Of a stretch of 64,000 nt of DNA, positions 1-64,000 are shown piece by piece. Position 1 is the stretch's first letter, and every line of letters starts with the position of its first letter. A model generated the notes under the pieces. It ran no database searches. It was given only the letters and a program-made list of their open reading frames with translations, and was not told the origin of the DNA. Made by a program: the position numbers and the translations under genes. This stretch comes from Cymbomonas tetramitiformis (lineage: Eukaryota > Chlorophyta > Pyramimonadophyceae > Pyramimonadales > Pyramimonadaceae), in NCBI GenBank assembly GCA_001247695.2, contig LGRX02015975.1, positions 36,164 to 100,163 on the forward strand. Reading direction: 5' to 3'.

Positions 1-3000
1 TGAATAACAGCCAGAATGTGAAAGAGCGGATATCAGGAAACGGATGACGGGATGCGGATGCCCTCACAGAGGACGCAGCGGGGCGGATGACAGAGCATCG
101 GTCACATGAAACTGAGGGAAAGGCACGGATGACAAGGCATTGCCAACAAGATGCAGATTACAGGGATCCACGTCAGCGAGCCTGGGCACCTGTTCGGCCC
201 GGCAGCGAACTTGACGAAGGTGTCGACCCGTTTGCGGCCAGGGGGACTCGAGTCGATCGCGCTCAGCGCATATAGCCCTGTGCGCGCCCCCACCAATCCC
301 CTCTCTCCCCCTGAAATACCACACGCCCTTGCACACAAAAGGTGGCCCAGGACATATCTCAAAAGGGTGCGTGGCGTGTCCTTGACGTGTGACCCCTATT
401 AGGGATCGCCTCTCGAAGTCGATGCTACTGTGATGTGATCGATCACATCCCGGCAACAAGATGTATGCCCCATTGCATGCTAGCTGTCGTGGCGCTATCG
501 CCTTTTTGCATTGGAATATGCAAGTGAACTTTTACATCTATAGCTAATTCGAGCTTGGCCGAAAAACGATCACGGAAATATACATATGATTAAAAATGTA
601 TTTTTCACCCGAAGTCAAAAGGAGGCAGAGAGTGCGCCATGCTACACCATAGCAATGTTGCGGGGGATGGGAGGCAGAGCGTGCGCCATGCTACACCATA
701 GCAATGGTGCGGGGGATGGGAGGCAGAGCGTGCGCCATGCTACACCATAGCAATGATGCGGGGGATGGGAGGCAGAGCGTGCACCATACTGCACCATGGC
801 CACGGTGCGGGGGATAGGCGTTGCGCTCATGGCCAGAATATGGGGCGCCGCAGCGCTGTCCTTAACCATGGCGGCGCGCTGCCTCACCCCGAAGCGGTGC
901 TGCTCGTCGATCACTGTCGCATCCCCCCCCCCTTCCACCCCACATCGCTGCATATTCCACATCTTCCCCAATGCCCTTGTGCCCAGGCTGGAACACCGCT
1001 CGAGGCGGAACTGGCTCGCTAGTTGCGCATTCTCCCTTCCATATAATCACGGCAGACGCGAAGGGGGCTCCATGCACTCGTTGCGCGGCCGCTCACAAGA
1101 TCCTGCGGAGCTTCCGGGGCGAGTAGGGCGCTTGCTGCCCGCTAACTCGGCTCTGCACGTCCATTGGAGCTCGCGTGCGCCCTCCTGGTGGGGGTTTGGG
1201 CGCATTGCGGATGGTGCCCGAACCGGCGAGGCCGAGGCGGTGGAACTGCACAGAGTCTTGCAGCAAGGCGTGGGTACCAATCACCACATGCACGCGCCCC
1301 AGCTCCAGGCCACTCCGGATCTCCTTCCTGCTCGCACACCCCTCCCCGCAACAGTCAATTTGCACCGTTGGGTGCCTTGAGCCCGAGCCGCCGCTCGTGG
1401 CTGAAGTCATGCACGGAGTCCCTCCATCGGCGACTCTGCCACTCCGGGCCTCAAGCCGATCACGCGCAGGCGGGCACAGGGAAACACCACGCCGACTTCC
1501 TCGTTCCAGCGAACGCTGACGCGAATGCTCCCCATGCGACCACACCTTCCCGAGGTCAGCACCACCGAGGGGCGAGGCGCCGGCAGATAGGGCGCGGGAG
1601 CACCTTTTCGACTCCCGCGTAGACCCCGTCAGAATCTCCACTCTCACCTACATCGCGGGAACCCCTCCCCGCGCCCCCCTCCACCCTCCCTCACCTGCCT
1701 GGGCGTGCACAACTGTTTCGGCAGCCTAACGCCACATGGCAAGCCGCCAAGCACAGGCTTCATCAGCGCGCGGGAAATTGCAACCTCCGCCTGCAAAGCA
1801 GTGCGCCCTCTGCCGCGTTCCTAACTCAAGATGGCCTTGCCCATGCCTACAGACAGGAGAATGTAGACAACTCGCATCCCCCAAGCCCTCTATCCACATA
1901 GTCAATATCCACACATCCCTTGGAGGTATATACATTGTGGCCTCCACCTCCCTCCCGTGCTCCCAGGTCCAAGGGTGCCCCCCGCACAAACCGCCCCTCC
2001 CACGCGCCGCTATGCATGTGCACATATCAGGGGACTCCCCACATCAGCGGGCAGTTACCTCCCCGATCCTTGGCTGCTTGCCTCTGCAGCATCCCCCCTG
2101 TAATGTGTGGCCATGTGTTGCCAACACCTATCCGAAGAACCCCCCACCCCCCCCCACCCCCCACTTTCTTCGATGCGCTCAATCCTATCCTGCCACGTCA
2201 TGATGGAGGGGCGATCTACAGCGCCTCGCAAGGAGAGCACACGCGCGGCTCGGCCAGCGCTTCCCCTGCCCGCCCGACCCAGCGCACGGCGCTGCAGCAA
2301 CCATAGAGTGGCGGTGTTTAAGCAGGCGCAAGGGGCAAACCTCTGTGGGCGCGATGACCGCGCCTTGCCAGCCTGATCCGACGGCTGCCAACAAAGCTAG
2401 GAAGGCTACCACCGTCTTGCCGCTGCCTACGTCGCCCTGGAAGGGCCAGCAGATACGGGGGGCAAGAGGTGGGGTCAGTATATGCGCCGAGATTCCAATG
2501 GGACACACTAGCACCTGATATGACCTGCTGCTAGGAGGCCCCCCTGACTCTGAGAGCATGCCAAGGACCCGGCGCAGCGCATGCCCCCGGATGGCGAGGA
2601 CCCGGCGCAGCGCATGCCCCCGGATGGCGAGGACCCGGCGCAGCGCATGCCTCCGGATGCCGAGGACCCGGCGCCGTCGGCCCAGAGCAAGAGCACAGGG
2701 AAGCAAGCAATAAGATGGGTGACCTGGCGCGCGCTGACGGTTCGATGGGTGATCGGACGCGCGCTGACGGTTCGATAGGCGACCCAGCGCGCGCTGACGG
2801 TTCCATGGGTGAACCGATGCGAGCCATTGTCGAAGTCAAGGCGAGATGCAGAATGCTGGGATGGGGGTCTGGGGCGTGCACCTGCATCAGGCGCAACATG
2901 GGCTGCGGCCCCGCCATGTCCGCCAGGATCTCCTTCAGCGCGCGGTCCTGCGCCCCCGTCAAGTCGAACCCCACCTTGCCGCGCACCGAGTCCATCAGCG

Positions 3001-6000
3001 CCGTGCCTGACCTCTCCCCTCCCTCCCCATTCCCCCCACGCCGCCTCCGACTCGTTGAAGCTCCAGGCGGCGGTGTGTGTGGCTCGGCACGCTCGGTGGG
3101 AGGCAACTGGCAGCCACCTTGTTCCCTCACAGAACTCGCAGTCACCGCCTACGTGGCATCTTGTGATCCCGAATCACCCACATTAGCCACGAAGCAGGAC
3201 CTGGTGAACTCAGACCTGCTGACATGATCAGTTGTGCCATGAGGTCCGTGAGGTTATCTTTATGAAATGGTTATGAAATGCCTTCTGTCGCTTGCTTCAG
3301 CCTGTCTATGAGTATCGCTTTTGTGAGTCTCTTGTTTGCAGGTGACTCGAGAATTTCCCTTGCTTTCTCTACCTGTTCAGGCATACGTGGAAGCGTCGTG
3401 AAGAATCCTGATCCAGCACGGCGATGTTATATGCATACTAGGGATATGGGTTCGTGTCCGCCGAAATTTGGATGACAGTGACATGTCCATATTCGGGCGA
3501 TGTTGTATGCATACTTGAGATATGGGTTCGTACACAGATTAATCAATTTTTGCTTAACCCACATCCCTAGTATGCATATAACATCGCCGTGCTGGATCAG
3601 GATTCTTCACGACGCTTCCACGTATGCCTGAACAGGTAGAGAAAGCAAGGAAAATTCTCGAGTCACCTGCCAACAAGAGACTCACAAAAGCGATACTCAT
3701 AGACAGGCTGAAGCAAGCGACAGAAGGCATTTCATAACCATTTCATAAAGATAACCTCACGGACCTCATTGCACAACTGATCATGTCAGCAGGTCTGAGT
3801 TGCGGGGGGGTACACGATGCACGTTTACTCTCAGGCCTAAAAGAATTCAGACGTTAACCCATGGAGTAAGTCTGCCGGCAAACATCATGACGGGGTTTAA
3901 TCCAACACCTGTGACGCATATGCTTTCATGGCCTGCGCACGCAGTAATTCTCCAGGAGCTTGTGCCGATACCGTAACAGACCCAGCTGCAGCCGCGCACC
4001 CAGCGCCCCACCACCCGCCCTTCCCACCATAAATTTGCCCATTCCCCTTGGGTCACACATCTTGCTACCGCCAGGCGATGAGCTGCCAGCGATGAGGGGG
4101 CATAGGAGAGGCTGTTGGCAGGGCAGGCTGGCAGGCAGGGCTCAACAATGAGCTGCCAGCGATGAGGGGGGCATAGAGAGGCTGTTGGCAGGGCAGGCTG
4201 CAGGCAGGGCTCGACGAAAGGACCCTGGTGTCTCCGGACCTGAAGGAAGAGGAGCTCATCGAAGGCCAAGCGCCGCCGCGCGTTCACGATGGTCGCTTCA
4301 CTTGACGGGCAGTGGATATCCCGGAGAGCCACCTGTGTGCAGCGTCCAGCGTCCAAAGCCCTTCATGTGTGATGGCTTGTCACATATGTCACACAAGTCC
4401 CCGTCACGTCCCGCTTCACCTTTATGCACCAGTGCCCATCTCTGCACCTGCCTCATTCGCGACCGCCACGACATCCGTGATGGGGCGGTTTGCTACCCGG
4501 ATTTGCTCTAGGCCATTGCAGCAGTGTAACCAGTGCCGTCCGCCGCCCTAAATTTCGATCCGGCGCTGCCCCACAGCATCTCCGCAGCATCTCCGCAGCA
4601 TCTCAGCCATCAAGAGCAAAGAGGGTCAGGCTGCGGAGCTCGATCGAGATGAGGTGCAACCGATGGCCGAGGTCACAGCACGGTGAGACTGGCGCATCCT
4701 TTGAGCATCAGTTGAGCATGCCTGGAGGGAGGGCAAGGCCAAGGCGCTCGTGGATGCTTGCGGGATGGGGTCCGCGAGTCGATGCACTGTTTGCAGCGCT
4801 GCCGGTATCAGCTTCTCCTGCAAGTCACCGCCTCTCCCGCCCTCCTCAAGGTGCCCGGAGCGCGTTCAGTTTAATGCATATCTATTGGACCAGAGTGGCT
4901 GGATTCGAGCGCTCCCTTCATCGGGCGGCCGATCAGCATTGGGCAGGCCTTTCCACCTGGAAGTCTTCAGCTTTGATCTTCTTCCTCGAGGAGTACCACG
5001 CCTTGACCTGGCAGCGGCACGCCCAGTGCCGCCTCTCAATGTGGCAACAATTGGTGCCTCCTCCTATAGCACAGATCTGGCTCCGACGCCTGCCTTGATG
5101 GTGCTGTCCACAGTGCGGATGCTGCCAACACAAGCTAGCATGCGGCAACTACCGGTGGCCATGCATGTGGCGCTGTCATGCACCATGGGAGCATTATGAC
5201 CTGAGTATCGAGGCAGTCGCCCTCCTCATGCAGTTTAAGGATGTACTGGTACTCCAATTCCCACACAGGGAGTTTGCTGCTCCCCACGTGCCCCCTTCCA
5301 CCCCTCATGACCACTTTAGCGCCACACACCCGCAGGCGTCCTGAATGGCGGTACAAAGGGCGGAAGGAAACCGACCGGGAGCTGACACCCCAACAGTCGC
5401 ATGCTGCGGTAGGCAACCAGCCCCCCCTCCAACGCACCCCAAAAGCAACACACTGAATGGCATGAGACAAACGCCAGCCCACCATCATCCCAGTGGATGT
5501 GAGAAGCAAATCAGGAGCAGGGCGGGGCCGTGACAAGATACCACCAACTCATACATGTTCCCACCCAGATGCAAATCTGCATGGAAAGATGATAGGATGT
5601 GACCGATCATCGCCGAACAATAGTTGGTCCCAGGGTTACGGAGTAAGCGGAGCCTGCTGGCATGCCCCCCAGTGGCTCACGGTCGATGGATGGGACGCCA
5701 AAATCAACAAACACTGAACATTCAGCACAAGGCAGCAGTGCGATGGCGGTGCGGATGCAGAGGGGCTCGGGTGGCTCAGCGAGGCTTAGGGGGTCCCATT
5801 CTTCACTGGTGAGCTCCGGAGAATCCGGATAAGTGTCCCGAAGTGAGTGCTGGATTTTTTGATCCCCGGCGTGGGTACATAGTGCAGTCTTCTGTGGCTA
5901 CGGGGTGCCAAAGGAGTCGCAAGGATAAGCATACACACACTGAACGGCATGAGATCGGCCAGCAAAAGCCAACCCACCATCATCCCAGTGGATGTGAGAA

Positions 6001-9000
6001 GCAAATCAAGAGCAGGGCGGGGCCGTGACAAGATACCACAAACGCATACATATTCCCAACCCAAATGCAAAGCAGCATGGAAAGATGATACGATGTGACC
6101 GATCGTCGCCAAACAACTGTTGGTCTCTGGGTTACGGAGTAAGCGGACCCTGCTGGCATGCCCCCCAGTGGCTCCCGGTCGATGGATGGGACCTGTTGGT
6201 TCATGGTTATGTCATGAATGTAGTCACACCACACAGCATGGACACCCCATGTCAAAAAAAGGGAAACATGCGGGCACCTAAGTGCTCCCCACAAAATTCA
6301 AGGGAAAACACAGAAGGTGTACATCACCACCTTCTGCCTCTCCTCGCAGCACGACAGACGAATCTACCGAGCTATCCAAGAGGCAGTGCCCGCCAGAATG
6401 GCCCCACAGGGATAACCGCCTCCCAAAACCCACTTCCACCCGGCGGCCGTCCCCGTTCACAGCGATGCGCCAGTACTCATATCAAGGTCAAAGAACACAA
6501 GTCCCCCGGCATGTGTAATAACCATGAGCACTGAACACGGAGAGGGAGCAAGCGTCAGACGAATTTAAGACACTCCCCAAAAGCGAGCCGTAGACGAATC
6601 CCCGACGCCCTCAGAGAGGCAGTACCCGTCAGAAGGGTACCATAGGGACAGCCACATCCCATCATCCAAATCATTCCAGTGGCCGTCCCCATGACAACGA
6701 GATGCCAGTACCCCATAAAGTGGGCGTCGATCACCAGTCCCCCGGCAGGTGAAAAAGCCCCAAGGCACTGGACATAAATAGAGCCAGCCGCAGACGAATC
6801 CCCGACGCCCTCAAAGAGGCAGTACCCGCCAGAAGGGTACCACAGGGACAGCCACATCCCATCATCCAAATCATTCCAGTGGCCGTCCCCGTTAACAACG
6901 AGATGCCAGTACCCCATAAAGTGGCTGTCAACCACCAGTCCCCCGGCAGGTGAAAAAGCCCCAAGGCACTGGACATAAATAGAGCCAGCCGCAGACGAAT
7001 CCCCGACGCCCTCAAAGAGGCAGTACCCGTCAGAAGGGTACCACAGGGACAGCCACATCCCATCATCCAAATCATTCCAGTGGCCGTCCCCGTAACAACG
7101 AGATGCCAGCACCCCATAACGTGGCTGTCAATCACCAGTCCCCCGGCAGGTGAAAAAGCCTCAAGGCACTGGACATAAATAGAGCCAGCCGCAGACGAAT
7201 CCCCGACGCCCTCAAAGAGGCAGTACCCGTCAGAAGGGTACCACAGGGACAGCCACATCCCATCATCCAAATCATTCCAGTGGCCGTCCCCGTAAACAAC
7301 GAGATGCCAGCACCCCATAACGTGGCTGTCAATCACCAGTCCCCCGGCAGGTGAAAAAGCCTCAAGGCACTGGACATAAATAGAGCCAGCCGCAGACGAA
7401 TCCCCGACGTCCTCAAAGAGGCAGTACCCGTCAGAAGGGTACCACAGGGACAGCCACAATCCCATCATCCAAAGCACCCAAGTGGCCATTCCCGTTAACA
7501 GCGAGATGCCACAACCCTATGGCGAGACGTATTCCCGGTCAGCTACGATGGCCCGAACTCCCACCCATTCGGACCTGGCACAATGACACCGTCACGTAAG
7601 TCCCCCAGCTTACGCCTGACGCGCGAGATCCAGCAACCTGGACCTCGTCTATCACACAGACCGGGCCTCTCCACCATAAAGCACCGAAAAAAGCCCCACA
7701 AACGCCTGCTGTGGTAACCCTTTTGTGTCATCCTGTGGAAAACACGAGCTATGTTGTAAACAAAGTCTTGCCAAAGGACACATCTCTCAGCGAACCGATG
7801 CAGTTGGCTCGTGACAATCCCATACTTAGCTTTGTCGGCCAAGTACGAGTCATGTGCAGGGTACCTAATGACCTGGATGTCAGCATATTGTGCATCCAGT
7901 CGCTTGTCATATATGGCAGTCATAAGGCCTCTGCGCCTATTTTGCTTGATGAGTATGTCCATGTAAGGGACACGCACACCCGCATGTGCCAAAGAAAGAC
8001 TCAAAATGTGTTTGGGATAAATCCCTGCAGTGCCGGATTCGTTCAGATATAGATAGTCTTCCATATCTGGAATACTACTAATTGAACGCCAACAAGCCAT
8101 CAATGTATCAAGGATAAGCATACACACACATTCTTCACGAGTGAGGTCCGGAGATTCCGGATAAGTGTCCCGAAGTGTGTGCTGAATCCTTTGATCCCCG
8201 GCGTGGGTACACAGTGCAGCCGGTCTTCTGCGGCTACGGGGTGCCAAAGGAGTCGGTACAAGGATAAGCATCCACACACAGGCAAACCAAACCCCGAAGC
8301 AACGGACTGTGGCGCATCCCAATCCCTTGGCATCGCGTGCTCTGCTTTCCACAGCAAGGCGTGTGTCCTCCAAGGGCAACGGCACCCTCCAAGTGCGCCC
8401 TCGTCCGACCATTCATTTAAGCACAGGGTGGGCGGGAAAGGGGGTGCAAACTCAGGGGCGCCAGCATCCGCCAACTTCTTGAGGCAACCGTACACAGTGA
8501 CGTACTGGCCCATGTACTTCGAGGCCTCCTTCCGTGCAGCTCCAATCACGAACTGCGGCCCCGGGCCGACCGCACCGACTGAACTGCAGCCACAGGCCAC
8601 TTCCCCCAGTGTGTTGCACCCCCTCTGAGCGCTCACCACAGAGCCACTTCACGGGCTCAGAATTCCGGAGTACGTGAGCCAATGAGCAGCGCGGCATCTG
8701 GACAGAGATCTAACGTCGCTGCTCCCCTGCGACTCACCGCATACTTCTTGAGCTCCAACTGGGCCTGTTGGCTATGAGGATAGAGTGGACCCTCCGGGCT
8801 GGACGCGCCCACGTCGATTCTCAGCATTGTCAGAGCATTTCCCCTACCGCCGACGCCGTACGCCTTAGACACATACCCCTGTCACAGTGGGATGCCCACC
8901 CCCCCACCCCGCCTTCAGGCGCTTAGTGGGAACGTAAGAAAGCCACAACCACCGCCAAAGGGAGGAGCGAGGAGTGCGGAGTGTGGAGGGCATGTGAGGC

Positions 9001-10325
9001 TCCCAAATGCTTGCCGCGCTTTAGGAGTATAAACGTTTTTGTGTTTCTAATCCAACGCTGCCGGATGTGGATCTCAGCTTGAAGCATAAAAGCCCTCTCA
9101 GGAACGAGCCACACAATTATGAAAACAGCGAGCTCCGCCTAACCACTGCAGCGACACTGAGGATCCGATCACTGTGCGCTGAGACTCACCCCAGCGGCTT
9201 GAGGGAAGGTTTCCTGAGTAGTTTCCAAAAAAACCCTAATTTACATTTCTAAAACCCGAAATGGGCGTTTTAGGGTTTTAGAATTCAATCGGGCGCTTCC
9301 GATCCTGACCCGCCGCTCCTCCTCCGCCTCTCAAGAGGGGGCCAGGGAAGCACCTTGGTGACGAAGTGGGTCCCCGGCTGCAGCTCCACGGATCCCCAGG
9401 GGCTGTACTCCTTATACTCCTTCGGGAAGTTGCCCAGCAACAGCTTCCGGAGTGTGTCCACGCCGTCCTTTTTCAGTGCATTTTTCTGCCCGTGCCAACC
9501 CCTATCCCTGTTAGACTAAGAAAGCCACCACCGTGCACGGACCGCGCACGTCTGGCGCCCCCCCAACACGCCCCAACCTCCTTTCCCGCCTCTGCGGCAC
9601 CCCACGGCTACCGGCAGTGACCGTGAACGCATACCCTGTGCGCCACAACATCGCACTCTGGCAGGTGGCGCCCCTCAAACCCTGCAGGACGCCACCACAG
9701 CATCTACGCTATCAGCAGCCGTCTGCCAACGGTCACGGCGGCCACCCGGAAGCGGAGGTCACGGCGGCCACCCGGAAGCGCAGGTCACGGCGGCCACCCG
9801 GAAGCGCAGGTCACGGCGCCACCCGGAAGCGGAGGTCACGGTCAAGCGAACACCCGCAGGTCACGGCGGCCACCCGGAGCGCAGGTCACGGCGGCCACCC
9901 GGAAGCGGAGGTCACGGCGGGCCACCCGGAAGCGGAGGTCACGGCGGCCACCCGGCGCAGGTCACGGCCACCCGGACGCGGAGGTCACGGCGGCCACCCG
10001 GAAGCGCAGGTCACGGCGTCACGGACCCGGAGCGCAGGTCACGGCGCAGGTCACGGCGGACCCGGAGCGCAGGTCACGCGGCCACCCGGAAGCGCAGGTC
10101 ACGGCGGCCACCCGGAAGCGCAGGTCACGGCGGCCACCCGAAGGTCATTGCGCCACCCTCCCCCTGGCTTCGCCTTGTCCTTCCCTGCGCACCTTTTGCG
10201 ATGTAAGCCCCGGGATATCCTCCACTGGTAGGTCATACACGCCTTGTGTGTCATTGATCCCCTCGCCTGCCACTAGCTCCAGGTGTGCGCCAGATGGCAG
10301 AGGGTCCAAGGGCCCGGCGGCCCCC
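1..10325 (-). CDS. recG-like: RecG-type ATP-dependent DNA helicase, multi-exon, 3' end off window
   Basis: RecG is an SF2 helicase that reverses stalled forks and migrates branched DNA; plant and algal forms act in plastids and mitochondria. Exons read on the minus strand are 10,325-10,193; 9,485-9,354; 8,878-8,738; about 8,590-8,450; 4,817-4,722; 4,332-4,240; 3,006-2,882; 2,436-2,341; 1,647-1,604; 1,327-1,224; 913-785 and 277-190. They carry, in order, the wedge/OB part, a LTGAQ-type motif, GDVGSGKT (Walker A), [17 protein letters not shown] (motif II), SATPIPRT and PPGRK. Where two neighbouring exons are both found, their phases agree (1,604 ends phase 2 and 1,327 supplies one base; 1,224 ends phase 1 and 913 supplies two). 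Some exons are missing from this list, including one between 4,240 and 3,006 and one between 2,341 and 1,647. The start is not identified, and the helicase C-terminus lies beyond position 1. Introns are large and rich in repeats. Confidence 0.88.
190..3006 (-). CDS. RecG helicase-core exons
   Basis: This part holds the motor domain of the RecG-like gene. Exon 3,006-2,882 encodes [13 protein letters not shown] and ends at LMQ. Exon 2,436-2,341 starts directly with GDVGSGKT and ends with APTE. Exon 1,647-1,604 encodes [10 protein letters not shown]. Exon 1,327-1,224 encodes [15 protein letters not shown]. Exon 913-785 encodes [15 protein letters not shown] and MSATPIPRT. Exon 277-190 encodes [16 protein letters not shown]. 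Every listed exon has AG before it and GT after it on the minus strand. The motif order and spacing match bacterial and plant RecG. The family motif is normally DELPPGRK, so DSSPPGRK is slightly divergent. Whether the gene is functional cannot be judged without the missing exons. Confidence 0.88.
622..820. repeat. 49-bp tandem repeat, about 4 copies
   Basis: The word GAGGCAGAGCGTGCGCCATG recurs at about 622, 671, 720 and 769, a period of 49 bp. The array lies in the recG-like intron between the exon ending at 785 and the exon starting at 277, and its right edge touches the 3' end of the 913-785 exon. Confidence 0.85.
2566..2672. repeat. 33-bp tandem repeat, 3 copies (intronic)
   Basis: Three nearly identical 33-bp units based on GACCCGGCGCAGCGCATGCC. 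They lie in the intron between the recG-like exons at 3,006-2,882 and 2,436-2,341. The period is a multiple of three, so it produces spurious open frames. Confidence 0.85.
2712..2815. repeat. 30-bp tandem repeat, about 3 copies (intronic)
   Basis: Units share the core GCGCGCGCTGACGGTTC at 30-bp spacing, directly beside the 33-bp array in the same recG-like intron. Confidence 0.8.
3207..3801. mobile_element. Foldback (long terminal inverted repeat) element, non-autonomous
   Basis: The left arm at 3,207-3,452 and the right arm at 3,556-3,801 are 246 bp each and reverse complements of one another, with about four mismatches seen by eye (roughly 98% identity). The outer ends read AACTCAGACCTGCTGACATG and its complement. 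The spacer of about 103 bp contains a direct, diverged copy of the inner arm end (GCGATGTTGTATGCATACTT near 3,498). No ORF and no obvious target-site duplication were found. It lies in the recG-like intron between the exon at 4,332-4,240 and the exon at 3,006-2,882. It could be a foldback transposon or a large MITE. Confidence 0.85.
4078..4216. repeat. About 70-bp tandem duplication
   Basis: Two adjacent units, 4,078-4,147 and 4,148-4,216, both beginning ATGAGCTGCCAGCGATGAGG and differing by a few indels. They lie just downstream of the recG-like exon at 4,332-4,240, in the intron. Confidence 0.85.
4240..10325 (-). CDS. RecG wedge-domain exons
   Basis: This is the N-terminal half of the RecG-like gene. 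Exon 10,325-10,193 ends in DIPGLTSQK. Exon 9,485-9,354 follows in phase 0 and encodes [18 protein letters not shown], the helix-hairpin-helix-like opening of RecG. Exon 8,878-8,738 encodes [20 protein letters not shown], fitting the OB fold. A less certain exon near 8,590-8,450 contains [15 protein letters not shown]. Exon 4,817-4,722 encodes [18 protein letters not shown] and appears to use a GC donor. Exon 4,332-4,240 encodes ALRDIHCP and [14 protein letters not shown], a hallmark of the RecG wedge. About 3.6 kb of inserted repetitive DNA separates 8.45 kb from 4.82 kb. A further possible exon ends near 5,198. Confidence 0.78.
5465..6192. repeat. About 230-bp direct repeat pair
   Basis: The segment at about 5,465-5,698 is repeated at about 5,960-6,192 in the same orientation. 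Both include CATCCCAGTGGATGTGAGAA and GGTTACGGAGTAAGCGGA. The pair lies in a recG-like intron and appears to belong to the same inserted retroelement complex as the sequences up to 8.3 kb. Confidence 0.8.
5790..5935. repeat. Repeat R, copy 1
   Basis: This segment of about 145 bp, with CCGGATAAGTGTCCCGAAGTG and CCCCGGCGTGGGTACA, recurs at about 8,110-8,280. The two copies flank the 67-residue repeat array and the reverse-transcriptase fragment, so they may be terminal or untranslated sequences of that element. Confidence 0.75.
6357..7520 (-). repeat. 200/201-bp tandem array encoding a 67-residue repeat
   Basis: Unit starts fall at about 6,591, 6,791, 6,992, 7,192 and 7,393, so units are 200 or 201 bp. 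A more diverged unit precedes them (from about 6,357) and a partial unit ends near 7,520. On the minus strand a 201-bp unit codes for 67 residues containing [40 protein letters not shown] and [11 protein letters not shown]. The 200-bp units lose one base, so the array is not open in a single frame throughout. Identity among the central units is very high. The protein family was not recognised. The array lies between a retroelement fragment and its flanking repeats, inside a recG-like intron. Confidence 0.75.
7543..8110 (-). pseudogene. Retroelement reverse-transcriptase C-terminal fragment
   Basis: On the minus strand the frame contains [57 protein letters not shown] and KGYHSRRLW. This pattern (a FLD-like strand, a YDKR/FP motif, SQL-RF-RC and a GY--L end) is the region after the RT palm in a family of eukaryotic retroelement proteins common in invertebrate and protist genomes. 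The catalytic YxDD part is missing, and similarity stops at about 8,110 where repeat R begins, so the copy is 5'-truncated. It lies in an intron of the recG-like gene on the same strand. The exact retroelement class is uncertain. Confidence 0.6.
8110..8280. repeat. Repeat R, copy 2
   Basis: This is the second copy of the segment at 5,790-5,935, sharing AAGGATAAGCATACACACAC, CCGGATAAGTGTCCCGAAGTG and CTACGGGGTGCCAAAGGAGTC. It abuts the truncated end of the reverse-transcriptase fragment. Confidence 0.75.
9228..9285. repeat. Short telomere-like words
   Basis: AAACCCTAA and TTTTAGGGTTTTAG occur within about 60 bp. They are isolated words, not an array, and lie in a recG-like intron just before the exon at 9,485-9,354. 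Confidence 0.4.
9735..10145. repeat. 26-bp minisatellite (intronic)
   Basis: About 15 or more degenerate copies of GTCACGGCGGCCACCCGGAA plus GCGCAG/GCGGAG, with a modal period of 26 bp and several truncated units. The array fills much of the recG-like intron between the exons at 10,325-10,193 and 9,485-9,354. The open frame through it is a by-product of the repeat. Confidence 0.9.
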
Positions 10326-10329
10326 CTGA

Positions 10330-10800
10330 GGCCATTTAACAGGAAGAAACGTAAGCATGTCCCAAAATGAGGGGAGGAGGGGTTTGGCGCGATTGGCGAC
10401 CAAGGTCAGCTCAGCGCTCTGAGCTTACTTGTGGGCGTCGAGAAACACGAGTTGCCTACAGACCCCCTGGCAACCAACAGAGAGGTTAATGGCGAATCGT
10501 GAGCAGGCCAGGCAGAGGAGTGGCGGAGGGGGAGCAGGGGCCCAGTTGGCATGATCAAAGAGCATTTCATCATTGCGGTTCACCGTCAAGAGCGAGCACA
10601 GCACGCAGTGGCGGGAGGTGCAGCCCAACCGAGTGGTGTTGCTGTCTGCCGCCTCCCAGGCAGCAATTGGGTCCGGAGCCGCCCAGATGAAAGGGGCAGG
10701 GGTGCGAGGAGTGGGCTTGGCGGAGGCTGCATCGTCCTCTTGCAAGCTCTGATCCCAAAAGCCACCCGCCCAGCATCCAGGTCTCATCTCCCGTGTCCTG
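10330..10800 (-). other. Possible 5' exon region of the recG-like gene
   Basis: On the minus strand an open stretch ends near 10,432 at a strong GTAAGC donor (residues QLVFLDAH just before it). That would allow it to splice to the exon starting at 10,325. No targeting peptide or clear start could be fixed, so the 5' end of the gene is left open. Confidence 0.35.
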
Positions 10801-10894
10801 ACCAGAACCCTCTACTGCAATGCCATGCCCCATGCTCAGTCATTATAGCTAAACCTCTCTGGGACCCTCCATCATGTATGCAGCTCGATCATTA

Positions 10895-10985
10895 TAGCCG
10901 AATGCCCATGGCGCGTCAAGACACACGACGCGTTGATACCCATGATGCGGTGACATTCATGGCGCATTGAAGTCCATGCCGTACT
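10895..10985. repeat. Diverged copies of the 51-bp repeat
   Basis: About 1.5 units of the CATGACGC/CCATGCCG motif family that forms the main array at 11,651-11,876. The intervening 10,990-11,500 is AT-rich, and no gene was seen in it. Confidence 0.6.
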
Positions 10986-11209
10986 TCGTTTTGTCTCCAT
11001 ATACTATTTATTTTATTCTCAGACTCATCAATATATAAACTCTACAGCAGCATTAATCTCTACGGTATACATCGCACTGAAAGAAATAAACAGTACAGAC
11101 TACCCTAGGATTACAGTATGACCGTGAATCCTTATTTAGTTAGTTGAACGACATCCTATTATTAGAAATATTAATATGGGGTGCTGGAGTACTTTTTTTT
11201 TAGAAGGTG

Positions 11210-11340
11210 CATCGACCTATCGGGAGGGTCTTCTATATATATACATGCATACACGTGGGAAATGTACGACATACCTAAGTATCGTGGGCTTTGCCATGTG
11301 TATATCGAGTTATGTGAAAAACCCTCCCGATAGATTGATC
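11210..11340. repeat. Small inverted-repeat element, possible MITE
   Basis: ATCGACCTATCGGGAGGGT near 11,211 is mirrored by ACCCTCCCGATAGATTGAT near 11,321 with two mismatches. The ends enclose about 90 bp of AT-rich DNA. No convincing target duplication was seen. Confidence 0.4.
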
Positions 11341-11529
11341 TGTCTCCTCAAAACTAACTACTCTAGTATAAATTTAACAAGGTTACTGTAAACATATACG
11401 GCATTACGCTCGAGATTTTTCTGAGGTGCCAGTCGCGCGGCTCTGCTGTATTCATTGAAGCTAGTAGCTTTTCTGAGCGGTACAGATTAAACTTTAAATT
11501 ACCATGTGACATAGATCAGCATGTCATTC

Positions 11530-11609
11530 GCGATCGTGATAAATTAAATATGATGCAAAATGAAGATCTGCGATCATCATAAATCAAATATGATGCAAAA
11601 TGAAGATCT
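11530..11609. repeat. 40-bp tandem duplication
   Basis: Two adjacent copies ending in ATATGATGCAAAATGAAGATCTG, differing at a few positions, in AT-rich DNA without a recognisable gene. Confidence 0.8.
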
Positions 11610-11650
11610 GCCGAGTATGTTCCATCTCGTATAAAACAGTGTTTATTACA

Positions 11651-11876
11651 CATGAATTGCGATGAATGCCGCATTGATGCCCATGCCGCAGTGACACTCA
11701 TGACGCAGTGAAGTCCATGCCGCGTTGGTACCCATGACGCGCTGACACTCATGACGCAGTGACGTCCATACCGCGTTGGTACCCATGACGCGCTGATACT
11801 CATAACGCAGTGAAATCCATGACGCGTTGGTGCCCGTAACGCTTTGATACTCATGACGCGGTGACGTCCATGCCGT
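11651..11876. repeat. 51-bp tandem repeat, about 4.4 copies
   Basis: Units based on CATGACGCAGTGACGTCCAT followed by GCGTTGGTACCCATGACGCG recur every 51 bp, with full units from 11,699. On the minus strand this gives an open 17-residue repeat. Because it also lies open on other frames and has no start or motif context, it is treated as a satellite and not a gene. Confidence 0.85.
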
Positions 11877-11899
11877 TACGGCTGTGCCCTCTCTGACCA

Positions 11900-12235
11900 C
11901 CTTCAATGATGCAGGCTCATTTCAGGCAAACCCAATTATTAGCATTGCGGTAGGCATGGGAACAAGGGGGGTGGTGTCTCAAGAGCGTGGGCACAAGAAG
12001 GGCATAGTGGGACGGGCCGCCGCAAATAAATGCGGTACCCACCTCTCCGTCGACCACAAGCTCCTCCACATCATTCACAAATGGAGGCCGCCCAGGGCCC
12101 CGAGCTGTGCCGCACCACATCCCCGAGGCCAGAACCATGAGAGTGCCACACATACACCAAACCTGGTGCAAGCCTCACACCGACCAGGGCCTGAGTGTAG
12201 AGCTCACCACCCCGAATGACCCTTGGGTCCTGCCG
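11900..12235 (-). other. Possible coding segment, unidentified
   Basis: A minus-strand open stretch includes VEELVVDGEVGTAFICGG. It has protein-like composition and could be a 3' exon of the exonuclease gene or part of another gene. No family was recognised and no splice partners were established. Confidence 0.25.
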
Positions 12236-12237
12236 TG

Positions 12238-12322
12238 ACGCTCCCGGACCAATCCCCTCACACCCCCCCAGGGCTTGACACTTGGCGCTCCCGGACCAAT
12301 CCCCTCACACCCCCCCAGGCTT
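12238..12322. repeat. About 37-bp direct duplication
   Basis: CTCCCGGACCAATCCCCTCA plus CACCCCCCCAGG occurs twice, 49 bp apart, near the 3' end of the exonuclease gene. Confidence 0.8.
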
Positions 12323-14936
12323 TAAGAAACTTGATGAAGTTGCAGTTGATAAAGTCCGAGATGAGACCTCGGCAAGACATGGAGGGGGCGAAACAGAGCA
12401 GGGGTTACCCTCGGCCTCTTCTGGCCGGCCGGATTCTGAATATCTGGTGGGGAATTGGCCCTCGTAGGTGGGGGGTGGAGGGGAGTCATTCTTTTTAGGG
12501 CTGGTAATCGTGAAGGTGTCTCTCTCCAGAGGGTTGGACTCCGTCAGCCGCTCCATACTTGCCAAGTACACCCGGCGCAGTGCCTGCACATCTGAGCCCT
12601 CCCCATCCCCTCGCCCTCTCCTACTGCCTGCCTTCCTCTGACGATACACGCGTCTTGCCTATGGCACCAAGAAGCCGTACGCACTACAAGCGGACACCGT
12701 AGACTCTGATACTCGCAGCATCACTGGTAAACCAATCAAGTGGTTTGCCCGATCCCGAAGGCGCCATTGCGCCCTGGCGCAAGAGCATATCGCATCTCCT
12801 CGTGTCCTGTGTGCCTCCCCCTCCCTCCTCCCTACAAAAGTTGCACTCCCTGTCCTGAAGTGAGCCCTGCTGTGCGCCGTCGATGCCTTCCCTGCCCTGC
12901 AGTGAGCCACACCTGCGCCGTCGATGCACTCCCTGCCCTGCAGTGAGCCACACCTGCGAGGGCCCGGTGGAGCTCGCCCTCAACCTCGACCTGGAGAAAC
13001 TCGCACAGGCTTCCAAGACCATATCCCTGCTTCGTTGGCCAGGCCCTGTGCACACATGTGCCTCGTCCCCAACCCCGGGCTCCCCACTCAGCGATCCCCT
13101 CAGTGCGCCCGGCCATTTACGTGAACCCAAAAGGGATCACCCCCTCAGCAGCTTCTGTCAGCGTATCTTCGCCCCACTCCACCCCGCAAAGACCACCCAA
13201 CCTCGCCATGTCAGAAGGAGCCCACCTGCGAGCGAGGGGCAGGGAGTCCAGGAACTGCCAGTAGTCGGGCATGACCCGGTTGGCGCGTTTGTACTCCTCC
13301 TCGAGGAAGGGCACGTCAAACCGTCGCCCGTTGTGCGCCACGAGCACCACCTCTGGGTTGCCTGTCACTCGCCGTCCCACCGGGCTGTGTCACAGCAGCT
13401 GCGTATGCCACCTAAGAGGAATCATCACGATAAAGGCAGCGCATGCGCAGACCCTCTATTCAAATGGGGCATTGCAGAACTAGCGAACGCCTGAGTCGCC
13501 GGAGTTCCGAGCAGGCATGCTGGGAGCCACCACCTGCTGCCTTCCTGCTAGATCATTGGGAGGTCGTTCAAAATCAAGCGTGGGGCACCAAAGCCCTAAT
13601 CTTGGGCAACGCTCACGCAGAACTTCGATCCCAAGACGACTTAATCAGCCCGGTCAAGATCCGTGCAGCCAGGATATCAGCAGGCAGGGTCACACTTTTG
13701 AATTTGCTGCGCTGAGCTTCGATGAACTCTTCAAACCTCCTAGCAGCTTCAGGGAAGGCTGGAATCTTGGAGGAGGCCAGATCGCCTGGCTGGATCCCTG
13801 TGATTTCGGTGATCTGCATCCCCACCACAGGCCCAGGGTACTTTAGGCACATGGCGGCTGTAAGACATGCCCTCCACCCGACTCAAGGGCGCGGCGTATG
13901 CATTTCTTGCAAGAGTTCAGCGATGTCGATGAAACCTCCAAGCCGGTGAAACACGGAACCTGCACAGAAGCCTCGGATGTGCGAAGCCTAAGCAGCACCA
14001 AGCCGGGCCATAGCCGAACTGAGGCCACGTGGGATCACACCCGTTCCGCCTCAAAGTTTGATCCTTAATGAGTCGAATGCACTCGAACGCAGGAAGGAAT
14101 ACATTCGCTAAGATGGACATGGAAGAGCATGCGCAGCGATGGTCCACGTTGCACGGGACGTGGCCACGCATCTTGGGAGGTGGCTGGATGCAGCCGGGGC
14201 TTAGCAGGGTGCACGTGGTGCGGGGGGAAGGCTCAGCACCTTTTTGGGTAGCTTGATGCGGCCTGGGTTGACGAGCGTAACCATCGAGAGGCTGCTATCC
14301 TCGGCGTTCATTGCGGCGATCTCGATAATGCGGTCAGAGTGTTGCTTTAACCCGGTGGTCTCGATATCGAACACTATTACGACTCTCTCCGCTGAATTCC
14401 CCCCAGATGCATCCGGAGGATGCGTCGGGCCCATCGAGGCACATCAGTGGTCTCGACTCCTCACGTCAAACTGATACCTAAACCTGCCCGACAAGCCTAT
14501 TCGTGTCACGTGAGCCCTAGGAGAGCCTTCCGTGATGCAAGAGTCCACCTTGCACAGACCGTGCAAAGCGCCAGTGGGATCCAGAACTATTTCCAGCTCA
14601 GCAGCAAACGCCTCACAGGTTGCTCCTTTCACGATGGCCACGTTCAAAAGGGCCCCGAGGTGTGGTGAAACCTTTCAAGGGTGGTGGAGGCGGCGACGCC
14701 TTATTGGTGCTTTCTGACTTGCGGATTTCTCGCCCACTCCGCGTTATTGTAGGAGGCGATCGGGAGGTAGCGGAGAGGTTGATCTTGAGGTCCGCCGAAG
14801 ACGATGGTGCCTTAGGAGGTGGTGAAGGCTCCCTGTATGGGAATCCCGTGATCGTGGCCGTGAAAGATACTGTTAGTGTTCCTGGTTCGCTAAAAGGGAA
14901 CAAGGCGCGGAATGTGCTCGGAGCATTTCGGAGCAC
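12300..14936 (-). CDS. DEDDh-family 3'-5' exonuclease, multi-exon
   Basis: Exonucleases of this group (DnaQ/PolC-type) remove nucleotides from 3' ends using two metal ions held by D, E, D and D residues. Exon 14,391-14,240 encodes VVIVFDIETTGLKQHSDRII (Exo I, with D and E) and ends NPGRIKLPKK. Exon from 13,813 encodes ITEITGIQPGDLASSKIPAF. Exon 13,361-13,226 encodes VVLVAHNGRRFDVPFLEEEY (Exo II) and ends near LPLAR. Exon 13,026-12,954 encodes LGSLCEFLQVEVEGELHRAL, and the next, from 12,591, begins by completing an Asp codon (DVQALRRV). Splicing therefore creates HRALADV, the Exo III His and Asp. One small exon between 13,226 and 13,026 is still missing, because the phases do not match. The N-terminus (14,444-14,936) and the Ser/Pro-rich C-terminal tail are approximate. 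All four catalytic acidic residues and the His appear intact. The organelle or nuclear role is unknown. Confidence 0.85.
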
Positions 14937-14969
14937 ATGTGACCTCTCTCCTGTGAGTCCTCGGAAAGA

Positions 14970-15031
14970 CTTCCCGCCAAATCAGGAAACTGGCGAGCGT
15001 CGAGAATCCGCGGGAAAACTTCCCGCCAAAT
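14970..15031. promoter_or_regulatory. Paired E2F-like sites upstream of the exonuclease gene
   Basis: TTCCCGCCAAAT occurs at 14,971-14,982 and again at 15,020-15,031, with an inverted GCGGGAAAA at 15,010-15,018. These match the E2F/DP consensus (TTTSSCGC, TTCCCGCC) that drives S-phase genes in plants, algae and animals. They sit some 35-95 bp upstream of the likely 5' end of the minus-strand exonuclease gene. The two main sites lie inside a 48-bp direct duplication, so the second could be a passive copy. Confidence 0.5.
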
Positions 15032-15130
15032 CAGGAAACTGGCGAGCGTCGAGAATCGCAAGTGTAAAGCCGGCTAGGGCGCATAACTTCGCGGTGCGGA
15101 GCGTTAGCCTTGGTCGTCAACCTTAGTGCC

Positions 15131-15666
15131 TTACACTTTAAAGGTCTGCAATAACTGGGCATATGTCGAGGAATACCCCGTGAGATGAGATAATTCCGGG
15201 TTCTTGAGCATCTGCTCCACCTGGCGCACGACGTTGGTGCGCTGGTTTATTGTGAGCTCCTCGTATCTCTCCACGTCCCGCAGCACAGACTTAATCTGGT
15301 ACTGGATATTACTATCCCGCGGTACGCGTTCGTACATCTCCTTCAGCTGTGTCGCCTGTGCGGTCACGCGCGCGAGAGACACGTTTTGTTAGGTGCTTAG
15401 ATTGCAGCTTGGCACGTTGGAGTAATGGGATCGATGCCAGGTGAAAACTGGCGAGAATGCTGAGTTAAGCGGCGGCATGGGAGCACGTCCAGCGCAAGTG
15501 GCTCTGAGCCATATCTCGGCGAGGCCTTACTAAGTCAGGCAACGGACAGGCTGGGCCATACCAGGAAGTCTTTGAAAGATGGAAATTGCTTGCCCTTGAC
15601 GTTCACAAATTTCTTCTCCTTTTCGTATTCCAACGCTCGTAACAGCTGACTGTCGTTCGATGAGGC
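15131..15666 (-). CDS. Small two-exon protein, unknown function (partial 5' end)
   Basis: Exon 15,666-15,562 (35 codons, phase 0) encodes SNDSQLLRALEYEKEKKFVN and ends FPSFKDFL at a GTATGG donor. Exon 15,355-15,131 (74 codons plus stop) encodes ATQLKEMYERVPRDSNIQYQ, RDVERYEELTINQRTNVVRQ and LSHLTGYSSTYAQLLQTFKV. Both junctions have good AG and GT signals, and the phases agree. The product is charged and helical and was not assigned to a family. No start codon was fixed, so another 5' exon probably exists above 15,670. The stop lies about 200 bp upstream of the exonuclease gene, in tandem orientation. Confidence 0.6.
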
Positions 15667-15669
15667 CTG

Positions 15670-16490
15670 GAGGGGGATCGACCTACTGGTACGTAAGTGA
15701 GAGCGACATATACCATAGGCACAAAACTACGCACGATCCATTTGATCCATGCAGAGCCCGTGTGAAGGTGCGTTATCTAACTGTGCTATCTGCCTCAGGC
15801 TGGTGAGTTCAGTCAATGCACGCACGTACAAGGGGGTTACTTAGCGCTCGGTGTGCACTGAGAGACAAGATTGCAACAAGATGGGACGAATTGGCAACTT
15901 TGTGCAAAGGCCAGCTGAACAAGGCACAAACCAATATCCTGTCGTATACTCACGGTGGTATCGCTGGGTTGGTCAGCAGAAGCGCGTGTTCCGATAGTAT
16001 GTCCACATTGCAGCAAAAGGCCACGCTTCAGAGTAGCCGCGTTATCAAGCAGACGAACGGACAGTGTATGACGTGTCCACAGTGTCCTCGAGGTGCGTAC
16101 GTCAACGTGCCTCATTGTGCAGGCACCAGGATTTGCCTTTAGAGCACACGAAGCTAACGAATAGGATGGGAGGGGCATTTTCAAACACTCTGGCACGAAT
16201 GCCAGCATGCGTCCTCCGAAAAGCGAATGCCCAAGCATTGCTTATTCGCCAAACCTACAACTCATTTACGTTTAGCGGGGGGTCGTGTAAGACAGTAGTT
16301 GTCCCAGGCACGAACGAACACGAACGAAAACACTGTAAATTTTCGCTCACCGCTGACGAAAATGCGGAATACTGAACAGAGAACTGACCGAGAGCGAACC
16401 TCTCGTCCGACGACGGACCAAACGAAAGTATGCAAATGTCCTCTTCGCTCTTGCTACATATTCGACCGAACCTCTCCGTCTCGTCTGTAG
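15670..16490. other. No gene recognised
   Basis: Mixed composition with several short open stretches on both strands, but none with consistent splice sites, motifs or codon pattern. Confidence 0.4.
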
Positions 16491-16494
16491 AGCT

Positions 16495-16569
16495 CTACAG
16501 TCGAGTGTCCACTCACCGTCAGGTGACACAACCTCTCGTCCGCGTCCTCAAGTGGACACTCGACTGTAG
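16495..16569. repeat. Perfect 19-bp-arm hairpin
   Basis: CTACAGTCGAGTGTCCACT at 16,495-16,513 is exactly complementary to 16,551-16,569, with a 37-base loop. The core CAGTCGAGTG/CACTCGACTG recurs in a second hairpin at 17,851-17,883. It lies 12 bp before the assembly gap. Confidence 0.8.
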
Positions 16570-16581
16570 GGGCTACAGTGT

Positions 16582-16601
16582 NNNNNNNNNNNNNNNNNNN
16601 N
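16582..16601. other. Assembly gap of 20 N
   Basis: Twenty N bases. The true size of the gap is unknown. The hairpin immediately to its left could be the reason the assembly broke. Confidence 0.99.
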
Positions 16602-18163
16602 GCTGGTCGATGTTAAATTGCTCAGATGAAGATTTCCTCGCGGCTAAGGATATAGAGTGGGGTACGGCACCCCGGAAAACTGGTCTCGGAATTGGATTTG
16701 GACCATTGGATCGACCGCTACGAGCGTTGACCGTTCCGTTGACTTTTACTATTTAGACCTAATTTTTCCAGCAAATTGATGATTCCTGCGCAGGCATCTG
16801 TGGAAGAAGTCTTCACTCACTGAGAGCATATATGAGCTAGGGATATATATCCCTTACATATATATGCTCCCAGTGCGTATGGAGGTTGAGTTTAGCGCGA
16901 TTCGGGTGTGATCCCATACTTCCGGCTCAAGGAATAGTACGGGTTCACACATTGAGTCATGCAATTTTGCTAAGAAAGTGGGTGCGACGTACACAAGTTG
17001 CGCAGTATCAATTTCTTGAAGGTGCTGCAACTTAACGTACGTTCGTATGCCTTGCCATCTATGCTGATGGTTGCCGATACCGGCTTGTGCCCGCTTTGAG
17101 CACAAGCCGGGATCGTCGCGTTCACGCACGTAGACACCGTGCGGGCTCATCTTATGATAAATTTTACCTTAAAACAGACACCAAGGAACAATAAACCGAG
17201 GGCAATCAAGGGCAATCAAACGCCTAAGACCGATGAAAAATTTTCAGGGAGGAGCCTCAAAACCGGAAAACCCCTCTTGGAAAATCGCGTTCAGATCTTC
17301 ACGTAGCGAACCTCAGAGTTTCCAGGCACGCACAAACCTCATGTTCGCATGTTCAGGAACATGTTCTAATATACAAAAATGTTCAAGATAGAATAACATA
17401 TCCGTGATATATCCTTGAAAAAGGTGCTGAACAGCACCGTTCAAGCAAGTTTGCAGAGCGCTTCTGGAGCTGCGCAAGGTTTTCAGGCCTAAATCTGAGT
17501 TTCGAGATCGCGAATTTCATCGCGTTCGATCGGAAAACCCGACCAACGGAATGTATACAGTGTCCACTGAGTAGTACTCGTACTCGGGGCTACTGTACTC
17601 GATATGTACATCCTCTCGTCTGAAAGAGAGACCGTTTGACGTTACACGAATTTCAAAGTGTTGCACCCACCCTACGTATCCTACCGCTATGCTAGGGCGT
17701 AGGGCTCTATCTGTGTCACAGTATCGATTCCACGCCAGCGCCAATCATTTGCCAATTTTGAATTTACATCGATATCTATATAAATCTAACAGAATATACA
17801 AGATATTGGAGAATCCAAAAAATTAAAATCGAAATAAAGTGCAACTGAGACAGTCGAGTGCAGTCTGCAGTGTCACTCGACTGATCAAAAGTGCAACAGA
17901 AACTTGTCAACTCGAACTGCACCCCATTTCGCATCTGGTTTCCTTTAAGAATAGTGAGAGTAAGTGAAGTAACAATAGTAAGAATAGTTAGAGGAATTAA
18001 GAATAATGAGAGAATAGTGGAGCGACTCAATATGATTTTAATATGCTCAGGCCTTAATATTGCTTTTCTGTTACACAATATATGAATGCCGTACGAATGC
18101 CTTAAGGTATTCGGTTTTGGATTGCGCATATTCAGCTCTCGGATCCCCATAGAGTCTGAGAAA
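16602..18163. other. AT-rich intergenic DNA
   Basis: No gene recognised. It contains the short hairpin at 17,851-17,883 and ends at the likely first exon of the coiled-coil gene, so part of it may be that gene's promoter. Confidence 0.4.
17851..17883. repeat. Short hairpin sharing the CAGTCGAGTG core
   Basis: CAGTCGAGTG (17,851-17,860) and CACTCGACTG (17,874-17,883) form a 10-bp inverted repeat with the same core as the hairpin at 16,495-16,569. They may be remnants of one small element family. Confidence 0.5.
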
Positions 18164-18541
18164 ATGGAAACAAACATGTTGGATTGGCTGACCGGCGGCA
18201 ACTGGTTCAATATGTGCGACACGGGTTTGGAACAGAACCTTTACGACGAGTCGACGATGCAAACCCCAAGAGAGTACACTCGGTATTTCGATTCAAGGAT
18301 GGCGTCGACGCTGTCGGTACATAAGGCACAGTGGGAGGCCGAAGCGGCAGAAGCTCAAGCACGAGCTTTAAAGGACCAACGGAAGCAACTTGAGCAGGAG
18401 TTTTTGCTGAAACTTGAGCAGGAGTTTCTGCCGGACAGTGAGCTCGCAAGTTCCGCAGAAGATCCGAAAGTTGTCCCGCAAGCTTTACAAGAGTCCAGTG
18501 ACAACGATATCGCAAATGAGCAACTGGATCTTTCGACGGAG
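18164..18541 (+). CDS. Coiled-coil gene, exon 1
   Basis: 126 codons, phase 0, from METNMLDWLTGGNWF to QLDLSTE at a GT donor. It contains a Trp-rich start and a short coil (ARALKDQRKQLEQEFLLKLE), then an acidic Ser-rich part. An ATG at 18,086 is an alternative start that would add 26 residues. Confidence 0.65.
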
Positions 18542-21500
18542 GTTGCTGCCTCGAGCGCACTCACTCCACCTCAGCTATGCATATTTGACAGTATCGCCAC
18601 GGCATTACCTGAATGGATCGGTGTCGTTCACTTTCTGAGGAGCGTCTTGCCTTCTGAGAAGCATGCCGACCTCGAATCACTCCACCTTAGCTAAGCAGCT
18701 CAAATGTCGAAGGTTCATAACCTGATTGGTTCAGTGCCATTTAAAATCTTAGAAGCGTACTGCCTTCTGAGGAGCATTATACCTACCTCCCGACCCTCAC
18801 GGCATAGGGCGGTCTCTCTGGCAGCACGCATCACCCTCAGCGACTGTATGCACTTGAACGTAGGCATTCACAACTGATAGATCACTGTTCTGAACTTCGG
18901 TGAGCCGATTCAGTCCCGCTATTATTCAGAGGACCTTGGAATCACCTGAAGAATAAGCACGAACATGAGAGGCAGGTTTCGTCTTCATCCACCCGGAGCG
19001 GTATTTTGCGTCCCAATAAGGTTTCCGCTTGCGCATCCTGACGACCCCATCACTTGAGTTGCACGTGTTCATATGGGTTCGCGTGGGGATGCAAGTGCAG
19101 ATTTCGGCACAGGCGGCAGTTACTGACGCGGCGGCGAGTCAAAGTGCCTCTAGTGACACCGCCACCAACTGGGCCAAAGTCTTGGGCGCAGCGAAGACGG
19201 CCGTTCAACGTGAAAAGCATCGAGCGAGCAGGTACTTGTTGCGTCTGGTCGCTGACCAAGTCTTCATCGTGCGCGCGATGCAATTGTTGGGGATCAGGCA
19301 CCCGGCTTAAGGACAGACTGGGAAAGTCCTTGCTCCAGCGACACATGCGACACAAGCGTACACATGCGAGAAATGATGCTCGCCTTACTCTCTCAATACA
19401 TATCCTTGTCGAGGATGCCAGCTGGACACTGCCTGATGCGAATATGTTTTTGGGATATTTTTCTGCCTACTTTTCCTACTTTTCAGTTGCGTTTCTTGCG
19501 CAAGGATCCTGTTTTCCGCACCCAAAGACGAGCCCTCATTTTAAAGTTCAATACCTTTTAAAGTTTCCGCATCGACTTCCTGAACCCGCGCTTGGCTTGC
19601 ACAGGGAACCCGCGCTTGGCTTGCACAGGGAACGACTGAGTTGTGCAACCTAGGGCCCTGTGTGCCTGGAGCATGCCTTCTCGTGTCGCTCCACAAACTC
19701 TGTGCCTTGCCCTTTGCTTGGGCACAAACCAATGCACTGACCTCTTGATACCCGTGCCATACGCTGTGCTCCACGTGGATTAGCTTGCCCTTTGCTTGGG
19801 CACAAGCCAATGCACTGACCTCTTGATACCCGTGCCATACGCTGTGCTCCACGTGGATTAGCTTGCCCTTTGCTTGGGCACACGCCAACACGCCGACCTT
19901 TTGAAAGGCGGCCGTTGTGCAGCATATGTCCCTGAGAAGGCTTTTTCCGCAGAGATGATGTGTATTGAGCTGTTGAATTTGCCCATTCCGGAGTGTGCAG
20001 AGTGAGGTGGGCGCACCGCACGCAAACCCTAGAGGAGGATCGTGATCGCCTGGCCCAGGAGATGAAGGATTTCAAGAGTGAGCAGGTGAGTGGGGAGCTG
20101 CTTGCCAGCGATGTTTCAGGCATCTGCGGGTCGTGAGAAGCATGTGCTTAACCTGCGGCACTTGCTTGCGAAGAATGCGATCCAGATGGCAGCGACTGCG
20201 GGGGATATGAATCAGATAGCAGAGACTATGGCAAAGAATAAGGAAGTTCAAGCTCAGTGGAATCAGCAGGTACAGTTTTTTATCCTGGCAATACAAATTG
20301 TGCAAAGCTTCTTTTGCATTTCCACACACAATAGCTTCCAAGTGTGAGAGGGTAGGGAAGACATCGCGCGTGGACAGTAACCTCGGACGCCTTGAAGCGT
20401 ATCTACGTCTTGTGTGCCCGCAGCTCAGCTGCGAGCACCTATCGGAAATCCCAATCACTTTATACAGTGACATCAACTCAGTTCGAAGCTGAGGCTGCTC
20501 CTTAATTATGCAAACGTGAGAAGTGCAAGTTGTTTGAGGGGAGGGGAGGAAGGGGGCTCCAGACAGTGGCGCTGGCGTCTGACTTGCTCGCCAAAGAAAC
20601 ACAGTATTGGGAGGGTGAGATGCAACGGGCAATGGAGGAGCACACGAAGCAGACAGAAATTGAGGCGGCGCGGACACTAAAGGCAGCTCTTGCACAGCAA
20701 AGGCTGGAGCTAGAGGCAGCGGCCAAGGTCGCATGCCGTGCCATGCGACCTTTCACACGTGAACTTGATATGAAATCGAGACGTATCCTCGTAGCTCAGA
20801 AGACACCATCACTATACAAACCTCCATATTGTAAGGGTTTAAGTTTCGAGAAGAAACGCTGACATGCTCTGCCATTAGCGGGTCCTCGTAGCCTCTGTGG
20901 TTTGCCGCACCCGTCTAAGAACAACATTGTCTTACCATGTCGAAGGCGATCCGCGTGCAGTGAAGAAGCGCCCCCCGCAGTCTGTTATTGCATGCACTAT
21001 ATCGCATGTTGTGCCCGAGCACTGTGATGGGCATTGCAAAGCACAAATTATGAACTGGAATCACAATCACATCGCGAATCCTAAACCGCAAATTATGCTC
21101 ACAAATCACTGATCACAAAGTGAGGCGCCTCCGCACCATGCAGCACCTGGCTTTCCGGAATCCCGTTGCAGGCGCTCAATTCTCGATGCCAGGCAGCGGT
21201 GCGGCTCGGCGTGGCAGCGGTGCGGCTCGGCGTGGCAGCGGTGCGACTCGGCGTGGCAGCGGTGCGGCTCGGCGTCGCGGCGAGGCGCTCTGAGCAGTGC
21301 GAGGGCGCTCTCTGCACGCCAGCGCTCCGAAGGGCGTCCACGTGGCAAGCGAGTGACGCTCTTAGATGACTGAGTGATGCGGGTTGGGGCCCTCCAGGAG
21401 GAGGCCAAGCTGGCGGAGCCGCGCAGCAGGCCGAGGCTGCAATGGGCGGCGAAGATGGCGCTGGAGCGCGAGAAGCACCGGGTGAACAGGTGGGGCCTCA

Positions 21501-24500
21501 CGCGCGCCCACCCAGCCTCGTGGGCGGCCATGCCAGCAGAGACTCGGGAGCGGGGGCAGAGGCGAGAGCGGAGGCGGCGCGGGCGGAAGCCGCACTGAAC
21601 GGCTCTCAAGCGCGGCTGGTGAATGTGGCAATATGACACAGCAGTCAGAGGGTGGGCGGCTCGAGGCAGATGGGGCCCATGCCTTGCGCCATCAGGTAGG
21701 TGCAGGGATGATGGGGCTCAGGCGGCGAATGGGGGCTTGTGTGGGACATCAGCGTCGAATGGGGGAAACGCGTGATCATGGTGGAAGGCGAGCTGGAGGC
21801 GGAGCGCACACGGCTGGCTCAGCAGCTGGAGACACACAGTCAACAGAAAGAGGAGATGGAGGCGGAGCGGGTGCAGCTGTCACAGCAGCTGCAGGCTCAC
21901 AGTGAACAAATGCAGCAGCTTGAAGGGGAGCGGGAACGGCTGGAACAGCGGGCGGATGAGTCCAGCCAGCGTGAACAGGAGAAGGAGGCGGAGCTGGAGC
22001 AGCTGTCGCAGCAGTTACAAGCCCACGACGAACAAGTGCTCCAGCTGGAGTCGGAGCGGGCACAACTGGAACAGCGGGCGAAGGAGTCGAGTCAACGTGA
22101 GGAGGAGAAGGAGGCGGAGCGGGTGCAGCTGTCACAGCAGTTGCAGGCGTTCACGGCACAAATGCAGCAGCTGGAGTCGGAGAGCGCACAACTGGAACAG
22201 CGGGCGGGGGAGTCAAATGAGCGTGAGGAGGAGAAGGAGGCGGAGCGCATACAGCTGTCGCAACAGCTGCAGGAATACTCCGAACAAATGCGTAAACTGG
22301 AGGAGACGCAGGCGCAGCTGGCGCACCAGGCGAAGGAGTCGAGTCAGCGCGAGGAGGAGACGGAGGCGGACCGCGCACAGCTGTCACAGCAGCTGCAGGC
22401 TCACAGCGAACACGTGCAACAGCTGGAATCAGAGAGAGCAGAGCTGGAACAGCAGGCGGAGGAATCACGCCGGTGCGAGCAGGAGAAGGAGGCGGAGCGG
22501 GCGCAACTGTCACAGCAGCTTGCAGCGTACACGGAGCAAATACACGAGCTGCAGAATGAGCAGGACGGGATGTCGAGGCAGCTGGGGATATGCACGCAGC
22601 GTGAGCGGGAGATTGAAGAGGAGCGGGCGAGGCTGGAGGCGGCTTTTGCAGAGCAGGGGCTGGAGCTGGAAGCATCGATGAAGGTGTTCCATGGCCCAGT
22701 GCCGAGAGAGATGGTGGATGCTAGTTTGCAGGTTTTCAGTGTAGTGTGACGTCCTGGCAGATATGCGGACCGGGCACGCGCATGAGAGCTCGCCTCATGC
22801 GACCTGCATATGGCGTGGTCACGTGAGGTCACTGAGATCGGGCGGCAACGGCAACGCTTTGTGATGTGGATGGAGAATTGGTGAGGCATGATGATCTAGA
22901 CTGGCGCGGCAGCGTGGTGCGACCGGGCGCGGAGCAGCTGTGCGCGACCGCGGCAGCTGCGCGACCGCGTGGTGCAGCGTTCGGCCTCGGCGTGGGCAGG
23001 TTCGGGTTCGGCAGCGGTGCGGTCGCTGGCGCTGGTGTGCGGTTCTGGGCGTGGCAGCTGCAGCAGGCCCGGCGCGGCAACGGTGCGACTGGCAGCGGTG
23101 TGCCATTTCGCCGCAGCGTGCGCCCCGGCGCGGGCAGCCAGCAGTTCGGCTCGGCGTGGCAGCGGTGTGACTCGCGTGGCAGCTGTGCGATTCGGCGTGG
23201 CAGCTGGAGGCGCTGGCGGCAGCGGTGCGGTTCGGCGCGGGCAGCGGTGGCGGCTCGGCGCGGTAGCGGTGCGGCTCTCCCGATGTGGTAGCCGGTGCGT
23301 TCGGGCGTGGCAGCGGGTGTGATCTGGGCGTGGCAGCGGTGCGGCCTCGAAGGCGTGGAGCGAAGTGCCCGGCGTGGCACGGCGTGGCAGCGGTGCGGCT
23401 CGGCGTGGCAGCGGTGCGGCTCGGCGTCGCGGCGAGGCGCTCTGAGCAGTGCGAGGGCGCTCTCTGCACGCCAGCGCTCCGAAGGGCGTTCACGTGGCAA
23501 GCGAGTGGCGCTCTTAGATGACTGAGTGATGCGGGTTGGGGCCCTCCAGGAGGAGGCCAAGCTGGCGGAGCCGCGCAGCAGGCCGAGGCTGCAATGGGCG
23601 GCGAAATTGGCGCTGGAGCGCGAGAAGCACCGGGTGAACAGGTGGGGCCTCACGCGCGCCCACCCAGCCTCGTGGGTGGGCGGCCGTGCCAGCAGAGACT
23701 CGGGAGCGGGGGCAGAGGCGAGAGCAGAGGCGGCGCGGGCGGAACCCGCACTTAACGGCTCTCAAGCGCGGCTGGTGAATTTGGCAATATGACACAGCAG
23801 TCAGAGGGTGGGCGACTCGAGGCAGACGGGGCCCATGCCTTGCGCCATCAGCTAGGTGCAGGGATGATGGGGCTAAGGCGTCGAATGGGGGCTTGTGTGG
23901 GACATCAGCGTCGAATGGGGGAAACGTGTGATCATGGTGGAAGGCGAGCTGGAGGCGGAGCGCACACGGCTGGCTCAGCAGCTGGAGACACACAGTCAAC
24001 AGAAAGAGGAGATGGAGGCGGAGCGGGTGCAGCTGTCACAGCAGCTGCAGGCTCACAGTGAACAAATGCAGCAGCTTGAAGGGGAGCGGGAACGGCTGGA
24101 ACAGCGGGCGGATAAGTCCAGCCAGCGTGAACAGGAGAAGGAGGCGGAGCTGGAGCAGCTGTCGCAGCAGCTACAAGCCCACGATGAACAAGTGCTCCAG
24201 CTGGAGTCGGAGCGGGCACAACTGGAACAGCGGGCGAAGGAGTCGAGTCAACGTGAGGAGGAGAAGGAGGCGGAGCGGGTGCAGCTGTCACAGCAGTTGC
24301 AGGCGTTCACGGCACAAATGCAGCAGCTGGAGTCGGAGAGCGCACAACTGGAACAGCGGGCGGGGGAGTCAAATGAGCGTGAGGAGGAGAAGGAGGCGGA
24401 GCGCATACAGCTGTCGCAACAGCTGCAGGAATACTCCGAACAAATGCGTAAACTGGAGGAGACGCAGGCGCAGCTGGCGCACCAGGCGAAGGAGTCGAGT

Positions 24501-27500
24501 CAGCGCGAGGAGGAGACGGAGGCGGACCGCGCACAGCTGTCACAGCAGCTGCAGGCTCACAGCGAACACGTGCAACAGCTGGAATCAGAGAGAGCAGAGC
24601 TGGAACAGCAGGCGGAGGAATCACGCCGGTGCGAGCAGGAGAAGGAGGCGGAGCGGGCGCAACTGTCACAGCAGCTTGCAGCGTACACGGAGCAAATACA
24701 CGAGCTGCAGAATGAGCAGGACGGGATGTCGAGGCAGCTGGGGATATGCACGCAGCGTGAGCGGGAGATTGAAGAGGAGCGGGCGAGGCTGGAGGCGGCT
24801 TTTGCAGAGCAGGGGCTGGAGCTGGAAGCATCGATGAAGGTGCTCCCATGGCCCGCAGTGCTGAGATGTGGATGGCGCGAGCAGGGCTGTGTGCAGGGAC
24901 GGTCCTGGCAGATGTGCGGACCGGCACGTGCACAGAGCTCGCTGCCTTTGCGTGATCCCGGCATATAGTCGCGCGTGGAGGTCACTTTGAGATCGGGCGG
25001 GCACGGCAACGTTTTGTGATGTGATGGGCACTGGTAGGCATGATGGCGGTGTGACTCGGCGTGGCAGCGGTGCGACGTGGCAGCGGTGCGGCTCGGCGTG
25101 GCAGCGGTGCGACTCAGCGTGGCAGCGATGCGACTCGGCGTGGCAGCGGTGCGGCTCGGGCGTGCGGTGCGGCAGCGTAGCAGCGGTCACGGCTTAGCGT
25201 GGCAGCCAGTCTGCTCGCGTAGCCAGTCATAGCTCAGCGTGAAGCAGCGGTCGCAGCTCAGCGTAACAGCCAGTGCAACTCGGCGTCATCTTAGCCAGTG
25301 CTGACTCAGCGTGGCAGCGGTGTTACTCGGCATGCACTGGCCAGTGCGGCTCCCGAGCGTGGCAGCGGTGTGACTCAGCGTGGCTGCTTGTGCAGCTCGT
25401 GGCAGCGGTGCGGCTCGGCGTGGCAGCGGTGCGGCACGTTGTCGCGGCGAGGCGCTCTGAGCAGTGCGAGGGCGCTCTCTGCACGCCAGCGCTCCGAAGG
25501 GCGGCCACGTGGCAAGCGCGTGTCGCTCTTAGATGACTGAGTGATGCGGGTTGGGGCCCTCCAGGAGGAGGCCAAGCTGGCGGAGCCGCGCAGCAGGCCG
25601 AGGCTGCAATGGGCGGCGAAGATGGCGCTGGAGCGCGAGAAGCACCGGGTGAACAGGTGGGGCCTCACGCGCGCCCACCCAGCCTCGTGGGCGGCCATGC
25701 CAGCAGAGACTCGGGAGCGGGGGCAGAGGCGAGAGCGGAGGCGGCGCGGGCGGACGCCTTATTCAGTGACAATGGTGCGGGAGGCTCGATGGATCTAGGT
25801 ACATGCGTCTGCCTTCAGCAGATGGCTGTTCTCAGTGTTGTGCGTTGGGTGCGTGGTGGCGGCAGTGCACAATGGGATGTCGACTACCAAAAAATGGTGC
25901 AGCAGCTGCAAGACACTGAAATGTTTCTGCAGCATCAGGTTTGCTCTGTCATAAATTCCCTTAAACATCTCGCTGGTGTTCCCACAGTGCTGGATGTGCC
26001 TCGCCGCTACGCCGTTGGACTTGGAACTTGATCGAATGTTGGGGACACCTTCGATTGTCACTTAAGCCAAGTGGAGGCCGCTGAAGTACAGTTGTCTCTG
26101 GGCCTTGAGGATTCAGTCGGACAGTACCGAAAAATAGTGAGCATGGTGTCAGTCAGGATAGCCAACACTCGAGGGTTCCCATGATCAGTATGCGGCGGGA
26201 AAGCTATGTAACAGGCGACTGCGGCGATGGCCAAGGAAAGGAAAGCTCAACAGCGATGGAATGATGAGGTCTGTCTCGAGACCGATACTTCACTTCAGCT
26301 GATGATGTTTCAAACTTGAAGTAGGTATTCATACCCTGATGTGGGTATTTGAACTGTGAATAGCACTGATACCAGCCGCTAGGCCTCCATTGCAACCTTG
26401 CTGGAAGTGCATGTATCACGGGGGGTCCCAATTAAAGCATTCCCGCCCCTTCCCTTGCGGGCCTCGCCGCCAACACTCCCTGTCTCTTGCCGATGTCCCT
26501 GGGATTGCTTCCGTCCCCGCTGCTAATATCCTCATCAGGGCATCTTTTGCGAAGCCACTTATGCTGCTCATATCCTCAGCAGGGCATCTTTTGCGAAGCC
26601 ACTTATGCTGCTCATATCCTCAGCAGGGCATCTTTTGCGAAGCCACTTATGCTGCTCCAGCGGAGCTCTTCACATGCGTCTGCACCAAATCCTGCGCCAT
26701 CCCAGCGCGTGCTACGCTGAGCAGGGGGGCGGGCGAGGACCGCCTTTCAGAGGGTGAAGACAAAGGCAGAGGTGCAGGCCGCGGAGGCTGAGTACTGGGA
26801 GGACAAGATGAACCAGGCCCTTATGCAGCAGCGGCGGCAGCTCCTCGGGCTGGCGGACGAGGTGCACGGTAGCGCCCTGGGCAGGCACACACACGAGACG
26901 GAGGCGGTGCTGGAGGCGGAGAGGAAGAAGGCACAGGAGGAGTTGAGCAGGGTGCGCGCGAGGCAGAGGTGGATCTCGGCGGTGGCGTTGGTGAGGGCGT
27001 CCAAGGAGCGGCTGAATCGGCGACAAAGCAGGTGGGTGGCTGATGCGAGCTGCGATTCTGACGTGAGCAATCTTAGCACAGTCCGTGAGGGATGCTACCT
27101 ATCGTGAGGGCGTAAAGGGTGACACAGGAGACGCCGGGTGACGAGGGTTGGTTGTGGGGCTTGGTATGGATGCTTAGGATGAGGTGGGTGCAGCGCACGA
27201 ACCAGCTGGAGACGGTTCAGGGCCGGCTGGAGCAGCAGCTGGAGGACTCGGAGATGTTCCTGCAGCACCAGGTTGATACGGCTTTGCTTTGGGGCACTGT
27301 GTCTTAAAACTTAAAAGATGAATCCACGAATACTGCCAACAATAGCAACTTGGGTAAACATGATGAAATGGGACGAATGTGGTGACACAAGTTCAATGTG
27401 CTGACCGCGGGATTGCGTGTCGCACATGATGCAGTGGCTTGGGCAGTGCATGTCATACTTGATACGGTGAGAGGGGCAACGTGCTTTTAACGCAATGCGG

Positions 27501-30500
27501 CGACAAGAGGCGGCAGTGTGCAGTACAGGATGTGGTGAACGGGGCAATGCTTGTTGTACTTGATATGATGACAGGGGCAAACCATTGTTTATGCGTTGCA
27601 CGTAGTATATGTACACGGGGCACTGATAGTAAGCATTCTGATTTTCGCATCTTGTCATAATATGTTCAGTTTGTTGACATTTCACCTTAGATATGTGTAA
27701 GATTGGGCTGGAAAACCAGGCAAAAGCAGCTTCATTACGCCATGACATGGCACGTGATCGGCGTATTCCAGAGGTCTGAGCCAATGTGGCATCCCTGGGC
27801 CTGCCTCATGTCTCGGCAATAGGCTGTTACGCAATAACACATCCCTGGGCCTGCCATGTGTCTCGGCAATAGGCTGTTACTCAGTGGCACCATCAGCGTA
27901 AAAACCTGGTTATATTTTGCCCTCAACTCGGGTGCCTGCGGCCAGACTGCTTATCAAACTCCACATGCCACTGTTGCATGCAAGCTGATGCACACCTGGA
28001 TATGTTGGGGAGTGCCTTTGTGGCAGATCGCGAAATTGATGACAGACGTGCACACCGCAGACACCCAATTTTGGGAAAACAAGTTGCACCAGGCCCTGTC
28101 GGAGGAGAGACGCCAGCTCCTGGGCCTTGCAGACGAGGTCGCTGAGAGTGTCTTAGACAGGCAACGGAATGAGCTGGAGGAGGTGGTGACGGCAGAGATG
28201 ACACAAGTGCAGGATGATTTACGAAACATGCGTACACGGCGGAGGTGGGTCTCCGCAAGAGAAGGAGTCAAGAGAATTGTGATGCGAAAGAGACATCGCC
28301 AGAGCAGGTGCGACAAAGATGCCGGCTCGGGTCCATCCTTGCGAAGCCAACTGTGCACATGCCAAAGCGAAGAGGCTGGCACAGGAGACGCCGGGTGACG
28401 AGGCTCGTTTTCGTTTGTGGGGCGCAGGGTGCGGTGGGTGCAGCGCACGAACCAGCTGGAGACGGCCCAGGGGAGGCTGGAGCAGCAGCTGGAGGACTCG
28501 GAGATGTTCCTGCAGCACCAGGTCCGCGCTGATGCAGTACGGGGTGGTGGGGTGCGCTAAGCTGGCGGTGGGTTGAATATGCGGATGAGAGCGGCGCGCG
28601 CTGGCAGCGGCTTGAATATGCGGATGAGAGCGGCGCGCGCTGGCAGCGGCTGAGATCCGCATGGGTTGCTTTGCGGCGCAGCCGGTGGCTTTGGCCGCGA
28701 AGGTGTGCGGTGCCCAGGTTGTGGACATGAAAGTATGCAAGCAAACTACCAGCGCTATTAAATGTACACGGCAAGGAGCGCCCTGGCGTATGCGAGGCGG
28801 GGGCGATGGTGTGCGGGTGCTGGCGCTGAGGTATGGCGGGCGCTGACGTATGCGGGGAAAGGGCGGTGATTGGTTCCAGGCATCGGCTGCGGCGACACAG
28901 AAGAAGAAGTCTAATGAACAGCTGTCGGAAGAGGTAGCTGTTTTCAATATCCTCCTGTCGCCAGTTCCTTTATGTAGCGTTCCGCATAAATTCCGGTGCC
29001 CAGAGTTTCCTTGATACCGGATACTGGAGGCGGACTTCCCCACTGCTCCCGCTGTCCGCGCCACTGGAAACATCCTGATCAAGTTGCTTCACACAACCGA
29101 AAACCGCTTGTAGCGCTTTAGCGGAGCTCTTTGCATGTTGCTCCACTGCCATCCCAGCGCGTGCTACGCTGAGCAGGGGGCGGGCGAGGACCGCCTTTCA
29201 GAGGGTGAAGACAAAGGCAGAGGTGCAGGCCGCGGAGGCTGAGTACTGGGAGGACAAGATGAACCAGGCCCTCATGCAGCAGCGGCAGCAGCTCCTTGGG
29301 CTGGCGGACGAGGTGCACGGTAGCGCCCTGGGCAGGCACACACACGAGACGGAGGCGGTGCTGGAGGCGGAGAGGAAGAAGGCACAGGAGGAGTTGAGCA
29401 GGGTGCGCGCGAGGCAGAGGTGGATCTCGGCGGTGGCGTTGGTGAGGGCGTCCAAGGAGCGGCTGAATCGGCGACAAAGCAGGTGGGTGGCTGATGCGAG
29501 CTGCGATTCTGACGTGAGCAATCTTAGCACAGTCCGTGAGGGATGCTACCTATCGTGAGGGCGTAAAGGGTGACACAGGAGGCGCCGGATGACGAGGCTC
29601 GTTTCCGGTTGTGGGGCGCAGGGTGCGGTGGGTGCAGCGCACGAACCAGCTGGAGACGGTCCAGGGGAGGCTGGAGCAGCAGCTGGAGGACTCGGAGATG
29701 TTCCTGCAGCACCAGGTCCGCGCTGATGCAGCACGGGGTGGTGGGGTGCGCTAAGCTGGCGGTGGCTTAAATATGCGGATGAAAGCGGCGCGCGCTGGCG
29801 GTGGCTTGAATATGCGGATGAGAGCGGCGCGCGCTGGCGGCGGCTCGAGTATGCGGATCATTGCGGCGCGCGCTAGCGGCGGTTTCAATATGAGGACGAG
29901 TGCGGCGCGCGCTGGCGGTGGCTTGAATACGAGGCTGAGTGCGGCGCGCGCTGGCGATGGCTTAATTATGCGGATGAGTGCGGCGCGCGCTGGCGGCGGT
30001 TCGAGTATGCGGATGAGTGCGGCGCGCGCTGGCAGTGGCTTGAATATGCGGACTCGTGCGGCGCGCACTGGCGCTGGCTTTGGCTTGAATATGCGGATGA
30101 GTGCGGGGCGCGCTGGCGCCGGCGCTGGCTTTGGCTTGAATATGCGGATGAGAGCGGAGCGTGCTGGCGGTGGCTTGAATATGCGGATGAGAGCGGCGCG
30201 CAAGCAGTGTAAGCTTGGATATGCGGACGAGCGCGGCACTAAGCTGGCGGTGGCTTACATATGCGGATGAGGCGGCACGTGCTGGTGGTGGCTTGAATAT
30301 GCGGATTAGAGCGGCGCGCGCTGGCGGCGGCTTAAATATGCGAATGAGAGCGGCGCGCGCTGGCAGCGGCTTGAATATGCGGATGAGCGCGGAGCGCGCT
30401 GGCAGCGGCTGAGATCTGCATGGGTTGCTTTGCGGCGCAGCCGGTGGCTTTGGCCGCGAAGGTGTGCGGTGCCCAGGTTGTGGACATGAAAATATGCAAG

Positions 30501-33500
30501 CAAACTACCAGCGCTAATAAACGTACACGGCAGGGAGCGCCCTGGCGTATGCGGGGCGGGGGGGGGCGATGGTGTGCGGGTGCTGGCGCTGAGGTATGGC
30601 GGGCGCTGACGTATGCGGGGAAAGGGCGGTGATTGGTTCCAGGCATCGGCTGCAGCGACACAGAAGAAGAAGTCTAATGAACAGCTGTCAGAAGAGGTAT
30701 ACATGCTGTTCAAGTTGCTGCCATCGCTCCGCGTCACGATGCCCCCGGCAGGGACACCCCGCAGCACTCCCATGCTGCCTGCTGCTACATATGCCAGGAG
30801 GCCCGAGAAGAGACCTCCACGCCGATCCCGCTGCCCACACTGCCCCTGCTGCCCCCCTGCGTAATACAAAGTCTCTCGTGGCACTCTCGTGGCGCTCTTC
30901 GCATGTTGCTCCACTGCCATCCCAGCGCGTGCTACGCTGAGCAGGGGGCGGGCGAGGACCGCCTTTCAGAGGGTGAAGACAAAGGCAGAGGTGCAGGCCG
31001 CGGAGGCTGAGTACTGGGAGGACAAGATGAACCAGGCCCTCATGCAGCAGCGGCAGCAGCTCCTTGGGCTGGCGGACGAGGTGCACGGTAGCGCCCTGGG
31101 CAGGCACACACACGAGACGGAGGCGGTGCTGGAGGCGGAGAGGAAGAAGGCACAGGAGGAGTTGAGCAGGGTGCGCGCGAGGCAGAGGTGGATCTCGGCG
31201 GTGGCGGTGGTGAGGGCGTCCAAGGAGCGGCTGAATCGGCGACAAAGCAGGTGGGTGGCTGATGCGAGCTGCGATTCTGACGTGAGCAATCTTAGCACAG
31301 TCCGTGAGGGATGCTACCTATCGTGAGGGCGTAAAGGGTGACACAGGAGGCGCCGGGTGACGAGGCTCGTTTCCGGTTGTGCGGCGCAGGGTGCGGTGGG
31401 TGCAGCGCACGAACCAGCTGGAGACGGTCCAGGGGAGGCTGGAGCAGCAGCTGGAGGACTCGGAGATGTTCCTGCAGCACCAGGTCCGCGCTGATGCAGC
31501 ACGGGGTGGTGGGGTGCGCTAAGCTGGCGGTGGCTCGAATATGCGGATGAGTGCGGCGCGCGCTGGCGGTGTCTTGAGTATGCGGCGAGTGCGGCGCGTG
31601 CTGGCGGTGGCTTGAATATGCGGATGAGAACGCCACGCGCTGGCGGCGGCTCGAGTATGCGGATAAGTGCGGCGCGCGCTGGCGGCGGTTTCAATATGTG
31701 GACGAGTGCGGCGCGCACTGGCGGTGGCTTGAATACGAGGCTGAGTGCGGCGCGCGCTGGCGGTGGCTTGAATACGAGGCTGAGTGCGGCGCGCGCTGGC
31801 GATGGCTTAATTATGCGGATGAGTGCGGCACGCGCTGGCGGTGGCTCGAGTATGCGGATGAGTGCGGGGCGCGCTGGCGCTGGCGGTGGCTTGAATAAGC
31901 GGATGACAGCGGCGCGCGCTGGCGGCGGCTGAGATCCGCATGGGTTGCTTTACGGCGCAGCCGGTGGCTTTGGCTGCGAAGGAGTGCGGTGCCCAGGTTG
32001 TGGACATGAAAGTATGCAAGCAAACTACCAGCGCTATTAAATGTACACGGCAAGGAGCGCCCTGGCGTATGCGGGGCCGGGGCGATGGTGTGCGGGTGCT
32101 GGCGCTGAGGTATGGCGGGCGCTGACGTATGCGGGGAAAGGGCGGTGATTGGTTCCAGGCATCGGCTGCAGCGACACAGAAGAAGAAGTCTAATGAACAG
32201 CTGTTGGAAGAGGTATACATGCCGTTCAAGTCGCTCCCATCGCTCCGCGTCACGATGCCCCCGGCAAGGACACCCCGCAGCACTTCCATGTTGCCTGCTG
32301 CTACATATGCCAGGAGGCCCGAGAAGAGACCTCCACGCCGATCCCGCTGCCCACACTGCCCCTGCTGCCCCCCTGCGTAATACAAAGTCTCTCGTGGCAC
32401 TCTCGTGGCGCTCTTCGCATGTTGCTCCACTGCCATCCCAGCGCGTGCTACGCTGAGCAGGGGGCGGGCGAGGACCGCCTTTCAGAGGGTGAAGACAAAG
32501 GCAGAGGTGCAGGCCGCGGAGGCTGAGTACTGGGAGGACAAGATGAACCAGGCCCTCATGCAGCAGCGGCAGCAGCTCCTTGGGCTGGCGGACGAGGTGC
32601 ACGGTAGCGCCCTGGGCAGGCACACACACGAGACGGAGGCGGTGCTGGAGGCGGAGAGGAAGAAGGCACAGGAGGAGTTGAGCAGGGTGCGCGCGAGGCA
32701 GAGGTGGATCTCGGCGGTGGCGTTGGTGAGGGCGTCCAAGGAGCGGCTGAATCGGCGACAAAGCAGGTGGGTGGCTGATGCGAGCTGCGATTCTGACGTG
32801 AGCAATCTTAGCACAGTCCGTGAGGGATGCTACCTATCGTGAGGGCGTAAAGGGTGACACAGGAGGCGCCGGATGACGAGGCTCGTTTCCGGTTGTGGGG
32901 CGCAGGGTGCGGTGGGTGCAGCGCACGAACCAGCTGGAGACGGTCCAGGGGAGGCTGGAGCAGCAGCTGGAGGACTCGGAGATGTTCCTGCAGCACCAGG
33001 TCCGCGCTGATGCAGCACGGGGTGGTGGGGTGCGCTAAGGTGGCGGTGGCTCGAATATGCGGATGAGTGCGGCGCACGCTGGCGGTGGCTTGAGTATGCG
33101 GACGAGTGCCGTGCGTGCTGGCGGTGGCTTGAATATGCGGATGAGAACGGCGCGCGCTGGCGGCGGCTCGAGTATGCGGATAAGTGCGGCGCGCGCTGGC
33201 GGTGGCTTGAATACGAGGCTGAGTGCGGCGCGCGCTGGCGGTGGCTTGAATACGAGGCTGAGTGCGGCGCGCGCTGGCGGTGGCTTGAATACGAGGCTGA
33301 GAGCGGCGCGCGCTGGCGATGGCTTAATTATGCGGATGAGAGCGGCGCGCGCTGGCTTTGGCTTGAATATGCGGATGAGTGCGGAGCGCGCTGGCAGCGG
33401 CTGAGATCCTCATGGGTTGCTTTGCCACGCAGCCGGTGGCTTTGGCCGCGAAGGTGTGCGGTGCCCAGGTTGTGGACATGAAAGTATGCAAGCAAACTAC

Positions 33501-36500
33501 CAGCGCAAATAAATGTACACGGCAAGGAGCGCCCTGGCGTATGCGGGGCGGGGGGGCGATGGTGTGCGGGTGCTGGCGCTGAGGTATGGCGGGCGCTGAC
33601 GTATGCGGGGAAAGGGCGGTGATTGGTTCCAGGCATCGGCTGCAGCGACACAGAAGAAGAAGTCTAATGAACAGCTGTTGGAAGAGGTATACATGCTATA
33701 CATGTTTGTTCAAGTTGCTCCCCCATCGCTCCAGCGTCCACGATGCCCCCGGCAGCTGCCCAGCACTTCCATGCTGCCTGCTGCTACATATGCCAGAGGA
33801 GACGAGAGAAGAGACCTCACGCCGATCCCTTCCCGCTGCCCCTGCTGCCCCCTCGTAATACAAAGTCTCTCGTGGCACTCTGCGTGAGCGCTCTTCGCAT
33901 ATTTATCGCTGCCATCCAGCGCGTGCTACGCTGAGCAAGGGGGGGGGGGGCGAGGGACCGCCTTTCAGAGGGTGAAGACAAGGCAGAGGTGCAGGCCGCG
34001 GAGGCTGAGGTACTGGGAGGACAAGATGAACCAGGCCCTCATGCAGCAGCCCAGTGGCAACTCCGCTGGGCTGGCGGACGAGGTGCACGGTAGCGCCTGG
34101 ACGAGGCACACACACGAGACGGAGGCGGTGCTGGAGGCGGAAGGAAGAAGGCACAGGAGGAGTTGAGCAGGGTGCGCGCGAGGCAGAGGTGGACCTCGGC
34201 GGTGGCGTTGGTGAGGGCGTCCAAGGAGCGGCTGAATCGGCGACAAAGCAGGTGGGTGGCTGATGCGAGCTGCGATTCTGACGTGAGCAATCTTAGCACA
34301 GTCCATGAGGGATGCTACCTATCGTGAGGGCGTAAAGGGTGACACAGGAGGCGCCGGGTGACGAGGCTCGTTTCCGTTTGTGGGGCGCAGGGTGCGGTGG
34401 GTGCAGCGCACGAACCAGCTGGAGACGGTCCAGGGGAGGCTGGAGCAGCAGCTGGAGGACTCGGAGATGTTCCTGCAGCACCAGGTCCGCGCTGATGCAG
34501 CACGGGGTGGTGGGGTGCGCTAAGCTGGCGGTGGCTTAAATATGCGGATGAGAGCAGCGCGCGCTGGCGGTGGCTTGAGTATGCTGATGAGAGCGGCGCG
34601 CGCTGGCAGCGGCTGAGATCCGCATGGGTTGCTTTGCGGCGCAGCCGCTGGCTTTGGCCGCGAAGGTGTGCGCGCTAGAGCAACGATGAGCGCGCCAGTT
34701 AGTGGTGGCTTGCAGCCTGCACTCAGGCATGAACGGCGCTGACGTATGCGGGGAGTGGGGAGGCGATGGTGTGCGGGTGTCGTCGTTTAGGCATGAAGTG
34801 CGTTGATGTATGTTGGGTAGGGTGCGGTGACTGGTTCCAGGCATCGGCTGCAGCGACACAGAAGAAGAAGTCTAATGAAAAGCTGTTGGAAGAGGTAGCT
34901 GTTTCTTTTCAATATCCTCCTGTCGCCAGTTCCTTCATGTAGCGTTCCACATAAATTCCGGTGCCCAGAGTTTCCTTGATACGGGATACTGGAGGCGGAC
35001 TTCCCCACTGCTCCCGCTGTCCGCGCCACTGGAAACATCCTGAGCAAGTTGCTTCACACAACCGAAAACCGCTTGTAGCGCTTTAGCGGAGCTCTTTGCA
35101 TGTTGCTCCACTGCCATCCCAGCGCGTGCTACGCTGAGCAGGGGGGCGGGCGAGGACCGCCTTTCAGAGGGTGAAGACAAAGGCAGAGGTGCAGGCCGCG
35201 GAGGCTGAGTACTGGGAGGACAAGATGAACCAGGCCCTCATGCAGCAGCGGCGGCAGCTCCTCGGGCTGGCGGACGAGGTGCAGGGCAGGCACACACACG
35301 AGACGGAGGCGGTGCTGGAGGCGGAGAGGAAGAAGGCACAGGAGGAGTTGAGCAGGGTGCGCGCGAGGCAGAGGTGGACCTCGGCGGTGGCGTTGGTGAG
35401 GGCGTCCAAGGAGCGGCTGAATCGGCGACAAAGCAGGTGGGTGGCTGATGCGAGCTGCGATTCTGACGTGAGCAATCTTAGCACAGTCCATGAGGGATGC
35501 TACCTATCGTGAGGGCGTAAAGGGTGACACAGGAGACGCCGGGTGACGAGGCTCGTTTCCGGTTGTGGGGCGCAGGGTGCGGTGGGTGCAGCGCACGAAC
35601 CAGCTGCAGACGGTCCAGGGGAGGCTGGAGCAGCAGCTGGAGGACTCGGAGATGTTCCTGCAGCACCAGGTCCGCGCCGATGTGTGCTGCTCGAGAGCTG
35701 CAGCTCGGGCCAAAGCTTGCTCTGAGTGATGCGGTGACAGGGCCAAAGCTTGCTCTGAGTGATGCGGTGACAGGGCCAGTGCGTGCCGTACTTGATGCGG
35801 TGACAGGGCCAACGCTTGCTCTGAGTGATGCGGTGACAGGGGCATGCATGATGCTGTGACTGGGACATTACGTGTCGTAGATGATGCAGTGACAGGGGCA
35901 TGCATGATGCTGTGACAGGCAGTTTCGTAGACTGGTGGGGGTTTTCACAGAAAACAATGAGTGAAAGCAGCTACTGTTCTGTGATTGAGTTGCAAAATAT
36001 GCGTTAACTGTTTAGTGCAAGCAGCCAAACATCGCCCACGTCCGAAGAAACAGCTCACCGACCACTCCCCGTGCGGTGTCGACGCACAGCAGCGCGGCCA
36101 GGAGCTGAAACAGCTTAGATTCACAGAGATCGGGCGGGGATGACGCCGGTCTACTGGCGGGAGATGAGGAGAGTGTGTCAGGCAAAGGCGGCTGCAGCTC
36201 AGCAGAAGAAAATACAAGATGTCTGGCTCAAAGAGGTACTCGGATGGCTCTTGACTGCAGACTGACCGTTGCCTCGTGGGTCTCTTTTGGGCCGGCTTGC
36301 CGATTGCAACCCGTTCTCGCGCGGGAGAGCCTGCGAATTGCGCATCACCCCAACAGCAGTGACTGTGCCGCCGGTATGTGATGGGGAGTAAAGGCGTAGG
36401 CCATACTGATTTAAGGGAGCGATATTGAGAGAGGCTCCAAGGCGTAGGCTCGGGAGGGGGTGTTGAAGACCCTTGAGGGTTCCCGGTGAGAGGGTGCTTC

Positions 36501-39500
36501 TTACAGAAGGAGACTTGGAAGGCGGATATGTTGTCAAAGGAGGCGCAGTACTGGGAAGCCGAGGTGCATCAGGCACTGCAGGAGCAGAAGAAGGAGCTGC
36601 TGGAGCGCGCCGAGGTGGCACACCTGGAAGTGTTGGAACAGCAGAGGCTGCAGCTAGAGGAAGAAGCTGAGCAGTGCGCCGAGAAGCTGCTGGTGGAGCA
36701 AAGGTGCGAGCTGGTGAAGGAGCATGAGCAGCAGATGGCGAGATTGGCTGAGTCGGCTGAGAGGCACCAGCGGCATCAATCGGAGCAGCTGAAGACTACA
36801 ACCCAGCACGCACAGGCAACCGAGAAGCACCTGGATTATCTGTCGAAGCAGCTGGAGGCCTCCGAGTTATTCCTGCAGCAGCAGGCACGTGGCGCGAAGC
36901 TCGATGCCGCCTCCCGTATGATGCGCGCCACGTGCCACGCTGCAGCAAGTGCCCAGGACAGGTGGCAAGCAGTGGATGCGTGGAAAGGCCTACACACATC
37001 CTTGTGCCGCACCGGGAAATGCCATCCTCTCACAAGCCGGCCGCAGGCCCATATTGAATATTCCCATGTATGCGCCGTTCCAGGCCGATTATCGGCGCGA
37101 GCGGCGAGTACTTGAGCTGCCAGCTGCAAGGATTGTGAGGCTGTGTGTTGTGTGTGTGTGTACCTGGGATGCTCTCCCTGCATGCGGCAGTGAGACGGTG
37201 AGAGCTGCTGCAGCTCTGCCTTGCGCTTGGGGTGGCAGGAGCCCTGCCCTGAACCGTGGAGATGGGGGAAGAAGGGAGGGCGAGTGCAGGTGGTAGGGAC
37301 AGCGGCGCAGCACAGCAAGCAACGAAAAGAATGGCAAAGCGAGGTTCGCGCACCCCGCCAAATCATGTGCACCGCCAGGCGCACGTTTCAGGCGTGATAC
37401 GGGCGAGAGGTTGATGGCTGAGTGATGGGTGGGGGGGGCGGGCACCCACACTAACAGAAGCAGTCGTACGAGCTCAAAATAGTGCAGGTCGAAAGCGAAT
37501 TGATGGAAGAAGTCAAAAGGTGCGAGCCACGTGCGGACGCGCGGAATCGTTGGGCGCATTTCTTGCTGTGTAGCCTCAGGAATTGCCCGCGTTGCACAAG
37601 GAGACGCACTTCGCCACGTGGCCGCGAGAGGAATAGCAGCAGGGATGTTCCGGGACGGGTGGAGGGGGTGAAGCAGATCCTCCGAGTTGGCTTCGCGCCT
37701 GGAGACTGTCACGAAGCAGCTCGAGGCAACCCACAGTGACCTGACGGAGGCAGAGGTAGCTCCCCGGCGCGCTGACACAATCGCATCGCTGGCACAATCG
37801 CATCGCTGGCACATTCGCATCGCTGGCACAATCGCATCGCTGGCACAATCGCATCGCTGGCACAGCGGGCCTTGCACTTGCGACCCGGCACAAAACCGCG
37901 GCGCCAACGAGTAGATCGTGCACGGGATATTGGTCACTGAGACAGGGTGGCGTGACGCTGCAGCAATGTGCGCTAATACGGAGGATGGCCCAACATGAGT
38001 GTGGATGGAGGCGCGGAAAGTGCCAGTGGCGGCCAACCGTTGGCACGCCACTTGTACGCGTGGTCAAAATGAGGGCTTCGAGACTGGGCCGGACGAGGCA
38101 ATTTAGATGCGCGTGTTTACAAGGCATCCAGTTTCTGATTGGATAGAAGGCATGGCGGGAACGACAGCATTTGCCGTTTTTCGTTGAATGGAAGGCATGC
38201 ATAGAAGAAGGGAAAGTGTGGTATGCAAGTAGCGAGGTGGCGTGCTGGGGATGGCCAGGAGCACATGGTGCATCTTGAGACTGTCGTCAGTGCTCAGCGA
38301 TCAGGACAGGTGCGCGACGAGGGAAGCTGTACACCCGCAGCCCGTGCAGGCCAGTGCTCAGGAGGTCTAAACTCCCTTACCCCGTGCAGGCGGGTGGAGC
38401 AGCGCCGGGCTGGGTCCGGTACTTATTCGTTTGCAGAGGGCTTGGTTACTCCGGTGTGTTGGGCTCGTCATCGGTATGCTGAGGTGTTCGCTCGTGTGTT
38501 TGTCCGATGCCGATCAAACTCAACCGTTCCGTTTCGAAGGCTGCTTAGGGCTGCTTTGTGTTTGTATCTCCGTATCTGCGCGGGACTCGGCGACCCGTAT
38601 TATGTCACACAGAGTCTATGTCTCTTTCTTTTTCTCGCTGCATCACCTGCAGAGGGCCTATCGCACAAGGGCGGCCCTGCCAATGTGCAATCCTTCTGGT
38701 CAATCAGTACGTGTTGTGATTGACCAGCAGCGCCGTGGCCTCGGCCACGCACAGAACGGGATCGCGCGCGGCGCTGACTGGTGGTAGTCTGATGTGGGCG
38801 GAAGCAGGCAGCTTCCCAGCCCGTTCCGCACGCCGCGACTGCAGCTGACATGGAGGGCCAAGCAGAAAAGAAGGAGAATGCGCTGCCTCACGAAGCGCAA
38901 GCATTGCGCTCGACGGTGGCGGGAGAGGAGAGCCGTGAGGACGGGACAGAGGAGGGGACAGTGGAGGGCGCGGCTAGTAAGGGAACCGCCCACAAGCCGA
39001 TGCCCCGCCGCCGAAGCATCCAGGCACTGAAGGAGGTGCGAGCACACGAGCCATGATCGGACAATCGGAATGTTGCTGTTGCGTGCGGCCGTGCAGTTGA
39101 AACGCTTCCTTGGGGGCAGGGGCGCATCAGCGCGGGCCTCTGGCAGGCATCTCGAAACGCCGTGTGCGCGTCTGGCGTTGGCACAGACATGCAGCAGATC
39201 GTTTACGTGCTGGGGCTGTCACGATCCACAGAGCCAACGCTCGTGTCATCGATGACCCCCGGATCCACCGGGAGAGTGTTTCCCCTCAATGACCACTCTG
39301 TATTCGGCGTGAGTCAATAGATTTCAGGGAGTAGTTACATCGTCCGCCTACAAATACAGCGGCGGAGGCCTGTGGCGGCCAACTCCTGTTTGACGCCCGG
39401 GGTTGCCGAAGATGCGGGAAAATATTGGAACCCGGAACAGAGAAAAAGTCAGCCATGATGATGATGATTGCAATGTGGAGATCTCTGATGGCCATTCTCG

Positions 39501-42500
39501 GATCAATCGGCCAGAAATGAAACATCCTCTGTGGACCCCAGACATCTTGTTCCGATGCACCTCACTCAAAAATGTCAACATACACACCTTGACCATAAAT
39601 ATATACTCACACACGAGCTGTGGGGAGGGAGGGTGAGACGTTTCGCAGAAGGACATCACTGCTGCAGCGGACAAGTTGGAGGCGCAGCTCGCGGCTTTTG
39701 TGGGACAACTAAAGGTGAGCGGGAACGCTGCCACGTGAGAACCATGTTGACCAATGAGGTTGCCGAGCAGCCGCCAGCATGGTTGCGCATGTGGCATCCC
39801 AAGTGTCTATTGGCGTTGGGTTGCAGATCGGTGCGTGTGTGTCATGCTGCAGATGGAAAAGGCTACAGGGTGCAAAGATCGCCCAGCCCGTTGCCAGCGG
39901 GGAGATCTCTAGCAAGCTGTTTGAGAGCGTCTCAACTATGGATGTGATAGAGACACGCATGCTTGGATATGATTGGTCAGGGATGTGACACAGTCACTCG
40001 TGCATGGCTAATTTCGTTTGCTCTTCACATCTCATTGCCAACAGGCCCACTGCATAGCATTTCATTAAAAATAGCTTTCTTCTTACATGTTTTTAAGTGT
40101 CTGAGAGAAAATCTCTTTTTGGAATGTCTTCTCTAGGCTGATTCACAGCTTCACATGCTTTTTAGGCTGATGCACAGCTTCTAAGGCAAAAATGTTTAGA
40201 GTCTTCTGGGTTGGGTGGGTAGGGAAGGCAAAAGAACAGAGCTGCGGATTCCCACGGGCGGAACTCCTAAATACTGCCGTGTGTAAAGCCTTTAGATCTA
40301 ACTCAGCTGCTGATTTGATCTAACGGCTCAGGAAACTCTGATCGATCTACCGGCACAGAAACCTCTAAAATTCCGCAGGCTCCAATTTGACCATTTCTTT
40401 TGCTCTTCACATCTCATTGCCATGTAACAGAGATCATTAGGCACACTGCTCTGTGCCAGGCTGCCGCTGCTGCTGCTGCCGCCATCTCGGAGTGGTCAAC
40501 CCGAAGTACTTTCCCATGTGCTCGTCGGGAACAGCTGCCGGGTCAATGTAGGAGTGGATGGCAGAGGACAGCTGAGACCAGCCGCCCAGGAAGCAGCACT
40601 TCTCAAGCGCCGCGCCCACAGCCCTGGCACAGGTACAAGCCCCCTTGCGGGTGCTGTGGCCAGAGAAGTGTCCCCCTTCCGGAGGGACACACCCCAGCCT
40701 CCCCAATGCCAACTGCACCCAGCCATTAGCTTGCGCCGACTGGAGCTTCCCTTGCGCCCACGGCAGCCTCCAGTAGCTGCCCTGCACTTCCGAGCCCGTC
40801 ACCGGGCGCTGCCCCCAACAGGCATCCCGCACCTGCTGCCAGTGCTGCAGGAGCTGCACAAGCGCCGCCACCCCCGCTGCGGGGATGGTGAGCCTCCTTC
40901 TGAGGCGCACGTGCCCCCTGCCCTTCTCCTTGTGGAGAACCACCGAGATGTCATCACATGTGATGCTGATGTGCTCCCTGCGCATGGAGACGCCCGTCTC
41001 TGGCCGGCCGAAGGTGACGAAGGCAAACACCACGTAGGTGCACGCCCTGAGCAGCTCCGTAGCTGCCCGGCCCACCGGCTCCAGCCTCAGCCCGTGCTCA
41101 TGCACCGCCGAGACATGCCTGGCAGGCAGCCAGGTCCGCACTGTCTGCTCCTCACCCGCGGCTTCAGCCGCCTGCACCTGGAGGCGGGACATGCCCTTCA
41201 CTGCCCTGGAGATCGCCCGGCCCTTGGCAGGCCCGGGGAACCCCATGTCCTCGTGGTAGTTGTTGATGGCGGACAGGTAGGGCTGCATGTTGGACGCCTG
41301 CACCGTGCCCTTGTCCAGCATGTGAGCAATGTACAGCCTCACCGTGGCCCCCGTTGCCGGAAGCCACTGCCTGCCCTCCGCCTCACAGAACGCCATGAAG
41401 GCCCGAGCCTTTGGCCGGTAGTTGCCCACCGTCTTGTCGCCCAATGCTGCCCCCTGCATCTGCACTGCCAGCTCAGTGAGGGAGCTGTCCCCCAGCTCCC
41501 CTCTCCAGCGCTGCTGAAGCGCCGCATCCCAGCCAGCCTCCTCCTGCACCGCTTTTTGGGATTCAGAGTCGGGTTATTTGCAACAAGCGAGCGTAAACTT
41601 TCATTCTCAAAAGATATAGCAGTTCGCAGCTTGAAACGCCACGAACTTTAGCTCAATCATTATTGATTGGCCAGTCTAAGTGAAAGTTCGCTATTTAGTT
41701 AGTTATGACGTGCCACTGCCAAGTTCATAACGACTGCAGTGACACGTCTGCGATGGGCCGTGAACTGTTACATAGTGTGTCTTACCGATGGTCATTATAT
41801 GATCCAACGGCCACGATTAGTTCAGCAGATCTAGATCTAGATCTAAGGGTTTCATAGGGTTTCTTCAGGGTTCCTTCAGGGTTTGATCATCCTGACTGCT
41901 GTACAGGGCCTAGACAGTCATGCTTTACATCAAACTGATCAGCAGACACTGCAGATTCCAACACCGCTGCCGGGAGCACCTCATATCTCTCCTTGCTCAT
42001 GTCCAGGTCCTCCTTGTCACCATCCTCGTAGGTAATGTGGGTTAGGCCGTCCGACCCCGTGTCACCCACGGTGCCGGTGTACCAGGCATCATCCTGGGGC
42101 CAGTACACCTGCACCTTGAAGCCACTTGCCAGCCCCGCCTGCGGAGCCCGCCTGGCCGCCCGCCCCCCATCCTGCAGGTAATGGCTCACCGGGAGGCGGA
42201 GATGCGGAACATGATGCCGTCCCAGCTTGAGGCCCCGAGCAGCTCGGACCCTCCCAGCCGGCTGGGAGTAAAGAGGTCCCTGCTCCGGGGCAGGATCACC
42301 ACCTCGTCGGCCATGGCCTCCAGCTGCTGGAACCACATCTGCCCCGGCCAGTAGGGCGCCACCACCGTGGCGGCGCACCTCTCCTCCCGCAGCTTGTGCG
42401 CCACCTCGTCGAGGAGGGACCACGGGGGGTTGACCCAATTGACCTCTCCTAGCCAGGAAAAGGCCAAAGAGTCCACGCCCTCGCACCCCGGGTTGTGCCA

Positions 42501-45500
42501 CTGTGCGTAGTAGCGCGGCAGCTGGGCGGAGAGCTCCGAGGCGAAGCGGTCCACGGTGTGCTGGTGCCATTCCCGCTCTGCCCACTGAAACCACCTGCGG
42601 TTCAGCCGCCAGTCGTCCAGGTCCCGGTCCCGAGACAAGCGGTCGGCCCACTCGTTTGCCTCGCTTCTGATGTACCTCGCCTGGAGCTCGATGTCGTTTA
42701 AGTCCAGCAGGATCCACAGGCGCCGCATCCGCCGCATCAGCTCCGGGTTGCGCGACGTGAAGTGCGAGAGCATGGCCACCACCGCCTGGTTGTCGCAGTA
42801 GAGGCGCACCACCTTGCCGGTGAGCTCTCTCAGGAAGGATTGCACCGTTTTGTAAACGGCCTCCAACTCCAGGTGCGTAATGTGTAGATACCGTAGCTCG
42901 TCGGACCAGAATCCTCTTGCCGCGTGCTTGAGGTTCAGCACCCCGCCCCATGCGAACAGAGACGCGTCGGTGTGCACCTTCGCTCTCGTGGGGCTGCGCC
43001 AGATCTTGCGACCGTTCCACCGGCTCTGAGCTGGCAGCCTGAGCCACCACTCGATATTGCTCCACGCCTGCCGTGTGAGCTTCACCTTCGCGCCCCATTC
43101 CCGCCTCGTGGAGAGCACGAAGTGGAGGTCCCTGAGATACAATCTCGCCGGAGGGACTGCCAGGTACACAGACTGGCAGAGCCCCGTGAACGCTGCCAGC
43201 TTCCGAGCTGGGAGCCACCTCCGCTGTCGCGACGCCTCGCTGAGAAGCGCCTTGGACTGCAGGTGAATCTTCTGCAGCCTCGCCGGTGTCACGCGGAACT
43301 GTCCCGCCTTGAGGTCCACCTCGAGCCCGAGGTGCTCCACCAGCTGCGCCGGCTCCCATTGCCCCTTCTTCTCGTTGCGCGACAATTCGAGTCTCACCAA
43401 AACCCGAGATGACAACTCGCGCACCCTGAGCGCCTCGATCCTGCTGCTTAGCAGCAGCAGGAAGTCGTCCATGTAAGGGAGCACCCGCGCCCCCTGCTGA
43501 TGCTCCTCGCGGCCGCATCCTCCATCTCGTCTGCGAACTGCCCAACGTCGTCGCACCTTGCTTCCGCTTTGCAGCTTCCGCACTTCCCGCCGATCCTCCG
43601 CGGATCTCGGAGAACGCAGGCACTCCACCAGCACCTTCATGACCTTGACGAATATTCGAGGCGAGTCGTTCCAGCCGAAGGGAAGGGCGCCGCACTGGAA
43701 TAACTCCCCCCGCACATCGAACTGCATGTACTCCTGGAAGGCGGGGTCGATCCCCACGACGTGGTATCCGCCTGGAGGTCGAAGCTGATGCACCAATCGT
43801 TCGGCTTTGCGAGCCGTCGCAGCTTCTTGAGCATCTCCATCTTGCAGCGTGACTTGACGCAATGCACGTTCAACCAGCGGAAGTCCATCACTAGACGCCA
43901 CGTGTTCGTCCCCGGCTTCGGCACCAGGAACACTCGGGATACATGTCGTCGCCTCCTTGCTCGTACCCATGTGCCCGTCTTGAGACACCGCTCGGTCTCT
44001 GCGGCCATCCACTCCAGCTGCGGAGGGGTGGCGTCGCCCAACGACACTCCGTGATTGAAAGGCAGAGGCGCCTTGTCGACCTAGCGCATCTTAGCCCCTT
44101 TGCTGATCCACTGCATCACCTCTGAGTTCGCGCCAGCTGCGCGCCATGCCCCCCTTCTGCTCCGCGCCCTTTCCTGCAGGGTGGGCTCTTTCCGTTGGAC
44201 GCCCCGAGGGGCGGAAGACGTCCAACATTTCCGTGATCGGAAAGTTAGGTCTGGGCTTGGGCGCCTCGCCCAAGGCCTGACCCTTTACCTCCCTTGCTGC
44301 TGCCGCGGCCACCTTCACCTTTTCCAGCGCCACCGCCCGCTGCGCCTTTGCCTTTGCCTCCTTGATGGTCACGAAAAGTCGAAACTTTGGCGCTGGCCTT
44401 AGCGTGCGTGTTCATCACGGCCTTCGCCTTCGTGGTGTCGAACTCCTTCAACCACTTCGTGACCTTCGCTCACCAGCCCGTCGCTGCCTGCGTACACCTT
44501 CTCCTCGATGAAGGCCAACTTCGCCCGCAACGCCTCAGCTCCGCCGTGCGATGTTGCATCAGACTCCATGCTCGCTCTGAGCTGCAACATGGTGTATCTG
44601 TTGTTCAGGAGCGGAAAAACGCCCTTAAACGTGTTGTGCGCTGCGAAAACACGCTCACTCAATTCCTCCACCGTTGGGGGATCTTTTTCATCTTGACACC
44701 AGTCCAAGGTCACCTCGGACAACGCGATCGCATCGTGCATGTACGAAAGCGCAGGGGCAAGCACCAACTGCTCGTAACGCATGGACGAGTTGGTACGTTT
44801 GGAGAGGGCGTCGTAGGTCTTGTTGTTGTACAGGTCGTACATCTGCGGCATATCGGTCTCCAGTGTCGCGGGTCTCGCAGGGAACGGATTCTCTTCAACG
44901 TGTGGGACATACGGGAGTGTTTTCAATGCCTCCAACTCCACGTCTTCGCTCTGAGCGGAACCACCAGCCTGCGAAACGGCTTTCGCTGCCGTTGCCTCCG
45001 CGACTTCAACCCTCGCTGCGAGAGTCTCCATCTGCTTCATCATGAGCTGCATCATTGCGCTCTGTTGCTCCAACAGAGCTTCCATTCCGGTCTTTGCTGC
45101 CGGTTGTTCAGCTGCGCCAGAATTGTTCTCCGGCGCGCTTTGCTCACCGTCTTGACTCATTGTCGTAAGTCGTCAAGGGTTTAGACTTCCACGGTAACGT
45201 TAAAATGTGGGGTAAAATTTTGCAGTGTGCCGCACTAAGAATTTCTCCGCGAGGAAAATTTCTTGTGAAGTTCTTTTGCGAAGGCAAAAGAACAGAGCTG
45301 TGGATTCCCACGGGCGGAACTCCTAAATACTGTTGTGTGTAAAGCCTTTAGATCTAACTCAGCTGCTGATTTGATCTAACGGCTCAGGAAACTCTGATCA
45401 ATCTACCGGCACAGAAACCTCTAAAATTCCGCAGGCTCCAATTTAACCAGAATTGGCTGCCATCTTGCACCGTCATTTATATGTGTGCTCAAGGTTCGGG

Positions 45501-47736
45501 AAGGGAAGGTGCTGAGTGACCGTTCTCCGAGCGCTGAGCTGTGGGCATCCAAAACAGATGACCACTACAACGCAGCTTGAGCCATCTGTGAGCGGCGAAG
45601 ATCGGCAACGCACTGTCAGCGGAGGTGTTGGTGGAATGCGGGAGCTGTTCTCCCTGAGGTCCCAGGTGCGGGGGCCCCGTTGTCGCCTACCACCGCTCCA
45701 TGAAAAACAGCTCTCAGTGGTCTTTGGAACTCGCCTGCCACGTCGGCACAATTCAGGGCGGCTAACTGCTCTACCTGGAGCGATGCCACAAAGTCGCCCG
45801 ATGGGCTCTTAAAAAAACCATTTGTCGAATCACACCTGATATATATATATATATATATCCTCCTCCAATTCAATGGAATTTCACTTTTTGTTTAGATAGG
45901 CACTTAAATCATCCTGGTGAGCGGTGCTTTAGCGAGCACTATTTGACCTCGTGTTTGCCGTACCTTGATATAAGCATATACAATGTTGTGATCATGGTGC
46001 TACTCCACCTGAACATGTCGGATGCCGCACAGCGCAGGAAAGCCTTGCTTCCGGCAATATGCACACTGCCACACGCGGGAAGCTGTTCCCTCCTTTGGCA
46101 TGAACTTGGGCCGTGGGGCGGGGTCGGTGTGCCCGCAGATCATCGAGCTCGATGCAGAATATCAGGTGAACTTGCTCATCATACCTTTGCCAATTTTTCT
46201 TCCGGCGCTGGAGCTTGCAAACCTGCTGGTTGCGACTGGCGTCATCATCGGGCTCTGAGATTGGGCGACTCTAAGACCCTGGACCGGAATGTGAGCTGGG
46301 TTGCAGATGAGAAGTGCCCGCACCAGCTCAGAGAATCGGCGTTCATCGACCCAGGGAGACAAGATTCGGCTATGGCAAAAGGTGACCAAAATAGCAAAAT
46401 GGCAGAGGCACCTGCAGCAAACATTTTGATGGCTGCCCGAGACGCGTATCCTCTGGAGGCAGTGCGCAAGGATGGCGAGCATGCATGATCGCGCTGGAGT
46501 CGCCTACTTCCTTTCAGGGTGGTGCGGAGGGAAGTCACTGGAGTCATCGGATCATCACCTTCGGGACTCCATGGAAAAAGCCACTGGGATCACTGGGTTG
46601 TCATCTTGTTGCAACATTGGTAGCGGGCTTCCGCGCTCTGAGGCCCCAAGTTCGTGTGCATTACGGCAGTGAGGACGGAGGGCATCGCAGGGCAACCACA
46701 TCTTCTTGGGGAAGAGAGGCAGAGGGCCACCTTCCAAAACACTGCATCCGTTGGTTTAAAGGCAGGGGGGGGGAGTAGCCCTGGCGGTATTGTCATTGCT
46801 GCTGCCGAAAATACAGGCTGGAGCCACGAAGTCGACCTGACATTTCAGTGATTGCGGGTGCAGATTGAGGAGCTTAAGAGGAAGGTGACAGAGGTCGAGG
46901 AGGAAGCGTTTGGCCGCGTCAGCGCGGCACAGCAAAGGGAGCCAAAGGCGTCAGAAGCAGTTCAACCTACTGAGGGTATACTCATCCTTTGTTCCAGTAT
47001 GACTGCATGGCGCATGTGTGTGCACTGTGCGGCTTGGCGGCTGCATGTGACACGTGTTTGCACTGTGTGGCTCGATGGCTGCATGTGGCCGTGCATTGCG
47101 TGCAAGGCCTGCGCCGACTCTGACTCTCGATGGCTGCTGGCTCGGATGTCTATGACGCTCGGCATCCCATTGTTTTGCGCGCTGCCTTCGGGTGGCTCAC
47201 TCTGAGGAAAATATCCTTCCTAATGGCTGCGCACATTTTTTACTGTGACAGGGTGTCCACTTATGCCCTGCCCCTAGGAATCTTTGTTTGCTGGATCCGT
47301 TGCACTGCTGGCCTGCATGGGTTTCCCTGCTGGCCTGGATGGGTTGCACTGCTGGCCTGCATGGGTTTCCCTGCTGGCCTGCATGGGTTGCACTGCTGGC
47401 CTGCATGGGTTTCCCTGCTGGCCTGCATGCAAAGTCCTGCACGCATTGAGGGCCGCAGCAAGATTTTTTCCCATCGATGCCTCTGACTTTATTCATAATT
47501 TGTGAGGGGTAGCAGAGAACGAGTCAGAGCATGCCATTGATGAGGATATGTATCATTCTAAATCAGACACCCCTGATAAAAAAGGGCCAGTTAAACAAGT
47601 CAGTCAACGAAGAGCTTCACACAAGCTTATACAACTTAAAAGTTCTTCCGAATATATTCATGGAAATAGATCCCGACGAAAAAGTTTGGTTGCTGAATGT
47701 CTTCAGAAATTGCAGGAGGATGTTGACACAAAATAA
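18164..47736 (+). CDS. Very long modular coiled-coil protein built from tandem exon cassettes
   Basis: A chain of about 40 exons joins with agreeing phases from an ATG at 18,164 (AAAATGG context) to a TAA at 47,736, for a protein of roughly 2,400 residues. Apart from its ends the protein is almost entirely Gln/Glu/Arg/Leu-rich coiled coil. Three exon types recur. A (usually 281 nt) begins near AEYWEDKMNQAL and ends in Arg at phase 2. B (usually 94 nt, once 931 nt) begins VRWVQRTNQLE and ends MFLQHQ. C (54 nt, 18 residues) resembles ASAAATQKKKSNEQLSEE. The order A-B-C repeats about a dozen times. A YR retroelement lies in the intron between 39,714 and 46,864. No known cytoskeletal family was recognised. 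The model is inferred from the sequence, and transcript evidence is lacking. Splitting into two genes near 39-46 kb is possible. Confidence 0.75.
19101..20269 (+). CDS. Coiled-coil gene, cassette 1 (A, B, C exons)
   Basis: Exon A at 19,101-19,231 (131 nt, ends REKHRAS plus AG, phase 2), exon B at 20,001-20,085 (85 nt, VRWAHRTQTLEEDRDRLAQE) and exon C at 20,120-20,269 (150 nt). C ends KNKEVQAQWNQQ, whose last 18 residues align with the later 18-residue C exons. These are the most diverged cassette members and show the ancestral A-B-C order. Confidence 0.7.
19706..19900. repeat. 78-bp tandem repeat, about 2.5 copies
   Basis: CTTGCCCTTTGCTTGGGCAC starts at 19,706, 19,784 and 19,862. It lies in the intron between exons A and B of cassette 1. 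A 25-bp duplication (CCCGCGCTTGGCTTGCACAG) lies just upstream at about 19,580-19,630. Confidence 0.85.
20563..21489 (+). CDS. Coiled-coil gene, cassette 2, A exon split in two
   Basis: Exon 20,563-20,727 (165 nt, phase 0) contains LLAKETQYWEGEMQRAMEEH and ends LELEAAAK. Exon 21,398-21,489 (92 nt, ends phase 2) encodes EEAKLAEPRSRPRLQ and EREKHRVN. Together they correspond to one 281-nt A exon of the later cassettes, here interrupted by an extra intron. Confidence 0.7.
21190..21290. repeat. 21-bp minisatellite, short array
   Basis: Copies of GGCAGCGGTGCGGCTCGGCGT at 21-bp spacing. The same motif forms longer arrays at 22,905-23,440 and 25,040-25,440, always upstream of the 92-nt A exon. Confidence 0.85.
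21753..22683 (+). CDS. Coiled-coil gene, giant B exon with 42-residue repeats
   Basis: 931 nt (1 + 310 codons), phase 2 in and phase 0 out. After VEWGKRVIMVEGELEAERTR it runs through about six 42-residue (six-heptad) repeats of the type EKEAERVQLSQQLQAHSEQM, then ends EEERARLEAAFAEQGLELEA plus SMK. This end resembles the end of the 165-nt exon (LELEAAAK), so the exon looks like a fusion of B start, expanded heptads and A-part end. Confidence 0.75.
22905..23440. repeat. 21-bp minisatellite, degenerate array
   Basis: A long degenerate array of GGCAGCGGTGCGGCTCGGC-like units between cassettes 2 and 3. Its open frames on both strands are artefacts. Confidence 0.8.
23550..24839 (+). CDS. Coiled-coil gene, cassette 3 (near-identical duplicate)
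   Basis: Exon 23,550-23,641 (92 nt) and giant B exon 23,909-24,839 (931 nt) have exactly the lengths of those in cassette 2 and differ at only a few positions (for example RADESSQ becomes RADKSSQ). Both remain open, so the duplication is recent or homogenised. Confidence 0.75.
25040..25440. repeat. 21-bp minisatellite, degenerate array
   Basis: A third array of the GGCAGCGGTGCGGCTCGG motif, more degenerate than the others, preceding the third copy of the 92-nt exon. Confidence 0.8.
25565..26268 (+). CDS. Coiled-coil gene, cassette 4
   Basis: Exon 25,565-25,656 (92 nt, same as in cassettes 2 and 3), a short B exon at 25,836-25,938 (103 nt, WDVDYQKMVQQLQDTEMFLQ) and a C exon at 26,215-26,268 (54 nt, ATAAMAKERKAQQRWNDE). 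A further exon may end at the GTGAGC donor near 26,136. The segment shared with cassettes 2 and 3 stops near 25,760, marking the duplication boundary. Confidence 0.7.
26526..26660. repeat. 44-bp tandem repeat, 3 copies
   Basis: ATCCTCAGCAGGGCATCTTT plus TGCGAAGCCACTTATGCTGC, repeated three times in the intron before the cassette 5 A exon. Confidence 0.9.
26751..27271 (+). CDS. Coiled-coil gene, cassette 5 (A and B)
   Basis: Exon A at 26,751-27,031 (281 nt, RVKTKAEVQAAEAEYWEDKM to NRRQS plus AG) and exon B at 27,178-27,271 (94 nt, MRWVQRTNQLETVQGRLEQQ to FLQHQ). No C exon was found before the next A exon. The skipped C does not disturb the frame, because B ends and A begins in phase 0. Confidence 0.78.
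28027..28933 (+). CDS. Coiled-coil gene, cassette 6 (A, B, C)
   Basis: Exon A at 28,027-28,307 (281 nt) is the most diverged full-length A exon (TQFWENKLHQALSEERRQLL, ends KRHRQS plus AG). B lies at 28,428-28,521 (94 nt) and C at 28,880-28,933 (54 nt). A has kept exactly 281 nt despite strong divergence from cassettes 5 and 7-11, which argues for selection on the length. Confidence 0.78.
28556..28652. repeat. 39-bp minisatellite, about 2 units
   Basis: Units such as GGCGCGCGCTGGCAGCGGCT plus TGAATATGCGGATGAGAGC in the intron between B and C of cassette 6. It is the shortest member of the array family. Confidence 0.85.
29202..30696 (+). CDS. Coiled-coil gene, cassette 7 (A, B, C)
   Basis: A at 29,202-29,482 (281 nt), B at 29,622-29,715 (94 nt) and C at 30,643-30,696 (54 nt). 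A and B are almost identical to those in cassettes 8 and 9. The B-C intron is longest here because of its minisatellite. Confidence 0.78.
29753..30412. repeat. 39-bp minisatellite, about 17 units
   Basis: About 17 copies of a 39-bp unit (core GCGCGCGCTGGCGGTGGCTT, GAATATGCGGATGAG) in the cassette 7 B-C intron. The unit is a multiple of three and stays open as a 13-residue Arg/Ala/Gly repeat, but it lies between a clear donor (29,716) and acceptor (30,642), so it is treated as intronic. Confidence 0.9.
30970..32212 (+). CDS. Coiled-coil gene, cassette 8 (A, B, C)
   Basis: A at 30,970-31,250 (281 nt), B at 31,390-31,483 (94 nt) and C at 32,159-32,212 (54 nt). The only change noticed in A against cassette 7 is a conservative one (SAVALVR to SAVAVVR). 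Confidence 0.78.
31522..31930. repeat. 39-bp minisatellite, about 10 units
   Basis: Same unit as at 29,753-30,412, in the equivalent intron of cassette 8, with a different copy number. Confidence 0.9.
32486..33686 (+). CDS. Coiled-coil gene, cassette 9 (A, B, C)
   Basis: A at 32,486-32,766 (281 nt), B at 32,906-32,999 (94 nt) and C at 33,633-33,686 (54 nt), all open and nearly identical to cassettes 7 and 8. Confidence 0.78.
33042..33404. repeat. 39-bp minisatellite, about 9 units
   Basis: Same unit in the cassette 9 B-C intron. Confidence 0.9.
33969..34251 (+). pseudogene. Coiled-coil gene, cassette 10 A exon, frameshifted
   Basis: Clearly homologous to the 281-nt A exon but 283 nt long, with several single-base indels: an A lost in GAAGACAAGGCAG, an extra G in GCTGAGGTACTGGG, and changes around 34,050-34,145. 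The acceptor and the NRRQS end are kept, but the frame is broken. It may be a dead exon that is skipped (skipping A and B together keeps the frame), or the indels may be assembly errors, since the upstream intron also carries many small indels. Confidence 0.7.
34391..34894 (+). CDS. Coiled-coil gene, cassette 10 B and C exons
   Basis: B at 34,391-34,484 (94 nt) and C at 34,841-34,894 (54 nt, with NEKLLEE) are intact although the partner A exon is frameshifted. The intron after C is the type found in cassette 6, not that of cassettes 7-9. Confidence 0.72.
34525..34615. repeat. 39-bp minisatellite, about 2 units
   Basis: Short array in the cassette 10 B-C intron. Confidence 0.85.
35168..36235 (+). 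CDS. Coiled-coil gene, cassette 11 (A, B, C)
   Basis: A at 35,168-35,436 is 269 nt, an in-frame 12-nt deletion relative to the 281-nt form (the HGSALG region is reduced to QG). B lies at 35,576-35,669 (94 nt). C at 36,182-36,235 (54 nt, AKAAAAQQKKIQDVWLKE) is diverged but keeps its 18-residue length. Confidence 0.78.
35706..35930. repeat. 33-bp tandem repeat, degenerate
   Basis: GGGCCAAAGCTTGCTCTGAG plus TGATGCGGTGACA repeats about six times with drift, in the cassette 11 B-C intron where the other cassettes have the 39-bp array. A diverged relative occurs at about 27,420-27,560. Confidence 0.8.
36507..36884 (+). CDS. Coiled-coil gene, cassette 12, fused A+B exon
   Basis: 378 nt (126 codons), phase 0 in and out. 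It begins KETWKADMLSKEAQYWEAEV, runs through a long coil, and ends LSKQLEASELFLQQQ, so A and B are joined without an intron. The donor appears to be GC (CAG then GCACGT), a rare but accepted class. Reading on in frame past it to about 37,115 is the alternative. Confidence 0.65.
37458..38309 (+). CDS. Coiled-coil gene, downstream diverged exons
   Basis: Exon 37,458-37,519 (62 nt, KQSYELKIVQVESELMEEVK, phase 2 out), exon 37,677-37,755 (79 nt, SSELASRLETVTKQLEATHS, phase 2 in and 0 out) and exon 38,259-38,309 (51 nt, EHMVHLETVVSAQRSGQ). Their phases and order repeat the A-B-C pattern at much lower similarity. Confidence 0.6.
37786..37865. repeat. 17-bp tandem repeat, 5 copies
   Basis: CACAATCGCATCGCTGG repeated about five times, with one T variant, in the intron after the 79-nt exon. 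Confidence 0.9.
38850..39035 (+). CDS. Coiled-coil gene, acidic-to-basic exon
   Basis: Open frame MEGQAEKKENALPHEA to RRRSIQALKE at a GT donor; phase 0 out. The 5' boundary is uncertain (acceptor candidates near 38,844 and 38,855). It is charged, with a basic RRRS motif near its end. Confidence 0.5.
39649..39714 (+). CDS. Coiled-coil gene, 66-nt exon
   Basis: 22 codons (KDITAAADKLEAQLAAFVGQ plus LK) between TTTCGCAG and GTGAGC, phase 0 on both sides. It is the last exon before the retroelement-bearing intron. Confidence 0.65.
40224..40393. repeat. YR element repeat A2
   Basis: This segment of about 170 bp begins GAAGGCAAAAGAACAGAGCT and ends near GCAGGCTCCAATTT. It is repeated in the same orientation at 45,280-45,448 with about five substitutions. 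Confidence 0.9.
40397..40423. repeat. YR element repeat B1
   Basis: TTTGCTCTTCACATCTCATT plus GCCA recurs at about 40,017-40,042 (B2). B1 lies between the recombinase stop and A2, and B2 lies at the outer end, as expected for split direct repeats. Confidence 0.75.
40437..41549 (-). CDS. Tyrosine recombinase of the YR retroelement
   Basis: 370 residues. The N-terminal half has the phage-integrase SAM-like part (VGNYRPKARAFMAFCEAEGR, LYIAHML, YLSAINNYHEDMGFP). The catalytic half shows the first Arg (VTFGRPETGVSMRREHI), the H-x-x-R box (SGHSTRKGA), a following GGW and the nucleophile Tyr (SAIHSYID). It would circularise and integrate the cDNA. All catalytic positions that can be judged are present and the frame is open throughout, so the gene looks intact. 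A 377-codon antisense ORF over the same DNA is a shadow. Confidence 0.88.
   Translation of the reverse strand: MQEEAGWDAALQQRWRGELGDSSLTELAVQMQGAALGDKTVGNYRPKARAFMAFCEAEGRQWLPATGATVRLYIAHMLDKGTVQASNMQPYLSAINNYHEDMGFPGPAKGRAISRAVKGMSRLQVQAAEAAGEEQTVRTWLPARHVSAVHEHGLRLEPVGRAATELLRACTYVVFAFVTFGRPETGVSMRREHISITCDDISVVLHKEKGRGHVRLRRRLTIPAAGVAALVQLLQHWQQVRDACWGQRPVTGSEVQGSYWRLPWAQGKLQSAQANGWVQLALGRLGCVPPEGGHFSGHSTRKGACTCARAVGAALEKCCFLGGWSQLSSAIHSYIDPAAVPDEHMGKYFGLTTPRWRQQQQRQPGTEQCA
41887..42180 (-). CDS. Tudor/Agenet-like domain segment of the YR retroelement
   Basis: The frame encodes GFKVQVYWPQDDAWYTGTVG, then LTHITYEDGDKEDLDMSKER and YEVLP. The pattern VxVYWPxDxxWYxGxV...YxDGDxExLxL is that of small Tudor-like (PTM/Agenet-type) domains that bind modified histone tails in green organisms. 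It lies directly after the RT-RNase H ORF but in another frame, so it needs a frameshift or reflects a small indel. A chromatin-reading domain would suit target-site choice; that is inference. Confidence 0.65.
   Translation of the reverse strand, partial: YLQDGGRAARRAPQAGLASGFKVQVYWPQDDAWYTGTVGDTGSDGLTHITYEDGDKEDLDMSKERYEVLPAAVLESAVSADQFDVKHDCLGPVQQSG
42186..44047 (-). pseudogene. Reverse transcriptase-RNase H of the YR retroelement, one frameshift
   Basis: The N-terminal RT part lies in one frame (44,047 to about 43,790: VSRVFLVPKPGTNTWRLVMD, CISFDLQ) and continues in another (from about 43,790: GYHVVGIDPAFQEYMQF, GALPFGWNDSPRIF, the catalytic YMDDFLLLL). RNase H follows (VHTDASLFAWGGVL, HLELEAVY, LYCDNQAVV), then a conserved C-terminal module (DRFASELSAQLPRYYAQWHN, VNPPWSLLDEVAHKL, VVAPYWPGQMWFQQLE) common after RNase H in YR retroelements. 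The single shift near 43,780-43,790 breaks the ORF; everything after it is open for about 530 codons. Confidence 0.85.
44091..45160 (-). CDS. Gag-like ORF of the YR retroelement, frameshifted near its 3' end
   Basis: From ATG at 45,160 (MSQDGEQSAPENNSG) the frame is open for 253 residues, with a coiled-coil-like stretch (LMMKQMETLAARVEVAEATA) and a helical core (TYDALSKRTNSSMRYEQLVL). Homology then seems to move to another frame (KEFDTTKAKAVMNTHAKASA, a Gly/Lys-rich tail) at about 44,450, and a Pro-rich segment continues to about 44,091. No zinc knuckle was seen. Assignment as Gag rests on its position and composition. Confidence 0.6.
45280..45448. repeat. YR element repeat A1
   Basis: Partner of 40,224-40,393, lying 5' of the Gag-like ORF on the minus strand. 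Confidence 0.9.
45450..46860 (+). other. Intron of the coiled-coil gene, right of the retroelement
   Basis: Contains a TATATA run at about 45,839-45,859 and short open stretches. A possible small exon lies near 46,370-46,425 (ATGGCAAAAGGTGACCAAAA onward), but its phases were not resolved. Otherwise no gene was recognised. Confidence 0.35.
46864..46975 (+). CDS. Coiled-coil gene, penultimate exon
   Basis: 112 nt, phase 0 in and 1 out, encoding IEELKRKVTEVEEEAFGRVS and AAQQREPKASEAVQPTE before a GTATAC donor. Composition and phase fit the coiled-coil gene. Confidence 0.55.
47290..47430. repeat. 21-bp tandem repeat, about 6 copies
   Basis: GCTGGCCTGCATGGGTTTCCC alternates with GCTGGCCTGCATGGGTTGCAC, a 21-bp unit with 42-bp higher-order order. 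It lies in the last intron. Confidence 0.9.
47516..47736 (+). CDS. Coiled-coil gene, C-terminal exon
   Basis: The exon begins after GTAGCAG with two bases that complete a codon from the phase-1 donor at 46,975. It encodes an acidic start (NESEHAIDEDMYHSKSDTPD), a basic middle (KKGPVKQVSQRRASHKLIQL, NRSRRKSLVAE) and stops at TAA 47,734-47,736. The RRKS and RRAS words look like basophilic kinase sites. A continuous 3' UTR-like AT-rich stretch follows. Confidence 0.6.
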
Positions 47737-47739
47737 TTT

Positions 47740-50640
47740 CTACGGGAAAACTGAAGCCGACGAATTACTTAGCTAGCTAACCTGCCCTCTTATGGGTCAT
47801 TGTTATTGATGGTGCTGTAAGGTTTGGCATGGTCATATATGTGCATGGGTCTCAGCATTGTAAGATGACAAGAGGCTTGGATGCGAAAGACGGTGTTTGG
47901 CATAATGGAGTGACAGTGAGCTGTGCATGCCAAAAGTGGCGTGGCAATGCAACAAGGAAATCTCGATGTGGGGAGAGAAAGGGGGTTATGCCATTGAGGA
48001 ATGTGTATGTCCTGTGCGGAGTCGGAAACACTTTTTTTGGGCTATAACGTTCTTGCATGCAATACGCGTTTGAATCCTTTTGGCCGCATTTTTGTCCACA
48101 TGTAGGAAACTATCCACGGTGCCACCAGACGTCAGAGTGGGATGTGCCGTTTGCAGTTGATGCCCCATCCTGTTTGTAGCTCTACAACACTTTTCTATGC
48201 TCGCAGGAGTTCGACATGGATGTAGCTCGGTTGAATGAACATCTTGAAAAACGGTTTGATCGCCACGTGGTGTTATAATTTGGGTACATTTTGGCGCGCG
48301 CGGGGCGGGCGGTTAGCCGCCTCGAAAATTGCTTAGTAAATGCGTCCACGCCGGAATCTGTGCCGCTTTTCGTGGGTCAATAGACCATACGTACGATAGC
48401 CTCCATTCGGATGCGTCCATATAAGTGGCTCATATGATTGCTGATGTGAAAATGTCAAATAATTTGAGAGAGTTCTGCTTCTCCAATCTGAATCTCCATA
48501 CCGTACTTGTCGTTGTGACACAACGTCTCGTCATCATGTCAAACCTCGCATGTCGTGCGTCAGATCCTGCGGCTAGATAGGATGTGGCAGGTATGGCAAA
48601 ACTAAGGTATAGATCAGTAGATACGCATTTTTTCTCTCATACATTACTCAGAGCTCAAAAGGTTCGCAAAACCAGAGGTGAGTAGCATATGCGCGTGTTT
48701 CTTAGACTCTCATGAATACGCACATATGTTGGCTATGCTCAAGCATGCTCAAACTTTTTGACGCAAAGGATCATCATGCAATGAGCCTTTGGTCTACTCC
48801 AGCCACTTGCGGTTAACGCTAAAAGCCCCGACTTTGACTGTCCATACCGTTTGCTGATCGGATGAGGGTCAATTTTTAATTTCGAGACGACGTTTGAGCT
48901 TGGCGCCCCCCACTTTATGTCGATCGCCCGATACCCGAGAGGATATTTCCATCCACGAGAAAGTTGAACGCGGGCGACCGGAATGTATTCCGCCTAACCG
49001 CGCCGGACCCAATCACTCGTCATACCTTGAAAGGCTCTATGAGTATGGACACTTCAGCAATACGAGTAGAGTGGCACCTGCGTTGGCGTGGGTGCGGTAC
49101 GGTTATTCGTATCGTGGCACAATCGAAAAGTGTTTTATGAGGGCACGCGTCATCAAAACGGCTGCTCATATGCATGCTCGGTTGTCACGGTATTCATAAC
49201 ACGACATTGTTATGCGTGTACGAAACATCTCGTGATGCATGATACGATCGTAAGCTTAATGTGAAGTGACCTTCGCGCATACCCGTGTGTGTTTTACACT
49301 GTGAATCGCTTCACGTGTAGCCTCGTATGCCTCGTCGCGCCGGGACGCGCGTCGTGATTATCGCGGTCGGATTTAATGATTGGATGCCTCTGTTGCTCGG
49401 TACAAATCGCACAATGCGCGTGGTGGTAAGCGTGATTGAATGATAATCTGTATTGGGTGATATATCACTCTGCTGACAGGATTGGCGATATATCATACAA
49501 GGTAGTGATATCAGAAAGTGTAAAATGGATGAAGTAAGTTGCCCGTTATGTAGGCTTACGGGTTTAGGGTTCAGGAACGGGGACGGTCATACACGCTACT
49601 ACTGTATAGGGAGTAACACGGCTCGGGTGACACGACAAGTGCTACTTCCAGCATGTATTGTACCGTAGCACAGTCGAGTGTGGATGCCGCTCTCATAATA
49701 CGGACTAGCACACGAATATTATAACATATATGCGCGAAGACATTGGAATTATCGCACCGAATGCCGATGCCGTTGGCAGCTCACTTGATCTTCGGATCAC
49801 TACAACCATGTTAGACGAAAGTCTAGAGAGTAAATAGATAATCCGGGTAGATGCTACTCTTGTTCCCAGAGGGTCTCCGAGCGCGGCCGCTACGCGGCCT
49901 GCGACCGAAGCGAGGGTCGGCGCGGCGTTACAGTTTATCAAAAAGGCTCGGAGAAGCATATGACCCCAGAAATGTTACAAACCCTAAATGCATATTTTAG
50001 TCCATAAGTTCTGGTGTCAAGACCACAAGAGTAGAGTGGGGTGGTTGCGTTAGATCAATTTTGGATGCCCTCGATCCACGACCGTTCGTGTTTGTCACCG
50101 GATGTCCGTGTGACCGTGTCCTCTCTCCTCTGTCCGTGTCCTCTGACTCCTCTCTAGTTATAGTTATTACTCTCCGTGGGGATATTAGCGGATGTCTTGT
50201 TATGATTGCAGTTAGCCTAATCTACAAGCCTATAGCCTTGTTTGTCGATTTGTACCTTGAGTTTAAGGGGGGTAGGAGACGCCGTAAATTATTTGGTTGA
50301 CGGGGGCCGATTTGGGCCGTCCGGGGAATCAAAATAGAAAATTTTAAATGCCACCTATGAGGGTATACCGCTGGCTCCTCTCTTGTAGTGTCGCTCTCGG
50401 ATCAATCGTGGCCGTCGTCTGGATGACGGATGACAGTCCGATGAACTGAAACTGACAATCGAGCGTTTTTAAAAAGAGCACCAGACGAGAGCAGAGGCAG
50501 AGGTGCGTAGCTCAAAACAGTCACCCTACCCTCATCCCTCAATCATTCAATCCCGATAAAACATCTGATGAAACATCTTACATACATGCATTTTCTTCTC
50601 GCAGCGGCTAGTTACTAGGCAAGAGTTCGCAACAGCAAAT
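47740..50640. other. Intergenic region, no gene recognised
   Basis: AT-leaning DNA with short, unconvincing ORFs. It contains isolated telomere-like words (GGGTTTAGGGTTCAGG near 49,559) and palindromic TATATCA-type words near 49,460-49,500. The last 150 bp before 50,802 are probably promoter and 5' UTR of the S9 peptidase. Confidence 0.45.
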
Positions 50641-50801
50641 CGCTTCCCGCAGTGCTCGATATAGCACATCAAACATTCGATCTACAGTTTGGTGTTTACC
50701 AGTTATTGAGACGCTCAGAACTTGTCAGCGGGGCTTTACCCATTTGCCTCATTTCCAACTTCTCGAAGTTCCGAAGCCCCATCAGAAACAGCGCGGCGAG
50801 G

Positions 50802-53591
50802 ATGACGAAAACGCTTCTCCCAGCCGGCTGCCTAGTGTTTCAGCTCATCTTCGCACTCAGCGCAGATGCGAACGACCTAGAGGCCTTTGTCAAGTTTCCA
50901 AGCCGCGCCTCCCTCGTGCGCACAAGAAATGCTCAAGGCGCGGAGAACATCGCGTGGTTGGAGACGGTCGGTGGAGTCACAAACGTGTGGTTGGCGTCCG
51001 AAGAGGACGCGTGGAGGGCTTTACAAGTGACTCACTTCGATGTGGATGACGCCTCCGACATTTCCAACTTACAGTTTCTTCCCGACGTGCGCGGACGAGA
51101 GTTACTGCTACTCTTCGTGCGCAAGCCTCACAGTGACACCAACCCGTACCACTACGCGAGCCCTTCCGCGGCGCCCTCCGGCACCTTCGTGGCAGGAGCC
51201 GCTGGTGGAGCTTTGCAGATATCCCACGAGGGCGCTGCCAGCGTGTCCCCGGACGGATTGGCCCTGCTCATCGTCCGGGACGCAACCGCATGTCCGGTGA
51301 CACACCCGGCTCTTTGCGTAGGGGTCACGTCTTCGGTCTGGGCACAGCCGATCGTGCTGCCAACTGTTGGCTCGCCTCTCCAACAGGGGGACATGGAGGC
51401 GACATTTCTGTTCGGCGTGAAACAGGGAAGTATTTCTGGGCTCACATGGCGGCCCTCGCCAACTCCCGTGAACCCAGCTACAGATCTGAGCGTCATCGCG
51501 TTCGCCAACGACCGCGGAGATCACGGCTTTGTTGGGATCTTCCAGTACGCAGGCTCCGGCGCTCCGAGTCCCTCGACCCAGCGCGTGACGTGGGTAAGCC
51601 CGTCGGTGGACACTGACTCGCAGCCCGTGTGGAGCCCGGACGGCGCACGCCTCGCTTGGATGCGCCTCCGAGTGCCTCCCGCGGATGACGGCTTCTCGCC
51701 CAATGATGGCAATGAAGGCAACCGAGGCCCGGACTTTGGTATCATGGTGGTGGACGTGGTGGTAGCTCCCAGCCTCGACGGTGAGGGAGACGGTCACGCC
51801 ATGGCACCATTGAAGATCTTCAATTCCCGACAGGTGTTCTTAGATGAGACCTACGGCTTGAGCTCATTCGGCTACGGCAGTCGACCTCTGAGCTGGGTAG
51901 GTAGCCGTCACCTGCTCTTCAGCACTGAGGCCCTGAGCGGATGGCTGCACGCTGCAGTGGTGCATGTCGAGCCTTCTCCACCACCGCCTTCCCCTTCCGC
52001 CCGGCGACCGGCGGTGCGATTTGCGGTGAAGGAGCTTCGTACTGGGTCCTGCGAGGATCGAGCTTGGGCCGTCGGTCCTCCAATATTGGTCGGTTCGCCA
52101 GCGACTCAGCACGCGTGGGTGTACCTCGCCAGCAACTGTCAGTGCCTCGACAGCCGCGGGGTGGAGCGAGTGCTGGTGCGGCTTCCCTCAGAAGGCCCCG
52201 GAGACGGCTCTGTCACGGTGGTACGCGTGGAAACCTTGGTGGTGGCAGACGCGTACACTGTGAGCGGTATGAGCGATCAGGGCGATGGGATGGTGGTCGG
52301 GCCCTCGCATTTCACCTTTCTGCAGAGCACTTGGAACTCGCCTGTGGCAGTCAAGGTGAAGAAGTCATCCTCCAACACCACAGACACAGGCAGCTGGTCT
52401 GCCCTAGGCGCCCCATCCTTCGTATTGAAAGCGGCTTCCTCACCTCCCGTCTCCCCAAAATATCCCACCATCACGGTGACCAATGACACCATCAGCAGCC
52501 CGGTGTTCAAGCCCTCGCTCTTTGCCCAGCCGGTGCCGATTGAGTTCCCCTCCGCCGACGGCAAGTTCACCCTGCATGGGCAGCTCTTCATGCCGCCAGA
52601 GGCTCACCAGGCTTCGGCACAGAACGCGACGTTCCCAGGGGTGGTGTACACGCATGGCGGCAGTGAACGGCAGGTATTTGCGGCATTTCATTACTCGGGT
52701 GTGTACGCGCAGCAGTATGCGGTGAACCAGTGGCTTGCCGCGCATGGCCTCGTGGTGCTATCCGTCAACTACCGCAGTGGCGTGGGCTTCGGACCGGCTT
52801 TCCGTCTCTGCGCTGACTGCATGTGGCATGGCGGCGCGGAATATCCCGACGTCCGGCAAGCGGCCATCCTCCTGGGAAATCGCACGCGGCTGTTGGCTAG
52901 CATGGCAGCTCCGCCGGCCAGTTGGGTGGCAGAGGAGGTTCCGCCAGTCGATCCCGCCCGTATTGGGATTTGGGGTATCAGCTACGGCGGTCTCAACGCT
53001 CTGCAGGCGGTGACCCGGAACTCGGACCTGTTTGCGGCGAGCGTCTCGATAGCAGGGATCTTCAACTGGGTCTCCCAATCGCGTTACGTAACGGACACCG
53101 GGCTGACGCGCACTGATGGTGTACGCTCCCCGGTGTTTTCAGGCCAGGGTTTAGGGTTTCATTCACTTAGGTCAGGGCCTGAACCACACTTGGCAGGGCC
53201 TCAGTGGCTGGCACATGTTCAACGTAATTTGAAAGTGATGTGGGAGAGCTCGCCGGTGGCACATGCCTCGGGGATCAGAAGTCCTTTGCTGTTAATCCAG
53301 GGAGACGCAGATGAGGAGGTGGATTTCCAAGAGCTGGTGGGGGTAGTGCGTGCTTTGAGAGCACAAGGTAAGAGGGCGGCTGAGAAGCCGTGTGATGGTT
53401 TAGAATCAAGCTGCGCAACGGAGAATGACCTGGAGGTGATGGTCTTTCCTGATGAGGCGCATGGGTTGGCCACTTATGAACACCAGCTCGAGTCGCTAAA
53501 GGCCACTCTCGAGTTTTTCCAGAAACACCTTATTAGTTCAACAAAGAGAAATCGCCTGCAAAAGAATCGAGCTTCCCGGAGGATCGAATAG
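50802..53591 (+). CDS. Secreted or membrane-targeted S9 family serine peptidase (DPP/acylaminoacyl-peptidase-like)
   Basis: 929 residues from ATG at 50,802, chosen because it opens with a typical signal peptide (MTKTLLPAGCLVFQLIFALS); the open frame extends upstream to 50,652 without a better start. Residues about 30-570 form an irregular beta-propeller-like region with WSPDGARLAW and a Cys-rich ending (CEDRAW, SNCQCLDSRG). The C-terminal alpha/beta-hydrolase domain has GVVYTHGGSERQVF (oxyanion side), GIWGISYGGL with Ser727, QGDADEEV with Asp837 and DEAHGL with His887, a complete catalytic triad. S9 enzymes cleave short peptides, often after Pro or from blocked N-termini. The gene is intronless and GC-richer than its flanks, unlike every other gene here. 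That could mean transfer or retroposition, but a full signal peptide and triad argue for function. Confidence 0.92.
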   Translation: MTKTLLPAGCLVFQLIFALSADANDLEAFVKFPSRASLVRTRNAQGAENIAWLETVGGVTNVWLASEEDAWRALQVTHFDVDDASDISNLQFLPDVRGRELLLLFVRKPHSDTNPYHYASPSAAPSGTFVAGAAGGALQISHEGAASVSPDGLALLIVRDATACPVTHPALCVGVTSSVWAQPIVLPTVGSPLQQGDMEATFLFGVKQGSISGLTWRPSPTPVNPATDLSVIAFANDRGDHGFVGIFQYAGSGAPSPSTQRVTWVSPSVDTDSQPVWSPDGARLAWMRLRVPPADDGFSPNDGNEGNRGPDFGIMVVDVVVAPSLDGEGDGHAMAPLKIFNSRQVFLDETYGLSSFGYGSRPLSWVGSRHLLFSTEALSGWLHAAVVHVEPSPPPPSPSARRPAVRFAVKELRTGSCEDRAWAVGPPILVGSPATQHAWVYLASNCQCLDSRGVERVLVRLPSEGPGDGSVTVVRVETLVVADAYTVSGMSDQGDGMVVGPSHFTFLQSTWNSPVAVKVKKSSSNTTDTGSWSALGAPSFVLKAASSPPVSPKYPTITVTNDTISSPVFKPSLFAQPVPIEFPSADGKFTLHGQLFMPPEAHQASAQNATFPGVVYTHGGSERQVFAAFHYSGVYAQQYAVNQWLAAHGLVVLSVNYRSGVGFGPAFRLCADCMWHGGAEYPDVRQAAILLGNRTRLLASMAAPPASWVAEEVPPVDPARIGIWGISYGGLNALQAVTRNSDLFAASVSIAGIFNWVSQSRYVTDTGLTRTDGVRSPVFSGQGLGFHSLRSGPEPHLAGPQWLAHVQRNLKVMWESSPVAHASGIRSPLLLIQGDADEEVDFQELVGVVRALRAQGKRAAEKPCDGLESSCATENDLEVMVFPDEAHGLATYEHQLESLKATLEFFQKHLISSTKRNRLQKNRASRRIE

Positions 53592-54700
53592 GTAGGTGGC
53601 TCTTGGTAACAACTGCATGATATGTACATGACAGATGCAAGTTGGTGGATGTGATTATAGGTAATCTCCGATACATTAACCTTTCCATTTTCAATGCAAA
53701 GCAGGGAATGTACTAAAAGTTGTCGTCGTCGACAGACCCTAAACATCCTGCATCATTGATAACTACCCTTCTCTACTGAGCAAGCTGAACTGTTTAAAGC
53801 CCACAAACCCACAACTCTATTATCTGCGAGGTATTGGCACGGCATTCTGACGATAAGACCTACTTCTCGTGGAGGCAGATCGAATTCTAAAAAGTATCGG
53901 ATACCGGCCAGCATGCTACGTGTTGCGGATGCATGGTCTAAGTCAGGACACGACCTTTAGAATCGATGATTGTATGCGTATTCCGAGGATGTTGATATAC
54001 CACAATCGAGAGTATGACGACGATATATTCGATGCTCGCAGCATCATTTTGTGCATAACTTGACGAGTCGCGTGTGACTTGTACAGTGCGCTCCTTAAAC
54101 ATTTTATTTGGCGTACATGGTCCCCGGCCCACTGTGACAGTTGCTCAGCAGAAAATGTGTCAAATTGTCGGCAATTTACTCGAATTGACAAGAAGGATTT
54201 TGACTGATGCCGCTGCCGCGGCGACTTGGCGGCGCATTGTAGGGCCATTCAAACTGCTGCCACCCGTCCGCTAAAATTGTGATGTTGCTCATTAAGCAAA
54301 AACTTTGTCCGCAAGGCAGAAGCACGTTGTTCGCATACACCCCTGGCATTGATATTTTGGCAATCAATTAAATCCAACCCGCTGTCCGCAAGGCAAAGCA
54401 CTAAGGCGATTCATCAATAGTTTCGGCAAAATGCTAGGTCCACGCAATAGTTAATGAAATAATTTTTGGATGCGCCACTCGAACGTCGAACCTAATAACA
54501 CGCGCAAACAGACAAACAAACAGACAAATGCACCTTACAAACGTTTTATAATATTAGGAGCTTCGTAGACCAAACAAGAAAACAAACAATTTCTGAAGAA
54601 AGTTTGCTCAGATTTTTTGTGTCGTAGTAGAACAATCGATCCACAAATAGCTGAATCTTCCTGAATATATAACGGCGGGTGGGTCACATATGACCCACAT
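53592..54700. other. No gene recognised
   Basis: AT-rich intergenic DNA after the S9 peptidase stop, with short ORFs only and a simple ACAAACAG run near 54,505-54,530. Confidence 0.45.
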
Positions 54701-54706
54701 ACCGGC

Positions 54707-55054
54707 TTAGGGGTTAATAATGCTACTAACAAATTTGGAGATATTTGGAGCTTGGTGTTTTCCTCGTGAAAGCAATCTTATATTTTCATATTTCGCACTA
54801 GCATTTGAAGAAGCTTGACTTACCGGCTTTAATGTTAAGATGCCATATTTTGGCTTATTAGTGATTCCGGGCTTGGTTAGAACATTTTTGCCTTTGTTTT
54901 TTATAATGAGGGTTTTGGGTTTTTGATTTGTAACTTCATTTGTTGCATTTCTTTTCGGTTTGGACACAATTGTGTTGTCTAATGTTCTATAGTTGAAAGC
55001 ACCAAATGATTTTTGGCATTTATTTTGGTCGGGATTTTCAAAACAACTTGTCAT
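54707..55054 (-). CDS. Small Lys/Asn/Ser-rich ORF, unknown
   Basis: Up to 115 residues, low complexity and basic (NKPKYGILTLKPVSQASSN, KPKTLIIKNKGKNVLTKPG). No domain recognised. It lies at the left edge of the AT-rich cluster of small ORFs that may be a decayed virus-like insertion. Doubtful on its own. Confidence 0.35.
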   Translation of the reverse strand: MTSCFENPDQNKCQKSFGAFNYRTLDNTIVSKPKRNATNEVTNQKPKTLIIKNKGKNVLTKPGITNKPKYGILTLKPVSQASSNASAKYENIRLLSRGKHQAPNISKFVSSIINP

Positions 55055-55451
55055 TATTATATACTTTCAATATATATATACATGCTGTAGCACGGATGAG
55101 CGTGCGAGAAATTGTCATGGCATTTTGCAACCGACAAAACGGGGGGCTCCTCAGCTCCCCCGAACGTTTCCGTCCGTCACACCTCTAATATATATTAGAG
55201 TTCCAACGCTCGGGGCATTGTGTCCAGGGGGGGCAGAGTGTATTGCCTCTGCCATTCATTGCATTGTGCTCAAGGGGTAAGTGCGTACTGACAACACCCC
55301 CTTCACTTGCAGGCTACTCAAGCACCGACATCAGCGACACCTCTATCCACTGCAACCCCGACGATGGCAATCGCAAAAGCACATAGTATTTCACAGAGTT
55401 GTTCCTGCTTCTCCCATGTGCATAGACTTGATTTCCCTCTAGTTTTCCAAA

Positions 55452-56039
55452 CTACCTATCCGCATAGCCTTCTTCCGTGCTCAATGACACAGCTCTAAAG
55501 CAAATATGTTTTCTATATGTAATCGCATCATCCCTGCTTGACATAGCCACACGCATTTGTGCTAAAGGCGCATCTGTGCTAAAGGTGCTACAACACACAC
55601 ACACATATATATAGGGAGTACTCATAGTATACACCGACGAATTTCCGGAAGAACTAGTGGACGGTGATGGATAACCGCCGCTTGGAGGAGTAAATGTGGA
55701 GACCGAAGGATAGTTAACGGCGCCAATAGTCATTGGTTTCATTTGATAACATCTCTCGGGCATTGCTCTATTTAACATCGCTTCCGATTTTAGAAACTCG
55801 GTAAATTGGATGTCGTCCGCAAATTTTGAAGTTTCGGGGAGAGCGTATGCAGAGACAATTGGGTGTCGTAGACGAATGTGACCTTGTGTTAAATGGTCCG
55901 TGTGACGAGATGCAAATGAATATAATTTATTCATTTGTTGTGCATCGTTTAATGAGTTGCCCCGTTTATCTCTCATCCTTGGAATTTGCAGTGGTTGACA
56001 ATGCTTGTCGAGTTTTGGTGGGTGTATAAAAGGTCGCAC
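55452..56039 (-). CDS. ORF of unknown function in the AT-rich cluster
   Basis: Up to 195 residues, including MRDKRGNSLNDAQQMNKLYS, SAYALPETSKFADDIQFTEF and a Pro/Ser-rich part. The last 60 or so residues run into a CA/TA-rich microsatellite and look non-coding. It overlaps the end of the next minus-strand ORF in another frame, consistent with a frameshifted longer gene. Confidence 0.4.
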   Translation of the reverse strand: MRPFIHPPKLDKHCQPLQIPRMRDKRGNSLNDAQQMNKLYSFASRHTDHLTQGHIRLRHPIVSAYALPETSKFADDIQFTEFLKSEAMLNRAMPERCYQMKPMTIGAVNYPSVSTFTPPSGGYPSPSTSSSGNSSVYTMSTPYIYVCVCCSTFSTDAPLAQMRVAMSSRDDAITYRKHICFRAVSLSTEEGYADR

Positions 56040-56229
56040 CAGATTCAGTTTGGAGAAATGACTTAAACTCGTCCAACAAGTTGTGCCGATTGAGCCAACT
56101 TATTCCTTCCGATGGTGAAGTTATTGTTTTTAAAATGACTTTTAAATTATCGATTTCCGCTTTACTTTTGAATTCTTCAAATAATGCTCGCCTCTCCACT
56201 GGCGTCATATCGTCAATCTTAGTTAACAC
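55966..56229 (-). CDS. ORF truncated at its 5' end by a MITE
   Basis: The frame encodes KIDDMTPVERRALFEEFKSK, DNLKVILKTITSPSEGISWL and NRHNLLDEFKSFLQTE. Upstream the same frame is open to the edge of the MITE at 56,281-56,437, and open again on the far side of the element, while the element itself introduces stops. So a longer gene was interrupted. The family was not recognised. Confidence 0.5.
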   Translation of the reverse strand: MLTKIDDMTPVERRALFEEFKSKAEIDNLKVILKTITSPSEGISWLNRHNLLDEFKSFLQTESGATFYTPTKTRQALSTTANSKDER

Positions 56230-56280
56230 AAAATGTTTATTGTTTTCTAATAGCGGGCGGTTGAACTTGGGTTCGGTGTA

Positions 56281-56437
56281 CAGTAATCACTCACCTTTAA
56301 GGAAACTCGACGTTAAGGAAACAGCCAGCGTTTTTCAAAACACCGGCATATTTGATATATCGCCCACATATTTAATAACTCTATGCAAAAATACGCTGGC
56401 GTTAATTTCCCGTTTTCTTAAAGGTGAGTGATTGCTG
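56281..56437. mobile_element. TA-flanked MITE (Tc1/mariner- or Stowaway-like)
   Basis: A 157-bp element with terminal inverted repeats beginning CAGTAATCACTCACCTTTAA on the left and CAGCAATCACTCACCTTTAA on the complement of the right end, flanked on both sides by TA. A TA duplication and 5'-CAG ends are typical of Tc1/mariner-family MITEs. Partial inverted similarity continues inward (CCAGCGT words). Confidence 0.8.
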
Positions 56438-56462
56438 TAATCTATAATCGGTTTGCCGTTGA

Positions 56463-56672
56463 TTAGACTAGTATTCCGTCATCGAAATTCGGGACCGAAG
56501 GTGCATATCCGCCAGATTTTCGTGCAAACATTTGTGTTTGTTTTAGTAATTTTTCATGACTTATAGGTGTTATTCCAAGAGCATTTGCTTCCATTTGCCT
56601 ACATAAAGCCGCGTTTTTACGTTTGCTTAAAGTTGAACGTAGCATATGATTTGTATTATTATTATATAGCAC
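56463..56672 (-). CDS. Small ORF, unknown
   Basis: 69 residues (LRSTLSKRKNAALCRQMEAN, FARKSGGYAPSVPNFDDGIL). Its 5' end is only 21 bp from the divergent ORF at 56,694. It may be the upstream portion of the same gene as the MITE-broken frame, which continues 3' in another frame. Confidence 0.45.
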   Translation of the reverse strand: MLYNNNTNHMLRSTLSKRKNAALCRQMEANALGITPISHEKLLKQTQMFARKSGGYAPSVPNFDDGILV

Positions 56673-56693
56673 AACATATTATATAACATTAAA

Positions 56694-56972
56694 ATGGGCA
56701 CCAGAAAGGAATGGATAGCGAAACTTCGCTCGTGCGCAAATGAGTATCAAAAAGGGAAAACTACTAAAATTGTTAATAGGTCTCCATCTAAACTAAAATT
56801 GCCTAGCATAAACAACACAAAAACACCTATACGACCACAATATGATTTATTGCCGGATGGACAATCACGAGCGAATGCGAAGACAATATATTCCCTTGAG
56901 TCACGAGGTTATTTGAGAAAACAAAAACAAATTTCAAATAGAATACGAGGAAAAAATAATATATTATTATAA
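56694..56972 (+). CDS. Small basic ORF, unknown
   Basis: 92 residues from ATG (MGTRKEWIAKLRSCANEYQK) to RIRGKNNILL, with NTKTPIRPQYDLLPDGQSRA in the middle. The codon pattern and clean start and stop suggest a real small gene. It lies 16 bp before the next ORF on the same strand. No family recognised. Confidence 0.5.
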   Translation: MGTRKEWIAKLRSCANEYQKGKTTKIVNRSPSKLKLPSINNTKTPIRPQYDLLPDGQSRANAKTIYSLESRGYLRKQKQISNRIRGKNNILL

Positions 56973-56988
56973 GATAATATACTATTAA

Positions 56989-57090
56989 ATGAAGTGCTCG
57001 TGTAAGGGTAAGCAAAAGAGGGCTAAAAGCTTGAAGAAAAATGCATTATATCATAAACCCTTGTATAGGAAGCGTTCAAAACATATCTAG
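56989..57090 (+). CDS. 33-residue highly basic ORF
   Basis: ATG at 56,989 (MKCSCKGKQKRAKSLKKNAL) to TAG at 57,090. Very Lys/Arg-rich, like small basic packaging or DNA-binding peptides of compact DNA viruses. It lies 12 bp before the next ORF. Tiny, so only moderately supported; its tight packing between neighbours is the main argument. Confidence 0.4.
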   Translation: MKCSCKGKQKRAKSLKKNALYHKPLYRKRSKHI

Positions 57091-57102
57091 CTTATAAGAT
57101 AT

Positions 57103-57276
57103 ATGGCCATTTTCAACAATTCTTGCGATTTACAAGCGTTCGGAAATGTGTTAGTAATGATAATTGCGGCAATCTTCGGTGGCATACGAATGAGTCGTTG
57201 CAAATATATCGAAACCCCGTGTTGGAAATGCCAAAGAGAATTAATTAGTGAATCGGAGTTGGCAACAAATGTGTAA
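57103..57276 (+). CDS. 57-residue membrane-type ORF
   Basis: ATG at 57,103 to TAA at 57,276. A hydrophobic helix (VLVMIIAAIFGGI) is followed by a Cys-containing tail (MSRCKYIETPCWKCQRELIS). Short membrane proteins with a Cys-rich tail occur in polinton-like viruses and other small dsDNA viruses, but this is a resemblance of form and not a proven homology. It stops 7 bp from the convergent MYND ORF. Confidence 0.45.
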   Translation: MAIFNNSCDLQAFGNVLVMIIAAIFGGIRMSRCKYIETPCWKCQRELISESELATNV

Positions 57277-57283
57277 TTTCAAT

Positions 57284-57529
57284 TTAGTTACACTCTAACT
57301 TGTGTCTTTTATAATCCATTTTTTGACACTCTCTCGAACAATAATATATATTTTTGCATTTTGCACAACATTTAACTTTAACATTGACATTGCTACAATG
57401 ATTGGCACACACAATAAGTTCAAAATAATAGCTGTTCAAATCATCACGTTCAAGCATTATTTTTTCTCTATACATTTTCATTTGAATTTCGATAGGAAGT
57501 GAAAAGACAAGATTGATTTGAGTAGACAT
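57284..57529 (-). CDS. MYND zinc-finger ORF (small)
   Basis: 81 residues. The C-terminal half has the MYND pattern of paired Cys/His ligands: CANHC, then CCAKCKNIYYCSRECQKMDY and KRHKLEC. MYND fingers bind two zinc ions and mediate protein contacts. The N-terminal half (SLPIEIQMKMYREKIMLERD) is not recognised. It is separated from the convergent 57-residue ORF by 7 bp. MYND genes occur in protists, fungi and some large DNA viruses. Confidence 0.65.
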   Translation of the reverse strand: MSTQINLVFSLPIEIQMKMYREKIMLERDDLNSYYFELIVCANHCSNVNVKVKCCAKCKNIYYCSRECQKMDYKRHKLECN

Positions 57530-57640
57530 ATTCGATTTAATTCAAATTTTACTTATTAAGAGCTCGTCTTAAAGCTATGAGAGAATGTGAGAGAATGTGA
57601 GAGAATACCATAAATTAACATAAATTTATTTATTTATCTA

Positions 57641-57779
57641 AATAAAAGGTAATGGGTACCGGGTAATGGGTTGTTTTTAAAAGTATATCAAAGGAAGAAT
57701 ATCATTTTGTATATTTATTTATTATTTGAAAATGTTTTTAAAAATGCCCATTACCCTGTGCCCATTACCCTATTTTATT
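57641..57779. repeat. About 139-bp inverted-repeat element
   Basis: AATAAAAGGTAATGGGTACC plus GGGTAATGGG at the left is mirrored by CCCATTACCCTGTGCCCATT plus ACCCTATTTTATT at the right, giving arms of about 42 bp. The flanks are AT-rich. It may be a MITE. Confidence 0.65.
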
Positions 57780-57832
57780 AAATACGCATTTGAACTAAAT
57801 TACGATTCCTGACGTAATTCTCACGTAGTTTC

Positions 57833-57876
57833 ACGAACCTAAACCCTAAACCCGGAACCTAATCCCTAAACCTACT
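57833..57876. repeat. Short telomere-like tract
   Basis: CCTAAACCCTAAACCCGGAA followed by CCTAATCCCTAAACC: about four imperfect CCCTAAA words. An interstitial remnant. Confidence 0.5.
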
Positions 57877-57879
57877 GAA

Positions 57880-59500
57880 ATGGGGGGTCGACGAAGGGGA
57901 CCCCCACCGGCGATGAAATCGACAAATTTTAATTTTTGTGACCCCTAGACACCCCCATAGACCCCCCGATGAGGCTGTCATAATTTCAAATCGGATAGCC
58001 AAAGTTAGTCAATGATAGCCAATGATAGCCAAACTATAGAGTGACACTGTCGTTTGGTCTGTATTGCCTCGTCTCTGTACTGCGTCCGTGTCAGCATGTC
58101 AATTTCCGCGTCTCTGGTTGGAGGTCCACCGTTTTTCGTCGACGACAGTGACACAATACAGACAAAAAGGACGACAATATAGAGGCAGAGGCGTGGATGT
58201 CGCCAAAATGAAATTAAGTATGGGGCGGACCGGGCGGTACAGGCTACATGCGGCGTATTTAAAAGAGTGTAATGAAAAGCGCGATGGATACCTGTTAGAT
58301 TCCTCAGATGCGAATTATATTTTTCATTGCTTATAAATTACGAGCAGCCGTTCGATTAAATCGGAACTTGGTCATCTAAGCCGTTATCAAAATCACACCG
58401 GTATCTTTCTGGAATCTGTCCGCTTCCGTTCGCGCTTTACACTGTGAAAACCTAGTGCGAAGGGTAGATTAATGAAGAGACTGACAAGTCTTCGCGATAT
58501 ATTAGAAGCGAATAATGTTTAATATAAGGTATTATGAACGCTAGGAAGCATCCCCGCACAGATTCGGTGACTGGAAGCAGATCCCGGATTCCCCGCTTCG
58601 TGTGGCGGAAGCGGGAACCGGCATCCGCAAAACGGCATTCCCTTCGGTATCCTGCCGAAGGGAACGCCAAGAAATAGTAATAACAACGACTGAAACATAT
58701 TTTCAACGCTGTATGTGTGCATCTGTGTTTCATTTGGTCATTTGGTTCACACGCTTCGAGCCCCGCGGCACATCGGGGATCGGGGAAGATATCTTCCGTT
58801 GAGCTGGTACGGCCCGAAATCAAAAATTCTTTCGGCCCGCCTTCGGCCCGCCCGGTCCGAACTACAAAATGCCCGAAAATTTTAATCTTAAGTATGGGAA
58901 AATGCAAAAATCGCAAAAATTTCATCAATTTTTTAGAAATTTGAGCCAAATTGGTTCGGCCCCAAAGCAATTTCTCTTTCGGTCCCACTTCGGCCCGGGC
59001 CTCATTTTGGCGACTCAGTTCGGCCCGGGGCCGGCCAATCGGGGTAAGATATCTTCCCTGTCCGGGATGGCGCGTGTAAGTTACAAAATACGCAAACCAA
59101 CGCAGGAAGTACGTGCTGGAATTGGCACTACGACTAGTTCGTACAGTCTAGTGTCATTCCAATATATCATCTTCGGTGGTCAGCTTGTGTCACTCAGCTC
59201 GGGTATATATTGTCTATTATCCGAGTCTAGTGATCCGTTTGTTCCGTCGGCTCTCGGGTCCCCACTGCCTGACTTGCCGTTTCTAGCAGGTTATGGACCC
59301 TTTCACGCTTGCGTGTGCTGATTTTTGGCGTTGAATTTTATGTCTTTATTGCTCTATCTTTACATTGAGCGTGCCCTTCCCTCTTGGGGCACTAGGAATC
59401 TGATTCCCGTCTCTCGCTTAGATTCAGTTGGTTTCGGCTTTGGGCAGTGACGACGAGGTAGACTCCTACGATCTTTGTTACGTTATTTCATTATTACATC
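57880..59500. other. No gene recognised
   Basis: AT-rich with GC-rich islands. Two blocks containing AAGATATCTTCC and CGGCCCG/TTCGGCCCG words (about 58,785-58,860 and 58,980-59,060) are similar to each other. The ORFs here are short and unconvincing. Confidence 0.4.
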
Positions 59501-59512
59501 TAATTTTCTTTG

Positions 59513-59749
59513 ATGGAATCACAGCAGATTTCTTCGAGTGAGGAGCTCATGGCTCTTTTAGCGACTATTGATGGCAAGCTGCTGAGTTTGGGTTCGCTTA
59601 ACCGCGCGCGCACGGTTGGCCTCATTCGTTCTATGGAGCGCGCTCTTTTGCATTTTCGGAGCTCGGAGATTTTGTGGCTACTGCCCGAAAGTACTGGTAA
59701 TAGTACTTTCGACGCCGAAAGTACTGTCACAAGTACTTTCACGGCATAA
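59513..59749 (+). CDS. 78-residue ORF, unknown
   Basis: From ATG at 59,513 (MESQQISSSEELMALLATID) to TAA at 59,749; contains GLIRSMERALLHFRSSEILW and a Ser/Thr-rich end made by a GTACTTTC-type repeat. The first 60 residues have protein-like composition. No family recognised. Confidence 0.35.
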   Translation: MESQQISSSEELMALLATIDGKLLSLGSLNRARTVGLIRSMERALLHFRSSEILWLLPESTGNSTFDAESTVTSTFTA

Positions 59750-60069
59750 TTTTTTTGTGCCAGGGGCACTACGACAGATACTCGGAATGATGTTTTTTAT
59801 TGAAACGTGCAAAGGTACACAATTCGGTTTTTATAATATACTGGATCAGGGCCAGATTGAGGTGCAAACGATAGTTCGGTTCCGAGTTCTGAAGGCTAAA
59901 CACTTCTCAAGTGCTCTACTTATTCACTCGTCACTCGGGCTGCAGGGTCAACCACCCGGCACCCGATGTCACACCACGGCCCAACGTTCGATTCCTGATC
60001 CGATCTCATTTCTAATTCCGATTCGTCATTCTCGATTCAGATGTCACGTCGACGGACTGACACGATGAC

Positions 60070-60280
60070 TGTCATACAGTACTGTCATACTACTGTACTG
60101 TCACACTGTCATACCCCCGACATCTGATACTCGATTTCATTGTCTTTCTGATTCCGATGCGAATCCGGCCATTCCCCGAGGGTCTGACTAAGTGCCACGA
60201 TGACCACCCCACAGTACTGTCATACTACTATAGTGTCATACTGTCATACTGTCATAGTGTCATACCCCGGACATCTGGTA
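60070..60280. repeat. Degenerate GTCATACT simple repeat
   Basis: Clusters of ACTGTCATACT-type words at 60,070-60,115 and 60,210-60,275, each followed by CCCCGACATCTG or CCCCGGACATCTG and TACTCG: a duplicated module of about 70 bp. Confidence 0.7.
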
Positions 60281-60477
60281 CTCGTTCTCATCGTGATTTC
60301 AAGCCCAATTTCACTGTCATCGTGTCAATCCCAGATTACTCCCGATGACACACACAGACGCATAGACATATAACAGACTATTGGGAATAAATGAATCTCG
60401 ATCGTCGTCTAAAAACCTTCATTTTGACACAATTTTCGTCGTCTAAAAGTTATTGCCACGTCATCTGAAATGTGCCA

Positions 60478-60520
60478 CGTAAGCGACACGTAAGCGACAC
60501 GTAAGCGACACGTAAGTCGT
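60478..60520. repeat. 12-bp tandem repeat, about 4 copies
   Basis: CACGTAAGCGACACGTAAGCG: the unit ACACGTAAGCG(A) is repeated about four times. Confidence 0.85.
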
Positions 60521-60645
60521 CCCGCAATTTTTATTACAAAATATTACTCGAATTATTTATTTGTGCATGATGCTTTCGTACTCGGCGAGTCCCGGTAGAT
60601 TTTTTTGTTGCATTTTTGCTCATATGCGTGCATATCATGTACAAG

Positions 60646-60842
60646 TATGCAAATATGGGTACATCCATGTGCAATTTAGGCCAGCATGCACGGTACACGT
60701 TTATGAATGTGCGTATTCAGGTGCTTCAATTCCCGTAAAATAAGTTGCAACTGAGATGGGTACTAGCATATGATACACAAATCTATATCATCATACAAAT
60801 TTATTCAAAATACACCAAATATTTGTCTATGATGTCTTCTAG
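60646..60842. repeat. About 195-bp direct repeat, copy 1
   Basis: TATGCAAATATGGGTACATC, CACGGTACACGTTTATG and GTTGCAACTGAGATGGGTAC recur in the same order at 61,784-61,976 (about 90% alike by eye). The pair brackets the ORF at 61,016-61,426. Confidence 0.85.
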
Positions 60843-61015
60843 GCAAGAGATTTCGATCATTTCACCGTGCTAAGGCTACTATATTGCTGATACATTGGAA
60901 TCTATATCTTCAATCCACAATTATTTGCGGTACTTGTAGGTTTTAATTCCCTCGATAGCGAGGTAACGTTGACGGCAATGTTGACGCTCTATCGGAGAAC
61001 ATAAATGGCAGAGCT

Positions 61016-61426
61016 TTATTGGTCAAGGCAATTGCATCGCACGCAATATAGGTCGATTTCCTCTTCTCGTTGATGCCGCGTAATAATAAGCGCCCAAGTG
61101 ACGTCGATTGGAATGACCAGTGTCCTTGGGGTAACCCATTCGTTCCCTATTGGGCTCTGGTCGGGATAAAGTTCCGGTTCTTGAAGGTCAAAAAACATGT
61201 ATTTCCGAATTCTCCAGGTGTAGCGCCACCAAACGATCCCTAAGTCCTGTCGGACATGTCTGTCCTCGTAGGGGATGTTTAAGAACTTACATATCATCCA
61301 GCTGTCTACATTGCATTGAGGACATCGCTGGTGGACCATTCCATGTGTATTGATAGCGTCTGCACTGGCTTCATCACGATCTTCATCGGGTGTCCCATAA
61401 ACTCCGAATCGTAGAATTGAAGGCAT
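61016..61426 (-). CDS. Cys-containing ORF, unknown, possible transposon-derived
   Basis: From ATG at 61,426 (MPSILRFGVYGTPDEDRDEA) to a stop at 61,016; 136 residues. It contains HQRCPQCNVDSWMICKFLNI, WWRYTWRIRKYMFF and YCVRCNC; CPxC and CVRC could be zinc ligands. The frame is open further upstream to 61,516, but an AG acceptor and the MPS start shared with nearby ORFs favour 61,426. It lies between a 195-bp direct repeat. No family assigned. Confidence 0.45.
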   Translation of the reverse strand: MPSILRFGVYGTPDEDRDEASADAINTHGMVHQRCPQCNVDSWMICKFLNIPYEDRHVRQDLGIVWWRYTWRIRKYMFFDLQEPELYPDQSPIGNEWVTPRTLVIPIDVTWALIITRHQREEEIDLYCVRCNCLDQ

Positions 61427-61783
61427 AACGTGGCCACGATATTGCAGGATTTTATACCTGTAGATAACAATGCTTGCAAGGTGATTAGCAGTTGAAGCGA
61501 GCGTCGCCCATAGCAAAAGTCGAAAATATATATTGTGAGGATAAATGTGGAGCTATAATACCTGCAGATGGCAATGCTTTCAAGGTAAGTAGCAGATGTT
61601 TGAAGGTATGGTTGAAGGTGCGTATGTTAGAAGAAACAAGGGGAAATGAATCTTCAAGGGTCGGGCAAGAGCTTTTGTACCTGGTCGTGAGTGGACCGCG
61701 GGTCGTGCAAGAGTAGTGTACTTTTGGTCCAATCAAATTCGTATATCTCGCACATGCGGGATCACTTAGTCGCCGATTCCCGT

Positions 61784-61976
61784 ATGCAAATATGGGTACA
61801 TCCATGTGCAATTTAGGTCAGTATGCACGGTACACGTTTATGGATGTGCATATTCGGATGCTTCAATTCCCAGAAAACAAGTTGCAACTGAGATGGGTAC
61901 TAGCATATGATACACAAATCGATATCATCATACAAATTTAATCTATATACACCAAATAATTGTCTAGGATGTCTAG
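61784..61976. repeat. About 195-bp direct repeat, copy 2
   Basis: Partner of 60,646-60,842. The spacing between copies is about 1.14 kb. Confidence 0.85.
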
Positions 61977-62221
61977 GAGCACATAAATAAGGGTAAGTGT
62001 TGGTGTATTAAGCTAGCAGAATAATACATTAGTGTAAGTATCTAATGTGAACTTGCAATTTAAGTATACTATTCTTATCGAAAAGTAGTCGAAAACCCTC
62101 GGGAGGTTGCAATCCTAAGTGCTCGAAATCAAAGTGGAATCAAGATAACATTCTGACTCGTAGCCGCCGTGGTTTCAATTGCCGCGACAGGTAACGTTGA
62201 CGGTAACGTTACGGCTGAACC

Positions 62222-62463
62222 TGTCGGAACTTGAACCGAAGGGCAAGGTCGTTTCGAAACACACATCGAAAATACCCCAACGTGCATTTGTTGCCTTCCG
62301 CATTCCTGCACATATAACATTCATTGTAGTTCCTCCACAACATTCGAACAGTCATACCATGAGGAAGATAGTCAAAATTCCTCATTCTCATTCTGGGGGC
62401 AGTAGGGCATGTTGCGTACATGCCAAGAACATAGGCAACAATATATTCTCGCTTGGATGGCAT
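62222..62463 (-). CDS. 'MPSKR' first exon, transposase-N-terminus-like, copy 1
   Basis: From ATG at 62,463 (MPSKREYIVAYVLGMYATC) through YLPHGMTVRMLWRNYNECYM, KCTLGYFRCVFRNDL and RFKFRQ to a likely GT donor near 62,221. The pattern YLPxxMTvxxLWxxYN...CtlxyFrxvFr resembles the N-terminal region of many eukaryotic DDE transposases and related DNA-binding proteins. Homologous to the ORF at 62,803-63,012. Downstream exons were not traced. Confidence 0.5.
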
Positions 62464-62802
62464 GGTTGGATGAGGTGGCAGGTGAAGAAAGAAAAGTGCC
62501 AAGTTGAAAAGTGAGTTGTGAGGACAAGGTAGGTGCTTAAATATCTCAGTAGTGTGGCCGTCGTGATTTCAGTTGGCCAATCAAATGACCTCTTTCAGGT
62601 GGGTCGGATCGAAGGCCCGCATGTCACAAACATAGCATGTCACAACATTGAAATGTGAAACGTCGATAACAATTTCATTCAAAATATGTTCGAATACAAT
62701 TATATTTAACGGTGTTCCAACGATAAGTCAATTTGCTCAATGACAAAGCTATATGCTGTCGCTATATAGCATCAATTCATCCGACGGAACTTGACCCAAG
62801 AG

Positions 62803-63012
62803 CTAAGCTCCTCTCTGAACACACGACAAAAAAAGGCTGAGTGAGCATTCCATGCCTTCGCCGTCGACGCATTGTGCATTGTAGTTCTCCCACAACTTTT
62901 GGATAGTCATACCCGGCGGAAGAAGAACTGTACTGCTGCATGGGTAATACTCCCCGTGATTTTTGGCAAACTGGTCGATGTACGTGAAAACAGACTGCCG
63001 CTTGGATGGCAT
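62803..63012 (-). CDS. 'MPSKR' first exon, copy 2
   Basis: From ATG at 63,012 (MPSKRQSVFTYIDQFAKNHG) through VLLPPGMTIQKLWENYNAQC and MECSLSLFLSCVQR. It aligns with the 62,222-62,463 copy (PPGMT-LW-NYN, C-L-F--CV-R) at low identity, so this is an old tandem duplication of a first exon or short gene. Confidence 0.5.
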   Translation of the reverse strand: MPSKRQSVFTYIDQFAKNHGEYYPCSSTVLLPPGMTIQKLWENYNAQCVDGEGMECSLSLFLSCVQRGA

Positions 63013-63352
63013 GACTATGGTAGAAGTAGAAGCAGGTGCGTCGCTGACGGGAAAAAGGGGCTAATGAGTAATTTAGGCAAGAAATAGAGCTTATGATCTT
63101 GGAAAGTCTTGGACCTGCCGAATTATTAGCCTATCAGATACCCGGTACTAGTCCGCTCGGATCAAAGGACCTACAAGTACATATCTACTATTACTTTGCG
63201 ACGAAGGCGTGTCTGCGAAGTCCATGATTATTCTGTCTGCATTGTCAATCATTCTATGAAAGCAACCTCTGAAGTGTGATTTTCGGGCACCTTAACTTGC
63301 AGATGCACATCATCAACCGACCAAACGGAGTGAGACGGTAAAATGGATAAGA

Positions 63353-63916
63353 CTATACAAAATCTGGAGCGTGTAAGTTGGAGTATACAAACCCCATTCT
63401 TGCTGTATACTTCTGAAAGTGAGGGGTTTTGAAAATTGTGGCGTCCCGCATTTCAATGCGCACCGAGGTAACGATTTGCCCGCCAGATATCTGCTGTCTC
63501 GCGATGGGGCGACCCTTTAGCCGACCTGCAAAACATGCGACGCATTGGATTTCCCAAAAGGATAGAAACTGCAGGTAGTCCCCATAGGACCAAGCACTCA
63601 TGGAATTCCGTTCTGCTGGATGCCGCGTATCCCCCGGGTACTTAAACAAAGGTCGGCATCTTGCATATGGCTGTCCTAATATATGACCCCTTGCAAAACG
63701 ACAGAAAAACTTATGCCGTGCGTAATCAGCTTTCCGACAAGTTTGGGGGGCTTTGCAGTAATTCGCAAGATAGCAGCCGGTACACGTTGCAAGTTGTGAA
63801 CGATCTTGAAGCCCGCAGTGCAGGCAAACTGGGTACAAAAATTTCATCCGTAAAGGCAGATTATCATGCACGCTTGCGTCATACATTTGAAATTGTATCT
63901 TACGGTCCTCTTCCAT
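63353..63916 (-). CDS. MYND zinc-finger protein
   Basis: 187 residues from ATG at 63,916 (MEEDRKIQFQMYDASVHDNL). Residues about 30-75 form the MYND finger: CLHCG, TCTGCYLANYC, APQTCRKADYARHKFFC, supplying the eight Cys/His ligands. The rest (SYGDYLQFLSFWEIQCVACF, FKTPHFQKYTARMGFVYSN) is unrecognised. It may be complete as one exon. It is longer than the MYND ORF at 57,284-57,529 and not obviously a duplicate of it. Probable role: protein-protein contact in transcriptional control, from the family only. Confidence 0.65.
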   Translation of the reverse strand: MEEDRKIQFQMYDASVHDNLPLRMKFLYPVCLHCGLQDRSQLATCTGCYLANYCKAPQTCRKADYARHKFFCRFARGHILGQPYARCRPLFKYPGDTRHPAERNSMSAWSYGDYLQFLSFWEIQCVACFAGRLKGRPIARQQISGGQIVTSVRIEMRDATIFKTPHFQKYTARMGFVYSNLHAPDFV

Positions 63917-64000
63917 CGATTTCTTGAGCGCTAGTTCTGAGGGCGAGGACTCTTCAGGGAACCATAGTAACCAAATGTTTTTATCTGGATTTTCCTTCCG

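Follow-up and report, generated by a model that had tools for sequence, protein, structure and literature searches.

The window, the whole 64,000-nucleotide stretch of Cymbomonas tetramitiformis DNA analysed here (GC content 55.3%), carries on its plus strand a chain of 41 exons running from an ATG at 18,164 to a TAA at 47,736, with introns of up to 7 kb. The chain was hand-built from anchors and checked by script; with cassette 10 omitted, it reads as a single open frame of 2,286 residues. A second in-frame ATG lies upstream at 18,086. All 40 acceptors are AG, with GT at 39 of 40 donors and GC at one (after 36,884), a tally that is weak evidence by itself because the exon borders were picked to fit.

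Several other features share the window. On the plus strand, a 990-residue open frame at 50,619-53,591 matches prolyl oligopeptidase family S9 in Pfam (E=4e-25). Pieces on the minus strand at 642-2,835 weakly match a DEAD-type helicase, below the Pfam cut-off, and we assume that they may be exons of a RecG-like gene, a label taken from an MSATPIPRT motif. A tandem array at 6,582-7,511, with a 201-bp unit in 4.6 copies, is largely open on the minus strand, and its frame at 6,731-7,516 has no Pfam match. A run of 20 N at 16,582-16,601 forms a gap upstream of the gene.

Exon chain and cassette structure

The repeating unit is a cassette of three exons, A, B and C, and the exon chain together with block comparison identifies the tandem block as several exons with their introns included. 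Exon phases run from 0 to 2 in A, from 2 to 0 in B and from 0 to 0 in C wherever these exons are present, the A exon of cassette 10 being the exception. The cassette is thus frame-neutral: with that one exon excepted, the C and A borders are both in phase 0 wherever they occur, so any whole number of cassettes keeps the reading frame. The sequence-only reading of this DNA had described a series of about a dozen such cassettes, and the series is there, numbering 13 in our count with cassette 13 degenerate. Its statement that exon lengths of 281, 94 and 54 nt are kept in every copy needs correction. C does measure 54 nt in all 10 copies found, but cassettes 2 and 3 have no C, in cassette 13 it is replaced, and the lengths of A and B vary. 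A measures 281 nt in cassettes 5-9, 269 nt in 11 and 62 nt in 13, is interrupted in cassettes 1-4 by a phase-0 intron that divides it into A_N and A_C, and is fused to B in 12; B measures 94 nt in cassettes 5-11, 85 nt in 1, 103 nt in 4 and 79 nt in 13.

All exons lie on the plus strand. Cassette 1 opens with the first coding exon, E01 (18,164-18,541), which contains an A_N-like WEAE stretch and an A-like match at 18,278-18,394 (E=8e-5), and continues with A_C (E02, 19,113-19,231, 119 nt), B (E03, 20,001-20,085, 85 nt) and C (E04, 20,216-20,269, 54 nt). Cassette 2 comprises A_N (E05, 20,563-20,727), A_C (E06, 21,398-21,489) and the 931-nt exon E07 (21,753-22,683), while cassette 3 holds E08 (23,550-23,641), an A_C that duplicates E06, and E09 (23,909-24,839), a 931-nt duplicate of E07. 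These two long exons begin B-like, continue with heptad units of 42 residues, about 6.5 of them, and finish A_N-like, which accounts for the absence of C in cassettes 2 and 3. Cassette 4 has A_C (E10, 25,565-25,656), a 103-nt B (E11, 25,836-25,938) and C (E12, 26,215-26,268).

From cassette 5 onward, A is a single exon. Cassette 5 consists of A (E13, 26,751-27,031, 281 nt), B (E14, 27,178-27,271, 94 nt) and C (E15, 27,720-27,773), and cassette 6 of a diverged 281-nt A (E16, 28,027-28,307), B (E17, 28,428-28,521) and C (E18, 28,880-28,933). Cassettes 7, 8 and 9 follow as E19-E21 (29,202-30,696; A 29,202-29,482, B 29,622-29,715, C 30,643-30,696), E22-E24 (30,970-32,212; A 30,970-31,250, B 31,390-31,483, C 32,159-32,212) and E25-E27 (32,486-33,686; A 32,486-32,766, B 32,906-32,999, C 33,633-33,686). 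Cassette 10 (E28-E30, 33,969-34,894) contains B at 34,391-34,484 and C at 34,841-34,894 behind an A exon at 33,969-34,251, and cassette 11 (E31-E33, 35,168-36,235) a 269-nt A at 35,168-35,436, B at 35,576-35,669 and C at 36,182-36,235. In cassette 12, A and B are fused in E34 (36,507-36,884), which ends at the GC donor, and C is E34b (37,290-37,343), preferred for its likeness to other C exons over a dropped candidate of 51 nt at 37,084-37,134. The degenerate A and B of cassette 13 are E35 (37,458-37,519, 62 nt) and E36 (37,677-37,755, 79 nt). Beyond them lie E37 (38,808-39,035, 228 nt), E38 (39,649-39,714, 66 nt), E39 (46,864-46,975, 112 nt) and the last exon, E40 (47,513-47,736), which carries a conserved C-terminal motif and ends in the TAA at 47,734-47,736.

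The phases had been described as preserved without a clash, which is correct everywhere except in the A exon of cassette 10; as assembled, this exon is 283 nt long, frameshifted and interrupted by stops. Aligned with cassette 9, cassette 10 differs mainly by indels, packed into a patch at about 33,690-34,150. The patch spans parts of both intron and exon, and the sequence on either side of it is nearly identical in the two cassettes. It looks like an unpolished stretch of the assembly, and may instead be real decay.

The intron between E38 and E39 harbors a retroelement on the minus strand (40,224-45,449), separate from the gene product and bounded by 170-bp direct repeats (40,224-40,393 and 45,280-45,449) that are 97% identical. 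It contains a tyrosine-recombinase-like frame (40,437-41,573), a frame resembling reverse transcriptase, RNase H and Dam (42,186-44,090), and a third frame (44,399-45,172). The match to RNase H exceeds its Pfam cut-off, and those to reverse transcriptase, to Dam and to the N-terminal domain of phage integrase fall short of theirs; we take this domain combination to be that of a DIRS-like element. Part of the reverse-transcriptase-like sequence seems to run on in another frame (43,637-44,080), and the element may be broken. Downstream of the gene, TGTAA, the green-algal poly(A) signal, occurs at 47,816 and 47,859, that is 80 and 123 nt past the stop, with a window-wide density of 0.5 per kb.

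A paralogue in the same genome and chance expectations

An inexact match led to a paralogue elsewhere in the genome, on the minus strand of contig C219; the start of this gene seems to lie past the end of the contig. Besides A-type exons, it contains three 94-nt B exons and three C exons, with lengths of 54, 42 and 54 nt, and its phases are as in the window gene. The order of elements is also the same, with cassettes, exons of 62, 79 and 60 nt and a last exon arranged inside about 10 kb. In the last exons of the two genes, 17 of 33 residues are identical (E=2e-10, for this single comparison). At the least, E40 is therefore part of the gene, even though the retroelement separates it from E38. 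The paralogue's first TGTAA is found about 250 nt past its stop.

The paralogue provides a reference for ranking all comparable open segments in the window. Open segments of 54 nt between AG and GT number 289 (177 on the plus strand and 112 on the minus strand). When these are scored against the paralogue's two 54-nt C exons, ranks 1-9 are occupied by nine of the ten model C exons, including E34b at rank 1, the C exon of cassette 11 at rank 2, E12 at rank 5 and E04 at rank 8, and the tenth and weakest, E15 at 27,720, ranks 18th. Among 163 open AG-to-GT segments of 94 nt, ranks 1-7 fall to the seven 94-nt B exons, with scores of 72-73 and a next best score of 1.

Because the paralogue C exons had been identified visually and E34b selected for its likeness to them, the ranking was also run in reverse, on both strands of 10,200 bases of C219. 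The paralogue C exons take ranks 1-2 of 52 (scores of 39 and 24, against 16), with scores of 38 and 24 when E34b is removed from the reference, and the paralogue B exons take ranks 1-3 of 23 (69-72 against -14). The AG and GT borders in the model, together with these top ranks, establish the repeated A-B-C exons that had been read from the sequence. The chain from ATG to TAA was recovered likewise, with a final exon homologous to that of the paralogue.

The exons beyond the cassettes were compared in the same manner. The 62-nt paralogue exon equals E35 in length and phase and ranks first of 56 open segments (34 against 11; shuffle z=3.7), and the 79-nt exon equals E36 in length and phase and ranks first of 38 (51 against 7; z=6.7). 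The 60-nt exon homologous to E38 comes first of 530 start points, where three longer versions of the same stretch tie with it (z=5.8). A 105-nt paralogue exon is a possible counterpart of E39, an assignment that is weak, with a score of 37 compared with 35 for an unrelated helical stretch (z=3.6). No clear counterpart of E02, E37 or the 5' end was found at the C219 locus.

Cassette copying and divergence

The cassettes form a mosaic of older and more recent blocks. Cassettes 7-9 are nearly identical, with 0-1 changes in A, 0-2 in the A-B intron and none in B. Cassette 5 has its A, A-B intron and B in common with the recent copies, along with a C exon and flanking introns of its own, whereas in cassette 6 A is old and everything from B through C, the intron between them included, is recent. 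Cassettes 6 and 10 have similar C-A introns (4 of 268 positions differ), which are unlike those of cassettes 7-9. In a small tree, the C exons of cassettes 6-10 fall together (support 0.94), and the B-exon tree groups cassettes 5-11 (support 0.96), also pulling in the diverged cassette 4. The mosaic fits unequal exchange in introns combined with gene conversion, a mechanism we infer from the arrangement of the blocks.

The B-C introns of cassettes 6-10 range from 356 to 927 nt and contain 1-14 minisatellite motifs, with lengths of 927, 675, 633 and 356 nt and motif counts of 14, 7, 8 and 1 in cassettes 7, 8, 9 and 10, respectively. In cassettes 7-9 the 39-bp minisatellite occupies 29,755-30,410, 31,523-31,930 and 33,041-33,402. 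The unit length is divisible by three, and long stretches of the minisatellite are open in frame.

When pooled, exons of duplicated blocks differ less than the introns beside them. E07 and E09 differ at 4 of 931 positions, compared with 10 of 263 in the preceding introns (p=1e-4); E06 and E08 differ at 2 of 92, giving 6 of 1023 when pooled with E07 and E09 (p=3e-4). The introns following E07 and E09 differ at 220 of 716 positions, with 17 gap events. Between cassettes 5 and 7, the A exons differ at 3 of 281 positions, against 14 of 139 in the intron that follows (p=3e-5), with 5 of 94 in B and 8 of 375 in A and B pooled (p=3e-4), and the C exons differ at 29 of 54. Taken alone, the E06/E08 pair (2/92) and the B exons of cassettes 5 and 7 (5/94) are not distinct from introns. 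In cassettes 7-9, exon and A-B intron divergence are about equal and both low, and are uninformative on constraint.

Changes fall most often on the third codon position in diverged pairs of B, C and A alike. Counts for the three positions are 120, 88 and 139 in B (10 diverged pairs of five exons, excluding near-identical copies and the 85- and 103-nt exons), 262, 226 and 305 in C (28 diverged pairs of eight exons), and 32, 31 and 50 in A of cassettes 6 and 7; the pairs are not independent, which makes the p-values of such counts too small. Low exon divergence could also stem from gene conversion rather than selection, and conversion would mimic part of the contrast between exons and introns.

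Predicted protein, relatives and interpretation

The predicted protein combines two kinds of helical sequence. E07 shows a hydrophobic period of 3.5 residues with a heptad z of 11.2, whereas the A-B-C cassettes (1,063 residues, one proline) give a heptad z of -1.1, and four single cassettes, scored at 3.5 with the residue set LIVMFWY, give -0.3 to 1.1. The description of the gene as coiled-coil is accordingly apt for the two 931-nt exons and inapt for the cassettes. Across the cassette region, z reaches 3.9-4.9 at periods near 3.67-3.75, and 7.0 and 4.4 at 3.3-3.4, values inflated by near-identical copies; in the four single cassettes, z at 3.667 is only 0.5 to 3.2, weak and variable.

AlphaFold predicts E34, which comprises A and B fused and no C, as one helix over residues 2-125 (pLDDT 96.4), with the caveat that it can be over-confident on isolated charged helices and that a monomer is uninformative on oligomers. 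For the last exon, short helices are predicted at residues 31-42, 45-49 and 52-72, with confidence mostly limited to the stretch that has a counterpart in the paralogue, and a fold search of this C-terminal model against the PDB returned three matches with a best E of 8, that is, no fold match. A complete cassette measures 143 residues, or 13 x 11, which at a rise of 0.15 nm per residue gives a helix about 21 nm long; the multiple would suit a hendecad rod, as a single number and not a test.

The searches for relatives were conducted at several levels. In a protein collection, one module as query yielded 204 candidates, none at E<=0.001; a shortened spliced protein gave none at E<=0.01 among the best 7,999 candidates by shared words; and a six-row module alignment gave none at E<=0.1 among the best 8,000. 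The PDB sequences contained no relative, two matches at E=0.09 and 0.95 being taken as chance, and Pfam gave only below-cut-off matches to unrelated families for the cassettes and C-terminus, the best being PigL_N (E=4e-4). None of 34 pattern matches in viral contigs and none of 72 in prokaryote contigs was confirmed, and the 20 kb just upstream of the window has no match to seven exon peptides. A literature survey gave no account of such a gene among the titles and abstract starts that it listed. The module had been proposed to lie outside known families, and this agrees with the lack of a match in Pfam, the PDB sequences, the best candidates of the protein collection and the viral and prokaryote contigs; the protein family appears undescribed in the sense that it was not found in the libraries searched. 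A further locus of the genome, C8822, contains an exon that is present three times in tandem and resembles B and C fused: it carries LDSSEMFLQQQ and, behind it, a C-like tail of 18 residues. The match is short, and C8822 is placed in the family only tentatively. The E07 region exceeds the curated cut-off of Pfam DUF4200 (PF13863) at 37.6 against 29.7 bits, through three partial stretches of low-complexity heptads.

Taken together, these observations favor one giant nuclear gene that has grown by repeated copying of a frame-neutral cassette and encodes a cytoskeletal rod protein of an apparently undescribed family, a reading to which we assign a probability of about 0.7. That this is one giant gene growing by tandem duplication had been proposed from the sequence alone, and the analysis supports it; the accompanying suggestion of an expandable filament-type protein is conjectural. 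The gene would be transcribed as one mRNA into a product of about 2,430 residues (2,286 plus cassette 10), expected to form a very long, almost proline-free helical rod of 13 A-B-C modules, with the two long heptad coiled-coil exons near its front and a small conserved helical domain at its C-terminus. Unequal exchange in introns, several of which carry minisatellites, would add or remove whole cassettes with the frame unchanged, while gene conversion would spread sequence between cassette copies. The protein would most likely serve as a cytoskeletal rod or scaffold with a length that follows cassette number, a role to which no homologue points.

An alternative is that the array was once coding and is now a pseudogene. 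The indels and stops in the A exon of cassette 10, the 5-kb retroelement in the E38-E39 intron, the expanding minisatellites and the GC donor at E34 are all compatible with such decay. The errors are nevertheless confined to the one patch at about 33,690-34,150, spread over intron and exon between near-identical flanks as if unpolished, all other model exons are open and in phase, and pooled exons differ less than adjoining introns, making a decaying gene unlikely. The same patch, lying inside the array, together with the near identity of cassettes 7-9 in exons and A-B introns, also raises the question of whether the assembly has multiplied or mis-joined fewer real cassettes; the distinct B-C intron lengths and minisatellite motif counts of cassettes 7-10 render this improbable.

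It is similarly doubtful that several adjacent shorter genes with a common duplicated module occupy the region, a reading encouraged by introns of up to 7 kb, by E37 and E38, which are unlike the cassette, and by a chain traced in genomic sequence. Phase continuity along the chain argues otherwise, as does the paralogue, in which the cassettes, the three short exons (62, 79 and 60 nt) and the last exon follow one another in the same sequence over some 10 kb. A non-coding repeat array, with open frames as a by-product of GC-rich sequence, is close to refuted: long open frames exist on the minus strand too, and open 54-nt segments between AG and GT arise by chance on both strands, but the model exons are top-ranked by paralogue scoring in both directions.

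Returning to the single giant gene, a bolder extension treats its product as a molecular ruler, in which a straight rod of hendecad type would grow by about 21 nm with each 143-residue cassette. Unequal exchange would alter the number of cassettes, and that number would set the length or striation of a cell structure differing between strains. We consider this unlikely.

Several known systems offer points of comparison. In spectrin-type rods, helical modules that span about 100-150 residues and have conserved tryptophans are repeated in tandem, and the cassettes resemble them in these respects. A spectrin-type three-helix bundle was rejected, as E34 (A and B) is predicted as one straight helix and no Pfam spectrin match was obtained. 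Rootletin and SF-assemblin, of the ciliary rootlet and striated fibre, are filament-forming proteins of flagellates, long and either helical or coiled-coil. The window cassettes differ from these in having no heptads; neither the cassettes nor the C-terminus matches them in Pfam or the PDB sequences, and E07 matches only DUF4200 in Pfam, a match not extending to the cassettes or C-terminus.

The closest parallel in mode of growth comes from large animal genes. The repeated blocks of nebulin, titin and LPA keep the reading frame. The human nebulin triplicate region, titin duplication region and LPA kringle IV-2 are tandem multi-exon blocks within one large gene, with varying copy number (PMC9109913, PMC9142044, PMC6314250). 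The window gene shares with them the tandem multi-exon blocks inside one large gene; the proteins are unrelated, and the window unit consists of three short exons with 429 nt of coding sequence in an algal-type genome, known from one assembly. The mode of growth is thus already known, whereas the protein family appears new. Outside animals, the locus is a clear example of a giant gene that gains length in units of entire multi-exon cassettes; old copies stand next to recent ones, and a diverged paralogue serves as control. Should its product be a cytoskeletal rod, the cytoskeleton of early-branching green algae, about which little is known, would gain a protein family not described before.
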